This document shows, piece by piece, positions 1-64,000 of a stretch of DNA of 64,000 bases. The position numbers and the translations under genes are program-made. This DNA is from Diprion similis. Taxonomy: Eukaryota > Arthropoda > Insecta > Hymenoptera > Diprionidae. Location of the stretch: the NCBI RefSeq assembly GCF_021155765.1, contig NC_060115.1, positions 558,001 through 622,000 on the forward strand, read 5' to 3'. The notes under the pieces are model-generated. The model had not been told where the DNA came from and did not search any database. It saw nothing but the letters and a program-made list of their open reading frames with translations. The first letter of the stretch is position 1. The number at the start of each line of letters is the position of its first letter.

Positions 1-624
1 GAAATTTTCGCAAAAAATTCAAAGGGGTAAGCCTTACTTTTTTGCTCATTTTCGGAGCCGAAAATTTCTCGTTTCGAAATCGATTAGTATGACCATTTCC
101 AGAGTAATTCGACCCCCAGGAACTCAAAAAAGACATGAAAAAGAGCGTCGGACCAACAGCAGAGAAATGACGACAAAAATCTTCGGTTTTTCGGCTGTAA
201 CTTTTGATGCGTTGCTCGCAGCCTATTGGGACTGCGCTTAATCGATTCCTCTCGCAAAATTACGTCGGAATGGCGCCTCATCGATTTTATTGCAGCACTT
301 TTCAGAATCATCGAAATTTTCGCAAAAAATTCAAAGGGGTAAGCCTTACTTTTTTGCTCATTTTCGGAGCCGAAAATTTCTCGTTTCGGAATCGATTAGT
401 ATGACCATTTCTAGAGTAATTCGACCCTCAGGAACTCAAAGAAGACATAAAAAAGAGCGTCGGACCAACAGCAGAGAAATGACGACGAAAATCTTCGGTT
501 TTTCGGCTGTAACTTTTGATGCGTTGCTCGCAGCCTATTGGGACTGCGCTTAATCGATTTCTCTCGCAAAATTACGTCGGAATAGCGCCTCATCGATTTC
601 ATTGCAGCACTTTCCAGAATCGCC

Positions 625-2431
625 GAAATTTTCGCAAAAAATTCAAAGGGGTAAGCCTTACTTTTTTGCTCATTTTCAGAGTCGAAAATTTCTCGTTTCG
701 GAATCGATTAGTATGACCATTTCTAGAGTAATTCGACCCCCAGGAACTCAAAAAAGACATGAAAAAGAGCGTCGGACCAGCAGCAGAGAAATGACGACGA
801 AAATCTTCGGTTCTTTGGCTGTAACTTTTGATGCGTGGCTCGCAGCCTATTGGGACTGCGCTTAATCGATTTCTCTCGCAAAATTACGTCGGAATAGCGC
901 CTCATCGATTTCATTGCAGCACTTTCCAGAATCGCCGAAATTTTCGCAAAAAATTCAAAGGGGTAAGCCTTACTTTTTTGCTCATTTCCGAAGCCGAAAA
1001 TTTCTGGTTTCGGAATCGATTAGTATGACCATTTCTAGAGTAATTCGACCCCCAGGAACTCAAAATAGACATGAAAAAGAGCGTCGGACCAACAGCAGAG
1101 AAATGACGACGAAAATCTTCGGTTTTTCGGCTGTAACTTTCGATGCGTTGCTCGCAGCCTATTGGGACTGCGCCTAATCGATTTCTCTCGCAAAATTACG
1201 TCGGAATAGCGCCTCATCGATTTTATTGCAGCACTTTTTAGAATCGCCGAAATTTTCGCAAAAAATTCAAAGGGGTAAGCCTTACTTTTTTGCTCATTTT
1301 CGGAGCCGAAAATTTCTTGTTTCGAAATCGATTAGTATGACCATTTCTAGAGTAATTTGACCCCCAGGAACTCAAAAAAGACATGAAAAAGAGAGTCGGA
1401 CCAACTGCAGAGAAATGACGACGAAAATCTTCGGTTTTTCGGCTGTAACTTTTGATGCGTTGTTCGCAGCCTATCGGGACTGCGCTCAATCGATTTCTCT
1501 CGCAAAATTACGTCGGAATAGCGCCTCATTGATTTTATTGCAGCACTTTTCAGAATCGCCGAAATTTTCGCAAAAAATTCAAAGGGGTAAGCCTTACTTT
1601 TTTGCTCATTTTCGGAGCCGAAAATTTCTCGTTTCGAAATCGATTAGTTTGACCATTTCTAGAGTAATTCGACCCCCAGGAACTCAAAAAAGACATAAAA
1701 AAGAGCGTCGGACCAACAGCAGAGAAATGACGACGAAAATCTTCGGTTTTTCGGCTGTAACTTTTGATGCGTTGCTCGCAGCCTATTGGGACTGCGCTTA
1801 ATCGATTCCTCTCGCAAAATTACGTCGGAATGGCGCCTCATCGATTTTATTGCAGCACTTTTCAGAATCATCGAAATTTTCGCAAAAAATTCGAAGGGGT
1901 AAGCATTACTTTTTCGCTCATTTTCGGAGCCGAAAATTTCTCGTTTCGAAATCGATTAGTATGACCACTTCTAGAGTAATTCGACCCCCAGGAACTCAAA
2001 AAAGACATGAAAAAGAGCGTCGGACAAACAGCAGAGAAATGACGACGAAAATCTTCGGTTTTTCGGCTGTAACTTTTGATGCGTTGCTCGCAGCCTATTG
2101 GGACTGCGCTTAATCGATTCCTCTCGCAAAATTACGTCGGAATGGCGCCTCATCGATTTTATTGCAGCACTTTCCAGAATCATCGAAATTTTCGCAAAAA
2201 ATTCGAAGGGGTACGCCTTACTTTTTTGCTCATTTTCGGAGCCGAAAATTTCTCATTTCGAAATCGATTAGTATGACCATTTCCAGAGTAATTCGACCCC
2301 CAGGAACTCAAAAAAAAAATGAAGAAGAGCGTCGGATCAACAGCAGAGAAATGACGACGAAAATCTTCGGTTTTTCGGCCGTAACTTTTGATGCGTTGCT
2401 CGCAGCCTATTGGGACTGCGCTTAATCGATT
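625..2431. repeat. Satellite block duplicated at 3121-4927 (shift of 8 monomers)
   Basis: This stretch of about 1.8 kb matches 3121-4927 at an offset of exactly 2496 bp, including private variants: a GATGCGTGGCTCGC unit, the L-type variant GTTGTTCGCAGCC, and a unit with a run of ten A before TGAAG. Identity was checked through translated frames and sampled lines, not by full alignment. Outside the block the two copies diverge (605 versus 3101; 2432 versus 4928). Confidence 0.85.
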
Positions 2432-5400
2432 CCTCTCGCAAAATTACGTCGGAATGGCGCCTCATCGATTTTATTGCAGCACTTTTCAGAATCGCCGAAA
2501 TTTTCGCAAAAAATTCAAAGGGGTAAGCCTTACTTTTTTGCTCATTTTCAGAGCCGAAGATTTCTTGTTTCGGAATCGATTAGTATGACCATTTCTAGAG
2601 TAATTCGACCCCCAGGAACTCGAAAAAGACATGAAAAAGAGCGTCGGACCAACAGCAGAGAAATGACGACGAAAATCTTCGGTTTTTCGGCTGTAACTTT
2701 TGATGCGTTGCTCGCAGCCTATTGGGACTGCGCTTAATCGATTCCTCTCGCAAAATTACGTCGGAATGGCGCCTCATCGATTTTATTGCAGCACTTTTCA
2801 GAATCATCGAAATTTTCGCAAAAAATTCAAAGGGGTAAGCCTTACTTTTTTGCTCATTTTCGGAGCCGAAAATTTCTCGTTTCGGAATCGATTAGTATGA
2901 CCATTTCTAGAGTAATTCGACCCTCAGGAACTCAAAGAAGACATAAAAAAGAGCGTCGGACCAACAGCAGAGAAATGACGACGAAAATCTTCGGTTTTTC
3001 GGCTGTAACTTTTGATGCGTTGCTCGCAGCCTATTGGGACTGCGCCTAATCGATTTCTCTCGCAAAATTACGTCGGAATAGCGCCTCATCGATTTTATTG
3101 CAGCACTTTTCAGAATCGCTGAAATTTTCGCAAAAAATTCAAAGGGGTAAGCCTTACTTTTTTGCTCATTTTCAGAGTCGAAAATTTCTCGTTTCGGAAT
3201 CGATTAGTATGACCATTTCTAGAGTAATTCGACCCCCAGGAACTCAAAAAAGACATGAAAAAGAGCGTCGGACCAGCAGCAGAGAAATGACGACGAAAAT
3301 CTTCGGTTCTTTGGCTGTAACTTTTGATGCGTGGCTCGCAGCCTATTGGGACTGCGCTTAATCGATTTCTCTCGCAAAATTACGTCGGAATAGCGCCTCA
3401 TCGATTTCATTGCAGCACTTTCCAGAATCGCCGAAATTTTCGCAAAAAATTCAAAGGGGTAAGCCTTACTTTTTTGCTCATTTCCGAAGCCGAAAATTTC
3501 TGGTTTCGGAATCGATTAGTATGACCATTTCTAGAGTAATTCGACCCCCAGGAACTCAAAATAGACATGAAAAAGAGCGTCGGACCAACAGCAGAGAAAT
3601 GACGACGAAAATCTTCGGTTTTTCGGCTGTAACTTTCGATGCGTTGCTCGCAGCCTATTGGGACTGCGCCTAATCGATTTCTCTCGCAAAATTACGTCGG
3701 AATAGCGCCTCATCGATTTTATTGCAGCACTTTTTAGAATCGCCGAAATTTTCGCAAAAAATTCAAAGGGGTAAGCCTTACTTTTTTGCTCATTTTCGGA
3801 GCCGAAAATTTCTTGTTTCGAAATCGATTAGTATGACCATTTCTAGAGTAATTTGACCCCCAGGAACTCAAAAAAGACATGAAAAAGAGAGTCGGACCAA
3901 CTGCAGAGAAATGACGACGAAAATCTTCGGTTTTTCGGCTGTAACTTTTGATGCGTTGTTCGCAGCCTATCGGGACTGCGCTCAATCGATTTCTCTCGCA
4001 AAATTACGTCGGAATAGCGCCTCATTGATTTTATTGCAGCACTTTTCAGAATCGCCGAAATTTTCGCAAAAAATTCAAAGGGGTAAGCCTTACTTTTTTG
4101 CTCATTTTCGGAGCCGAAAATTTCTCGTTTCGAAATCGATTAGTTTGACCATTTCTAGAGTAATTCGACCCCCAGGAACTCAAAAAAGACATAAAAAAGA
4201 GCGTCGGACCAACAGCAGAGAAATGACGACGAAAATCTTCGGTTTTTCGGCTGTAACTTTTGATGCGTTGCTCGCAGCCTATTGGGACTGCGCTTAATCG
4301 ATTCCTCTCGCAAAATTACGTCGGAATGGCGCCTCATCGATTTTATTGCAGCACTTTTCAGAATCATCGAAATTTTCGCAAAAAATTCGAAGGGGTAAGC
4401 ATTACTTTTTCGCTCATTTTCGGAGCCGAAAATTTCTCGTTTCGAAATCGATTAGTATGACCACTTCTAGAGTAATTCGACCCCCAGGAACTCAAAAAAG
4501 ACATGAAAAAGAGCGTCGGACAAACAGCAGAGAAATGACGACGAAAATCTTCGGTTTTTCGGCTGTAACTTTTGATGCGTTGCTCGCAGCCTATTGGGAC
4601 TGCGCTTAATCGATTCCTCTCGCAAAATTACGTCGGAATGGCGCCTCATCGATTTTATTGCAGCACTTTCCAGAATCATCGAAATTTTCGCAAAAAATTC
4701 GAAGGGGTACGCCTTACTTTTTTGCTCATTTTCGGAGCCGAAAATTTCTCATTTCGAAATCGATTAGTATGACCATTTCCAGAGTAATTCGACCCCCAGG
4801 AACTCAAAAAAAAAATGAAGAAGAGCGTCGGATCAACAGCAGAGAAATGACGACGAAAATCTTCGGTTTTTCGGCCGTAACTTTTGATGCGTTGCTCGCA
4901 GCCTATTGGGACTGCGCTTAATCGATTTCTCTCGCAAAATTACGTCGGAATAGCGCCTCATCGATTTTATTGCAGCACTTTTTAGAATCGCCGAAATTTT
5001 CGCAAAAAATTCAAAGGGGTAAGCCTTACTTTTTTGCTCATTTTCGGAGCCGAAAATTTCTCGTTTCGAAATCGATTAGTATGACCATTTCCAGAGTAAT
5101 TCGACCCCCAGGAACTCAAAAAAGACATGAAAAAGAGCGTCGGACCAACAGCAGAGAAATGACGACGAAAATCTTCGGTTTTTCGGCTGTAACTTTTGAT
5201 GCGTTGCTCGCAGCCTATTGGGACTGCGCTTAATCGATTCCTCTCGCAAAATTACGTCGGAATGGCGCCTCATCGATTTTATTGCAGCACTTTTCAGAAT
5301 CGCCGAAATTTTCGCAAAAAATTCAAAGGGGTAAGCCTTACTTTTTTGCTCATTTTCGGAGCCGAAAATTTCTCGTTTCGGAATCGATTAGTATGACCAT

Positions 5401-7089
5401 TTCTAGAGTAATTCGACCCTCAGGAACTCAAAAAAGACATGAAAAAGAGCGTCGGACCAACAGCAGAGAAATGACGACGAAAATCTTCGGTTTTTCGGCT
5501 GTAACTTTTGATGCGTTGCTCGCAGCCTATCGGGACTGCGCCTAATCGATTTCTCTCGCAAAATTACGTCGGAATGGCGCCTCATCGATTCTATTGCAGC
5601 ACTTTTCAGAATCGCTGAAATTTTCGCAAAAAATTCAAAGGGGTAAGCCTTACTTTTTTGCTCATTTTCAGAGCCGAAAATTTCTCGTTTTGGAATCGAT
5701 TAGTATGACCATTTCTAGAGTAATTCGACCCCCAGGAACTCAAAAAAGACATAAAAAAGAGCGTCGGACCAACAGCAGAGAAATGACGACGAAAATCTTC
5801 GGTTTTTCGGCTGTAACTTTTGATGCGTTGCTCGCAGCCTATTGGGACTGCGCTTAATCGATTTCTCTCGCAAAATTACGTCGGAATGGCGCCTCATCGA
5901 TTTTATTGCAGCACTTTTTAGAATCGCCGAAATTTTCGCAAAAAATTCAAAGGGGTAAGCCTTACTTTTTTGCTCATTTTCGGAGCTGAAAATTTCTCGT
6001 TTCGAAATCGATTAGTATGACCATTTCTAGAGTAATTCGACCCCCAGGAACTCAAAAAAGACATGAAAAAGAGCGTCGGACCAACAGCAGAGAAATGACG
6101 ACGAAAATCTTCGGTTTTTCGGCTGTAACTTTTGATGCGTTGCTCGCAGCCTATTGGGACTGCGCCTAATCGATTTCTCTCGCAAAATTACGTCGGAATA
6201 GCGCCTCATCGATTTTATTGCAGCACTTTTTAGAATCGCCGAAATTTTCGCAAAAAATTCAAAGGGGTAAGCCTTACTTTTTTGCTCACTTTCGGAGCCG
6301 AAAATTTCTTGTTTCGAAATCGATTAGTATGACCATTTCTAGAGTAATTCGACCCCCAGGAACTCAAAAAAGACATGAAAAAGAGAGTCGGACCAACTGC
6401 AGAGAAATGACGACGAAAATCTTCGGTTTTTCGGCTGTAACTTTTGATGCGTTGCTCGCAGCCTATTGGAACTGCGCTTAATCGATTTCTTCCGCAAAGT
6501 TACGTCGGAATAGCGCCTCATTGATTTTATTGCAGCCCTTTTCAGAATCGCCGGAATTCTCGCAAAAAATTCGAAGGGGTAAGCCTTACTTTTTTGCTCA
6601 TTTTCGGAGCCGAAAATTTCTTGTTTCGGAATCGATTAGTATGACCATTTCTAGAGTAATTCGACCCCCGGGAACTCTGAAAAGACATGAAAAAGAGCGT
6701 CGGACCAACAGCAGAGAAATGACGACGAAAATCTTCGGTTTTTCGGCTGTAACTTTTGATGCGTTGCTCGCAGCCTATTGGGACTGCGCTTAATCGATTT
6801 CTTCCGCAAAGTTACGTCGGAATAGCGCCTCATTGATTTTATTGCAGCCCTTTTCAGAATCGCCGGAATTCTCGCAAAAAATTCGAAGGGGTAAGCCTTA
6901 CTTTTTTGCTCATTTTCGGAGCCGAAAATTTCTCGTTTCGGAATCGATTAGTATGACCACTTCTAGAGTAATTCGACCCCCAGGAACTCAAAAAAGACAT
7001 GAAAAAGAGCGTCGGACCAACAGCAGAGAAATGACGACGAAAATCTTCGGTTTTTCGGCTGTAACTTTTGATGCGTTGCTCGCAGCCTA

Positions 7090-9192
7090 TTGGGACTGCG
7101 CTTAATCGATTCCTCTCGCAAAATTACGTCGGAATGGCGCCTCATCGATTTTATTGCAGCACTTTTCAGAATCATCGAAATTTTCGCAAAAAATTCGAAG
7201 GGGTAAGCATTACTTTTTCGCTCATTTTCGGAGCCGAAAATTTCTCGTTTCGAAATCGATTAGTATGACCACTTCTAGAGTAATTCGACCCCCAGGAACT
7301 CAAAAAAGACATGAAAAAGAGCGTCGGACAAACAGCAGAGAAATGACGACGAAAATCTTCGGTTTTTCGGCTGTAACTTTTGATGCGTTGCTCGCAGCCT
7401 ATTGGGACTGCGCTTAATCGATTCCTCTCGCAAAATTACGTCGGAATGGCGCCTCATCGATTTTATTGCAGCACTTTTCAGAATCATCGAAATTTTCGCA
7501 AAAAATTCGAAGGGGTACGCCTTACTTTTTTGCTCATTTTCGGAGCCGAAAATTTCTCATTTCGAAATCGATTAGTATGACCATTTCCAGAGTAATTCGA
7601 CCCCCAGGAACTCAAAAAAAAAATGAAGAAGAGCGTCGGATCAACAGCAGAGAAATGACGACGAAAATCTTCGGTTTTTCGGCCGTAACTTTTGATGCGT
7701 TGCTCGCAGCCTATTGGGACTGCGCTTAATCGATTTCTCTCGCAAAATTACGTCGGAATAGCGCCTCATTGATTTTATTGCAGCACTTTTCAGAATCGCC
7801 GAAATTTTCGCAAAAAATTCAAAGGGGTAAGCCTTACTTTTTTGCTCATTTTCGGAGCCGAAAATTTCTCGTTTCGGAATCGATTAGTATGACCATTTCT
7901 AGAGTAATTCGACCCTCAGGAACTCAAAGAAGACATAAAAAAGAGCGTCGGACCAACAGCAGAGAAATGACGACGAAAATCTACGGTTTTTCGGCTGTAA
8001 CTTTTGATGCGTTGCTCGCAGCCTATTGGGACTGCGCCTAATCGATTTCTCTCGCAAAATTACGTCGGAATAGCGCCTCATCGATTTTATTGCAGCACTT
8101 TTTAGAATCGCCGAAATTTTCGCAAAAAATTCAAAGGGGTAAGCCTTACTTTTTTGCTCATTTTCGGAGCCGAAAATTTCTCGTTTCGAAATCGATTAGT
8201 ATGACCATTTCCAGAGTAATTCGACCCCCAGGAACTCAAAAAAGACATGAAAAAGAGCGTCGGACCAACAGCAGAGAAATGACGACGAAAATCTTCGGTT
8301 TTTCGGCTGTAACTTTTGATGCGTTGCTCGCAGCCTATTGGGACTGCGCTTAATCGATTCCTCTCGCAAAATTACGTCGGAATGGCGCCTCATCGATTTT
8401 ATTGCAGCACTTTTCAGAATCATCGAAATTTTCGCAAAAAATTCAAAGGGGTAAGCCTTACTTTTTTGCTCATTTTCGGAGCCGAAAATTTCTCGTTTCG
8501 GAATCGATTAGTATGACCATTTCTAGAGTAATTCGACCCTCAGGAACTCAAAGAAGACATAAAAAAGAGCGTCGGACCAACAGCAGAGAAATGACGACGA
8601 AAATCTTCGGTTTTTCGGCTGTAACTTTTGATGCGTTGCTCGCAGCCTATCGGGACTGCGCCTAATCGATTCCTCTCGCAAAATTACGTCGGAATGGCGC
8701 CTCATCGATTCTATTGCAGCACTTTTCAGAATCGCTGAAATTTTCGCAAAAAATTCAAAGGGGTAAGCCTTACTTTTTTGCTCATTTTCAGAGCCGAAAA
8801 TTTCTCGTTTTGGAATCGATTAGTATGACCATTTCTAGAGTAATTCGACCCCCAGGAACTCTAAAAAGACATAAAAAAGAGCGTCGGACCAACAGCAGAG
8901 AAATGACGACGAAAATCTTCGGTTTTTCGGCTGTAACTTTTGATGCGTTGCTCGCAGCCTATTGGGACTGCGCCTAATCGATTTCTCTCGCAAAATTACG
9001 TCGGAATAGCGCCTCATCGATTTTATTGCAGCACTTTTTAGAATCGCCGAAATTTTCGCAAAAAATTCAAAGGGGTAAGCCTTACTTTTTTGCTCACTTT
9101 CGGAGCCGAAAATTTCTTGTTTCGAAATCGATTAGTATGACCATTTCTAGAGTAATTCGACCCCCAGGAACTCAAAAAAGACATGAAAAAGA
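7090..9192. repeat. Satellite block duplicated at 15826-17928 (shift of 28 monomers)
   Basis: About 2.1 kb matches 15826-17928 at an offset of 8736 bp (28 x 312). Shared marker variants include AAGCATTACTTTTTCGC, the A10 unit and ATCTACGG in place of ATCTTCGG. A few private changes exist in the later copy (for example GATGCATTGC near 16120), so the duplication is recent but not brand new. Boundaries are approximate. Confidence 0.8.
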
Positions 9193-11334
9193 GAGTCGGA
9201 CCAACTGCAGAGAAATGACGACGAAAATCTTCGGTTTTTCGGCTGTAACTTTTGATGCGTTGCTCGCAGCCTATTGGGACTGCGCTTAATCGATTTCTCT
9301 CGCAAAATTACGTCGGAATGGCGCCTCATCGATTTTATTGCAGCACTTTTTAGAATCGCCGAAATTTTCGCAAAAAATTCAAAGGGGTAAGCCTTACTTT
9401 TTTGCTCATTCTCGGAGCCGAAAATTTCTTGTTTCGAAATCGATTAGTATGACCATTTCTAGAGTAATTCGACCCCCAGGAACTCAAAAAAGACATGAAA
9501 AAGAGAGTCGGACCAACTGCAGAGAAATGACGACGAAAATCTTCGGTTTTTCGGCTGTAACTTTTGATGCGTTGCTCGCAGCCTATTGGGACTGCGCTTA
9601 ATCGATTTCTTCCGCAAAGTTACGTCGGAATAGCGCCTCATTGATTTTATCGCAGCCCTTTTCAGAATCGCCGGAATTCTCGCAAAAAATTCGAAGGGGT
9701 AAGCCTTACTTTTTTGCTCATTTTCGGAGCCGAAAATTTCTCGTTTCGGAATCGATTAGTATGACCACTTCTAGAGTAATTCGACCCCCAGGAACTCAAA
9801 AAAGACATGAAAAAGAGCGTCGGACCAACAGCAGAGAAATGACGACGAAAATCTTCGGTTTTTCGGCTGTAACTTTTGATGCGTTGCTCGCAGCCTATTG
9901 GGACTGCGCCCAATCGATTTCTCTCGCAAAATTACGTCGGAATAGCGCCTCATCGATTTTATTGCAGCACTTTTTAGAATCGCTGAAATTTTCGCAAAAA
10001 ATTCAAAGGGGTAAGCCTTACTTTTTTGCTCATTTTCGGAGCCGAAAATTTCTTGTTTCGAAATCGATTAGTATGACCATTTCTAGAGTAATTCGACCCC
10101 CAGGAACTCAAAAAAGACATGAAAAAGAGAGTCGGACCAACTGCAGAGAAATGACGACGAAAATCTTCGGTTTTTCGGCTGTAACTTTTGATGCGTTGCT
10201 CGCAGCCTATTGGGACTGCGCTTAATCGATTCCTCTCGCAAAATTACGTCGGAATGGCGCCTCATCGATTTCATTGCAGCACTTTTCAGAATCATCGAAA
10301 TTTTCGCAAAAAATTCGAAGGGGTAAGCCTTACTTTTTTGCTTATTTTCGGAGCCGAAAATTTCTCGTTTCGAAATCGATTAGTATGACCACTTCTAGAG
10401 TAATTCGACCCCCAGGAACTCAAAAAAGACATGAAAAAGAGCGTCGGACCAGCAGCAGAGAAATGACGACGAAAATCTTCGGTTCTTTGGCTGTAACTTT
10501 TGATGCGTGGCTCGCAGCCTATTGGGACTGCGCTTAAACGATTTCTCTCGCAAAATTACGTCGGAATAGCGCCTCATCGATTTCATTGCAGCACTTTCCA
10601 GAATCGCCGAAATTTTCGCAAAAAATTCGAAGGGGTAAGCCTTACTTTTTTGCTTATTTTCGGAGCCGAAAATTTCTCGTTTCGAAATCGATTAGTATGA
10701 CCACTTCTAGAGTAATTCGACCCCCAGGAACTCAAAAAAGACATGAAAAAGAGCGTCGGACCAGCAGCAGAGAAATGACGACGAAAATCTTCGGTTCTTT
10801 GGCTGTAACTTTTGATGCGTGGCTCGCAGCCTATCGGGACTGCGCTCAATCGATTCCTCTCGCAAAATTACGTCGGAATGGCGCCTCATCGATTCTATTG
10901 CAGCACTTTTCAGAATCGCTGAAATTTTCGCAAAAAATTCAAAGGGGTAAGCCTTACTTTTTTGCTCATTTTCAGAGCCGAAAATTTCTCGTTTTGGAAT
11001 CGATTAGTATGACCATTTCTAGAGTAATTCGACCCCCAGGAACTCTAAAAAGACATAAAAAAGAGCGTCGGACCAACAGCAGAGAAATGACGACGAAAAT
11101 CTTCGGTTTTTCGGCTGTAACTTTTGATGCGTTGCTCGCAGCCTATTGGGACTGCGCCTAATCGATTTCTCTCGCAAAATTACGTCGGAATAGCGCCTCA
11201 TCGATTTTATTGCAGCACTTTTTAGAATCGCCGAAATTTTCGCAAAAAATTCAAAGGGGTAAGCCTTACTTTTTTGCTCATTCTCGGAGCCGAAAATTTC
11301 TCGTTTCGAAATCGATTAGTATGACCATTTCCAG

Positions 11335-13155
11335 AGTAATTCGACCCCCAGGAACTCAAAAAAGACATGAAAAAGAGCGTCGGACCAACAGCAGAGAAAT
11401 GACGACGAAAATCTTCGGTTTTTCGGCTGTAACTTTTGATGCGTTGCTCGCAGCCTATTGGGACTGCGCTTAATCGATTCCTCTCGCAAAATTACGTCGG
11501 AATGGCGCCTCATCGATTTTATTGCAGCACTTTTCAGAATCGCCGAAATTTTCGCAAAAAATTCAAAGGGGTAAGCCTTACTTTTTTGCTCATTTTCGGA
11601 GCCGAAAATTTCTCGTTTCGGAATCGATTAGTATGACCATTTCTAGAGTAATTCGACCCTCAGGAACTCAAAAAAGACATGAAAAAGAGCGTCGGACCAA
11701 CAGCAGAGAAATGACGACGAAAATCTTCGGTTTTTCGGCTGTAACTTTTGATGCGTTGCTCGCAGCCTATCGGGACTGCGCCTAATCGATTCCTCTCGCA
11801 AAATTACGTCGGAATGGCGCCTCATCGATTCTATTGCAGCACTTTTCAGAATCGCTGAAATTTTCGCAAAAAATTCAAAGGGGTAAGCCTTACTTTTTTG
11901 CTCATTTTCAGAGCCGAAAATTTCTCGTTTTGGAATCGATTAGTATGACCATTTCTAGAGTAATTCGACCCCCAGGAACTCAAAAAAGACATAAAAAAGA
12001 GCGTCGGACCAACAGCAGAGAAATGACGACGAAAATCTTCGGTTTTTCGGCTGTAACTTTTGATGCGTTGCTCGCAGCCTATTGGGACTGCGCTTAATCG
12101 ATTTCTCTCGCAAAATTACGTCGGAATGGCGCCTCATCGATTTTATTGCAGCACTTTTTAGAATCGCCGAAATTTTCGCAAAAAATTCAAAGGGGTAAGC
12201 CTTACTTTTTTGCTCATTTTCGGAGCTGAAAATTTCTCGTTTCGAAATCGATTAGTTTGACCATTTCTAGAGTAATTCGACCCCCAGGAACTCAAAAAAG
12301 ACATAAAAAAGAGCGTCGGACCAACAGCAGAGAAATGACGACGAAAATCTTCGGTTTTTCGGCTGTAACTTTTGATGCGTTGCTCGCAGCCTATTGGGAC
12401 TGCGCTTAATCGATTCCTCTCGCAAAATTACGTCGGAATAGCGCCTCATTGATTTTATTGCAGCACTTTTCAGAATCGCCGAAATTTTCGCAAAAAATTC
12501 AAAGGGGTAAGCCTTACTTTTTTGCTCATTTTCGGAGCCGAAAATTTCTCGTTTCGGAATCGATTAGTATGACCATTTCTAGAGTAATTCGACCCTCAGG
12601 AACTCAAAGAAGACATAAAAAAGAGCGTCGGACCAACAGCAGAGAAATGACGACGAAAATCTACGGTTTTTCGGCTGTAACTTTTGATGCGTTGCTCGCA
12701 GCCTATTGGGACTGCGCCTAATCGATTTCTCTCGCAAAATTACGTCGGAATAGCGCCTCATCGATTTTATTGCAGCACTTTTTAGAATCGCCGAAATTTT
12801 CGCAAAAAATTCAAAGGGGTAAGCCTTACTTTTTTGCTCATTCTCGGAGCCGAAAATTTCTCGTTTCGAAATCGATTAGTATGACCATTTCCAGAGTAAT
12901 TCGACCCCCAGGAACTCAAAAAAGACATGAAAAAGAGCGTCGGACCAACAGCAGAGAAATGACGACGAAAATCTTCGGTTTTTCGGCTGTAACTTTTGAT
13001 GCGTTGCTCGCAGCCTATTGGGACTGCGCTTAATCGATTCCTCTCGCAAAATTACGTCGGAATGGCGCCTCATCGATTTTATTGCAGCACTTTTCAGAAT
13101 CGCCGAAATTTTCGCAAAAAATTCAAAGGGGTAAGCCTTACTTTTTTGCTCATTT
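11335..13155. repeat. Satellite block duplicated at 17887-19707 (shift of 21 monomers)
   Basis: About 1.8 kb matches 17887-19707 at an offset of 6552 bp (21 x 312), sharing the TCGTTTTGGAATCG, GTTTGACC and ATCTACGG variants in the same order. A private change (TTTTATCGCAGC near 18698) separates the copies. With the other two blocks this shows patchwork amplification rather than one regular higher-order repeat. Confidence 0.8.
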
Positions 13156-16100
13156 TCGGAGCCGAAAATTTCTCGTTTCGAAATCGATTAGTATGACCAT
13201 TTCTAGAGTAATTCGACCCCCAGGAACTCAAAAAAGACATGAAAAAGAGCGTCGGACCAACAGCAGAGAAATGACGACGAAAATCTTCGGTTTTTCGGCT
13301 GTAACTTTTGATGCGTTGCTCGCAGCCTATTGGGACTGCGCCTAATCGATTTCTCTCGCAAAATTACGTCGGAATAGCGCCTCATCGATTTTATTGCAGC
13401 ACTTTTTAGAATCGCCGAAATTTTCGCAAAAAATTCAAAGGGGTAAGCCTTACTTTTTTGCTCACTTTCGGAGCCGAAAATTTCTTGTTTCGAAATCGAT
13501 TAGTATGACCATTTCTAGAGTAATTCGACCCCCAGGAACTCAAAAAAGACATGAAAAAGAGAGTCGGACCAACTGCAGAGAAATGACGACGAAAATCTTC
13601 GGTTTTTCGGCTGTAACTTTTGATGCGTTGCTCGCAGCCTATTGGGACTGCGCTTAATCGATTTCTCTCGCAAAATTACGTCGGAATGGCGCCTCATCGA
13701 TTTTATTGCAGCACTTTTTAGAATCGCCGAAATTTTCGCAAAAAATTCAAAGGGGTAAGCCTTACTTTTTTGCTCATTCTCGGAGCCGAAAATTTCTCGT
13801 TTCGAAATCGATTAGTATGACCATTTCTAGAGTAATTCGACCCCCAGGAACTCAAAAAAGACATGAAAAAGAGAGTCGGACCAACTGCAGAGAAATGACG
13901 ACGAAAATCTTCGGTTTTTCGGCTGTAACTTTTGATGCGTTGCTCGCAGCCTATTGGGACTGCGCTTAATCGATTCCTCTCGCAAAATTACGTCGGAATG
14001 GCGCCTCATCGATTTTATTGCAGCACTTTTCAGAATCATCGAAATTTTCGCAAAAAATTCGAAGGGGTAAGCCTTACTTTTTTGCTTATTTTCGGAGCCG
14101 AAAATTTCTCGTTTCGAAATCGATTAGTATGACCACTTCCAGAGTAATTCGACCCCCAGGAACTCAAAAAAGACATGAAAAAGAGCGTCGGACCAACAGC
14201 AGAGAAATGACGACGAAAATCTTCGGTTTTCCGGCTGTAACTTTTGATGCGTTGCTCGCAGCCTATTGGGACTGCGCCCAATCGATTTCTCTCGCAAAAT
14301 TACGTCGGAATAGCGCCTCATCGATTTTATTGCAGCACTTTTTAGAATCGCTGAAATTTTCGCAAAAAATTCAAAGGGGTAAGCCTTACTTTTTTGCTCA
14401 TTTTCGGAGCCGAAAATTTCTCGTTTCGAAATCGATTAGTATGACCATTTCCAGAGTAATTCGACCCCCAGGAACTCAAAAAAGACATGAAAAAGAGCGT
14501 CGGACCAACAGCAGAGAAATGACGACGAAAATCTTCGGTTTTTCGGCTGTAACTTTTGATGCGTTGCTCGCAGCCTATTGGGACTGCGCTTAATCGATTC
14601 CTCTCGCAAAATTACGTCGGAATGGCGCCTCATCGATTTTATTGCAGCACTTTTCAGAATCATCGAAATTTTCGCAAAAAATTCAAAGGTGTAAGCCTTA
14701 CTTTTTTGCTCATTTTCGGAGCCGAAAATTTCTCGTTTCGAAATCGATTAGTATGACCATTTCCAGAGTAATTCGACCCCCAGGAACTCAAAAAAGACAT
14801 GAAAAAGAGCGTCGGACCAACAGCAGAGAAATGACGACGAAAATCTTCGGTTTTTCGGCTGTAACTTTTGATGCGTTGCTCGCAGCCTATTGGGACTGCG
14901 CTTAATCGATTCCTCTCGCAAAATTACGTCGGAATGGCGCCTCATCGATTTTATTGCAGCACTTTTCAGAATCATCGAAATTTTCGCAAAAAATTCAAAG
15001 GGGTAAGCCTTACTTTTTTGCTCATTTTCGGAGCCGAAAATTTCTCGTTTCGGAATCGATTAGTATGACCATTTCTAGAGTAATTCGACCCTCAGGAACT
15101 CAAAGAAGACATAAAAAAGAGCGTCGGACCAACAGCAGAGAAATGACGACGAAAATCTTCGGTTTTTCGGCTGTAACTTTTGATGCGTTGCTCGCAGCCT
15201 ATTGGGACTGCGCCTAATCGATTTCTCTCGCAAAATTACGTCGGAATAGCGCCTCATCGATTTTATTGCAGCACTTTTTAGAATCGCCGAAATTTTCGCA
15301 AAAAATTCAAAGGGGTAAGCCTTACTTTTTTGCTCATTTTCGGAGCCGAAAATTTCTTGTTTCGAAATCGATTAGTATGACCATTTCTAGAGTAATTTGA
15401 CCCCCAGGAACTCAAAAAAGACATGAAAAAGAGAGTCGGACCAACTGCAGAGAAATGACGACGAAAATCTTCGGTTTTTCGGCTGTAACTTTTGATGCGT
15501 TGTTCGCAGCCTATCGGGACTGCGCTCAATCGATTTCTCTCGCGAAATTACGTCGGAATAGCGCCTCATTGATTTTATTGCAGCACTTTTCAGAATCGCC
15601 GAAATTTTCGCAAAAAATTCAAAGGGGTAAGCCTTACTTTTTTGCTCATTTTCGGAGCCGAAAATTTCTCGTTTCGAAATCGATTAGTTTGACCATTTCT
15701 AGAGTAATTCGACCCCCAGGAACTCAAAAAAGACATAAAAAAGAGCGTCGGACCAACAGCAGAGAAATGACGACGAAAATCTTCGGTTTTTCGGCTGTAA
15801 CTTTTGATGCGTTGCTCGCAGCCTATTGGGACTGCGCTTAATCGATTCCTCTCGCAAAATTACGTCGGAATGGCGCCTCATCGATTTTATTGCAGCACTT
15901 TTCAGAATCATCGAAATTTTCGCAAAAAATTCGAAGGGGTAAGCATTACTTTTTCGCTCATTTTCGGAGCCGAAAATTTCTCGTTTCGAAATCGATTAGT
16001 ATGACCACTTCTAGAGTAATTCGACCCCCAGGAACTCAAAAAAGACATGAAAAAGAGCGTCGGACGAACAGCAGAGAAATGACGACGAAAATCTTCGGTT

Positions 16101-19100
16101 TTTCGGCTGTAACTTTTGATGCATTGCTCGCAGCCTATTGGGACTGCGCTTAATCGATTCCTCTCGCAAAATTACGTCGGAATGGCGCCTCATCGATTTT
16201 ATTGCAGCACTTTTCAGAATCATCGAAATTTTCGCAAAAAATTCGAAGGGGTACGCCTTACTTTTTTGCTCATTTTCGGAGCCGAAAATTTCTCATTTCG
16301 AAATCGATTAGTATGACCATTTCCAGAGTAATTCGACCCCCAGGAACTCAAAAAAAAAATGAAGAAGAGCGTCGGATCAACAGCAGAGAAATGACGACGA
16401 AAATCTTCGGTTTTTCGGCCGTAACTTTTGATGCGTTGCTCGCAGCCTATTGGGACTGCGCTTAATCGATTTCTCTCGCAAAATTACGTCGGAATAGCGC
16501 CTCATTGATTTTATTGCAGCACTTTTCAGAATCGCCGAAATTTTCGCAAAAAATTCAAAGGGGTAAGCCTTACTTTTTTGCTCATTTTCGGAGCCGAAAA
16601 TTTCTCGTTTCGGAATCGATTAGTATGACCATTTCTAGAGTAATTCGACCCTCAGGAACTCAAAGAAGACATAAAAAAGAGCGTCGGACCAACAGCAGAG
16701 AAATGACGACGAAAATCTACGGTTTTTCGGCTGTAACTTTTGATGCGTTGCTCGCAGCCTATTGGGACTGCGCCTAATCGATTTCTCTCGCAAAATTACG
16801 TCGGAATAGCGCCTCATCGATTTTATTGCAGCACTTTTTAGAATCGCCGAAATTTTCGCAAAAAATTCAAAGGGGTAAGCCTTACTTTTTTGCTCATTTT
16901 CGGAGCCGAAAATTTCTCGTTTCGAAATCGATTAGTATGACCATTTCCAGAGTAATTCGACCCCCAGGAACTCAAAAAAGACATGAAAAAGAGCGTCGGA
17001 CCAACAGCAGAGAAATGACGACGAAAATCTTCGGTTTTTCGGCTGTAACTTTTGATGCGTTGCTCGCAGCCTATTGGGACTGCGCTTAATCGATTCCTCT
17101 CGCAAAATTACGTCGGAATGGCGCCTCATCGATTTTATTGCAGCACTTTTCAGAATCATCGAAATTTTCGCAAAAAATTCAAAGGGGTAAGCCTTACTTT
17201 TTTGCTCATTTTCGGAGCCGAAAATTTCTCGTTTCGGAATCGATTAGTATGACCATTTCTAGAGTAATTCGACCCTCAGGAACTCAAAGAAGACATAAAA
17301 AAGAGCGTCGGACCAACAGCAGAGAAATGACGACGAAAATCTTCGGTTTTTCGGCTGTAACTTTTGATGCGTTGCTCGCAGCCTATCGGGACTGCGCCTA
17401 ATCGATTCCTCTCGCAAAATTACGTCGGAATGGCGCCTCATCGATTCTATTGCAGCACTTTTCAGAATCGCTGAAATTTTCGCAAAAAATTCAAAGGGGT
17501 AAGCCTTACTTTTTTGCTCATTTTCAGAGCCGAAAATTTCTCGTTTTGGAATCGATTAGTATGACCATTTCTAGAGTAATTCGACCCCCAGGAACTCTAA
17601 AAAGACATAAAAAAGAGCGTCGGACCAACAGCAGAGAAATGACGACGAAAATCTTCGGTTTTTCGGCTGTAACTTTTGATGCGTTGCTCGCAGCCTATTG
17701 GGACTGCGCCTAATCGATTTCTCTCGCAAAATTACGTCGGAATAGCGCCTCATCGATTTTATTGCAGCACTTTTTAGAATCGCCGAAATTTTCGCAAAAA
17801 ATTCAAAGGGGTAAGCCTTACTTTTTTGCTCACTTTCGGAGCCGAAAATTTCTTGTTTCGAAATCGATTAGTATGACCATTTCTAGAGTAATTCGACCCC
17901 CAGGAACTCAAAAAAGACATGAAAAAGAGCGTCGGACCAACAGCAGAGAAATGACGACGAAAATCTTCGGTTTTTCGGCTGTAACTTTTGATGCGTTGCT
18001 CGCAGCCTATTGGGACTGCGCTTAATCGATTCCTCTCGCAAAATTACGTCGGAATGGCGCCTCATCGATTTTATTGCAGCACTTTTCAGAATCGCCGAAA
18101 TTTTCGCAAAAAATTCAAAGGGGTAAGCCTTACTTTTTTGCTCATTTTCGGAGCCGAAAATTTCTCGTTTCGGAATCGATTAGTATGACCATTTCTAGAG
18201 TAATTCGACCCTCAGGAACTCAAAAAAGACATGAAAAAGAGCGTCGGACCAACAGCAGAGAAATGACGACGAAAATCTTCGGTTTTTCGGCTGTAACTTT
18301 TGATGCGTTGCTCGCAGCCTATCGGGACTGCGCCTAATCGATTCCTCTCGCAAAATTACGTCGGAATGGCGCCTCATCGATTCTATTGCAGCACTTTTCA
18401 GAATCGCTGAAATTTTCGCAAAAAATTCAAAGGGGTAAGCCTTACTTTTTTGCTCATTTTCAGAGCCGAAAATTTCTCGTTTTGGAATCGATTAGTATGA
18501 CCATTTCTAGAGTAATTCGACCCCCAGGAACTCAAAAAAGACATAAAAAAGAGCGTCGGACCAACAGCAGAGAAATGACGACGAAAATCTTCGGTTTTTC
18601 GGCTGTAACTTTTGATGCGTTGCTCGCAGCCTATTGGGACTGCGCTTAATCGATTTCTCTCGCAAAATTACGTCGGAATGGCGCCTCATCGATTTTATCG
18701 CAGCACTTTTTAGAATCGCCGAAATTTTCGCAAAAAATTCAAAGGGGTAAGCCTTACTTTTTTGCTCATTTTCGGAGCTGAAAATTTCTCGTTTCGAAAT
18801 CGATTAGTTTGACCATTTCTAGAGTAATTCGACCCCCAGGAACTCAAAAAAGACATAAAAAAGAGCGTCGGACCAACAGCAGAGAAATGACGACGAAAAT
18901 CTTCGGTTTTTCGGCTGTAACTTTTGATGCGTTGCTCGCAGCCTATTGGGACTGCGCTTAATCGATTCCTCTCGCAAAATTACGTCGGAATAGCGCCTCA
19001 TTGATTTTATTGCAGCACTTTTCAGAATCGCCGAAATTTTCGCAAAAAATTCAAAGGGGTAAGCCTTACTTTTTTGCTCATTTTCGGAGCCGAAAATTTC

Positions 19101-20904
19101 TCGTTTCGGAATCGATTAGTATGACCATTTCTAGAGTAATTCGACCCTCAGGAACTCAAAGAAGACATAAAAAAGAGCGTCGGACCAACAGCAGAGAAAT
19201 GACGACGAAAATCTACGGTTTTTCGGCTGTAACTTTTGATGCGTTGCTCGCAGCCTATTGGGACTGCGCCTAATCGATTTCTCTCGCAAAATTACGTCGG
19301 AATAGCGCCTCATCGATTTTATTGCAGCACTTTTTAGAATCGCCGAAATTTTCGCAAAAAATTCAAAGGGGTAAGCCTTACTTTTTTGCTCATTCTCGGA
19401 GCCGAAAATTTCTCGTTTCGAAATCGATTAGTATGACCATTTCCAGAGTAATTCGACCCCCAGGAACTCAAAAAAGACATGAAAAAGAGCGTCGGACCAA
19501 CAGCAGAGAAATGACGACGAAAATCTTCGGTTTTTCGGCTGTAACTTTTGATGCGTTGCTCGCAGCCTATTGGGACTGCGCTTAATCGATTCCTCTCGCA
19601 AAATTACGTCGGAATGGCGCCTCATCGATTTTATTGCAGCACTTTTCAGAATCGCCGAAATTTTCGCAAAAAATTCAAAGGGGTAAGCCTTACTTTTTTG
19701 CTCATTCTCGGAGCCGAAAATTTCTCGTTTCGAAATCGATTAGTATGACCATTTCCAGAGTAATTCGACCCCCAGGAACTCAAAAAAGACATGAAAAAGA
19801 GCGTCGGACCAACAGCAGAGAAATGACGACGAAAATCTTCGGTTTTTCGGCTGTAACTTTTGATGCGTTGCTCGCAGCCTATTGGGACTGCGCTTAATCG
19901 ATTCCTCTCGCAAAATTACGTCGGAATGGCGCCTCATCGATTTTATTGCAGCACTTTTCAGAATCGCCGAAATTTTCGCAAAAAATTCAAAGGGGTAAGC
20001 CTTACTTTTTTGCTCATTTTCGGAGCCGAAAATTTCTCGTTTCGGAATCGATTAGTATGACCATTTCTAGAGTAATTCGACCCTCAGGAACTCAAAAAAG
20101 ACATGAAAAAGAGCGTCGGACCAACAGCAGAGAAATGACGACGAAAATCTTCGGTTTTTCGGCTGTAACTTTTGATGCGTTGCTCGCAGCCTATTGGGAC
20201 TGCGCCTAATCGATTTCTCTCGCAAAATTACGTCGGAATAGCGCCTCACCGATTTTATTGCAGCACTTTTTAGAATCGCCGAAATTTTCGCAAAAAATTC
20301 AAAGGGGTAAGCCTTACTTTTTTGCTCACTTTCGGAGCCGAAAATTTCTTGTTTCGAAATCGATTAGTATGACCATTTCTAGAGTAATTCGACCCCCAGG
20401 AACTCAAAAAAGACATGAAAAAGAGAGTCGGACCAACTGCAGAGAAATGACGACGAAAATCTTCGGTTTTTCGGCTGTAACTTTTGATGCGTTGCTCGCA
20501 GCCTATTGGGACTGCGCTTAATCGATTTCTCTCGCAAAATTACGTCGGAATAGCGCCTTATCGATTTCATTGCAGCACTTTCTAGAATCGCCGAAATTTT
20601 CGCAAAAAATTCAAAGGGGTAAGCCTTACTTTTTTGCTCATTCTCGGAGCCGAAAATTTCTCGTTCCGGAATCGATTAGTTTGACCATTTCTAGCGTAAT
20701 TCGACCCCCAGGAACTCAAAAAAGACATGAAAAAGAGCGACGGACCAACAGCAGAGAAATGACGACGAAAATCTTCGGTTTTTAGGCTGTAACTTTTGAT
20801 GCGTTGCTCGCAGCCTATTGGGACTGCGCTTAATCGATTTCTCTCGCAAAATTACGTCGGAATAGTGCCTCATCGATTCTATTGCAGCACTTTTCAGAAT
20901 TGTC

Positions 20905-21720
20905 GAAATTTTCGCAAAAAATTCAAAGGGGTAAGCCTTACTTTTTTGCTCCTTTTTGGAGTCGAAAATTTCTCGTTTCGGAATCGATCAGTATGACCAT
21001 TCCTAGAGTAATTTGACCCCCAGGAACTCAGAAATTACATCAAAAAGAGCGTAGGAGCAGCAGCAGAGAAATGACGATGAAAATCATGAGTTTCTTAGCT
21101 TTAACTTTTGATCCGTTGCTCGCAGCGCATTGAGCCCACGGTTAATCGTCTCTTTCTGTCAATATTACTTCGGAGTAGTTTATGAACGAATTATTTGCAG
21201 CCTTGCCCAAAATCGTCGGAATTTTCGCTACAAATTCAAAGGGGTTAGCTTTACTCTTTCCGTTCTTTCGGAGCCGACAATGTTGTGTTCCGTAATCGGT
21301 CCGTATGACCCTTTCTCAACTAATCAGACATCCAGTATTTTAGAAAACACAGCACTAAGAGCGTGGGATGATCAGCACAGAAACTGCGACAAAAAGACCA
21401 GCAGCAGAAAAATGATTAAAGTACGTCCTTTGTTATTCGGCCGTTACTTTTATTTTGTTGTTCGCATCGCATACTGCCTGTGGTTCATCGTTCTCTCTCG
21501 CAAAATCACGTCGGAGTAGTTCATAATCGACCGATTCGCAGCCTTTCCCAAAATTTCCGGAATTTTTGCCAAAAATTGCAAGTGGTTCGCCTCACGTTCT
21601 CCGTGATAGCCGACGCCGAAAATATCTCGTCTCGGAATCGATTAGTGTTACCGTTTTCAGAGTCACTGGACCCCCAGAAACTCCTTGTAGCAGAGACTGC
21701 TGTATCTACTCAAAGACGTT
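20905..21720. repeat. Decaying right edge of the satellite array
   Basis: Two more units and a partial one can be recognised by the GAAATTTTCGC-type start at 20905, 21219 and 21558. They have lengths of about 314 and 339 bp and rapidly rising divergence; the last recognisable motif is GACCCCCAGAAACTCC near 21670. This is the usual picture at the edge of a homogenised array, where unequal exchange no longer reaches. Confidence 0.9.
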
Positions 21721-23180
21721 GATTCACTAAGCAATTAGGCAGGTAATTAACGGCAGCTACGTAGATAACCAATCATTTTTCAGCTTTAATTCTGAAGTTC
21801 TCGGATAATTTACAGGTCCGTTCACCCGTTTTGTAGTTTCAAGGTGTTCAAAACAATCAGATTACCGACCGGTTGTTACGTTGTTCCATCAACCATTGTT
21901 ACCTCATTCGCCGCCATCATTTACTGCAATTCCTATCACTATCTGTTGGACAAATCAACGAATTTCCCACGGAGGCTATTAACGAAGGTGCAAGCACCCC
22001 CGTATACTAGTCCAGGGAGAGATCTTACCTACAGGGTGTTACGCGGTGCGATCGATAGTTGGAATTTGCAAGTTATCAAAGTAACCCACAGCCGAACTAG
22101 TCAGAGAGTTTCACGTCCCCTAAACGGCAAAGCTGCATTTGAATAAATCAGATTGCATCGGACGCTGTTACATCGAAGCCCCTACTTGTTTACTCGTCAT
22201 CCAGATCCAATGATATGAGGTTCCCATTAGGTACCGCCAACGTATTCCAGGGAATGCTGAGAGATAAAACTTTCTATTCTAATCCAATATCGCAACGACT
22301 TTTCTCACCGGTTCAAATCTTGTCTCTTTTTCTCTTGTAAGGCAACGGAATCCATATAAGAGGCGTAGGAAATAATGTAAACTGCAAATCATCATTTACT
22401 ATTTATTTATCACTGTGCCAAATTCTTACAAAATTAATCTATTGCATAGCATTCTATTACACAGTACGCATTGCGAAGGTATGCGAGTGTACTAGCCTAA
22501 CAGTATTATATACGCTATGTGCAGTTGGATTTCACTTCTCAACGTTTCTTGTCGTCGCTCCAAGACACATTCAGCAGGGTAGGGGGAATTTAGGGAGAGA
22601 AAGACGGTAACGGGAGGATCGAGAGTTTGAGTGAGCGGGAAAGATTGGGAGCATCGTCCTTTAAGTCCGTTATGTCAGGCATTGTGTCAGGCGTTGAGTT
22701 CTTGTCGGTTTTGAGGAAAGCCGCGGATCGCTCAACCGGCGCATAGGCGTAATCTGTGCCCAAGTCAATCATATGCCAGTCCGGGAAACCGCACCGTGAG
22801 TTTCTATTCGGGTCATTAGATACAGCTCCTTGTTTCCTGGTGCAAAACTTTACGTAAACAACCGACAAGCACGTGACACAAAAGCACTCTATCGGGAGTT
22901 GCGAAATACATTTTGCCCCCCCTCCCCCAGGGTTCGGAACCGCGCCGATCGGGTCCGTCACGTAAATTCCCCTGATTAATCTGAAAGATTGGATACAGCC
23001 GGTATCAAGTTTACAGACACGTCTTACCTGATTGATCTTCTGGTGTCGCACAATCGCACACCGATTCAACCAAAGCCGTCTTGTGAAATGGTTTCGAAGT
23101 TGCATGTGTCACTGCCGCAACCTGCCCGCCTCGATTCGACGGTGAGAAAATTCTTACCTGCGATCATTTGGCAAAGTGGG
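21721..23180. other. Unique spacer between satellite and gene cluster, no secure gene
   Basis: Non-repetitive sequence with no clear coding exon on the plus strand. It holds a C-rich tract at about 22915-22929 and a single moderately long minus-strand open frame that is treated separately. TTTATT at 22402-22407 would read as AATAAA on the minus strand. Confidence 0.6.
22590..22990 (-). CDS. Possible terminal exon of an unrecognised Cys-containing protein (weak)
   Basis: A minus-strand frame is open from beyond 23105 down to a stop at 22590. The part below about 22990 reads plausibly protein-like: a cysteine-rich patch (C-ISQLPIE-C-F-C-VT-C), then a polar region with FPDWHMIDLG and a Ser/Asp/Pro-rich tail. 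Upstream on the same strand are good donors (CAG|GTAAGA near 23028, CAG|GTAAGA near 23152) and an acceptor (CTTTCAG near 22982), and AATAAA lies about 185 bp past the stop. However, the exons I tried do not join in frame, no signal peptide was found, and an open frame of this length is expected about once by chance in this much DNA. It may be noise, or a broken gene. Confidence 0.2.
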
Positions 23181-23186
23181 AGACGT

Positions 23187-23194
23187 TATAAAAG
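23187..23194 (+). promoter_or_regulatory. TATA box, probable promoter of gene A
   Basis: TATAAAAG lies 182 bp before the ATG of gene A. No strong Inr is seen about 30 bp downstream, so this assignment is weaker than for the other cluster genes; a 5' UTR of about 150 bp is implied. Confidence 0.5.
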
Positions 23195-23368
23195 GCTATC
23201 ACAAGCCATTTCGCCCGGGCAGAAAATTCCGACCGCTACACGTACACGAAGAAACGGCATATAGTATCACACCGTGTACGAGCAATAATCGATTCCGGGA
23301 CAATAAGTTTGAATAACGGTAACCAGAGGTTGATAAAAAGATAAAAAAAAATTCAACCGCGAGCGATC

Positions 23369-24467
23369 ATGAACCGTTTTCTTGGCTTTCTACTCTTCGT
23401 GAGCTACGTATTTGCCAAGCCAGCGACCTACGACGAGTATCTCGCCCTCGAGGATGACATCGCTACCGTCGGCTCTATCCGTCGTGACGTGCGAGCTCCT
23501 CTGCCTTCAGGATTTGCCATCGAAGTAGCGGACCTCCTCAGCGCTGGAACTGAGGCCAGGAAATCGCGAGAGGCAAAAGGGGCCGCGGACCCTAAGAAGA
23601 CTGCGATGAAAAACGCATCGGGTAAGTTTCGTTTATCGTGTTTAACTTCGGACACCCTTACTTGGGGATTCCGGGAGCGACGACGAACCGTAATTTCTTT
23701 TTTATTCAACAAGTGACGCCTTTGAACACGTGCAATACTCCCTGTTTCAGGAAAATCCGACGAGGGTGGATACTACAAGAGTTACGGCAGCGATGCCGAG
23801 GGTGAAAAGGGGTATCTCAAGCAGACCTACAGCAAGGGTGATCACGGCTACAAGACCCTCGACACTTTCCACAAGCAAGACGGTGACAACTACGGTTTCG
23901 AGAAGCACACCGCGTTCGGTAAGGCCAAAGGAGCCGAGGAGGGCGGAGAACACGGAAAGAGCGGATCCTACAAGAGCGCCGAAGGCAGTGACGGCGACGA
24001 CCACGAGGGTGCCGGTAAGTTCACAAAATCGGAATCACGCAAAAAAATTGACAATGAATTAAGTTCATACCTCTCAACGCTGTCGAACGTCAAAATCGGG
24101 CGAATGCGTTCCATCTGGGATAAAAAACGACCAAATGAACCTCATTTTGAATCCAACAGGAACCATCGTGGACGCTCATTACGCCCCGTACGAAGGCGAA
24201 CACCACAGCGAGGGTGAACACGTGTCGTCCGAAGGGGGGGACGGTGGGCATTATACGGAAGGAGGGGACGGCGGGCACTACACAAGCGGCGGAGAGGGCA
24301 GCTCCGGAAGTTACTCAAGCGAGGGTGGAGACGCGGGGCATTACTCCACCGGGGGCGGGGCGGAGGGCTCATACGGAACGCACGGCTCCTACTCGAGCGC
24401 GGATGACTCTGGGGATCATCAGGGTTACGTAGACGGCGGCTCCGAGTACGAGGGCGATCACTACTAG
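23369..24467 (+). CDS. Gene A: secreted Gly/Ser/Asp/His-rich protein, three exons
   Basis: Exons are 23369-23621, 23751-24014 and 24160-24467, joined through GGTAAG / TTTCAG and CGGTAAG / AACAG; both introns are in phase 1 and the product is 274 aa. A signal peptide (about residues 1-16, MNRFLGFLLFVSYVFA) is followed by SIRR|D, a possible proprotein site, and a Lys/Gly region with GEKGYLKQTYSKGDHGYK and TLDTFHKQDG. This resembles the GEKGxKGYK and FHKDE modules of genes B-J in diverged form. Exon 3 is a GGDGGHYT-type Gly/Ser/His/Tyr repeat tail. Exon 2 is 264 bp with phase 1 at both ends, so skipping it would keep the frame. AATAAA lies at 24681. It is probably an extracellular structural protein; membership in the cluster family is inferred, and no function is recognised. 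Confidence 0.8.
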
Positions 24468-24680
24468 CTTACCCCCGGAACAACGAGGGGCGGAGATTAG
24501 CCGAAGTCGAAGTTTACAGCCACGGCTGAGTTGCACCTGCAGATCTAGAGGCATTGCGGATTTTGGCGGTTGAGATCACTTCCATCACCGTCCCGCAGCT
24601 ATTTTTGTACATATAACCTATTATATATGGTATAATGATTTGAAGAATGTTCACCACCATGTCACCGTTGTTAGTTCATT

Positions 24681-24686
24681 AATAAA
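24681..24686 (+). terminator. Poly(A) signal, gene A
   Basis: AATAAA 214 bp after the stop codon of gene A. Confidence 0.6.
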
Positions 24687-24689
24687 AAT

Positions 24690-27600
24690 TTGTTCAACTT
24701 CAGTTTATAACTTCTCGTATTCATTTCAGTCTTCTGACCACCCTCAATCCCTTCTCCACCCTGTAATCGATCGAACCACACCTGCGGGTAATTTAGTCAA
24801 GATTCATTCTCATAATGGTACCAAATTCCCAGCTGTTTTAATTCACGAGATGGAAAGAAAGTCCACATGAGAAAAAAATGTAACCAAGTACTGAAAATTT
24901 GATTGTAGTCCGTGGACATCCAACAGTTTTTCTTTCCTCAGTAATCATTTGTAAAATCTATCGAAATTTTCCGTAATTCTTGCGTCTTTTACGAGGAGGC
25001 TTTGCTGAAGACGTAAAATCGTTTTCAATTCTAAAAATATGTAGGTATCAAATATCGCCGTTGCTGGGCTAGCGATTCGGTTTTTTTAATTTTTGTTCTA
25101 GCCAAGGAGATAATTGCTACCTTGAAATTCTCGATAAAATAGATCTGGATAGCAGCTGGTGTTTGCTAATATTGTAAAAGAATGAATACCTACTCTTTAC
25201 TTGCTATGCGTAGAAAGCGTACTAGAATTCAGTTCCATGCTTTTACCTGATTGCCGATACCCACGTATCGTTAAAACGAAATTTAAGAGATTTTTAATTA
25301 TTCATGATATAATACCTGTGAGGGATTCTATTCAGAAATTGAGGTCCCTGACATCCTATGGGATGGGACGAATCTTCGGGAAATAGTTTCTAGCAGAAGC
25401 TGCTGCGTCTTGTCCAACTAGTTTGTATACGAGAGCAGAGAAGTTGGAAGTTCGCCGGTACATAGCAGACAAACTCTGATAGTCAGTGCTAATTCTCGGC
25501 AAAGTCCGACATCCCTGATTACAATAGGAACCGCAGGAGAGTTAATACAGTGTTTCCCTCAGATTATAATCAACTCCTGGAACCGAACGCGAAGACTCGC
25601 AAGTCACTGAAACAGTGTCCAGTTTCAATGCAGCCGCGAGTGGGGCTCTTCAGTGTAACACCCGCGGTGGCGTCCCGTTTTGACGGGACGAGACGGGCAA
25701 GAGTAATGCCAGCTAAATTTCAGGCAATAAAAAAGTAATCCATTCGGATCAGCGCCATTTAAATTGAGGAACAATTTCATTAGCAAAGGCGTCGTGCCGC
25801 ATGGGTACGCTTTGTTCGCGGCATGTCTGCTGGATTAATCCCATGGTTGGCGGGTGAGTGAGAATGTGGCCAGATCTGTGGGGCGGTTCGGCAAGACGGG
25901 GCGGGGGACGGGGCTCATCAACTGATTGCGGCCTCCACGTAAAGCAGGGGTTGAGGCGGGTGACTGTAATTAAGCAAATCTGTAAAAGAGATATTCAGGT
26001 TTAATATAATTGCAGCGACGTTGAATTCCCGCTATGTAAAGGGTTTGCATGACAAATGAGAGCTTATTTTATTTATACCGCAGAGTCCTCCGGCCACCAC
26101 GCTCCAAACTTTTCTCTTCGTTTATTTCGTTTATACAACATCGCGTTAATCTTCCGGAGCAAGGCATGAGGTATAACTCAATATCTCGCGCACTCCTTTT
26201 ATCCTTTCAAGCTCCCCCATACACCACTGACTCTCAGCCGGCGGTGGCTAATTAAAGGAAGGGTGAGACCGGGAGCTGACCTTGGTCTCAGCTCGGGATC
26301 GCATTGTGCCCGGCCCTTAAATTGGATTTGCCAGTCAAGCAGGTCGATTTGCGCGTGGTCAGGGTACCAAGAAACCGAGCCGAGGCCAAGCCGAGCGGCA
26401 ATGGTAGAGGATCGAGTCTCAGTGCTCGGGGTTTGAGGTGAAAAATAGAAAGGGAAGATAAAGAGTAGCTAGCTCTCGTTAACGCTCGGGAACTAGCCAA
26501 AGCAGAAAAGAAGAAAGGTGAAGAAGGAGGACTCACAAAGCATTCAGGCGCTTTGGTGCGAGGCGAAGGATGACAACCAAGGGAATCGAAGATTCTCCTC
26601 CTCCTCCTCCTCTTCCTCGGCTCACCGACGTTTTCACACGGCAACAAGCTCTCTCTGAAGATATCTGCTTACTAAGCAATCTCTTCATCTCCAGCTGAAG
26701 TATACAGCGCCATTCCAGAACGCAGCCTAATCTTCATTTCGACACCCTTTCTCCCTTGCTGCGAGTCCGAGCGTCTTGGCAGCCCGGCTGATTGTGAGTT
26801 CCATCCAGCTCTCGTTCGCTTCCGCGATTCATCCCCTTGGCGAATGTAACTTGGCTGCATCCAATCTTCATCTTGATTATGCAGCGCCAACAGACTAGCG
26901 GGCCAATCTGCAGGGGCCGACGAGATGTTGCTGCCAAACAGCCCGGTAAAAACTGTGGACCAGTAGCTATATCCGGTGATAAGTATACGTAATTCCTGTC
27001 TGTGTGTAGGGAATGCGAACTCCAGTATGAACCAAAACTTGAAGAGTTCTCGACATTACGAACGTGACTATCCAATATTTCACGCCGGGGTACCGAACCC
27101 AAGCTTTCTGTCTCTATGCAAATGCGGGGTCGAATCAGCGGAAGCTGCAAGGCTGCAAACAGACCGATATCCGTTGTTCGTGTGCTGCAGCTCCTCTAAC
27201 TTGATTTTAGGTCGATGTCCAACTGGTGGAGATATTCGATCTGTGAATAGCGGAACCAGTTTGAGTCCTCGCAAGTGACCGGGGGGCTATAATAACGGTA
27301 AACACACATTTAATGGAGCCAGTGTGAGGTTATTTTGAAAAATTTGGACTGATTTTTTGAAAACTCAAGCCCTCAGATTTTAAAAAAATCAGTCGTCTTA
27401 TCGAAGGTTGAGCCCTTCTGAAAATCATTTTACTGCTTACCTAGTAATATGCATTTAGTATTAGTTACGTAATACCAAGACGTGACATTTTCGTAGCCTC
27501 AAGTTGATACGACGATATTAAAACTTGGAACACATATGTTCATATTTTCATCCGCTGAGTATCTAATACCAGTATGGTAGTCAAGCAATGAATGAAATTG

Positions 27601-28980
27601 GATGCAGCTGAATTTTATTTGTCAAAAAGAGAGCACAAAAACACGTCTACTTACTATATATACGTTGGCCTCGTCAGTCGCGACTGGCAGAATGGATGAT
27701 AGAGGCAGACTCTACACATCGGTGAATGAACGAACGATTTTGGCTGCTGACGTTTCGAGTATGTGGCGTGCGCTCATAGAGAGGGATTTATTTGACGGGT
27801 GGTAGGATTAATGGCCAAATTACACGGTTTATTGGTAATCGCATGCATTTTCGACTGAGATGAGTGTGTGACGCATCCACGGGGTGTGGAGAGTTTAGCG
27901 ATGATCAGCTTCGCTTGCGAACATCCTGATGCGTACCCAGCAGCTGCAGAGTTAGAATGGTCGGGTTAATACGACATGGTCGATAAATCTATTAGGAATC
28001 GTTACTTTCTTACCATTATTATCCTCATCGCTATGACACGCGGAGTTTATTTTATTTAGAGCTAAAACACTTACGCGTGAAGTTCCAAGTTGCCATGCCC
28101 CGTGACCATAAGGGCTGGGTGCAAATTGGCTCAAGGTTGAATTTGCATAAATCACGAAGCCCTTCCGAGCTCAGGAAGTCGCCGTACCGGTGACCGGATG
28201 TTGGCTGGTTTGCTAATGGCTGACACTTAGACTAATGGTAGGGCTGCTGCATTCCAACGACCAGCTTCAGCCGATCGTCCCGTTCGAGGCGGTCGAACAC
28301 ACCGAACTTATCGACGGGTCGATGCGCCCTTGCCCTGGAGTCGGAATTGAAATTGCCTGGCTGAGGGGGAGACGAGGCCTGTATTTCGCATGAACGAACA
28401 GTTGAGTAAAATTTTAGGTACATGTAATGCGCAATTTCTATGGCTGATATTTGCACAAATTTATTGCAAACACGCTGACCTGCTTGATAATTACACAAGT
28501 AGGTACGTCTATACAAATGTGTCCTCGTCAAGAATCGAATCGTGGCGAAATTAATGAATCAGTATCGTTGATTTATCTGTACACCGACCCCCAAGTATTG
28601 GCATTGCAGAATTGCGTAATGCTTGACGTATGGTCTGGAAATGTTCCAGTGGCCTTTATTTCTCCGTGTTGGGGTGGGGGGGCGGGGGGCGGGGGGGGGG
28701 GGGGAGTTTGTCAAATATACGATGCACAATTTTCCGTTGCAGAACTAGGACGATCGGTGTAATTCGTTACCCACTGAAGTTACCCAAATGTTGTGCACGA
28801 GCAATGGTGCAGCTCGTTACAAGCAACGAAGCGGATTGATCTGAAGGCTAAATCAAACGAGGTTTCGGTTGAGAGCTCGTGAAAGCCAGCGGCCTACCGC
28901 GGTGGTCAATATTCGCCGCCACTCTCCGTCGATTAGGATGAAAGTGATCGAGATGCCCGGAAACCGCGGGGCAGGCCTCG
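24690..28980. other. 4.3-kb intergenic stretch, no supported gene
   Basis: No exon with signal peptide, family motif or consistent splicing was found. It contains a (TCC)n microsatellite at about 26594-26617 and a long G-rich tract at 28670-28704. A minus-strand frame at 26288-26647 is Arg/Leu/Ser-rich because of simple sequence and is not called. Confidence 0.6.
28670..28704 (+). repeat. Poly(G)-rich tract
   Basis: A run of more than 30 bases made of G with single T and C interruptions and a final block of about 15 G. It could form a G-quadruplex on the plus strand, or be a homopolymer-prone assembly region. It lies about 280 bp upstream of the gene B promoter. Confidence 0.8.
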
Positions 28981-28984
28981 ATAA

Positions 28985-29021
28985 TATTTAAGTCAGCATA
29001 CCTCCCGCCAAGTTATCAGTT
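28985..29021 (+). promoter_or_regulatory. TATA box and Inr of gene B
   Basis: TATTTAAG at 28985-28992 is followed by TCAGTT at 29016-29021, with the presumed +1 A at 29018. This is the classic spacing and predicts a 5' UTR of about 29 nt. Confidence 0.75.
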
Positions 29022-29046
29022 TAGTTTCGAGTTTCGATAGATCAAG

Positions 29047-29820
29047 ATGGTGCGAAGTGTCGGGGTTCGCTTGCTCCTAGCCTCGGGCATCCTCTGCGTC
29101 CTGATCGTCTTCACGGCGGCGCGGGACGTCAGGGACATCAAGCGAAGAGATGAACGTGATCTAGACCTGGTAGCCGCAGCCTCGGGACACGGCCATCATT
29201 CGGAGTCGGGCGGAGGGCACAAGCATCACTCCGACCACCATGAAAGCCACGGTGAGAAGGGGGACAAGGGCTACAAGAAGCACCATCACCACGACGAGGG
29301 TGATCACGGAGAGCACGGGAAGGAGCACCATGCTGGGCACCACGAGGAGCACGGCGGCCACGAGAAGAAACACCACGACGAGGCGGGGAAGTACGGCGAG
29401 CACCACGAGGGCGAGAAGGGCCACAAGGGTGGGAAGTTTGGGGAAAAGAAGGGCCACAAGAAGGGGCACAAGACCAAGGGGTACCACAATAAGTTCCACA
29501 AGGACGAGTATCACAAGGAGCACAAGTTTTACGACGACTACCACAAGGGTGGACACCACGCGAAGCACGGTGACTTCCATGGGCACCATGAGAAGAAGGA
29601 AGGCGGCCACAAGAAGGGCGGTCACCATCACTCTGGCTACCATGATGACCACCACGGTAAGAAGGGCCATCACGACAAGGGACACCACGACGAGGATCAC
29701 AAGGGTCATCACGGGAAACATGGACACGAGGAGCACCATGCACACCACGATTCGTACGCCAAGAAGGGTGCCCATAAAGACGGAAAGAAATACGGATTCA
29801 GCAAGGGTCACAAGGGCTGA
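29047..29820 (+). CDS. Gene B: secreted His/Lys/Gly-rich protein (257 aa), single exon
   Basis: An intronless frame starts at the first ATG after the predicted transcription start. Residues 1-25 form a signal peptide ending FTAA. Next come a basic site (DIKRR|D) and the N-terminal motif DLVAAASGHGHH (residues 40-51). A first module GEKGDKGYKKHHHH begins near residue 69, the core GYHNKFHKDEYHKEHKFYDD spans 145-164, a KKGGHHHSGYHDDHHGKKG tract follows, and a KKYGFS motif lies near the C terminus. The rest is dominated by His, Lys, Gly, Asp and Glu. It closely matches C and E. Proteins of this look are often named histidine-rich glycoprotein-like in insects, from memory. Metal binding or crosslinking through His is inference. 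No canonical AATAAA is seen close downstream; AATAAG occurs at 29960. Confidence 0.88.
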   Translation: MVRSVGVRLLLASGILCVLIVFTAARDVRDIKRRDERDLDLVAAASGHGHHSESGGGHKHHSDHHESHGEKGDKGYKKHHHHDEGDHGEHGKEHHAGHHEEHGGHEKKHHDEAGKYGEHHEGEKGHKGGKFGEKKGHKKGHKTKGYHNKFHKDEYHKEHKFYDDYHKGGHHAKHGDFHGHHEKKEGGHKKGGHHHSGYHDDHHGKKGHHDKGHHDEDHKGHHGKHGHEEHHAHHDSYAKKGAHKDGKKYGFSKGHKG

Positions 29821-29989
29821 TTATCCCTTGAGTTTCCGGCTGAGGGGATCGACCAGGGATGTTATTTATATGATAGCTTTAATCACTGTACATATACTTT
29901 GTCAAATCCAAAACGCAGGACATGCGTCATCGAACATGCGATATGGTTTTTTATTTGTAAATAAGTGTACTGAATATTTTATAGTTGTA

Positions 29990-32350
29990 TTTTATTCATT
30001 ATTTTGTTGTACGTACATACATCATGTATCGCTAAGTCATTTGACATGTTTCTGTTGTCAGTGTTGTTCAATATACCAACTTACCTTTGTGTTCTAAACC
30101 ACAGTTTCCTTGCAATCTTTAAGACCCTCTTCGAAGACTTGTATCCCTGTTACTTGTGTCAAAATAATCAGTTCTTCAGCATTACAAGATCTTATTGTCT
30201 ATAACAGCTTCACGATTGTCAGAGTCGTGAGCAGCAATCGCTTGGACCCCAGGCTAATCTCGGTTTCATTTACTCAATCGCTCATTTTTATTTAGTCGCT
30301 TTCTGTCCCTAGTCCTATTGTTTCATCCATGCCGTTTAACATTATTTTTATTCCTGAAAGCTGTTATGACCTCAAAACTGATCTTTAACGATATTAGCTC
30401 AAGAGATTAAACTCCAGTTTTATTCGCTATCCATTTTCCGGAATTTACGTTCACCCTCTTCGGAGCATACGGTTCATTTGATATGCGTACTATTACTTGC
30501 ACAGACGCTTTGCAGTTTTGTACCCGTAACAAACTTGAGTGCGGGTTTTACGCGTAATTAATTTTTTCTGTCCATCTGTATTTCGGTATTCACGGGAAAA
30601 TTTAATTCCCAACTCTTCGCGGAGTTAATTGCTTCGCTTTAGAGAAGAGTGCTGGCAGGCCTACAAGCGTTTAACATCTGCAGTATTTGTTTATACCGCG
30701 ATAACGATGAGTTATCACAGTATACGTAAAATTATAAGTATTTTTTATTTTACCCGCGATACGCTATGGGCTTCTGAAAGAATGTAAGGTGATTCACTCT
30801 TCGCACTGTTTATATATTTGTTCAGTTTACCTCTGATCGTCAGAATTGCCCACATGGTACGTACAGCCGCTAGATTTTACGTCACGCAAGGCTGAAAGCA
30901 AATTCCGAACAAGCCACTTGCCTGCAGGTTTTGCATTAATTGGCAAGTTTCAGTGTCACTACTATGCAGTATTCATGCGGGTGAAACACTTTCCGTAATT
31001 CGCGTTATACAAATGACATCACGCTATTGTTAATCGTGGAAACACAGCATTCGCCAGGAATCTAGTCAAATTAATTTCAGTAAAAACAATTTACGACGTC
31101 ACTCTGGGCAAGTACGTATATGCATGTCTGTTCATTGGAACTGAAAATTAAAGGACACGTAACAAATTGTTGAACAAATAAAATACACCTAACGAATCCA
31201 CGAAATGAGTTTCGTGTTGCTCTTTATCACATGGACGGAGCATGCACGCCGAAATGAATTCAGTAAATATTTGCGGATGTACGTAGAGTTAGGAGAAATT
31301 TATTGCGATGAATAGCACGTAATACGAGGTGAAGCATTCGACTCTCACCGTCAACAGCGATGCTTCTAAATTATTGAACCCCCAAGTGTCTCATGATTTT
31401 CAGTCGAAAATCTGCCGAAATCCCGAGAATCGGTGTGCATCAGAGTTTCGGTTTAACTGATATTTATTCTCAGCTGCGAGAAATGCGTGTAAAAGACAAT
31501 TTATTTTCAGATATGATTTATCATGTTAATCCGTTCAAAGGATTTTCAATTTCTCCGATGTAAGTACTAAATAATTTTAATTTTACAGACTGGCTCTGTA
31601 AGGTTATGGTAAAACAGCGAAATTGGTGAATAATTATAATCTGTAATTAGTGGATGCCAGCCGAGTTGATGCCGGTATTAGGAATTGCTTATCAATTTCA
31701 GTTATTGCATGCGGTTAAAGAGAGCGAGAAGTAACGAGGGGTGGGAAAGATACGCACCATAGTTCGAGGGTATGCTTGAAACAAACCAATTTCGGTGCGG
31801 CAACAGATATTGCTTTTATTAATAGTTAACTAGCACCGTTGCGAATGGAAACTCGTGCGGATCACATTTCATTTGCAGGGAAACAAGACGTAGATGTGAT
31901 TCTTTACGCTGTTCCATGTACGTACGATGAGCTGACAACCAAATTACATAAATATTCTTTGAAAAGTAGTCGCCTACGTTCCCTGTTAGTTTCATAATGA
32001 TGAGTCCTGGGTAATGTGAGTGACGGGCTTCGATCAGTTTTGCATAGGTGTTTGTGGTACGGGCCGTTATCTAAGTGATCAGGTTACGCAAGTCTGATCT
32101 AGGCTAAAGTTAATTGACCAAATCGCCACAAAAACTTACCACCGTCCTTTTTGCCATCTGGGTTGTTTTACCCACTTCACGGCTCGTCTGTCTGTCTGCG
32201 TCAACTACTATCATTGCGAATCGTGGTGCCGTGCCACATGACTGCGCATCGTGTAGAAGACCACTTACACGAAAGCGAAACCGTGTGCTGCACGCTGCTG
32301 GTCTCAAGTATTGAGGATTTCATGCAGCGGCCCGGTTCCAAAAGAAATAA
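29990..32350. other. 2.4-kb intergenic stretch between genes B and C
   Basis: AT-rich unique sequence with no coding exon, RNA gene or repeat that I can support. Short open frames near 30004-30295 and 32110-32357 lack family motifs and splice logic. Confidence 0.6.
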
Positions 32351-32352
32351 GA

Positions 32353-32386
32353 TATAAATAGGATCAGGCTGATAGAGAAGTCAGTC
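32353..32386 (+). promoter_or_regulatory. TATA box and Inr of gene C
   Basis: TATAAATA at 32353-32360 and TCAGTC at 32381-32386 (A at 32383, 30 bp from the first T). Predicts a 28-nt 5' UTR before the ATG at 32412. Confidence 0.8.
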
Positions 32387-32411
32387 GTGTTTCGAGCTCC
32401 GACTTTTGAGC

Positions 32412-33203
32412 ATGACTCGAGGTATAGGGCGAGGATTTTTGGCGCTCGCTGTGCTCTGCGCCGCTTTGGCAGCAGTCGCAGCGAAGGAGGATCTTGAAAA
32501 GAGGGACAAGCATGCCGTAGACCAGGTCGTGGCCGCTACAGGGCACGGCCACCACTCTGAGTCCGGCGGAGGACACAAGCACCACTCCGACCACCACGAG
32601 GAGCATGGTGAGAAGGGTGACAAGGGCTACAAGAAGCATCACCATCACGACAAGGGTGATCACGGCAAACACGGGAAAGAGCATCACGAGGGGCACCACG
32701 AGGAGCACGGTGGCCATAAGAAGAAGCACCACGACGAGGCCGGTAAGCACGGTGAGCACCACGAGGGCGAGAAGGGTCACAAGGGAGCAAAGTTCGGAGA
32801 AAAGAAGGGGCACAAGAAAGGCCAGAAGACCAGCGGATACCACCACAAGGCCCATAAAGATGAGTACCACAAGGAGCACAAGTTCTACGACGACTACCAT
32901 AAGGGCGGACACCACGCGAAGCACGGTGACTTCCACGGGCATCATGGAAAGAAGGAGGGAGGCCACAAGAAGGGTGGTCACGATCACTCCGGCTACCATG
33001 ATGACCACCATGGTAAGAAGGGACATCACGAGAAGGGGCACCACGACGAAGACCACAAGGGTCATCACAGCAAACACGGACATGAAAGCCACCACGCCCA
33101 TCACGAGGAACACGCGAAGAAGGGTGGTCATTCTGGCGGAAAGAAGCACGGCTTCTCAAGTGGTGGTGGCGGTGGGGGCGGCGGCGGCGGTGGACATCAC
33201 TAA
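32412..33203 (+). CDS. Gene C: secreted His/Lys/Gly-rich protein with poly-Gly tail (263 aa)
   Basis: The start is the ATG at 32412, the first ATG after the predicted cap site; an in-frame TTG at 32406 is not a likely start. Signal peptide about 1-24 (MTRGIGRGFLALAVLCAALA...). A dibasic LEKR|D precedes the VDQVVAATGHGHH motif. Module GEKGDKGYKKHHHH lies near 67-80, and the core GYHHKAHKDEYHKEHKFYD spans 142-160. Next come EGGHKKGGHDHSGYHDDHH and the C-terminal KKHGFSS. Unlike its relatives it ends in a long uninterrupted run of Gly and then HH, encoded by GGN repeats that could vary in length. It is nearest to gene B, with most modules identical in order. ATTAAA at 33350 is a possible poly(A) signal. 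Extracellular structural role inferred. Confidence 0.88.
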   Translation: MTRGIGRGFLALAVLCAALAAVAAKEDLEKRDKHAVDQVVAATGHGHHSESGGGHKHHSDHHEEHGEKGDKGYKKHHHHDKGDHGKHGKEHHEGHHEEHGGHKKKHHDEAGKHGEHHEGEKGHKGAKFGEKKGHKKGQKTSGYHHKAHKDEYHKEHKFYDDYHKGGHHAKHGDFHGHHGKKEGGHKKGGHDHSGYHDDHHGKKGHHEKGHHDEDHKGHHSKHGHESHHAHHEEHAKKGGHSGGKKHGFSSGGGGGGGGGGGHH

Positions 33204-33359
33204 GCAGGATTCTGCCCATGCTGTAATACTTATTGTTCTTGTTGTTGTGAAAGTGTTTAACGAGTTTCGAGTCACTGCCGAAACCCAATATTATTGTTGA
33301 CTAGTCTGTAAATTTCCCTGTTTCAATTGTCGTTACTTTTGTGTATAATATTAAATGAC

Positions 33360-34520
33360 AATTCTTCGAAGATATTTGCCTGGTATTTACCGTAAAAAAA
33401 TATCCTTTCCCTCATCATTTCTCCCGCATCAACTCAATATTTTGTCTTTCAGGTCTTAACTTAATTTCCAATATTATATTTAAAGCTTATATTGGTATAT
33501 TGTACCCACTAGTACGCGAGACTCTCTGTTTGATGTAGGTAGCGGACTTTGACAGGTCGTGTATTCATTTGAAAATTAACTAACGGTATTGCTCGTTTAA
33601 TGAATGGCAGCAAATATTTAGAAATTATATCGCACGATACTTCAGACTTGCGGTGAGGTATTTTGCTAATAACGGAACATTGCGTGGCGATAAATTATAC
33701 CTATTCGCAATTTATGTAATTCGCCTGGATGTCTAACGACCAGAAGAAAGTTATGAAGTAAATGTTAAGCCGGTGACATTTTTTGGCTGCTCAGTCGTCT
33801 GAAAATAATATCATGCAGCTCGAAACCCGGATGTTATTATCAATAAACTGAAATACTTTAATTAAAAAACTCGAGTTGTATACATTTCTCTACAGAAATT
33901 CCAAGTCTCTTTTTCCACAAATCTGTTTCGCTTCTGTATTTTTCAATTAATTGTCAGCGTAATGATTTCTTTCATCACTTCCCAAAATTTCTGAAATCCG
34001 TATGGCAGAAAAAAACAATTTCCTATGTACTGTAAATCACTTTCTTACGTTTCTTCCTTCCACAGATTGGCTGGAATGCCATCTATATACGAACTATCAT
34101 CGCTAAATATATTTTAAAGCTATTTCTTCTGTAAATGTTATGATATTTATGATAATTCCCTGCTTGTTGAGTAAGTATGTATAAGTGCATCTATACTTCG
34201 TACGTCGTTCCCTCATACTCTGAGGTACGAATCTGTTCTGGAACGCTATTTATAACAACGAAGGCATTCAGCTTTGTAGCAAGGTTTCATATCATTTACA
34301 GTACGGCGTAACGTTCTCGATTTACAAGCATCGTTTCTTTCACCCTAATGTTAATACAATTATTGAAGTTTGGTTCAAATAGTCTAGCAGGCTTAAAATA
34401 GAGTTTGAATAATAATCAAAATGGTGTAGTTAAAATTCATGAATGACGTAACCAACCAGATGAATGTTGGATGTATTTGAATATCAGGTATTCTAAAGCA
34501 AAGATTTAGTTACGGGTAGA
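33360..34520. other. Intergenic stretch between convergent genes C and D
   Basis: AT-rich sequence between the 3' ends of C and D. No open frame with family motifs; nothing else recognised. Confidence 0.6.
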
Positions 34521-34528
34521 ATGATTGT

Positions 34529-34534
34529 TTTATT
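34529..34534 (-). terminator. Poly(A) signal, gene D
   Basis: TTTATT on the plus strand reads AATAAA on the minus strand, 151 bp past the gene D stop. Confidence 0.55.
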
Positions 34535-34684
34535 GTTCTATAAATAAGTCAACAATAACAATTAATTAGGACTAACAACAACAACTGCTCAACAAGCCAC
34601 GCTCTTAGCAAAACAGCGTAGTCGACGCCCAGGAACGCCGTAACCAGCTGGTGGTATCTCGAAGTAGTGACGATTTTGCAGGAT

Positions 34685-35419
34685 TTAATGTCCTTTCTTG
34701 AAAGCCCATTTCTTGTGGTCCTCGTGACCTCCCTTCTTTCCGTACCCGTGGTGGTGATGGTGGTGCTCATCGTGACCTCCGGCCCCTTTGTGACCCTTGT
34801 GGTCATGATGATGAGATCCCTTTTCGTGGTGTCCCTTCTTTCCGTAGTGGTCTTCGTGGTGGCCGCTATGATGATGGCCTCCCTTGTGGTGGCCGCCCTT
34901 CTTGTGTCCGTGCTCGTGATGATGCCCGCCATGCTTCTCGTGGTGACCGGAGTCGTGATGTTCGTCATGGAACTCCTTATCCTTCTTGTACTCGTCGAGT
35001 TTCTTGACTTCGTGATGACCCTTGGTGCTGTGCCCTTTTCCGTAGTGTCCCTTCTCACCATATTTATGGCCCTTCTCACCCTTTTCGCCCTTGTGGTGCT
35101 CAGCATGGTAGCCGTCATCGTGGTGATGGTGCTTTTTGTGACCGCCGTGGTCACTGTAGTGACCATGGTGTCCCTCCTTGTCGTGGTGGCCCTTTTCTCC
35201 CTTCTCGTGGTCGTGGTGCGACTTGTAGCCCTTGTCACCTTTGTCCCCGTGGTGATGGAAATGATCGGAGTGGTGTTCCTCACCACCACCTTTCTCGAAG
35301 TGGTGCTTGGACTCGGCTGCCTCAAGATCGCGGCGATCCCTTATCTCTCTGCATGAGGCAATGGCCACGCAAAATAGCAGCGCCATGCACAACGGCAAAG
35401 TGCCGCTCAACGATACCAT
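34685..35419 (-). CDS. Gene D: secreted His/Lys/Gly-rich protein (244 aa), paralog of F
   Basis: Minus-strand, single exon. The start is the ATG at 35419; the frame is open further to a GTG at 35485, but the first ATG after the predicted cap site gives a proper signal peptide (MVSLSGTLPLCMALLFCVAI..., about 1-23). An RDRR|D site directly precedes DLEAAESKHHFEKGGG. A GDKGDKGYKSHHDHEKGEKG module begins near residue 58. The core is the variant GHHEVKKLDEYKKDKEFHDE (134-153), where FYD has become FHD. The tail contains KKGGHHKGGHHHSGHHEDHY and ends HKKWAFKKGH. It is the same length as gene F and almost identical through residues 59-130 and the C terminus, so the two are recent duplicates or are held alike by gene conversion. 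Confidence 0.87.
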   Translation of the reverse strand: MVSLSGTLPLCMALLFCVAIASCREIRDRRDLEAAESKHHFEKGGGEEHHSDHFHHHGDKGDKGYKSHHDHEKGEKGHHDKEGHHGHYSDHGGHKKHHHHDDGYHAEHHKGEKGEKGHKYGEKGHYGKGHSTKGHHEVKKLDEYKKDKEFHDEHHDSGHHEKHGGHHHEHGHKKGGHHKGGHHHSGHHEDHYGKKGHHEKGSHHHDHKGHKGAGGHDEHHHHHHGYGKKGGHEDHKKWAFKKGH

Positions 35420-35498
35420 GCTGCTGCAGTGCTCTCGCCGTTTTGCCTGGTTGTACTGTAAAATCGTCTGATGTTCTTTATCCACTGCCGGAGGAGAT

Positions 35499-35532
35499 AT
35501 GACTTTTGCGCAGCGCGGTCGTATTATTTATA
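35499..35532 (-). promoter_or_regulatory. TATA box and Inr of gene D
   Basis: On the minus strand TATAAATA runs 35532-35525 and a TCAT initiator runs 35502-35499 (A at 35500, 32 bp downstream). It gives a 5' UTR of about 80 nt. Confidence 0.7.
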
Positions 35533-35539
35533 CGATTGA

Positions 35540-37470
35540 CCTGCTGACTGTTTACGATAATTGCGGTGGTAGTGGTGGAGGGTTGGGCGAAGAGGGCTGA
35601 ATAGTATGTACCGATCCACAAGTCTCGCCGAGTGGGGGTCGGTTTCCCCAGGTGTTGCATTAGGCGATCGACGCCTTTTTATGCCCACACATCATACTGT
35701 CTCACTTTCCTATTATTTACCAAGCCAAGAGAGTAGACTACGCTGCCGCAACAGGAGACACCGAGTCAATTTGAGTTGCCGCGCTCACTGAGATATGCTT
35801 TCACGGTTTCCGCAGAATACAGGCATTCGGTTTTGTTAAGCAAAAGTGTTCCGTAATCGATTATTTATATCGGGAGAAAAATTATATAAATCTAATTGCG
35901 CAATTCGATCAGCAAACGGGGATATACGTTGGTGTTTCACGTTTCAAAGTGTAATGGAGGTGAGTTTAACAAGATATTAATTCATCACACTCGCAATTAC
36001 TTTTTTTCACCCACGTACGGGTAGCATGCTTGTAGATACGTTGATTCTTTCGGCGCCTGCGGTAATACAGGCTTCGCCTCTCGGTGACGTTTTGTTCGGC
36101 GACTAATTGCTTGCACGCTCAGATGATATTCACAATTTTTCATATGCCGAATGAACCCTGCACGAGAAATCGGCATGGTTAATTGAAATTAGTTTCATTT
36201 CGGCTAAGAATCCTTCACATTGAAATTATAGTTTACAGGTGAAAGGTACGCATTAATTTCACAGGTTTTCCAAGTATGAGCTACATACACGGTGAAACAA
36301 TTTGGATGATTTATAACGAAAAAACGGTCGCCTATGGCAGTCATTCCGTTAACGGTCTTCTCGAATTAAATGTTTCCTTGATCTTGCAGCGCTTTCAGAA
36401 TGTTAATTTTTCAGGATAGTGTGAAGGACAATTTTCCAACGTAGTTTACGTATTTCCGCTGATTACCATTTAAGAATAAGATAAACCGAGTGTAAGCACA
36501 GTAGGAAGACTCGTTATTAAGTTTTGTTCGAAGTATGTAAGAGACGCCACTAATTATCGACTCTACTTTCGAAACTTTTGTCGGTTAGAATATACACGTG
36601 GACCAAGTTTGTCTTTATGTACTGAGTATGATGCGGTTCCATGAATTTAGCATCGGTCTGCAGCTGAGTCTCTGCGAGTATAAATGACTGAATTTATCCA
36701 GTATGGTTGAGTCACGACAAATATATTTTTAACTCGAATATAACTGTCGGTGAGTCAACGACTAGATGTAACTGTTTGACTGCTGAATATAAATAGGTAT
36801 ACATCTCTTTTCCTTATTTCAAATTACAAGTTTAATCCAAGCTGATGAATATATTCAACGTCGCTTCTTCACCAACTGTAATTCGATAATAACGATTGAA
36901 ATTCACATATCAATTATGCGGGGAAACGGGGGCCGTAAGTGAAAAATTTTGTGGGCTCGAGACTTGATAATCTTTATTATTGATGGGATGATGAATTCAA
37001 CGAGAATCCTTGCGCATTCGGTGCTTCGAGGAGATCGAAGTACACTCTCGGCCGGCGCGTGAAGAACTGCGGAGATTACAGCTTACGTATGTTCTTAATT
37101 TCTTCGAAAGAATGATCTTGTCAAAGTAATAATACAGATTTCGTCTTTGCGGTAACTTCAAGCAGTTTACAGGTAGTTGAGACAATTATTATGAATTTAA
37201 AAACTTCAAATCCAATGTTGATGCTTTAGACTAGAAACGTTCAATCTATTTTAAATTGACGGTCATTCCTGCAGCTTTGAACATTCGACGGAAAATGACA
37301 ACCCGTTGCTGGTACAATTATTGCGATGTTTATTCTCCCACCTTATCGTTGTGAAAAAAGTCTGAGAGCCAAATTGAATTGCTCATTAGGACTGAATTGA
37401 TTACTGCTCCAATTGTTATTACGAATTCGATAATAATACGGGATTTAACGTAACAAGGACATGTATGGTT
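35540..37470. other. 1.9-kb intergenic stretch between genes D and E
   Basis: No supported exon. Sequence is AT-rich with scattered short frames, none with family motifs. ATTAAA on the minus strand at 37482-37477 may be the poly(A) signal of gene E. Confidence 0.55.
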
Positions 37471-37638
37471 TAGTGTTTTAATTTTTTTTGTAATCATTTC
37501 GCATGGTTTACGTTATACAGTAAAGCAACAATAACAATTTGTTCAACAAATATTTGCATAGCATTAGTTAACAGAATAATAAAGATCAACAGATAATAAC
37601 AATTATTACTATTGAGGAAGAAGGTTACAGCTATCGGC

Positions 37639-38388
37639 TTAATGATGTCCGTGGGAGTAACCGTGCTTCTTGCCTTCGTGGTGTCCACCCTTCTTTCCGT
37701 AGTCTTCGTGATGCGAGTGATGGTGATCGTGTCCGTGTTTTCCATGCCAGCCTTTGTGGTCATGGTCGAAGTGTCCCTTGTCGTGGTGTCCCTTCTTGCC
37801 ATGGTGATCATCGTGGTAGCCGGAGTGGTGGTGGCCTCCCTTCTTGTGGTGGCCTTCCTTGGATCCGTGATGCCCGTGATGGTGTCCGTGCTTTTCATGG
37901 TGCCCACCCTTGTGGTGGTCATCGTAGAACTTGTGTTCCTTGTGGTATTCGTCCTTGTGGGCCTTTTTGTGGTAGCCGTGGCTCTTCTCGCCCTTTTTGT
38001 GTCCCTTCTTCTCTCCGAATTTGTGTCCTTTGTGGCCGTGTCCGTGCTCGTGGTGATGGCCGTGGTGGCCATCCTCGTGATGGTGCCCCTTCTTATGGCC
38101 GCCGTGCTCCTCGTGGTGCCCAGCGTGATGCTCTTTGCCATGATGACCATGGTCGCCCTCGTGGTGGTGATGGTGCTTCTTGTAACCCTTGTCACCCTTC
38201 TCGCCGTGCTCCTCATGGTGGTCAGAGTGATGCTTGTGGCCTCCGCCGGACTCGTGGTGATGACCATGGTGCGATGCGGCGGCCACGAGATCCCTCTTCT
38301 CCCTCACATCACGGGCAGTGGAAGCTGATATCACAGCGCAGAGCACCGCCAGTGCCAGGCAGGACTTTAACCCGAACCCCCTGGCCAT
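37639..38388 (-). CDS. Gene E: secreted His/Lys/Gly-rich protein (249 aa)
   Basis: Minus-strand, single exon. In-frame ATGs exist at 38436, 38433, 38412 and 38388. The TATA/Inr pair puts the cap site near 38423, which excludes the first two. The ATG at 38412 is only 11 nt from the cap, and 38388 aligns with the start of gene C (MARGFG versus MTRGIG), so 38388 is chosen. Signal peptide about 1-25 (SLALAVLCA-type core), then the furin-like REKR|D directly before DLVAAASHHGHH. GEKGDKGYKKHHHHH module near 62-76, core GYHKKAHKDEYHKEHKFYDD 138-157, then KKGGHHHSGYHDDHHGKKG, ending GKKHGYSHGHH. It is closest to B and C and divergent from gene F, whose start lies 861 bp away. Confidence 0.87.
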   Translation of the reverse strand: MARGFGLKSCLALAVLCAVISASTARDVREKRDLVAAASHHGHHHESGGGHKHHSDHHEEHGEKGDKGYKKHHHHHEGDHGHHGKEHHAGHHEEHGGHKKGHHHEDGHHGHHHEHGHGHKGHKFGEKKGHKKGEKSHGYHKKAHKDEYHKEHKFYDDHHKGGHHEKHGHHHGHHGSKEGHHKKGGHHHSGYHDDHHGKKGHHDKGHFDHDHKGWHGKHGHDHHHSHHEDYGKKGGHHEGKKHGYSHGHH

Positions 38389-38420
38389 GCTTGTGCTATT
38401 GGGACTGAACATGGATATTG

Positions 38421-38454
38421 ACTGACGCTCCATCATGGAATCAAAGCTTATATA
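38421..38454 (-). promoter_or_regulatory. TATA box and Inr of gene E
   Basis: TATATAAG on the minus strand (38454-38447) and TCAGT (38425-38421, A at 38423) are 31 bp apart. They decide the start codon of gene E by placing the two most upstream ATGs outside the transcript. Confidence 0.78.
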
Positions 38455-38459
38455 GTTGG

Positions 38460-39150
38460 ACCCAGTTGCGCTTATACGTAATCGCTTTCGTTCGGGTAAC
38501 CCAAGCGCTCACTGGCTCATTCACAATCCGAGGTGCAAATTTCGCAAACGTATGGTCGCCATCCATCCAGAAATTGCTGCACCGCTGCCGAGATCGTTAG
38601 TTGACCCGATTCAATGACTTCCTGAAAATCTTGGTACATTTTCCCACACCATCTTTTTCTTGTCGCTTACAATGCTCGTTTTCCAGAGCTTTATGAGCGC
38701 AATATTTCATTACCGTCGAATCGACACCGTCTTCAGTGTGCATGATTGATAAATAAATTGAGAATGGGATTACTTGATATGATACATGAAACCAAATACA
38801 ATGTAGACTAAAAACACTTGTTGACACGTGGGCCGTGCGGTCGAAATGCTCTGGGGTTATAGGTTGTCGGATTCGTCTCTTCTCCTACACAAAGAAGGAG
38901 GGCTCGTTCTCACGGGATTCTCATCGGGCGTTAGTCACGGCGTCGTGTTTGAGCAAGCAGGCATGATTTCAAGGAGTTACATAAGGCATTCGGTCAGCAG
39001 TCAGCCTGACGGATGGCTGGACTGCTTGGTAGACTGAATCTTGCATTTCCATTACGTTTCAAGGAGATTAAGGAAACAATCCTTTCGTAATGTAATTACA
39101 ACCAGTCAAGAAAGAACTACCGCTTCTGAAATATCTCCGATTATTCTGCG
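38460..39150. other. Shared divergent promoter region of genes E and F
   Basis: About 700 bp between the outward-facing TATA boxes of E and F. No coding exon is supported here. It is the natural place for shared enhancers of the two genes, but no specific binding site was recognised. Confidence 0.5.
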
Positions 39151-39155
39151 TTCGA

Positions 39156-39190
39156 TATAAAATACGGACAATCGCGACAGCTTATCATAC
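39156..39190 (+). promoter_or_regulatory. TATA box and Inr of gene F
   Basis: TATAAAAT at 39156-39163 and TTATCATAC around 39182-39190 (A at 39187, 31 bp downstream). The TCAT initiator is shared with paralog D. Confidence 0.7.
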
Positions 39191-39248
39191 TAAAGACAGC
39201 AGTGAAATCAACAACTTAGCTCTCGGTATAGGAAAAACCCCCGTGACT

Positions 39249-39983
39249 ATGAAGTGTCTAGTGGTGGTGTGTCTGCTGGCCGTTTCTTTGGAGTACAGTC
39301 TAACGAGTGCTCGTCAGATCGACCCGAGGAATCGGCGCGATCTCGAAGCGGCCGCGTCACATCATCACTTCGAGAAGGGCGGGGGTGAGGAGCACCACGC
39401 CGATCACCACTCTGAGAAGGGAGAAAAAGGTGACAAGGGCTACAAGTCGCACCACGACCACGAGAAGGGAGAGAAGGGCCACCACGACAAGGAGGGACAC
39501 CACGGTCACTACAGCGACCACGGTGGTCACAAGAAGCACCACCATCACGACGACGGATATTACGCAGAGCACCACAAAGGTGAGAAGGGTGAGAAGGGTC
39601 ATAAATATGGAGAGAAGGGACACTACCACAAGGGTCACAGCACCAAGGGACACCATGAAATCCACAAGCTTGATGAGTACAAAAAAGATAAAGAATTTTA
39701 TGACGAACACCACGACTCGGGCCATCACGAGAAGCATGGTGGGCATCATCACGAGCATGGGCACAAGAAGGGTGGCCACCACAAGGGAGGCCACCATCAC
39801 AGCGGCCATCACGAGGACCACTACGGAAAGAAGGGACACCACGAGAAAGGATCTCATCATCATGACCACAAGGGACACAAAGCCGCCGGGGGTCACGACG
39901 AGCACCACCATCACCACCACGGGTACGGAAAGAAGGGAGGTCACGAGGACCACAAGAAATGGGCCTTCAAAAAGGGCCATTAG
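39249..39983 (+). CDS. Gene F: secreted His/Lys/Gly-rich protein (244 aa), paralog of D
   Basis: The start is the ATG at 39249; the frame opens earlier at a GTG (39243), which is not chosen. Signal peptide MKCLVVVCLLAVSLEYSLTS (about 1-21). RNRR|D precedes DLEAAASHHHFEKGGGEEHH. The central part repeats gene D nearly residue for residue: GDKGYKSHHDHEKGEKG, GHYSDHGGHKKHHHHDDGY, GEKGEKGHKYGEKGHY. The core variant is GHHEIHKLDEYKKDKEFYDE (134-153), and the C terminus HKKWAFKKGH is identical to D. The signal peptides of D and F are clearly different, so similarity starts inside the mature protein. AATAAA lies at 40108. Confidence 0.88.
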   Translation: MKCLVVVCLLAVSLEYSLTSARQIDPRNRRDLEAAASHHHFEKGGGEEHHADHHSEKGEKGDKGYKSHHDHEKGEKGHHDKEGHHGHYSDHGGHKKHHHHDDGYYAEHHKGEKGEKGHKYGEKGHYHKGHSTKGHHEIHKLDEYKKDKEFYDEHHDSGHHEKHGGHHHEHGHKKGGHHKGGHHHSGHHEDHYGKKGHHEKGSHHHDHKGHKAAGGHDEHHHHHHGYGKKGGHEDHKKWAFKKGH

Positions 39984-40107
39984 AGACAGAAACGCTTACG
40001 AGAAACAACCCGTGACCCACGCTTCATCGATCATCGGAAACCTGTTACTTGTTACGTTTGTTCACCCGAATGTTCTTCTTTTCATTGTATTTATTTACCT
40101 TGGCGTG

Positions 40108-40113
40108 AATAAA
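40108..40113 (+). terminator. Poly(A) signal, gene F
   Basis: AATAAA 125 bp after the stop of gene F. Confidence 0.65.
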
Positions 40114-40139
40114 TCTTCCGAAACAGTATATTAATTTAG

Positions 40140-41230
40140 GCATTTTATTGTATTGTAATGCTGGATTGGAACCCTCGTATCAGTTTTCTCCATCTCCATA
40201 AACATCCGTCAAACCTGAAAGGCTTTGAATCTCCTATAAATCTCGAACTACGGATTTATGGTATTTTTTTGCAGTGAATCGTCTTACAATTGGTGGCAGA
40301 TATCGCCGCAGATTTTTCACCTGTCTATCACTACGAGCAGGCTTCGAGTGAGCACTTGTGTATTTACTCGGTGATATAATGGTTGAAAAAAAATTGTCAT
40401 TTCTTCCGTCGGACTTTGACTTCCTTTGGCAAAACGAGCCTAATGCAGCTCGAGGTAGCGCCGTACCGAGGCAAATGCTCGACGTTTTTCTATTCAACAA
40501 AACGATTGACTAGTTTCTTTAACGAAGTTGTTGCGCACATTTACAGTTATGCGGTTTCGTCGAGTCATGCCTGTTGATGATGTGGCACTGCTGTAACAGT
40601 ACAATGACGGAAAAACGAAATAAGGTCAATTTTCATAATACCTTAAGCTATTTAGTTGGTTGAAAACACTCTCTAATCAGTTCCAACTCTAGAGGGGTTA
40701 TGCAATCCACTTGTGTCCAATAGTCGCATTCGAATTAATCGATTTCTTCGATGACATAAATAGCAATGGTTCATTTACTACTTATCGAAAACGCATTGAA
40801 AAAAACTGTCCAACTGGCAGCGAACAGAACTGTGGACTCTTTCCGGCTTGTGTAACAAACTCTGCAATGGAAATTCACTAATTAATCCTTTGACATTCCA
40901 TCTGCTGTTTGCGACACTCTCTGGGTCACCGGGCTATACCTGGATCTCTTTTTCCGTCAGATTATCCACGTGTCAAGTCGACGGCGATGCTTATGTGTCA
41001 ACGACGATGTATTCGCGTTACGAAAGTGGTCGCGTTTTCCCGTTGATCGAGCCCAATAAATTCACGTCGTAATCAAATTCTACTTACAAATACCTTGCAG
41101 TGGGATGGTATTCCCCAGTTCAGTGGAGGAGGGCCTTGTTCGATCCAGTATGCATTCGTCAAAAGATTTCTCGTGGGATTAGTCTGCAGTAGGTGAAGTA
41201 AGTAGAGTTGATCGTCAGCCTCCACTACCT
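40140..41230. other. 1.1-kb intergenic stretch between genes F and G
   Basis: No supported gene. Short frames at 40234-40577 and 40848-41072 have no recognisable motifs. Confidence 0.6.
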
Positions 41231-41235
41231 CGGCG

Positions 41236-41243
41236 TATAAATA
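41236..41243 (+). promoter_or_regulatory. TATA box of gene G
   Basis: TATAAATA 119 bp before the gene G start codon. No clear TCAGT initiator is seen at the expected distance; the cap site would fall near 41267. Confidence 0.65.
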
Positions 41244-41354
41244 ACTTGCAATCATCTAGTTTCTGGATAGTTTTACCTAGTCACTCGCTAATGACAGTCT
41301 GCATAACTCGAGCCATAGCTCGAACTTCTCGAATCTTCGATAGACTGCTGAACG

Positions 41355-43056
41355 ATGCGAACAACGTATCCGTTCATACTCGTTCAGGCAGTCGCTTTGT
41401 TTTTTACCGAGACAAAGTCTGACCCGGTTTTCTCGGTAAATATTATCAAAAGACTGGTCCAGGATCTTCAAACTTCGCCGTCTGGATACAGCTTCAGTCA
41501 CCATAGCGACAGTCATCATCCTGGGGGATACAAGGCGAATGTCAAACATGGCACGACGAAGATGTCTCGGCGAATCGGGATAAGGAGTGCGACAAATATG
41601 AAGAGCGCCGGGCCCAGTTCTCTCGGGGGTTCCGTGAACCACGATATGACTCGAAGTTATCAGCTCGCTGGAAGTTATGGGTTTGTGATATCCCACGGAT
41701 TTAATGTCGGGGAAAATGACGACGCGACCCCAGTCAGCGATGCACATTACGGTGAGGTTTATAATATACAATCGATCGCTTCAAGCCATCCAGGTTGCAC
41801 CGGTGGCTGCGTCATTCCTTCCTTTAATTCCTTGATGTCTTGTCGTAGGAGCGAGTAATGCTGATCCTGTTAGTATTGCGGTTTTGCAGCTGAACAAGGA
41901 GGACTCTAATGAACCGAATGTCAACCCTAACGTAAAGGCTCAGAGAATCGGGGTCGACTCCGAAGAAGAAACATACGGATCGTACTCGGATTATGACAAG
42001 CTTTTCGATCATGACAAAAACTCACCATCCGTCAATCCGCAGCAATATTACGGATCGGATCTCCAGGATGAACGAAAAGAAAAATATGCCATGCAGGATG
42101 GATACGGTGAATCTAATAACGGCGGGAATGAGGGGACAAATGTTGAAACCGAGAAATATATTAGAACTGAAGATTCCAGTGACAAGGGGCGAGGAGACCA
42201 AATCGATGATGGGAAGGGTGAAAAATATTTTGACATGGTGTACGGTGGGTTCAGTTACTCTAATCCCAGTAAGAGAATAGAATCATATGAGGAATACGGC
42301 GACAATGAGAGTCACGAAAAATACAGCGAGCCTTTGGAAAAAGAATCTCAGCTGGTTACGGATGACAAAAGTAATTACGACAAACTGTACCCGTCCATCG
42401 ATTGGAGCCAATATAATATAGATCCGAAATTCGAATTTGCGGACGACTTCTTGGCAGATGATTTCTTCAAAGAATACAATGAATTTTTCTACGGCAGTCG
42501 TGGCAAGTCTGGGCATGATCATGATTTTCACTTCGAACACGAAGATCACGGCGATCACGGCTTCGAGGATGACAGTGGCCATCATTTCGAAGGTGGGCAC
42601 AGCGCGCAAGATTTTTTCGACCATTCGGACTTCGGCGGTGATTATTACGAAACGGGAGCTGGTGAAAAGAACAATAACTTTGGAGAAAAGAGTGGTAGCA
42701 AAAAGAGCATAAAAGAAACGGGGTATCATAATGTACTGCACAAAGATGAATTTAACAAAGATCACACATTCTACTCAAACGCGGACCAGGATGGTCATTT
42801 CGATAAAGAGAAAGATTACCATGGGCATCATTCCCTGCACGGCAAGAATCACGAAAATGCCGGTTATCAGGACTCTCGCTCGCACGATGACCATCACGGG
42901 AAAGGTTACGACACAGACAAGGGGCACTACGACAATGACGATATTTCTCATCACGACGAAGACGATCACACGTCCTTTTTCGGTGATAAATCCGAGTATA
43001 ACGATGCCGGGGATGATGAATATGACATCGAACACGAAGATAGCCATGAGTATTGA
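41355..43056 (+). CDS. Gene G: acidic, His/Asp/Glu-rich secreted protein (534 aa), two exons
   Basis: Exon 1 is 41355-41751 (donor ACG|GTGAGG) and exon 2 is 41849-43056 (acceptor TGTCGTAG|GA). Phase 1 on both sides gives DAHYG-G-ASNADP in frame. The N terminus MRTTYPFILVQAVALFFTET is a plausible signal peptide, followed by QDLQTSPSGYSF (37-48), matching the DLExSASGY motif of H-J. The long middle region is Asp/Glu/Tyr/Ser-rich (for example FADDFLADDFFKEYNEFF). The core GYHNVLHKDEFNKDHTFY spans 424-441, but the following tail is Asp/His-rich rather than Lys-rich and ends in acidic HEDSHEY. It is the largest and most acidic member of the cluster, and the usual KK-[YHW]-G C-terminal motif is missing. 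AATAAA lies at 43389. Confidence 0.83.
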
Positions 43057-43388
43057 AAGCTGATCGTGAACTAAATAGCTTACCTCGATGTGTAAATTAG
43101 CTTTCTAAGGCCTCGTAGATTCGAAGTTTCAGCCTTCGAGGGTAAGGCAAGCCCCTTAGTGGCTGCAGGTGAATAATTAGTTGATGGTAGGTAAGCCTTG
43201 GACGATTGGTACGTGCATTTGACTTTCTGCAGAGAAATTTCAGTAACGTTATTGCCCAACTAGAAATAACACAGGACTTATGATGTGTACATTATATGCA
43301 CCTACGATGAATTGAAAGAAATAGTGCACACAGCATGGATACTAGCAAATTGTCATTAGCGCAACAACGCCATATTATATCTTGTACA

Positions 43389-43394
43389 ATAAAT
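43389..43394 (+). terminator. Poly(A) signal, gene G
   Basis: AATAAA 333 bp past the gene G stop, in the 418-bp gap to the convergent gene H. Confidence 0.5.
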
Positions 43395-43474
43395 AACCAT
43401 ATAATAAAATAACGTTACAGAGTCGATACATTTGCCATGAATAAAATCATATCACGCTTATATTTCATCGCCCA

Positions 43475-45085
43475 CTAATAGATTTTTTTGACATAGTCAT
43501 CCGATGACTGTCCATACTTCTTTTCCCCCTTGTGACCCTCCTTCTTGGCGTATTCAATCTCATTATCGAAGTGCTCCTTCTCCCCCGCTTCTCGGTCGTG
43601 GCCTTGAAGAGCGCCGTACTGATGTCCGTTTGTGAACGATCCCTTCTTCGCCTGGTTCTCCTCGTGGTGAGCAGCGTCAACCTTTTCAGCCTTCTCATAC
43701 TCGCCCTTGGCGGCGTCGTGATGTGCGTTTTCTGATCCGTACGTCTCCTTGTGGCCACTTGCATGATCGGAGTCATAGAAGGACGTGTCCTTCTTGAATT
43801 CGTCTTTGTGGTAGACGTTGTGGAAGCCGGACGTTTTGTGTCCCTTTTTGTGCCCCCCGCTCTTGTGAAAGGTCTCTCCCTTCTCGCCCTTGGCGGCAGC
43901 GTTGGACTCCGCGTACTTCTTCTCCTCTTCGGCTTCACCCTTTTTCTCCCCACCAGCGCTGCTGTAGGCACCCGCCTGCTTCTCCTCGTCTATCTTTCCT
44001 TTCTCGCCCTTGTCAAAACCCTCAGCGACCTTGTACCCCTTCGAGCCCTTTTCGCCACCGGCCGCCACTTGAGCCGCTTGGAACTCGGCACCTCCGCCGT
44101 TGTTGTACGCCCCTGCGCTAGCGGCTCCACCAATGCCTCCGTGTCCCAATCCCCCAAGAGACCCCGTTATTGGAATGTACTGACCATGAGCTAGACCAGC
44201 CCCTCCGCCGATCCCGCCGTACCCCAGGCCCCCCTGCAATCCCCCCGCCTGAATCAGCCCGTTTCCCAAGCCCCCCAGCCCCTGAAGCCCACCCCCCAGT
44301 CCGCCCCCGAGTCCAGCTAGGCCAATACCGTTTTTTGAAACCCCGTAACCGAGCCCTAGACCGCCGGCTGCTCCCCCGCCGTAACCAAGTCCGCCGATCC
44401 CTAGGCCAGTCTCGTCAAAGCCACCCCCACCGATATTTCCGCTGTAGCCGGTCAGGGAGGCAATATTGTTGGACCCGATGTCACCTGCGTGATTGAGCCA
44501 ATTAGTAATGATTGGTGTGGAATGAACAGTGAAATTGATCGAGATCAGCGTTAAAATCCTTTTAAAGTAAGAACAAAATTCTTGGAGTGAAATCGAGGCT
44601 TGTGGGTGACAATATCGAAAAGATATTATTATAATTGTGGTGTTACGAGAGCTGATCGATGAACAGAAACTCAGCGACCTTGCAGTCTGAAGAAACCTTG
44701 TGCAAATATCACGTTACTCACCACCACCAAAGTTTCCTATACTGTATTTAGATGGAAAATTGATTCCTGAGCCTCCTGAAAATTGTCCGAATCTCCCGGA
44801 ACCCCCGAAATTTCCACCTCCGAGTGACCCGATACCCTGCAGAGGCGAGCCGTAATTGTAACCACCGGAAATACCGGAACTCAACCCTCCGGAGTTGAAA
44901 AGTTGGCCTTGACCGTTCCCGTTTCGCCTAAATATGTAGCCAGTCGCTGAAGTCTCGAGATCTTCGGATCCGGGGCCAGAGACCACAAGATTTTTGTCGC
45001 TGTCATCTGCCGTTGAAACTGGCTTTGTGGCACTAACAGTAAAACTGAAAAAGCACACTAATGCGACACTTGTGAATAATTTCAT
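43475..45085 (-). CDS. Gene H: Gly-rich secreted protein with His/Lys core domain (457 aa), two exons
   Basis: Minus-strand. Exon 1 is 45085-44722 (donor GGTG|GTGAGT, written through the split codon) and exon 2 is 44484-43475 (acceptor ACGCAG|GTGAC); phase 1 keeps one frame. Signal peptide about 1-19 (MKLFTSVALVCFFSFTVSA). Motif EDLETSATGYIF at 41-52. Residues about 55-205 are glycine-rich with GLGGLGYGG-type repeats, as in some cuticle or silk-like proteins. Then comes a GEKGSKGYKVAEGF module, a KGEKGETFHKSGGHKKGHKTS stretch, and the core GFHNVYHKDEFKKDTSFYD starting at residue 341. The tail is Lys/Glu/Ala-rich and ends near KKYGQSSDDY. It therefore fuses a Gly-rich domain to the family core. 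No poly(A) signal was identified. Confidence 0.84.
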
Positions 45086-45182
45086 TTTCGAAGCTTTTTG
45101 AATTTTAGCATAACACCCTTATCCGACTATTATCCGTAAAACGACGCGGTTTGTTTTAATGTTCAGCATGAGCCCGCAGCTC

Positions 45183-45190
45183 CTTTTATA
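45183..45190 (-). promoter_or_regulatory. TATA box of gene H
   Basis: TATAAAAG on the minus strand (45190-45183), 98 bp before the ATG at 45085; the cap site would be near 45159. Confidence 0.65.
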
Positions 45191-45194
45191 TGAA

Positions 45195-45520
45195 TAATCT
45201 TTGGCAACTGCCGGATTACTGTTGCCTCATGTTCCACGATATGTGGATTACAAGCTAATTAAAGGAATCCTGCTTCCTTCGCGAAATGCTGAAGTTGCAA
45301 ATTAGACGTATATCCGTTCTCAATTCCGCTGTTGCATACCTGTCCCACATATCAGAGTGAGTCCGCCGGCGGCAAACGTACGAGACTTTACTCACCAGTC
45401 AACCGGAAAATCAGTCTGAATTCGGCTTTGGATCCTACAAGGATCTGTAACCAGTATTTTATTCAAAATCCCACTGAATTTTGTTTCCGAAAAAAAACAA
45501 CGATGAGTATAATGGTTTCA
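45195..45520. other. Spacer between genes H and I
   Basis: No gene supported. Separates the 5' end of H from the 3' end of I; both are on the minus strand. Confidence 0.55.
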
Positions 45521-45527
45521 CATTTGA

Positions 45528-45533
45528 TTTATT
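45528..45533 (-). terminator. Poly(A) signal, gene I
   Basis: TTTATT on the plus strand reads AATAAA on the minus strand, 111 bp past the gene I stop. Confidence 0.6.
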
Positions 45534-45643
45534 CATTCCATACGCGCACTTAATTAAAACGTAACTTGAAAAACAAAACAAAACAGGCTCAACTTGGCAT
45601 AAAGACAGTGCATGATTCGCGTTAGTATAGCAGAGGAAGTTAA

Positions 45644-46948
45644 TCACGAGGTGTATCTGCTGGGTTCATGATGCCCCTTTGCATAGCCATGCTTTTTGCC
45701 CGAACTGGCTGCATCCTTCGCAGCATAATCAGCATAATTTTCACGGTAGGCCTGGTAGCCCTTCGCGTCGCTGTGACCCTGGTCCTCTTTGTAGTCGTGA
45801 CCCTTGTCAAACCCACCATCCTCCGCGGCATCATTTCGAGCATATGCAGAGTCGTGATGGCCCCCTTTCTTGAAACCACCCTCGGCGGAAACATGGTGTC
45901 CCCCGAATGCACCCTGTTTCTCAAAGTGGCCACTTTTATGGGCGTCGTCATAAAAGTCGGTGTCCTTCTTGTACTCGTCCTTGTGATAAACGTTGTGGAA
46001 GCCACTTGTCTTATGGCCCTTCTTATGGGAGGCTTCGGTGCCGTAGCTTAAACCACCCTCACCCTTTGATCCTTCCTCGTGTCCGGCATAGTGGCCGCTG
46101 GTGCTGCTGTGAGATTTTTTACGCCCGCCGTCGGCGCTGTAGTGACCTAAAAGAAGTAAATTGTAAAAACTGAATACACCAGTCGCTGATTCCGTCGGAC
46201 GTCACTTACCCTTGTGATTCTCGCTCTCGTGTCTACCCTTCTCGTTGTTATCAAAGTCCTGATGATTCTTGTACCCCTTCTCTCCCTTCTCTCCATGGGC
46301 AGAATGCTTCTTTGCACTATGCTCTGCGCCGCCCTCGGACTCGTAGTCAGACCCGCTAGTCTTGGCTGGTTCGATGAAACCGTGTCCGAAAGAAGGGTCG
46401 TATTCCTCTTCATCGTCGTCTTCATCGTCTTCATCCGCGCTGTGATGGTCTTCATCATTCTCTTCATCATCATCGTCCTCCTCGTCATCAGCGATTTCAA
46501 CCTTCTGAGGAACCTGGTCGACCTTCACAGGCACGAAGTAAGGCGCCAGCGGTTCTTTCTGCTTCGGTAACAACGGTAGGATGTATCCGGTGGGCAAACC
46601 AAGCTTGTAGTTATCCGGTGCGTTTTGAGCGTACTGATGCGACGCTGGTCTAAATTTCAAGATGTTTTCTGGTGCCCCGTAAGCCACGGAAGCCGGTTCG
46701 GGTGCAGAGGCGATGTAGCTGATCACCGGGGTTGGGGCGTTGTGGAAGTTTCCGGCTGCATGGTTGTTGAAATGAACGTACGAGACGGGGGCACCGTGCT
46801 GCTGCTGATATGAGTATCCGCTGGCCGAAGCCTCCATATCGGCAAGATTCGTCCGTGAAACCGACACGCTTTCTAGGTTAGACGGCATCGCGGCAACGCA
46901 TCCGAGGGCAGCGAAGAAACACCACATCATCGTTTGGTACACAACCAT
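45644..46948 (-). CDS. Gene I: secreted protein with Asp/Glu tract and His/Lys core (413 aa), two exons
   Basis: Minus-strand. Exon 1 is 46948-46210 (donor AAGG|GTAAGT) and exon 2 is 46146-45644 (acceptor CTTTTAG|GTCAC), phase 1. Exon 2 has no usable ATG, so it is easy to miss. The start is the first ATG below the TATA box. Signal peptide 1-20 (MVVYQTMMWCFFAALGCVAA), motif LADMEASASGYSY at 35-47, then a Pro/Ala/Tyr-rich segment. An almost pure Asp/Glu tract lies at 152-182 with two internal His. GEKGEKGYKNHQDF module near 219. Exon 2 encodes GFHNVYHKDEYKKDTDFYDD (295-314), SAEGGFKKGGHHDSAYA and a C-terminal GKKHGYAKGHH. Closest relative is gene J, which is divergently arranged next to it and lacks the intron. 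Confidence 0.86.
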
Positions 46949-47034
46949 TTTCACAAGGAGCTCCTGCGCTGAAATACACTTATGTCCGTAAAGGGTGAAC
47001 TGACCACTGGTTGCCTCTGTGTTCCACTGCGAGC

Positions 47035-47043
47035 CTTTATATA
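47035..47043 (-). promoter_or_regulatory. TATA box of gene I
   Basis: TATATAAAG on the minus strand (47043-47035), 95 bp before the chosen ATG at 46948. In-frame ATGs at 47065 and 47056 lie upstream of it and are excluded. TCAGTT is found at 47003-46998, somewhat farther than the ideal distance. Confidence 0.65.
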
Positions 47044-47049
47044 CCGGTT

Positions 47050-47665
47050 TTCTCATACCGTGCATGGAGTGTCATTATGCCAGTATAATTTCATGGCCGC
47101 TAATAATTCAAGAACAATCTCTTGTTATTGACTATCTTTCGAACCTCTATAGCTGAGTAGTGTTGGAAAGATTTTGCGTAACCCGGCGCGCCCTGACGCT
47201 AGTCGGTTAAATATCTTTTAACGCAATCGCCACTGCTTTAGCCACGGTCACTCGCCGGACGATGGAACCAATTAATTCGGCCACGCCGCGAGTGCAGAGT
47301 CTTTAGATGGCGATCTGCGTACCCATCGTCGTAGGGTAATAGTGGCTCGCGTGGCTTATTTTGACAGGAGACTTCTTGTCGCGTTCGGACTCAAAGATTG
47401 TTTTGAATCGGTGCGGTGTTCAGGTTTCTATTCATATTTTTCATCGGCGATTATAATATAAATATAATATGTATTGACGGGACGTGGTCGAGCGATTTGC
47501 GGTTTATCGTTTGCACCACCGTCCAGATCGGCTAACCTTGAGTGCGCAATACCGTTCAGCTTCGTGAAATCTGACAGTTTGTTGAAATACCTAACAAATT
47601 GTCCTTCCAAGTGCATTCTCGTCAAACACAGTAGCCAATCCGGTACGTCAGCCAGGTGATTGGCG
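47050..47665. other. Divergent promoter region of genes I and J
   Basis: About 600 bp between the outward TATA boxes of I and J. No coding exon supported; a minus-strand frame at 47428-47829 crosses the J promoter and is not called. Confidence 0.5.
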
Positions 47666-47670
47666 CAAGG

Positions 47671-47706
47671 TATAAAAGAGACGGATCTGTATTGGGGTAA
47701 CAGTTT
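47671..47706 (+). promoter_or_regulatory. TATA box and Inr of gene J
   Basis: TATAAAAG at 47671-47678 and CAGTTT at 47701-47706 (A at 47702, 31 bp downstream). Predicts a 5' UTR of about 134 nt. Confidence 0.75.
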
Positions 47707-47835
47707 ATATTGGCGACGTTTGTCGAATAGTTTATCAATCCGATTGCGTCGATCGGATAGAAAATACATTGGTTTACGTTCTGAAATACAAAAGGCAAAG
47801 CAAAAGAAGGAAACAACATACACAAACACATAAAT

Positions 47836-48918
47836 ATGAGTGGCTTATGGAGAGTTTTTCTGGTGACCTGTCTACTTGACGTCGGCTTATCTTATCCGGC
47901 AAAGGAGCAGGCTGGCAAAATGTACGTCTCGAAGACGAAGATGTCGGATCTTGAGTCGTCCGCAAGCGGCTACGTCTACAAAAACCTCCCTGCGTCAAAG
48001 TACGCTGAAATAATAAACGAGGGACTGCGAGAGTTCGAGGAGGCGCCCGCTGCAGCTCCGGCGAAAAAATCAGCCAAAAAGGAGTTCGTTCTGCTCCCTT
48101 CAATTCAGCTGGAGCCTGATGCAGAGATGCTGCCAGCTCATTACACGAGGGTTGAACCACCGGGCGTCGACCACATGGAGATATCGTTCCAGGATCCGGA
48201 AGCCTTGGGTTCGTACAGAAGTTCGCTGATCGAGGGAACGCCGGAGGCGGACGCGGCGCCCGCCGCCTTCGCGAAGACCGGGGAGTTCCAGGAGGGGGCC
48301 GGGAAGCAATACGCCGCGGAGAAGCACGCGGCCGAGGGAAAGAAGGGGGAGAAGGGCTTTAAGAAGGCTGAGGAATTCGAGGAGGCCGTCAAGGGTGAGC
48401 ACGACAACGAGAATCACAAGGGGAGCTACGCCGAGGCGGCCGGCAAGAAGAAGGCCTACGATGAGACCGAGAAGCACTACGCGGGGCACAAGGATTCGGC
48501 AGAGGCGGACAAGGGCGCGAGCTACGAGCTGGAGGGCCACCACGAAAAGGGGCACAACAACGCCGGCTTCCACAACGTCTATCACAAGGACGAATACAAG
48601 AAAGATTCAGACTTCTACGACAAGGATCACAGGGGAGGCAAGTTCAGGAAGCACGGTCACTACGGTGAGAAGCACACCTCGGCTGAGGGTGGATTCAAGA
48701 AGGGCGGAAACCACGACTCGGGATACGCCGAGGCTGACGAAGCCAAGGAGGGTGAATTTGCCAAGGGGCACGAGAGAGAGGCGAAGAAGGGGCACGCCGC
48801 AAAGCAGGGGTACGGCGGGTTCTTTGGAAATTTCGAGGAGTTCGCCAAAAAGGGCGGCGCCGCCGAAGCGAAGAAGTACGGCTTCAGCAGCGGCGACAGC
48901 GCGAAGGAGTCTCGCTGA
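47836..48918 (+). CDS. Gene J: secreted Ala/Glu/Lys/His-rich protein (360 aa), single exon
   Basis: Intronless. Signal peptide about 1-19 (MSGLWRVFLVTCLLDVGLS). Motif MSDLESSASGYVYK at 36-49, nearly the same as in I. A mixed segment with Pro and hydrophobic residues (EFVLLPSIQLEP) follows, then an Ala/Glu/Lys-rich region. GKKGEKGFKKAEEFEE module near 168-183, NENHKGSYAEAAGKKKA at 191-207, and core GFHNVYHKDEYKKDSDFYD at 244-262. TSAEGGFKKGGNHDSGYAE follows, with KKYGFSSGD near the C terminus. The ENHKG at 192-196 is where gene I is interrupted by its intron, so J has lost it or never had it. Fewer His and more Ala/Glu than B-F. AATAAA lies at 49070. Confidence 0.88.
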   Translation: MSGLWRVFLVTCLLDVGLSYPAKEQAGKMYVSKTKMSDLESSASGYVYKNLPASKYAEIINEGLREFEEAPAAAPAKKSAKKEFVLLPSIQLEPDAEMLPAHYTRVEPPGVDHMEISFQDPEALGSYRSSLIEGTPEADAAPAAFAKTGEFQEGAGKQYAAEKHAAEGKKGEKGFKKAEEFEEAVKGEHDNENHKGSYAEAAGKKKAYDETEKHYAGHKDSAEADKGASYELEGHHEKGHNNAGFHNVYHKDEYKKDSDFYDKDHRGGKFRKHGHYGEKHTSAEGGFKKGGNHDSGYAEADEAKEGEFAKGHEREAKKGHAAKQGYGGFFGNFEEFAKKGGAAEAKKYGFSSGDSAKESR

Positions 48919-49069
48919 TGTTAATTAGCACTACGATTTGTGTACAGTAGTATTATAGTTTCTCATTAATCTGCGGTAGGACCCACAATACGATGATCAG
49001 CCTGCTAAATTTGTATTTATTTATGGATGCAATTATACATTTCGACAGCATGCTCTATATCTGTTAGAT

Positions 49070-49075
49070 AATAAA
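49070..49075 (+). terminator. Poly(A) signal, gene J
   Basis: AATAAA 152 bp after the stop of gene J. Confidence 0.65.
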
Positions 49076-49079
49076 ATAA

Positions 49080-50290
49080 TGGTTTGAATACATTTATACT
49101 TATGTACGTTATGTGTGTGTGCGCAGAATTTTGTAAGCCCTGTTAATTCATTGATCCCTCTCCCTATATCCGTTTATCAATAATCATTTTGCCCGCATCC
49201 AATATCGTAAGAAATTAGATGGAAAATTTGAATTTCGTTTTAGGGGATGATCGGTAAATTCATGGTATAACGGATTATATGTGACAGTGATATTTGTATT
49301 GTGCGGAACTGCAGGCCGGGACCACCACAAACAATTTGGTTGAGTAACAGTTTGTAGTCCAGTTTAATAACTTTAGTGGATACCATTTCGCCATGCAGGG
49401 GCGGTCATTTCCGTAATTTTGGTAAAAGCACCTGTTTCGGATTTGTCACAAAAGTCAGTGGCGATGATTAATGGGTATTAATAGAACCGCAGCGCCTGCT
49501 CGCTGCAACTGTAACGAATCGCAATGAATTGTAGTCCGGAGCCCCCATCAAATGAGAATAAAGGCATAATTGATGCAACTATGCGACTGGCTATAGTGAC
49601 GCATGCTTGTTTCCCCTCGGGGGGCGGGGAGGCGACATGGTGCATTCGTGCGCTGCACCCACATGTGCAGCTCACTGCATAGCCACACAGTTTCCGTGCA
49701 TTCATCAACAATAAGCCGCACTAGATACCGCGGGGACGGAGCACTCCGAGAATGCATAAATCAGCCATTCTCCGCATTGCCATACATAACAGATAACACA
49801 ACGTAGCACGAGTGAATGGAGCTCCTGAATCGCCTATTCTCACCTCCTTGGACAACATACCAGGCACACTTGCGCTTCCGACGATTGTTTACGAATTATC
49901 GAAATACGTGATTCGTGAAACATTTGTTTTTAGACGTTTTCGAATGATCAGATCATGGATGTTTTTTTCCTTATGCGGTGGGAAAATAACGTAATAATAA
50001 AAACTTTCAGGTCCCACTTGTCTAGACGTGCTATTAAAGTAGGGCAGGGCAGTATTTGGGGTTCAACTGAGATTCGTGCTGCTGAAGTGATTGATGCAAA
50101 TGGCAATCTGTTTTGAATAAGGACTATTCGATTAGTTTCGTATCGAATTGAACGAGACGACATCGAAGGATCAAAAAACAGCTGAGGGTCCGGATTGATC
50201 TGGCGTTGAAGTTTCCTGAATTACGTCAAAATTATTAACCTAAATTTGTTCAACCTAAATCAATCGTTGAATGAACTGGCAACAAACAAG
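49080..50290. other. 1.2-kb intergenic stretch before the acetyltransferase gene
   Basis: No supported gene. Short frames at 49478-49806 overlap each other on both strands and carry no motif. Confidence 0.55.
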
Positions 50291-50301
50291 TGGGCTTGAC
50301 C

Positions 50302-51282
50302 ATGGCGTCAAGAATTTTAAAAAACTATTTATCGAAGGTGGCTGGACTTGGCAGTCACCGTTATCAGGCCTTGCACTTTCACGGATCGCCTCTTAACTTG
50401 AAAAGCTGCTCTGAGGTATTTGGCGAGATTTCAATTAAAACACAATCAGGTATCGACACGTCTCCTGTCCACCAATCAAATCACCATTGATTAAATTGGA
50501 AATTTCAGCAGGTGACACACCAGTATTACACAAGGCTAGCCCGCACACAGGACCACGAGGCGATAATGAACGTGATGTGCGATACATACTTGAAGTTCGA
50601 ACCCTCCATAGTGAACATTGGACTTTGCGGGATGGAACTTCCCACCCTAAACCTCATGATTCGCAAGGGGATGAAAGAGGGCATGACCATTGTGGCAGTT
50701 CGTCGGGATGACGAGGCTGTCATCGGAGCAGCGGTAAACACCGGGTCGTGTCGTTGGAACCCCGATCATCTTCTGCGGTTTGCAAACTGCTGCCAATGCG
50801 GCAGCATTCGGGATCTGCTGAGGTTCTACGCTTTTGTGACAGCGACGCCTCAGCTCTGGCAGAAGTACTGCATCCTCAAGATATTCGAATGCACCTACGT
50901 TACGGTCGCTACCGAGTATCAGGGGAACGGGATCGCGAAACGTCTGATTCAGGACAGCTGGTATCTCGCCAGGGACTGTGGCTACAGGTTGTTTCGCATC
51001 GACTGCACCAGCAGGTAGCGAGCTTTTCATTCTGAACGATTCGTGGACTTTTTTCTCAACCGGTAATCTTGTTCAAGGTACACGGCCAAGGTGGCGGATG
51101 GATTCAGGTGGGAACGCGTGTGGAGCTTACCGTTCGATGAATACAGGTGGAATGGTGAGGTGGTCTTCAAACATATTCAAGAGCCGCACACAAGGGTCGA
51201 CGTCTACGTCGACCAGGTCAGATTTTGCAAGGACTATTGCAGGCCGCATCCGACCTGCAGGAAACGGAGGAAAAAAAAGTGA
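50302..51282 (+). CDS. Arylalkylamine N-acetyltransferase-like protein (GNAT fold), three exons
   Basis: Exons 50302-50415 (CTGAG|GTATTT), 50509-51014 (TTTCAG|CAGGTG ... AGCAG|GTAGCG) and 51078-51282 (TTCAAG|GTACAC) join in phases 0 and 2 to give 274 aa; a second acceptor 3 bp later at 50512 would drop one Gln. After a short N terminus, YYTRLARTQDHEAIMNVM starts the GNAT fold. FEP near residues 68-70 matches the Glu-Pro region that holds the catalytic Glu in insect aaNATs. VATEYQGNGIAKRL holds the Q-x-x-G-x-G/A acetyl-CoA loop (Q176, G177, G179). Exon 3 supplies the strongly typical end RYTAKVADGF...GEVVF...VDVYVDQV. The family transfers acetyl or fatty acyl groups to dopamine, serotonin and similar amines; in cuticle this yields sclerotization precursors. 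The exact substrate cannot be told. No TATA box or clear poly(A) signal was identified. Confidence 0.88.
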
Positions 51283-51901
51283 TGGCGTATGGAGGTTACA
51301 ATAGAGACGTGACACGTTCTATACTGTCTGCGAATAATTGTTTCATGTATGCTTGTGTGGTGATCAATGACGACTGGTGAAGTATGAATAATTTAATTTT
51401 AATCTCGATTATTGTTGGCTCCCATTTCGCAAGCGCGCGGTAATTATTCGCACATTTGTCAAGGATTCAACGTCACCCCGGGTATCAGCTGTTGCGTAGT
51501 CGCAGATTTTCGGCGGTATACATTATACGTGTAGGTACGCGTATATAACCACGCAGCGTTCTGGGTAGTAATTAAACTTCACAACATCTCGGCTTACTTC
51601 AATCTCTGGTCGCAATTACACCGACCAGCTGTTGACTTAATAACGAACGAAGTCTGTACCATGTGCCGCGATACGCCGGAGAAGAAGACCTTGCTAAGGG
51701 GCAAAAGTGGGGTGGAAAGCCGCGTGTCAGCTAGGCGGCGAGCCTTCTGGTTAAGGGCTTTCCAGTTCCGTTGGTAATTCAAGTGATATTTGCAAGGAGT
51801 TCAAAGGTTCGCCCGAAAACGTTACGCAAAAATAAGACCTGGCAGATTGGACGCCTGCAGACTCGTCAAGGTGTAAAGTAAAAGAAACTTCCACCCCAGA
51901 G

Positions 51902-52030
51902 ATGATGGATTCCTGCGATCCTCAGCAATCGTTGCAGAGCACCAACTTTTCGCGGTTTGACGACCCTGAGATCAATGTCTCCGAAAACTCTCGCTTGCCG
52001 GATATCTACGAGTCAGAACAGATGTTTTAA
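51902..52030 (+). CDS. Short frame, possible small exon (very uncertain)
   Basis: A 42-codon frame, MMDSCDPQQSLQSTNFSR and onward, ends at a TAA at 52028. It reads polar and acidic with no hydrophobic stretch, and an acceptor-like TTCCACCCCAG sits just before it. It could be a first coding exon of an unrecognised protein, but no good donor precedes the stop. No family recognised. Confidence 0.15.
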   Translation: MMDSCDPQQSLQSTNFSRFDDPEINVSENSRLPDIYESEQMF

Positions 52031-52910
52031 GTCTGATCGTGTAACTGCTTTGATCGGTATGGTGTTTCGTCCCTATGCACTGTTCTCTCCCAGTATTTTC
52101 CCAACAAATATACAGATAATTATACGGAGTTTGATCCCCTTCCACTAAATCATAGCTCTTTACATTGAAGTGGTCTCCGCCCCTCGGCGCGGCGAGGGAG
52201 ATTAACGAAGCAAGTACTTCTGCGGGGTCATTTGCAGGCACTGAGAATTACGTACCGACAACGTAGGTACAACGTCCACCCATACGAGCATCTCGAGTGG
52301 TAGCATTCAGCGTTGAAATAGGTGGGTGCAGGCTATAGTGGCAGACGCTGCTCGCTATGGTAGTGTTCCAACATTCCTCTGGCATCGAGGATTGTTTCCC
52401 GAATTGGAATAGTTTGAGCAGACCTGGCTCGCCGACCGATGTCGGTTTCGGACCGCAGTTCCGGTACGAATGAGGTTCTCCCCGACCGCCGTCGCCTTCA
52501 CCGAAATTCATAATCGAGCCACGATCATTGCATTGCGCGCAATTTAGCCGCCTGCATGCACTCACACTCCCGTTTACCCACGGTTAATGACGTAGGTACT
52601 TCCTCGGATTAATATTCCCGCTTAAAAGCCGCGGAGGATTTCTTTTTCATCCATGTGTGTGTGTGCTTACAAGTGCGCTGTAATGAAGCACGCTTTCGAA
52701 AACAGCTCTTCAGAAATCTCCTCGAGGTGTCTGGACGCGGACAAACTCCGGTACCGCAGCGATTTTTCATACGCGGTCTAGAATTTAGGTGGTACGCCTT
52801 TTTCCTTCTAATTCCTGAGAAAGGGACTCGAGAAGCTGCAGTTGTACTCTCTGGGTTTGAATCAGTGGGATTGAATCATTCCTCATTATATGTATAAAAG
52901 TGGAAAGAAC

Positions 52911-52926
52911 CAGTGTATATACACTG
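52911..52926. repeat. Perfect 16-bp palindrome
   Basis: CAGTGTATATACACTG is its own reverse complement. Related pieces (ATACACTGATTT near 52981) follow within 70 bp. A possible protein-binding or cruciform site; nothing more can be said. Confidence 0.6.
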
Positions 52927-55900
52927 CATGACAATTCGGTGACGTTTCACTGATTTCCAGTACAAGCATCATGTATAATATACACTGATTTGGTCCAGTG
53001 GTATACTTATAACTGATTCACGTTTAAAAACCAGGTTTTCCAAAGCAGCTCAGAGCGTCGTGGGTCTTTAGGATGAAAAAAATTAGCAGTCTTAGGCTAC
53101 GAAGCCCCAAACCCCGCGAACGCTTACAGAGCTTCTCTCGTATCGCAACTCCCAGCCCTGAACTACAAGGGATGCTGGTCCGCAGTGGCTGACTCGAGGA
53201 TGGATGCGGCCGTTTCTGGACCGTCGAGCATTCTCCGAACATTGTACTCATTACCGAGTCCCTTTAACCCGGTGTCCCCAGGTCAATATGCAGGGCCATT
53301 GTAGCGAGGACAAGTCTGTCTATCCATGGATGTCGGATGCACGCAGACTCCTGCAGACATTGTCGTCTCACTAGTGCGGTATACACCGGTTGTATAGGCA
53401 CCATTATTGATGATAGATGCCATCGCCTAGTCTCTCGTTTATATGCCGGTTGTGTTGCTGGCCGATATATTGACGCTGCTTCCGCTGATCAAAGGCCCCT
53501 AACGAGCCCTTTGATTAAAGTCTACACCGAGAAGAATTGCCCCCGCAGGTTTCAGCACGAATCTATCCTAAGGGGGGTCCGTGTGATCGTTATTGTTTAC
53601 ACGCATTCGTCACGGCATATATCAAATGTGCGATTTCCGAACGACTAAGTAAACAGGACATCCCTTGTTTATTCGCGTGGTTGAATTATTTCGTGCAGAG
53701 CGGAGGATGAGGATGAGGTGAGTGATAACTAATTTACTTCTGTTTGAGCTTGTATGTTGTATACACTGTGCATAAGAGAGAGACAGAGGGAAAACGAAAA
53801 AGAAATACACCACTGCCACCACTGGCCGCCAAACAATTTGCGAGCTGTTTGTGCTTTCTGGGCACCGCACGAGGTACGCTCAATTAGGTATTCGCCTATC
53901 AACTCGACCAACTAAACCTGAACCTAAATTACAAAATGGCTGTGATTTGAGTCGAGCTTTTGCGCCCTTTCGGTGTATAATTACGCGATCGCTTTTACCT
54001 TGCTTGTCGTCGTCCACGGGACAGAATGCACAGCACATACATGGTATAATATACCAACATGGATTTACTCCGTTCCACCCCGAACAAAACAAGTTAATTA
54101 GCCGGGCGTTGTGAGGCAAGCTTGTGATACGTCCGCGAGAGGTTCGTAATACTCCAAAGAATTAGCGAGTCATTAGTACAACTTGAACCAAGAATTTTCT
54201 CGTTAGCTGTAAAAGCTCTCCGAGAAATAACTCGATTAAAAAACTAGCCTCAGACCTACGGCAACGACAGACAATTAACGAAAGTGCTTCTCCAGTTTTC
54301 ACGGATGCAGGCAGGAATAATTGTTGGCGAAAGAAGACTACTCGTGACTTATACGCTTCGGTAGGATGTTTTCTCCACTTGGAAATGAAAAGTAATGCCC
54401 TTGTTTCGTAATATGTAGTACCTTGACTGCAGTATATGTGTACGTATAACATCGCTTGAGAAACGTTTTCCCTGTCAAATTTTTTCCTGCTTTATTCCAG
54501 TTTCCATTCAATAACGCACCGTTGTGTACAAGGCGAGGGAAAATGTAGGAAGAAAAGCGTTTTTCACTATTCTTTTACCCCGCATAATTTCTCGGAGGTG
54601 TTTACTGTTTGACGAGCGGTTTAGAGGATTATAGAACGAGGGAATGCAGTTGCGTATCGATTTGTTTGCCAACCTCGCTGCCAGCAGAATACTCCTACAA
54701 TCTTTCTCGATTCCCCATTCTTCGTTCTCCGTTCTTTTTATCACTCGAACCGTGTGAATCCCATCCAACCTACCCGTGCAAAAATCCAGATGCTCGAGAC
54801 TGCGGCACGAACTCGCAACGAGAGCGAAGGCGAATAGACGGTGCTCACGATCAGTGCTGAAGAACGATGAGCTAAGAACTGTGCCTGCCTTTCATTCCTT
54901 TCGCCATTCCGTCCTATCCTATCCTACAGCTCTTCGCCTCATGTTATTTACCTATTGAAGTTTCATTCTCTCTGCGGAATGGCAACTGCACCCGGGTTTC
55001 TCTCGAGAATGCTTTGTCACTGTACTTTGCTTGTCGCACCGATTAATCTCCAGCGAACCATTTACTCAATATTTTCTTCTCGTTTCGCTTGTTTTGTATT
55101 AATCGATTTTCTTATACTTCGCTTTTCTTTCCTATCCATGTAACTATTCGCATGTTGCATAATTGCAAGACGAAATTGTACGCCTGACATCGAAGAAATA
55201 ATATTTTACAGACAATGTTTTTCAACGACGTTAAAGAAGAGAAATCAAATTACTAAATAAATAAAATCGACAATAATCGTAACAATGATATCGATCATTT
55301 AAGGTTTCATGCAGCCATCGTCTCTTTGTAACACAGTGTCAAACTATAGCCTTTCTCAAAATCACCTACTCTCAACAATAAAAAATTATCGTTTGCACAT
55401 GCGATGAATTGCGGAAAATGAATAATTATTTCTAGTATACAGAGGGAACACGCGCTGCTCCAGCATTAATGATGCACCGCCCGTATCTGCGGCATATTGG
55501 CTAACGAAGCTCGATCATACAATTAAGATTGACGTTATTTGCAGCGATACGCCTATTTCCGTTCCCATCGGGGCTCGAATTCAGTTAACGAAAATCGCGA
55601 GCGCCGTGCCGGTGCGACGTGACACTAGTCATCCTCCGAATAGTTTGACAATCGAATAATTAACTACGTTATAATTGCGCCATTGCTACACTAGCGAAAT
55701 CCCGACCCACCAATTGATTATACATTCACGTCAGCTCAGACTCGTCACATGCGAAATATCCCTCCACTTGGGTCGGGACGGGACGGCAAGCTTGACTGCC
55801 TCCAGACGCAGCTCCTGCAGGACTCAGCCTCGCTCTTCGGGATTTCGTACCTTCGGGCGTCTTACCCTTGAGTTATGTCCTCTCCGTGAACTCGATCCTC

Positions 55901-58900
55901 TGAGGAATTTCTATTCAATTTGATGGGGATCCGCTAGCCACCTGCTAATTTGCCCTTCACCCTTCATCCTTCACCCTTTCTCTCGGGTTTTTCACCCGCG
56001 GTGGTGACGAGGGTGAAATTCTTTTGTTTTGGTTCGTTTTGAGATTGTCGCTCGCATGGTTGAAAATTTCACTGCAATTTCATTAAGTGACTACAATAAC
56101 GTTTTTTCTCCCTCGTGAATTTAATGCATCGAAAATATTCTCGGATCGTAATTCTCGTAGAGTATATAAAATTCAGCATGTACGCGCAATTATTCATGCC
56201 TTGATTGAAATCCTGTGGCGGTAGTTGAAAAGTAATTAACTTTTAATAGAGAAAGTTTAGTAGTTCTAGGTTACCTCCTCTCTTTATTCAACGTGCACGG
56301 GCGCATGCCATTCACCCGCTGCTGAACGCTTGAACGAAAATGCTCGGCGTATACCGAACATTCGGGAATTCCTCCGTGTGTACGCCATCGGGTTGCAAAA
56401 AAGCTTTCATTCGTATTTCAAGCAGCTGTTTTTTCTCCCTAATTTTATTTATTTTATCGTCACGGACTGCGAGAGCTTGTCCCCAGTCAAACTCGCATAG
56501 AATTCTGAACCCGGGTTAACATCGGGAAAGTTTTACCGCGCAAGCTTCTGCAGCCCCGATTCGACGAATATCACCATGCTACGGATATGCGTCGGACCGG
56601 AAAACGGCGATAAAAAATGAGCGTGAAGATAAAGTTTTATACCGAGTAGGGAATGTCTTCCCGACGAGATCTAACTCGAAGTCCGTGACACCGGTGAATT
56701 ATCACGCCACCAGACACACTCGAGAAATGCGAGGGACGCGGTATTGACGGAATTTCAATTACCCTTATTCGAGACACTCGCAAGCTCGATATCCCGAACG
56801 ACGCGACGTCGATGAGATCCATCTTCTTGTCTTACAGCCGCCTTTATCAAACGTATCGAAGAGATCTTCGCATTCCTTACTACGGTAAATGTAACGGGGT
56901 GAGAAAGTGCGGTTCTACTTTTCGTTGATAGAATTAACGTGTTTCTGGCAGATGAGGAAAATTGGCCGGGGTTACGCGCACTGAATATTTCCTGTTTCGA
57001 AAAAATTCTAACACCGCGAGATTCCCGTTTTATTAAATTTCGGGCCAGATACTACAGAGGCGCAATTAGTTCCAACTTATCTCCCTTTAATGCTCTTGAA
57101 CCCCGGAATCCCCCGGAGGGTGCAGCCGGCATTTTCAGCATATCGATTAACACCCTATCCATAAATAGAACTACCCAACTTAGCATTTCGTACAAAATTC
57201 ATGACCTTCGTTACCGACGACTCTTCCGACTTAGCCCAGTCACATCGGCGAATGACTGATTTTACTTCCGCGGTGGCTCTCATCCCTGTCGGAGTACCGT
57301 TAACGCCAAGTAGCCGACGCGGCGTGTGAGGTACGTGCTGGTTGAAAATCTATTTTCAAATGGAAAGAAAAGGGAAAACACAAACAGAAAAGGAAAAGAA
57401 CTCTCAACGAATTAACGCAACGTGGCAGCGTATTCATAACTGGAATTCGGTGGTTTCAAAGGACTTTGATTGCACTCGGTATCTCGTCTGTTTTAATCAC
57501 CCGCACTTGTGTCGGTCATTTAATCAATGCCTGTAATTTTACATTCCCGATGAAATAGTAACTGGAAAAATTTCTAATCACAGGTATTCCAATCAGACCA
57601 GTGTTGACATGTTGAAACGTATCGGAGACCAGCAATGGATAATATTGCTTCTCCAAGCTGCGGAAGAATTGCTGAATCCCTATGAATGGAATCTCACCAT
57701 GCGTCTTTGGTTTAAAAATACGCACGCACCTGTACATCGTTTATTCTAAAGGATCTCCGAGTGTCAGTTACGCAGGGACTCCTAAGAATGGCAAGATACT
57801 GAGCCAAAGCGGATTTTAATTAAAACACTGAGACACTGGAGAAGAGCGTGTAAATATCCATCGACAAATACACGCCGCGATGCAGCCAGCCCTCGTCCTC
57901 TTCAGTCTCTTTGCTGCGAGCAAGTATTGCCGGTATTACCTGCCTTCATCTACCCAGTTGCATTTTGCTCCGCGCGCATATTCTATTCCAAATCGTGAGA
58001 ATATTTACCTTTGCATTAACGGGATACAAATATACGTTTACATTCCGCTGATTATACACGGCGTTGATGGAGATTTGAGGTATAAAATGACGAGAGAGGT
58101 TTACTTTGGTTGAAAGTAAAAAAATCTAGAGCTTTTCTTTCCCATCGCGGGAGCGTATATAATCGTGCTTTGATTATCACTGTCAACGTAATAATTATTA
58201 TTTATATGATTTCGGGTGGCGATATTTATCTCCAATTTTTGTCCAGAGACCGAGATTTACGCGGCCTTAGTGTGCTGCTACGATGTTTCAGGGGAATGAA
58301 ACGTCGAGGAAAAAGTTAATCTACTTTATTTGTTGCAGCGCGCGTCGTTGCCCTTATATATACGACTTCGGATAGAGTAATACTCGCGTTAACAGCCGTG
58401 TGAAATATATATCCGCAGAGGAGTGGTGGTACTCTGGCAAGAAGGAGCACAAATTTAGGGTCACAATTTCGCTCGTTTTCACCGATGATACACAGGGATG
58501 AATAGCGCGCACAAAAACGGGATAAAAAAGCAACCATATTCTAGGCTCCGAGAATGGAAGATTCTCGATATTGTTTTCCGGGCTGTTCACTCGTACAAGA
58601 GCGAGAACTTCTCAATTGAATTTCTTGGTAGAAGGCACAAAGATCGCATTTATAAAACCTCCGCTAAACCTAGGGAACCCCATCCCCTGAGTAACGAGTG
58701 CAAAGAGTAGGGCTAGACCGTCTCGCCCGAAATTCCCCCATCTTTTTTGCAGTTTTGCTTTCCCACGCTGCGCAGCGTGCCCGAGGAGATATCAAAATAA
58801 TTGAAAAAGTTTAAATAGACTTCAATGTTATTCATTTATTTTACGCACAATGGACCTTCCCCTTTTTATTTTCGTCCCGCTTGACACTTTTTTCACACGT

Positions 58901-59012
58901 TGAATTTGAAAACTTTTTTAGAAGCTTTAAGGGTTCTTCTTAATAAATATTAATCCCTTCAATTATGTTCACCCTAAGTGAGTTAATTATAATACGCATG
59001 CAGGAAAAAAAT

Positions 59013-59030
59013 ACACACACACACACACAC
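59013..59030. repeat. (AC)9 microsatellite
   Basis: Nine uninterrupted AC repeats after an A-rich run. Confidence 0.9.
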
Positions 59031-59585
59031 TCAAATGTGAATATCTCCAAATCTTTACCGTGCATCTGGTATTTCTCGAGTTCGTTCGTACTATTTTGCG
59101 TATCATGAAAATTATATCTGCTTGTGACAGAAAGCAGGTAAATATAATCAACTCGTTGAGAAATGGAGAAGCGGAGCGATGCGGAGAACGCCGGTAGTGA
59201 ACTCCAGTTTTATTAATAATGTTCTCTATTCGACATTATCTAGTTACGGTTCGTAAACAACCGCATTCCCAAGTTTTCCTGATACGCTGCACGAACAAGC
59301 CTCGTTAAGGAATTTCTGCTGCTCAAACTTAAAGCAAAGCCTAATTTTTCTATAAATCACTTGAATTGAGTTGGAAATTAACCTTAAGCCATTCCAGCTG
59401 TCATAGATTATTGTTAATCAATCGATCGCACTGGGCTAGCCTGCAGGCTCAATCCCCCCGAAATAATCGGGAGATATTCGAGTAGCGAACATCCCTGATG
59501 TTATAGCTGCTCTATCCCCTCGGATGAAATAAAACGAGCCATCGGGATGGATAGTTACACAATTTTTTATCTTTATTGCCACTGT

Positions 59586-59638
59586 TATGATTATGATTAG
59601 ATTATTACTATTATTATCATTATCAATATTATTATTAT
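59586..59638. repeat. Imperfect ATT/TTA simple repeat
   Basis: Degenerate trinucleotide stretch made of ATT with G and C interruptions. Confidence 0.75.
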
Positions 59639-61332
59639 CGTACCAATCTGGCAGGTGAACGATGAATCAATAACTGTTTCCGTGGCATACAAATAATACG
59701 GCTACTGTCTCTGAACAGAATTATTGAAAAGAAAAAAGGCATCAGGGAATAAATGGGAGAAAAATGATGGGAAAAAGGCGGATACTATCCTGTTGGAGCG
59801 CATCGATGCCTTCGATACCGTTACTTTTTACCGTCCCCGGTGCATAAATGTAACAGGAACCTGCATGTGTCAGGGCTTACACAGAGCGTATTGGCACTCA
59901 GGTACTTTTGCATTTTATGCTTTACAGCCTTGGCTCGAGGACATGAGTAGCGAGAGAAATCACGTCAGGACTCCGTGCCGTCTGCGCCTGTAAAGCAGCA
60001 GATTTCTGAGCCAGCTGTTAGTCTGATCTCGGCGAAAACCAGCCAGCCGTAAGCCAAGCTACCGGCAACGAACCCCCGGCGAGTCGATTATTCTTTCCGT
60101 GTTGTAGCGTCTTTTTAGTAGTGCATTAAAAGCAGGCTGCTCTTTATATCTCCCTCTTTTATGGACGATAATGTTGGGCAATCTCACCTAACGCCCTTTC
60201 CCCGCTTCGTTCTCCGGCTTTCAAGGGCTGAGAAGCGCCTCGCTCCCTGTGTATTTTTCTTCCCTCTTCTCTCCACGGATTCCGGATTCTCCGAGGCCAA
60301 TGTGGGCTAGTAGGATCAAGAATTTGGGGTGGGATTTATCATTCAAGAATTATCAAATTCCGATTTTAACGAACTTTGCGGGATAATCAATTGATTCCGT
60401 AGTTCAGCAAAGTGGAAAACCTGCGGCTGAATCTTTTCGATGGCTTATTTATAATCTTATTTATATCCGACATTTTTTCCCACTGCACACCTGCCTTAGA
60501 ATTTTATTTCCCAAGGTATGAAAACTTTCACTCAATCGAGTAGATTTGCGTTCCTGGGTACACACCGAAAGTCCATCAACCCCCTTCCCCTCCGCCCGCA
60601 TTCGGACCTACGAACTCGACAAGCTGATATCCAAACTTCTTTACATGATTTCATTCGACGGCTCAAAACTTTTCAATCTTTCGATAAAAAAATTCATTGG
60701 CCAGAGTTTCCAGCTCATACATCAACCAATGACAGAAATTACTCGTACTAAACGACTTGTTTCTTTATTCCTCTAACTTAAGGATACGTGAAATTATTTC
60801 CGGATGCTTCCTGGCAACTGATAAATGTCCGCGACCGTATCAAATTAGTGACACATTGCATACGTGTTTTCATTGGATTGGCGTTACCTTCGCTGATTGG
60901 GACTGTGTGTATTTCTCATGCAGGCGTGTTTTGCTCCACGCGCAGTAAAATCATGGCTGACTGGCTGCTCCTGAGGGCAATGACAGCTCCGAGAGGTCGG
61001 AGGCTTGCGTTTCTAGTGAGGTCAGTACAATACCCCAGGGGCGGTTAAACTTGGTGCCAGCCGCCGAGTGAGGATCTCCTGGGCCTCCAGGCTCTAAGTA
61101 TGTTACGTAACTGTTTCGAAACGCGTGGTCACGTACTGCCCGACATTTTCCGAGTACGCGTGGAATATGCAGAGTCGCGAAATGAACGACGAGTGGGAGT
61201 ATAAAAAATGTGTATTTGCATAAATAATATCAAAATTTCCCTTGATTTAGATACACGTTTTTTGACCGTCCATTGTCAAGTCACGGGAAGAGCTTAAAGC
61301 TAGTATTTTTCTAAACCCACTTAACACTGGAG

Positions 61333-61338
61333 TTTATT
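61333..61338 (-). terminator. Poly(A) signal, UGT gene
   Basis: TTTATT on the plus strand reads AATAAA on the minus strand, 68 bp past the UGT stop. Confidence 0.65.
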
Positions 61339-61405
61339 GGGTCAGTGGTTTGACTCAGGTGAACTAATAACTTTCACGATTATGCACCTTACCGCGAGTG
61401 CGTTA

Positions 61406-63313
61406 TCAGTGAAGCTTCTTCTTTGAATCGAGGAATTGCAGGGAAGAACCGTGTCTCAGTTTCGATAGTAATCGGTACAACACTATCAGCGCAAGTACGA
61501 TTGCTATGGTAGACGAGGCCGATATGAAGGCGACTATGTCCATGTCCTGGCGTTGGTACCATGGCTCGTCTGCTGAGCTCGTATGCAGATGCGGAGCACC
61601 TTTGTTACGGATAACGTACTCGGTCCACCATACCGCGTTATCCAGAGGATCATGTGGTTTGTCCTCAAGCAGTGACCGCAAGCTCAGCATCTTCTGTTTG
61701 TAGCTAAAACGCGATTTCAGATAAGCCAGTTGTTCACTAATTTAATAACAAAGTCAAGGAGAACAATGCTCACCTGCTGTCGAGCGTAATGGCGTGAATT
61801 GCTTCCAGCAGACTCTGCCGGGTGACTCTCGTGATTTCCAGTCTCTTGGCAACGCCGAGAGACACCATTTTGTACACTTGCATATCCTGGTCGGCGAACA
61901 CCGGCAGTCCGATCAGTGGGACGCCGTAGTGAATCGCTTCTTCCGTGCTTTGAAGTCCTCCTTGGTATATGAAAACCTTCAGATTCGGGTGGGCTGTAAA
62001 GTGGAAGGTAGAATGTTGAGAGGTCACATAACCCCAATAGTGAGCAATTTTCGATGTCGAAGCTTAGGGTAAATACCAAGAATCGCCTGTTGCGGTGTCC
62101 ACTTCAGGATCAGGACGTTGTCCGGCTTGTTGGGGAAGTCATCGTCCTCGAATTTCCAAATCACCTTGTAGGGCAGAGCCGCAAAGGCAGCTACAAATTC
62201 GGCCCGTGTGTCGTTCGACAACATCTTGCTCTGGACGTTTGATCCAAGACTCATGTATACGAAGCCTTGAGTTGCGTCGTCCAGAATTTCTTGAAGATCC
62301 TATCAGTACACAGAACACGGTATGATTACTAGTAATCGAAAAACTCGTTTGGTCTGTCGCATCTGATTCTTCAATGAACAAACCTTTGGTAGCCGCTCAG
62401 TGCTTTTCACAATATGGAAGCCACCAATTTGAATCACGCCTGGAACATTTGGCCTGGCAAACGAAATCGGCCCTTGTTGATTGACGAAAATAAGACTGAT
62501 ATTTTTCTCAATATCAGTCAGACTTGGCATGTTGCTCCCAAGATACTTGCGGGCGACTGCCTCTTGCGTCGGCATGTGGACCGTTCTGTAGAAATAGAGG
62601 TACCTCCATACCTGAATGAAGTTACATAACCTCTCCCAAAACGTCGATGGCGAGTTTATATTGCTTTGGAATTCCCAGGTCGACGGATGAGAAGGCAGTA
62701 TTGAATTCCCGATCGAGTAGTGATTATTTATCGCTAAGCCAAAGCTACTCACGCCTGGAAAAAATTTGCACAATGCGTCGCATCTTTAATGAAAATACTC
62801 ACCAATTTTTACAAAACTCAATAGACTAATCGTCTACTCACCAATAATTGGGACGTTAAATCGTGGTGCCAGGGCCATGATTGCCGGCCAGTACAATGGC
62901 TCGATGATCAACACGTCAAATTTCTCATTGCTGTTCAGAGCGTATAGTTTTCTCATCTCTGGATGACCTAGTATGACGTCTATAGTGGTACGCGTTGATT
63001 CTGAAATTTGCCGGATCATGGTTAACCAATCCATGAAACGGGAATCAATTATGTTTCTTCCTGGATTCATCGTGTAAAGTGTGCTTAGGTCTATTTCTGT
63101 GTAGTTTTTTAGGTTTGGATTTTTCACTGGGTTTGGAGTGGCTACGACGAGCTCGTGGCCTCGTTTGTTCAGCGCCAATGTCAATCCGCGAAAAACAACC
63201 TGATGGCTGATCGACGCTGTCGGAAACACGCCTAATATTCTGGCTCCATTTCCTCCCTCAAACGCAATGACGCAGAAGAATATAGCGGAAATAATAAAAC
63301 GAATTCGTGACAT
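61406..63313 (-). CDS. UDP-glycosyltransferase (UGT), five exons, 527 aa, complete
   Basis: Minus-strand exons 63313-62842, 62754-62384, 62299-62077, 61993-61774 and 61703-61406; every junction is GT-AG and keeps frame (phases 1, 0, 1, 2). Length fits the family (about 500-540 aa). Signal peptide about 1-23, then ARILGVFPTASISHQVVFRG with the expected catalytic His at 37. KFDVLIIEP (131-139) places Glu where vertebrate UGTs have the dyad Asp. GVSSFGLAINNHYSIGNSIL and ILPSHPSTWE are typical. FVYMSLGSNV starts the UDP-sugar-binding half, and WTPQQAILAHPNLKVF, FIYQGGLQSTEEAI and LPVFADQ form the UGT signature. WWTEYVIRNKGAPHL precedes a C-terminal membrane helix (IVAFISASSTIAIVLALIVL) and a dilysine tail KKLH, so it is an ER-membrane enzyme facing the lumen. 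It glycosylates small lipophilic compounds; the substrate is unknown. Confidence 0.95.
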
Positions 63314-63319
63314 CTTCGC

Positions 63320-64000
63320 ACTCTCAAAACCACGCTCGACGATCGACTAATTGACGCAACGGCGAAGGCACTCGTATTTACGTAGTCTTTATCGCCGTAG
63401 TACAACTTAGGATGACACTGCAGCTATGCTGCGTCTCAGTAAACGTTGAACTCGCTGCGCTATCGCAGCAAGTATGCCCACATCTGAGTCAGAATGATGG
63501 TTGTCATAAAAGGTCAACAATGACATTGCATTTCTTATGGTTAATTGTCCATGTAGACTATTGCTGGCACATTGTGATATTCTTGCAGCATGAGTCATTC
63601 TTTGATGCAAGTAAGTAGAGCATAGAATACGTTCCAAAAGCCAAAACAGGCAAATCGTTTTTCTCTTGATTTTTATTCGTCAATTTCGAAGTGGCCATTC
63701 ATTGCAAGTGTTGTCGTGGTGACTAGTCATAATCGTTAGCTTGTTCACCGCTGTACAATGCACCGCAGATAAACCGAATATTAATTTCCCAATCCACTTT
63801 TTCTCGACAAAGTAAAATCCCTTCTCCAATATCGTAGAAACACGGGTCAGAATTGTTGGTTGGAGGTGCAAAATCCGCCGGATGATACGTGAAATATAAT
63901 TATCGAATTCGTGTCTGATTATTAATTAGCTCGCATCCAAAGTGATTGCGCAATTAGCGAAAATGTTGTTCCTTACTTCCAAGTAAATTAATTTTGTGAC
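63320..64000. other. Upstream flank of the UGT gene, no other gene seen
   Basis: About 680 bp to the window end. Short overlapping frames on both strands have no motif. The UGT promoter should lie here, but no convincing TATA box was found. Confidence 0.5.

What the first reader, a model, noticed from the sequence alone, without database searches (positions are those of the whole stretch)
23369..48918. Cluster of ten secreted His/Lys/Gly-rich genes with a shared core motif
Genes B to J all carry a core of the form G[YFH]H-x3-[HK]-x-DE[YF]-x-K-[DE]-x2-F[YH], preceded by a GEKG-x-KGYK-type module, inside otherwise low-complexity sequence; gene A has a diverged version. The core stays while surroundings range from nearly pure His/Lys/Gly (B-F) to Gly-rich (H), Ala/Glu-rich (J) and acidic (G). 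Such conservation inside low complexity argues for a defined domain. I recall insect proteins with similar His-rich tracts under uncharacterised names, but could not search.
Basis: partly seen in the sequence, partly recalled or inferred. Interest (0 to 1): 0.85.

Follow-up and report, generated by a model that had tools for sequence, protein, structure and literature searches.

The report
Cluster of nine DUF4779 secreted-protein genes
A row of nine related genes in what looks like an insect genome makes secreted, mostly histidine-, lysine- and glycine-rich proteins that share a recognised but unstudied domain (DUF4779), most likely building blocks hardened into the insect's outer covering.

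Summary
The finding is real but not a new domain. The core lies in Pfam PF16009, DUF4779, an existing family. Similarity survives composition controls: profiles from one subgroup score every tested member above all 500 + 500 shuffles, and 8 of 9 cluster members keep a 184-residue register without an indel. Closest copies keep their protein while silent sites diverge (D/F in the domain: dN 0.025, dS 0.99). Gene A is not a member: nine genes, not ten. Four further DUF4779 genes lie elsewhere in the genome. AlphaFold2 gives no fold (mean pLDDT 41 and 44). I read them as secreted, disordered structural proteins, most likely cuticular, whose His and Lys side chains are cross-linked by oxidised catechols, as shown for the analogues TcCP30 and BmorCPR152 (PMC4440208, PMC8062583). 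Function is inferred; no expression data were available. No paper in the searched library names DUF4779.

The parts
29047..29820 (+). Gene B, intronless, 257 aa, His 24%; DUF4779 at 29206-29682
32412..33203 (+). Gene C, intronless, 263 aa, His 25%; DUF4779 at 32562-33038
34685..35419 (-). Gene D, intronless, 244 aa, His 27%; DUF4779 at 34817-35296
37639..38388 (-). Gene E, intronless, 249 aa, His 32%; DUF4779 at 37774-38250 (start codon chosen downstream of a TATA motif at -66; in-frame ATGs exist further up)
39249..39983 (+). Gene F, intronless, 244 aa, His 27%; DUF4779 at 39372-39851
41355..43056 (+). Gene G, acidic, 534 aa; exons 41355-41751 and 41849-43056 (GT-AG, phase 1); DUF4779 at 42493-42924; lacks the GEKG-x-KGYK module
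   Evidence: splice sites inferred from sequence
43475..45085 (-). Gene H, Gly-rich, 457 aa; exons 45085-44722 and 44484-43475; DUF4779 at 43625-44101
   Evidence: splice sites inferred from sequence
45644..46948 (-). Gene I, 413 aa; exons 46948-46210 and 46146-45644, phase-1 intron inside the domain; the part of DUF4779 in exon 2 is at 45800-46147
   Evidence: splice sites inferred from sequence
47836..48918 (+). Gene J, Ala/Glu-rich, intronless, 360 aa; DUF4779 at 48292-48768
23369..24467 (+). Gene A: secreted-looking, Gly/Ser-rich, 274 aa, exons 23369-23621, 23751-24014, 24160-24467; neighbour, NOT a DUF4779 member
   Evidence: one search printed the end one base too far

Best explanation
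Shown here: B to J are nine related genes for secreted-looking proteins of Pfam DUF4779, clustered within 20 kb. The closest copies are held by strong purifying selection. The ten proteins carry no cysteine after residue 25, AlphaFold2 gives the domain no fold, and the members keep a nearly indel-free 184-residue register in which 16 positions are invariant (eight Gly, and E, K, H, D, E, K, F, H), while the filler between them ranges from His/Lys/Gly to Ala/Glu to Asp/Ser. Inferred: they arose by old local duplication and are structural proteins of an epithelial secretion, most likely cuticle. The fixed Gly/charged/aromatic core would serve as the contact that lines chains up with each other or with another matrix component; the many His and Lys side chains would be attacked by quinones and quinone methides made by laccase 2 from N-acetyl- or N-beta-alanyl-dopamine, so that His-rich members (B-F) harden densely and His-poorer members (G-J) less. 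B to G have a dibasic pair (KR or RR) after the signal peptide and before a D[LM]-x-[AST]-[AS]-like motif, which might mark removal of a short propeptide.
For: Family: PF16009 over its cut-off in 9 of 9, E-values 1.8e-45 to 2e-15. Homology beyond composition: (profile from B-F finds G-N, 8 of 8, and profile from H, I, J finds B-G and K-N, 10 of 10, above all 500 full and 500 local shuffles each; no indel in 8 of the 9 cluster members). Selection in the domain: D/F dN 0.025, dS 0.99; B/C dN 0.067, dS 1.34. No Cys after residue 25 in ten of ten proteins, A included. TATA motif within 200 bp of the ATG in 8 of 9 members (9 of 10 with A) against 9.4% of 5000 random positions. Disorder: pLDDT 41 and 44, pTM 0.10. 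Dibasic pairs. Chemistry by analogy: low-complexity TcCP30 (21% His) is cross-linked by laccase 2 and needed for the adult moult (PMC4440208, passages read); BmorCPR152 (45% His) forms films with laccase 2 and NADA/NBAD (PMC8062583, parts 1-3 of 6 read). An arylalkylamine N-acetyltransferase-like open frame begins 1.6 kb beyond J, weak support at best.
Against: No expression, proteomic or localisation data. No chitin-binding RR domain in the scanned parts, and none of the 82 RR matches listed for the genome lies on this contig. The two published analogues are not shown to be DUF4779 proteins. H, I, J are not strongly His-rich in the domain (8-11%), so His cross-linking cannot be the shared job of the family. 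Between subgroups the protein is far less constrained (B/J dN 0.50, dS 1.28). Gene A, not a member, also has a dibasic pair (RR), so that feature is not specific. AlphaFold2 was run on shallow alignments (9 and 11 rows).
Confidence: 0.5

Rival explanations
1. Metal-binding matrix proteins: the His clusters of B-F bind Zn, Cu or Mn, either to harden mandibles, sting or ovipositor or to store metal in a secretion.
For: His 24-32% of B-F. Metals in mandibles and ovipositors of gall wasps, and Zn/Mn-rich tools of an ant and other animals, have been studied (PMC3722128 and PMC8410824, seen only as search listing with the start of the abstract).
Against: Only two of the 16 invariant positions are His, so metal binding is not the shared, conserved property; no fold or fixed ligand site is predicted.
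Confidence: 0.15
2. Silk, glue, egg-shell or other gland secretion rather than cuticle: the same kind of disordered, cross-linkable protein made by another epithelium.
For: Signal-peptide-like N-termini, low complexity, upstream TATA motifs, no Cys after residue 25 and purifying selection on close copies fit any abundant secreted material.
Against: Nothing found here speaks against it or separates it from cuticle.
Confidence: 0.2
3. Antimicrobial or immune proteins, like the His-rich hisnavicins annotated as antimicrobial peptides in Nasonia and Neodiprion.
For: Clusters of His-rich hymenopteran genes are so annotated; Neodiprion lecontei has 18 Hisnavicin genes (PMC10542623, passages read).
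Against: [quoted passage not shown] Here close copies show very low dN/dS. No hisnavicin sequence was available to compare.
Confidence: 0.07
4. No real family: similar composition only, aligned by chance.
For: HMMER bias terms are large (34-136 bits).
Against: 0 of 500 + 500 shuffles reach the real score in any of 18 member tests; indel-free register over 184 residues in 8 of 9; two loci on another contig share the core.
Confidence: 0.01

Closest known systems
Pfam PF16009, DUF4779
   Same: All nine genes match over the curated cut-off; B-F, H and J cover model positions 1 or 2 to 160.
   Different: Similarity runs on beyond the 160 Pfam positions to a C-terminal stretch with KK-x-[GA] in 8 of 9 (not G; alignment), and there is an N-terminal D[LM]-x-[AST]-[AS] motif (regex fits 7 of 9). 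The clustering and the range of filler composition are features of this locus.
Tribolium TcCP30, low-complexity Glu/His/Arg-rich cuticular protein (PMC4440208)
   Same: Secreted, His-rich (21%), low complexity, no RR motif (passages).
   Different: 171 aa, 36% Glu, 19% Arg; no comparison of sequence could be made here, so membership in DUF4779 is untested.
Bombyx BmorCPR152 and other His-rich wing-scale cuticular proteins (PMC8062583)
   Same: Very high His (45%); laccase 2 plus NADA/NBAD cross-links it into films.
   Different: Named in the CPR (RR) family; no RR domain was found in the scanned parts of the proteins here.
Vajk / CPLCP cuticular proteins
   Same: Cuticular and in part clustered (a recalled lead).
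   Different: Vajk-4 is called the orthologue of mosquito CPLCP3 (PMC8667434, passage), and CPLCP means low-complexity proline-rich (PMC8062583). Peptidase_M2 (Ance) genes, which I expected from recall near a Nimrod/Vajk cluster, are at C1:1.02 Mb, C7 and C8, not near the DUF4779 genes on C11 and at C1:8.7 and 11.8 Mb.

Membership tests
DUF4779 (PF16009) | Match to the Pfam model above the curated cut-off of 27 bits | tested here: met
   9 of 9 genes B-J, 57.7 to 155.3 bits; gene A no match at E 10
DUF4779 (PF16009) | Similarity beyond shared composition | tested here: met
   18 of 18 member tests above all 1000 shuffles each; gene A failed in 3 of 3 tests
RR-type cuticular proteins (CPR) | Chitin_bind_4 (PF00379) domain | tested here: not met
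   Not reported in B-F and J nor in the domain exons of G, H, I (first exons of G, H, I not scanned); no PF00379 match at E 1e-5 on contig C11
Cuticular structural proteins in the wide sense | Secretion by epidermis and presence in cuticle | not testable with these tools
   No expression or proteome data held; N-termini look like signal peptides by eye
Catechol-cross-linked His-rich proteins | Laccase-2-dependent multimers | not testable with these tools
   Analogy only: PMC4440208, PMC8062583
Vajk / CPLCP | Proline-rich low complexity with conserved CPLCP motifs | not tested
   No Vajk or CPLCP sequence held; linkage to Peptidase_M2 absent
Hisnavicin antimicrobial peptides | Antimicrobial action | not testable with these tools
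   No reference sequence held; PMC10542623 passages only

The most novel reading that the evidence does not exclude
DUF4779 proteins are a tunable kit of unfolded matrix polymers: evolution holds the length and spacing of 16 anchor residues over 184 positions with no fold to require it, while the filler between anchors is swapped wholesale (His/Lys/Gly, Ala/Glu, acidic). One locus would thus supply a graded series of cross-link densities on a common register, with the DE-x2-K-x3-F core as the lateral contact that fixes the register.
Probability: 0.2. Interest if true: 0.6.

Novelty: new member of a known kind. Interest (0 to 1): 0.33.

Why it matters
DUF4779 has a Pfam entry but no paper in the searched library names it. 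The cluster gives a compact natural series: one conserved register, nine fillers, His in the domain from 8% to 36%. That makes a testable system for how His content sets cross-linking and stiffness in insect materials. As a genome finding it is ordinary: a clustered family of secreted-looking, probably structural, insect proteins.

Tried and rejected
Gene A as a diverged member: rejected; a search of its central exon in the genome finds only itself. Vajk/Nimrod-cluster identity, a recalled lead: not supported. Retroposition of the intronless genes B-F: considered, not supported. K and L (C11:2.54 Mb) split the core with a phase-0 intron between K and DE, but the core is uninterrupted in the other 11 genes, including the outlying M and N, so a gain in K/L is simpler. 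The tree needs 3 changes for 'intronless' (strong branches force 2) and leaves several deep forks open. Relatives among viral contigs: 139 pattern matches, none confirmed. Solved structures: no match of the family profile at E 1. Literature on DUF4779, PF16009, IPR031959, pfam16009 and 'DUF 4779': 0 papers; the library holds only open-licence PMC papers. The species was not identified; 'insect' rests on DUF4779 (insect range recalled), 82 RR cuticle matches and an insect-type AANAT match, and is inference.

Caveats on my own numbers: the profiles were trained without the tested protein, but the columns came from one joint alignment. The N-terminal regex was drawn by eye from the sequences and fits 7 of 9; it misses C and H, which look similar by eye. 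dS could not be computed for B/E and I/J in the domain, nor for B/E, C/E, B/D, E/F and I/J over the whole alignment. The scripts began gene J one codon late; the ATG is at 47836. One search put the end of gene A one base too far; the frame ends at 24467. In K the intron donor at the core would have to be GC, not GT (read by eye). M was used only from its core exon and K, L from their domain exons. The TATA control used random positions of the window, not matched upstream regions.

Full report
Setting. The window is contig C11, 558001-622000, of a 269-Mb genome held in 60 contigs. The first 21.3 kb are a 312-bp satellite. The genes of the finding lie at 23.4-48.9 kb.

Observation. Gene models were read from open frames and splice signals: B-F and J are single exons, G, H and I have two, A has three. 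These models have no transcript support. A TATA motif lies within 200 bp upstream of the ATG in 9 of 10 genes (all but B), against 9.4% of 5000 random positions in the same stretch (binomial 5e-9), which supports the starts.

Identity. hmmscan against Pfam-A puts all nine in PF16009, DUF4779: B 7e-44, G 2e-15, H 1e-35, I 1e-30, J 5e-36 (for G, H, I the domain exon only), C 3e-42, D 3e-40, E 5e-38, F 2e-45. Gene A has no match up to E 10. In the whole genome the family rings in 15 places, which I count as 13 genes: the nine, two split over exons at C11:2.54 Mb (K, L), and one each at C1:8.68 Mb (M) and C1:11.82 Mb (N). The search warns that counts are lower bounds. The same search over the tool's 14 control genomes rang in 0; the output does not name them.

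Beyond composition. A profile from B-F alone scored G-N (8 of 8) above all 500 full shuffles and all 500 local shuffles (blocks of 10). A profile from H, I, J scored B-G and K-N (10 of 10) the same way. The weakest against the B-F profile were N (13.4 bits, best shuffle 9.9) and M (29.6, best shuffle 3.8). Gene A failed in 3 of 3 tests, for example 366 of 500 full shuffles as high against the 13-gene profile; with the 32-residue core alone p was 0.58, while G, H, I, J, M and N each beat all 2000 shuffles. B-F, H, I and J align over 184 residues without an indel, and G has one gap of 6 near the end. Sixteen columns are invariant in the nine (block numbering from 0): Gly at 1, 4, 7, 20, 29, 77, 101 and 144, and E25, K71, H79, D85, E86, K89, F93 and H113. 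An alignment of domain exons made by another tool run keeps ten of them; the other six lie in the half that exon 2 of gene I lacks.

Selection and history. In the domain D/F differ at 8 of 184 residues while 48 further codons differ silently (dN 0.025, dS 0.99); B/C at 22 and 50 (dN 0.067, dS 1.34); C/E dN 0.139, dS 2.36; B/J dN 0.50, dS 1.28; for B/E and I/J dS could not be computed. So the duplicates are old and the close copies keep their protein, while subgroups have drifted apart. The tree joins D with F, K with L, those four together, and M with N with strong support; B, C, E (87/90) and I, J (86/84) are moderate; G and N are long branches. Six rows differ in letter make-up, which the models do not handle.

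Anatomy. There is no cysteine after residue 25 in any of the ten proteins, A included. Six of nine members (B-G) have a KR or RR pair after the signal peptide and before a D[LM]-x-[AST]-[AS]-like motif; gene A has an RR pair too; H, I and J show none. That it is a propeptide cut is inference. AlphaFold2 gave mean pLDDT 41.2 (J domain region, 9 rows) and 44.3 (exon 2 of I, 11 rows), pTM 0.10 in both; the core region was best in the second, at only 50-54. The alignments are shallow, so this favours disorder without proving it. No solved structure matches the profile at E 1.

Mechanism. Shown: an old, constrained family of secreted-looking proteins without late cysteines, without a predicted fold and with a fixed register. 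Inferred: structural material, most likely cuticle. The nearest tested chemistry is laccase-2 cross-linking of His-rich proteins by NADA or NBAD: TcCP30 (PMC4440208, passages) and BmorCPR152 (PMC8062583, parts 1-3 of 6). The wing-scale paper lists dopamine N-acetyltransferase among the enzymes whose presence suggests NADA is made. An AANAT-like open frame begins about 1.6 kb beyond J (window 50491-51018; best match 6v3t, E 3e-9), but this enzyme family is large in insects (recalled), so I give it little weight. Against a simple His story, H, I and J have only 8-11% His in the domain, so what the family conserves must be the Gly/DE/K/F register, not His content. None of the genome's 82 listed RR matches lies on this contig.

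Known or new. The domain is known to Pfam; its role is not in the searched library: 0 papers for DUF4779 and for PF16009, IPR031959, pfam16009 or 'DUF 4779'. The library lacks most subscription papers. I therefore call it a new cluster of a known, unstudied family. Interest is modest.

Noticed in passing
window 1-21316: Tandem array of a 312-bp satellite, 68 copies at 95% matches, ending 2 kb before gene A; related copies on C4, C7, C8, C11 and C13 (only 13 of 2336 candidates were scored).
   Followed up: partly
window 50491-51018, +: Arylalkylamine/dopamine N-acetyltransferase-like open frame next to the cluster; later exons not modelled.
   Followed up: partly
window 61770-63346, -: UDP-glycosyltransferase gene pieces: UDPGT match E 3e-14 for 61770-62063; 62834-63346 gave only a weak glycosyltransferase match (E 0.005), the link is by position and look.
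   Followed up: no
C11:2542242-2547274 (L024, L025): Two further His-rich DUF4779 genes whose core is split by a phase-0 intron between K and DE; one seems to use a GC donor.
   Followed up: partly
window 23369-24467, +: Gene A: a secreted-looking Gly/Ser-rich protein with no Pfam match and no other copy in the genome by its central exon; unexplained.
   Followed up: partly
N-termini of genes B, D, E, F, G, I, J: A D[LM]-x-[AST]-[AS]-x-[SG] motif after the signal peptide, outside the Pfam domain; the regex, drawn by eye, fits 7 of 9 members and at most 1 of 20,000 shuffles of each N-terminus.
   Followed up: partly
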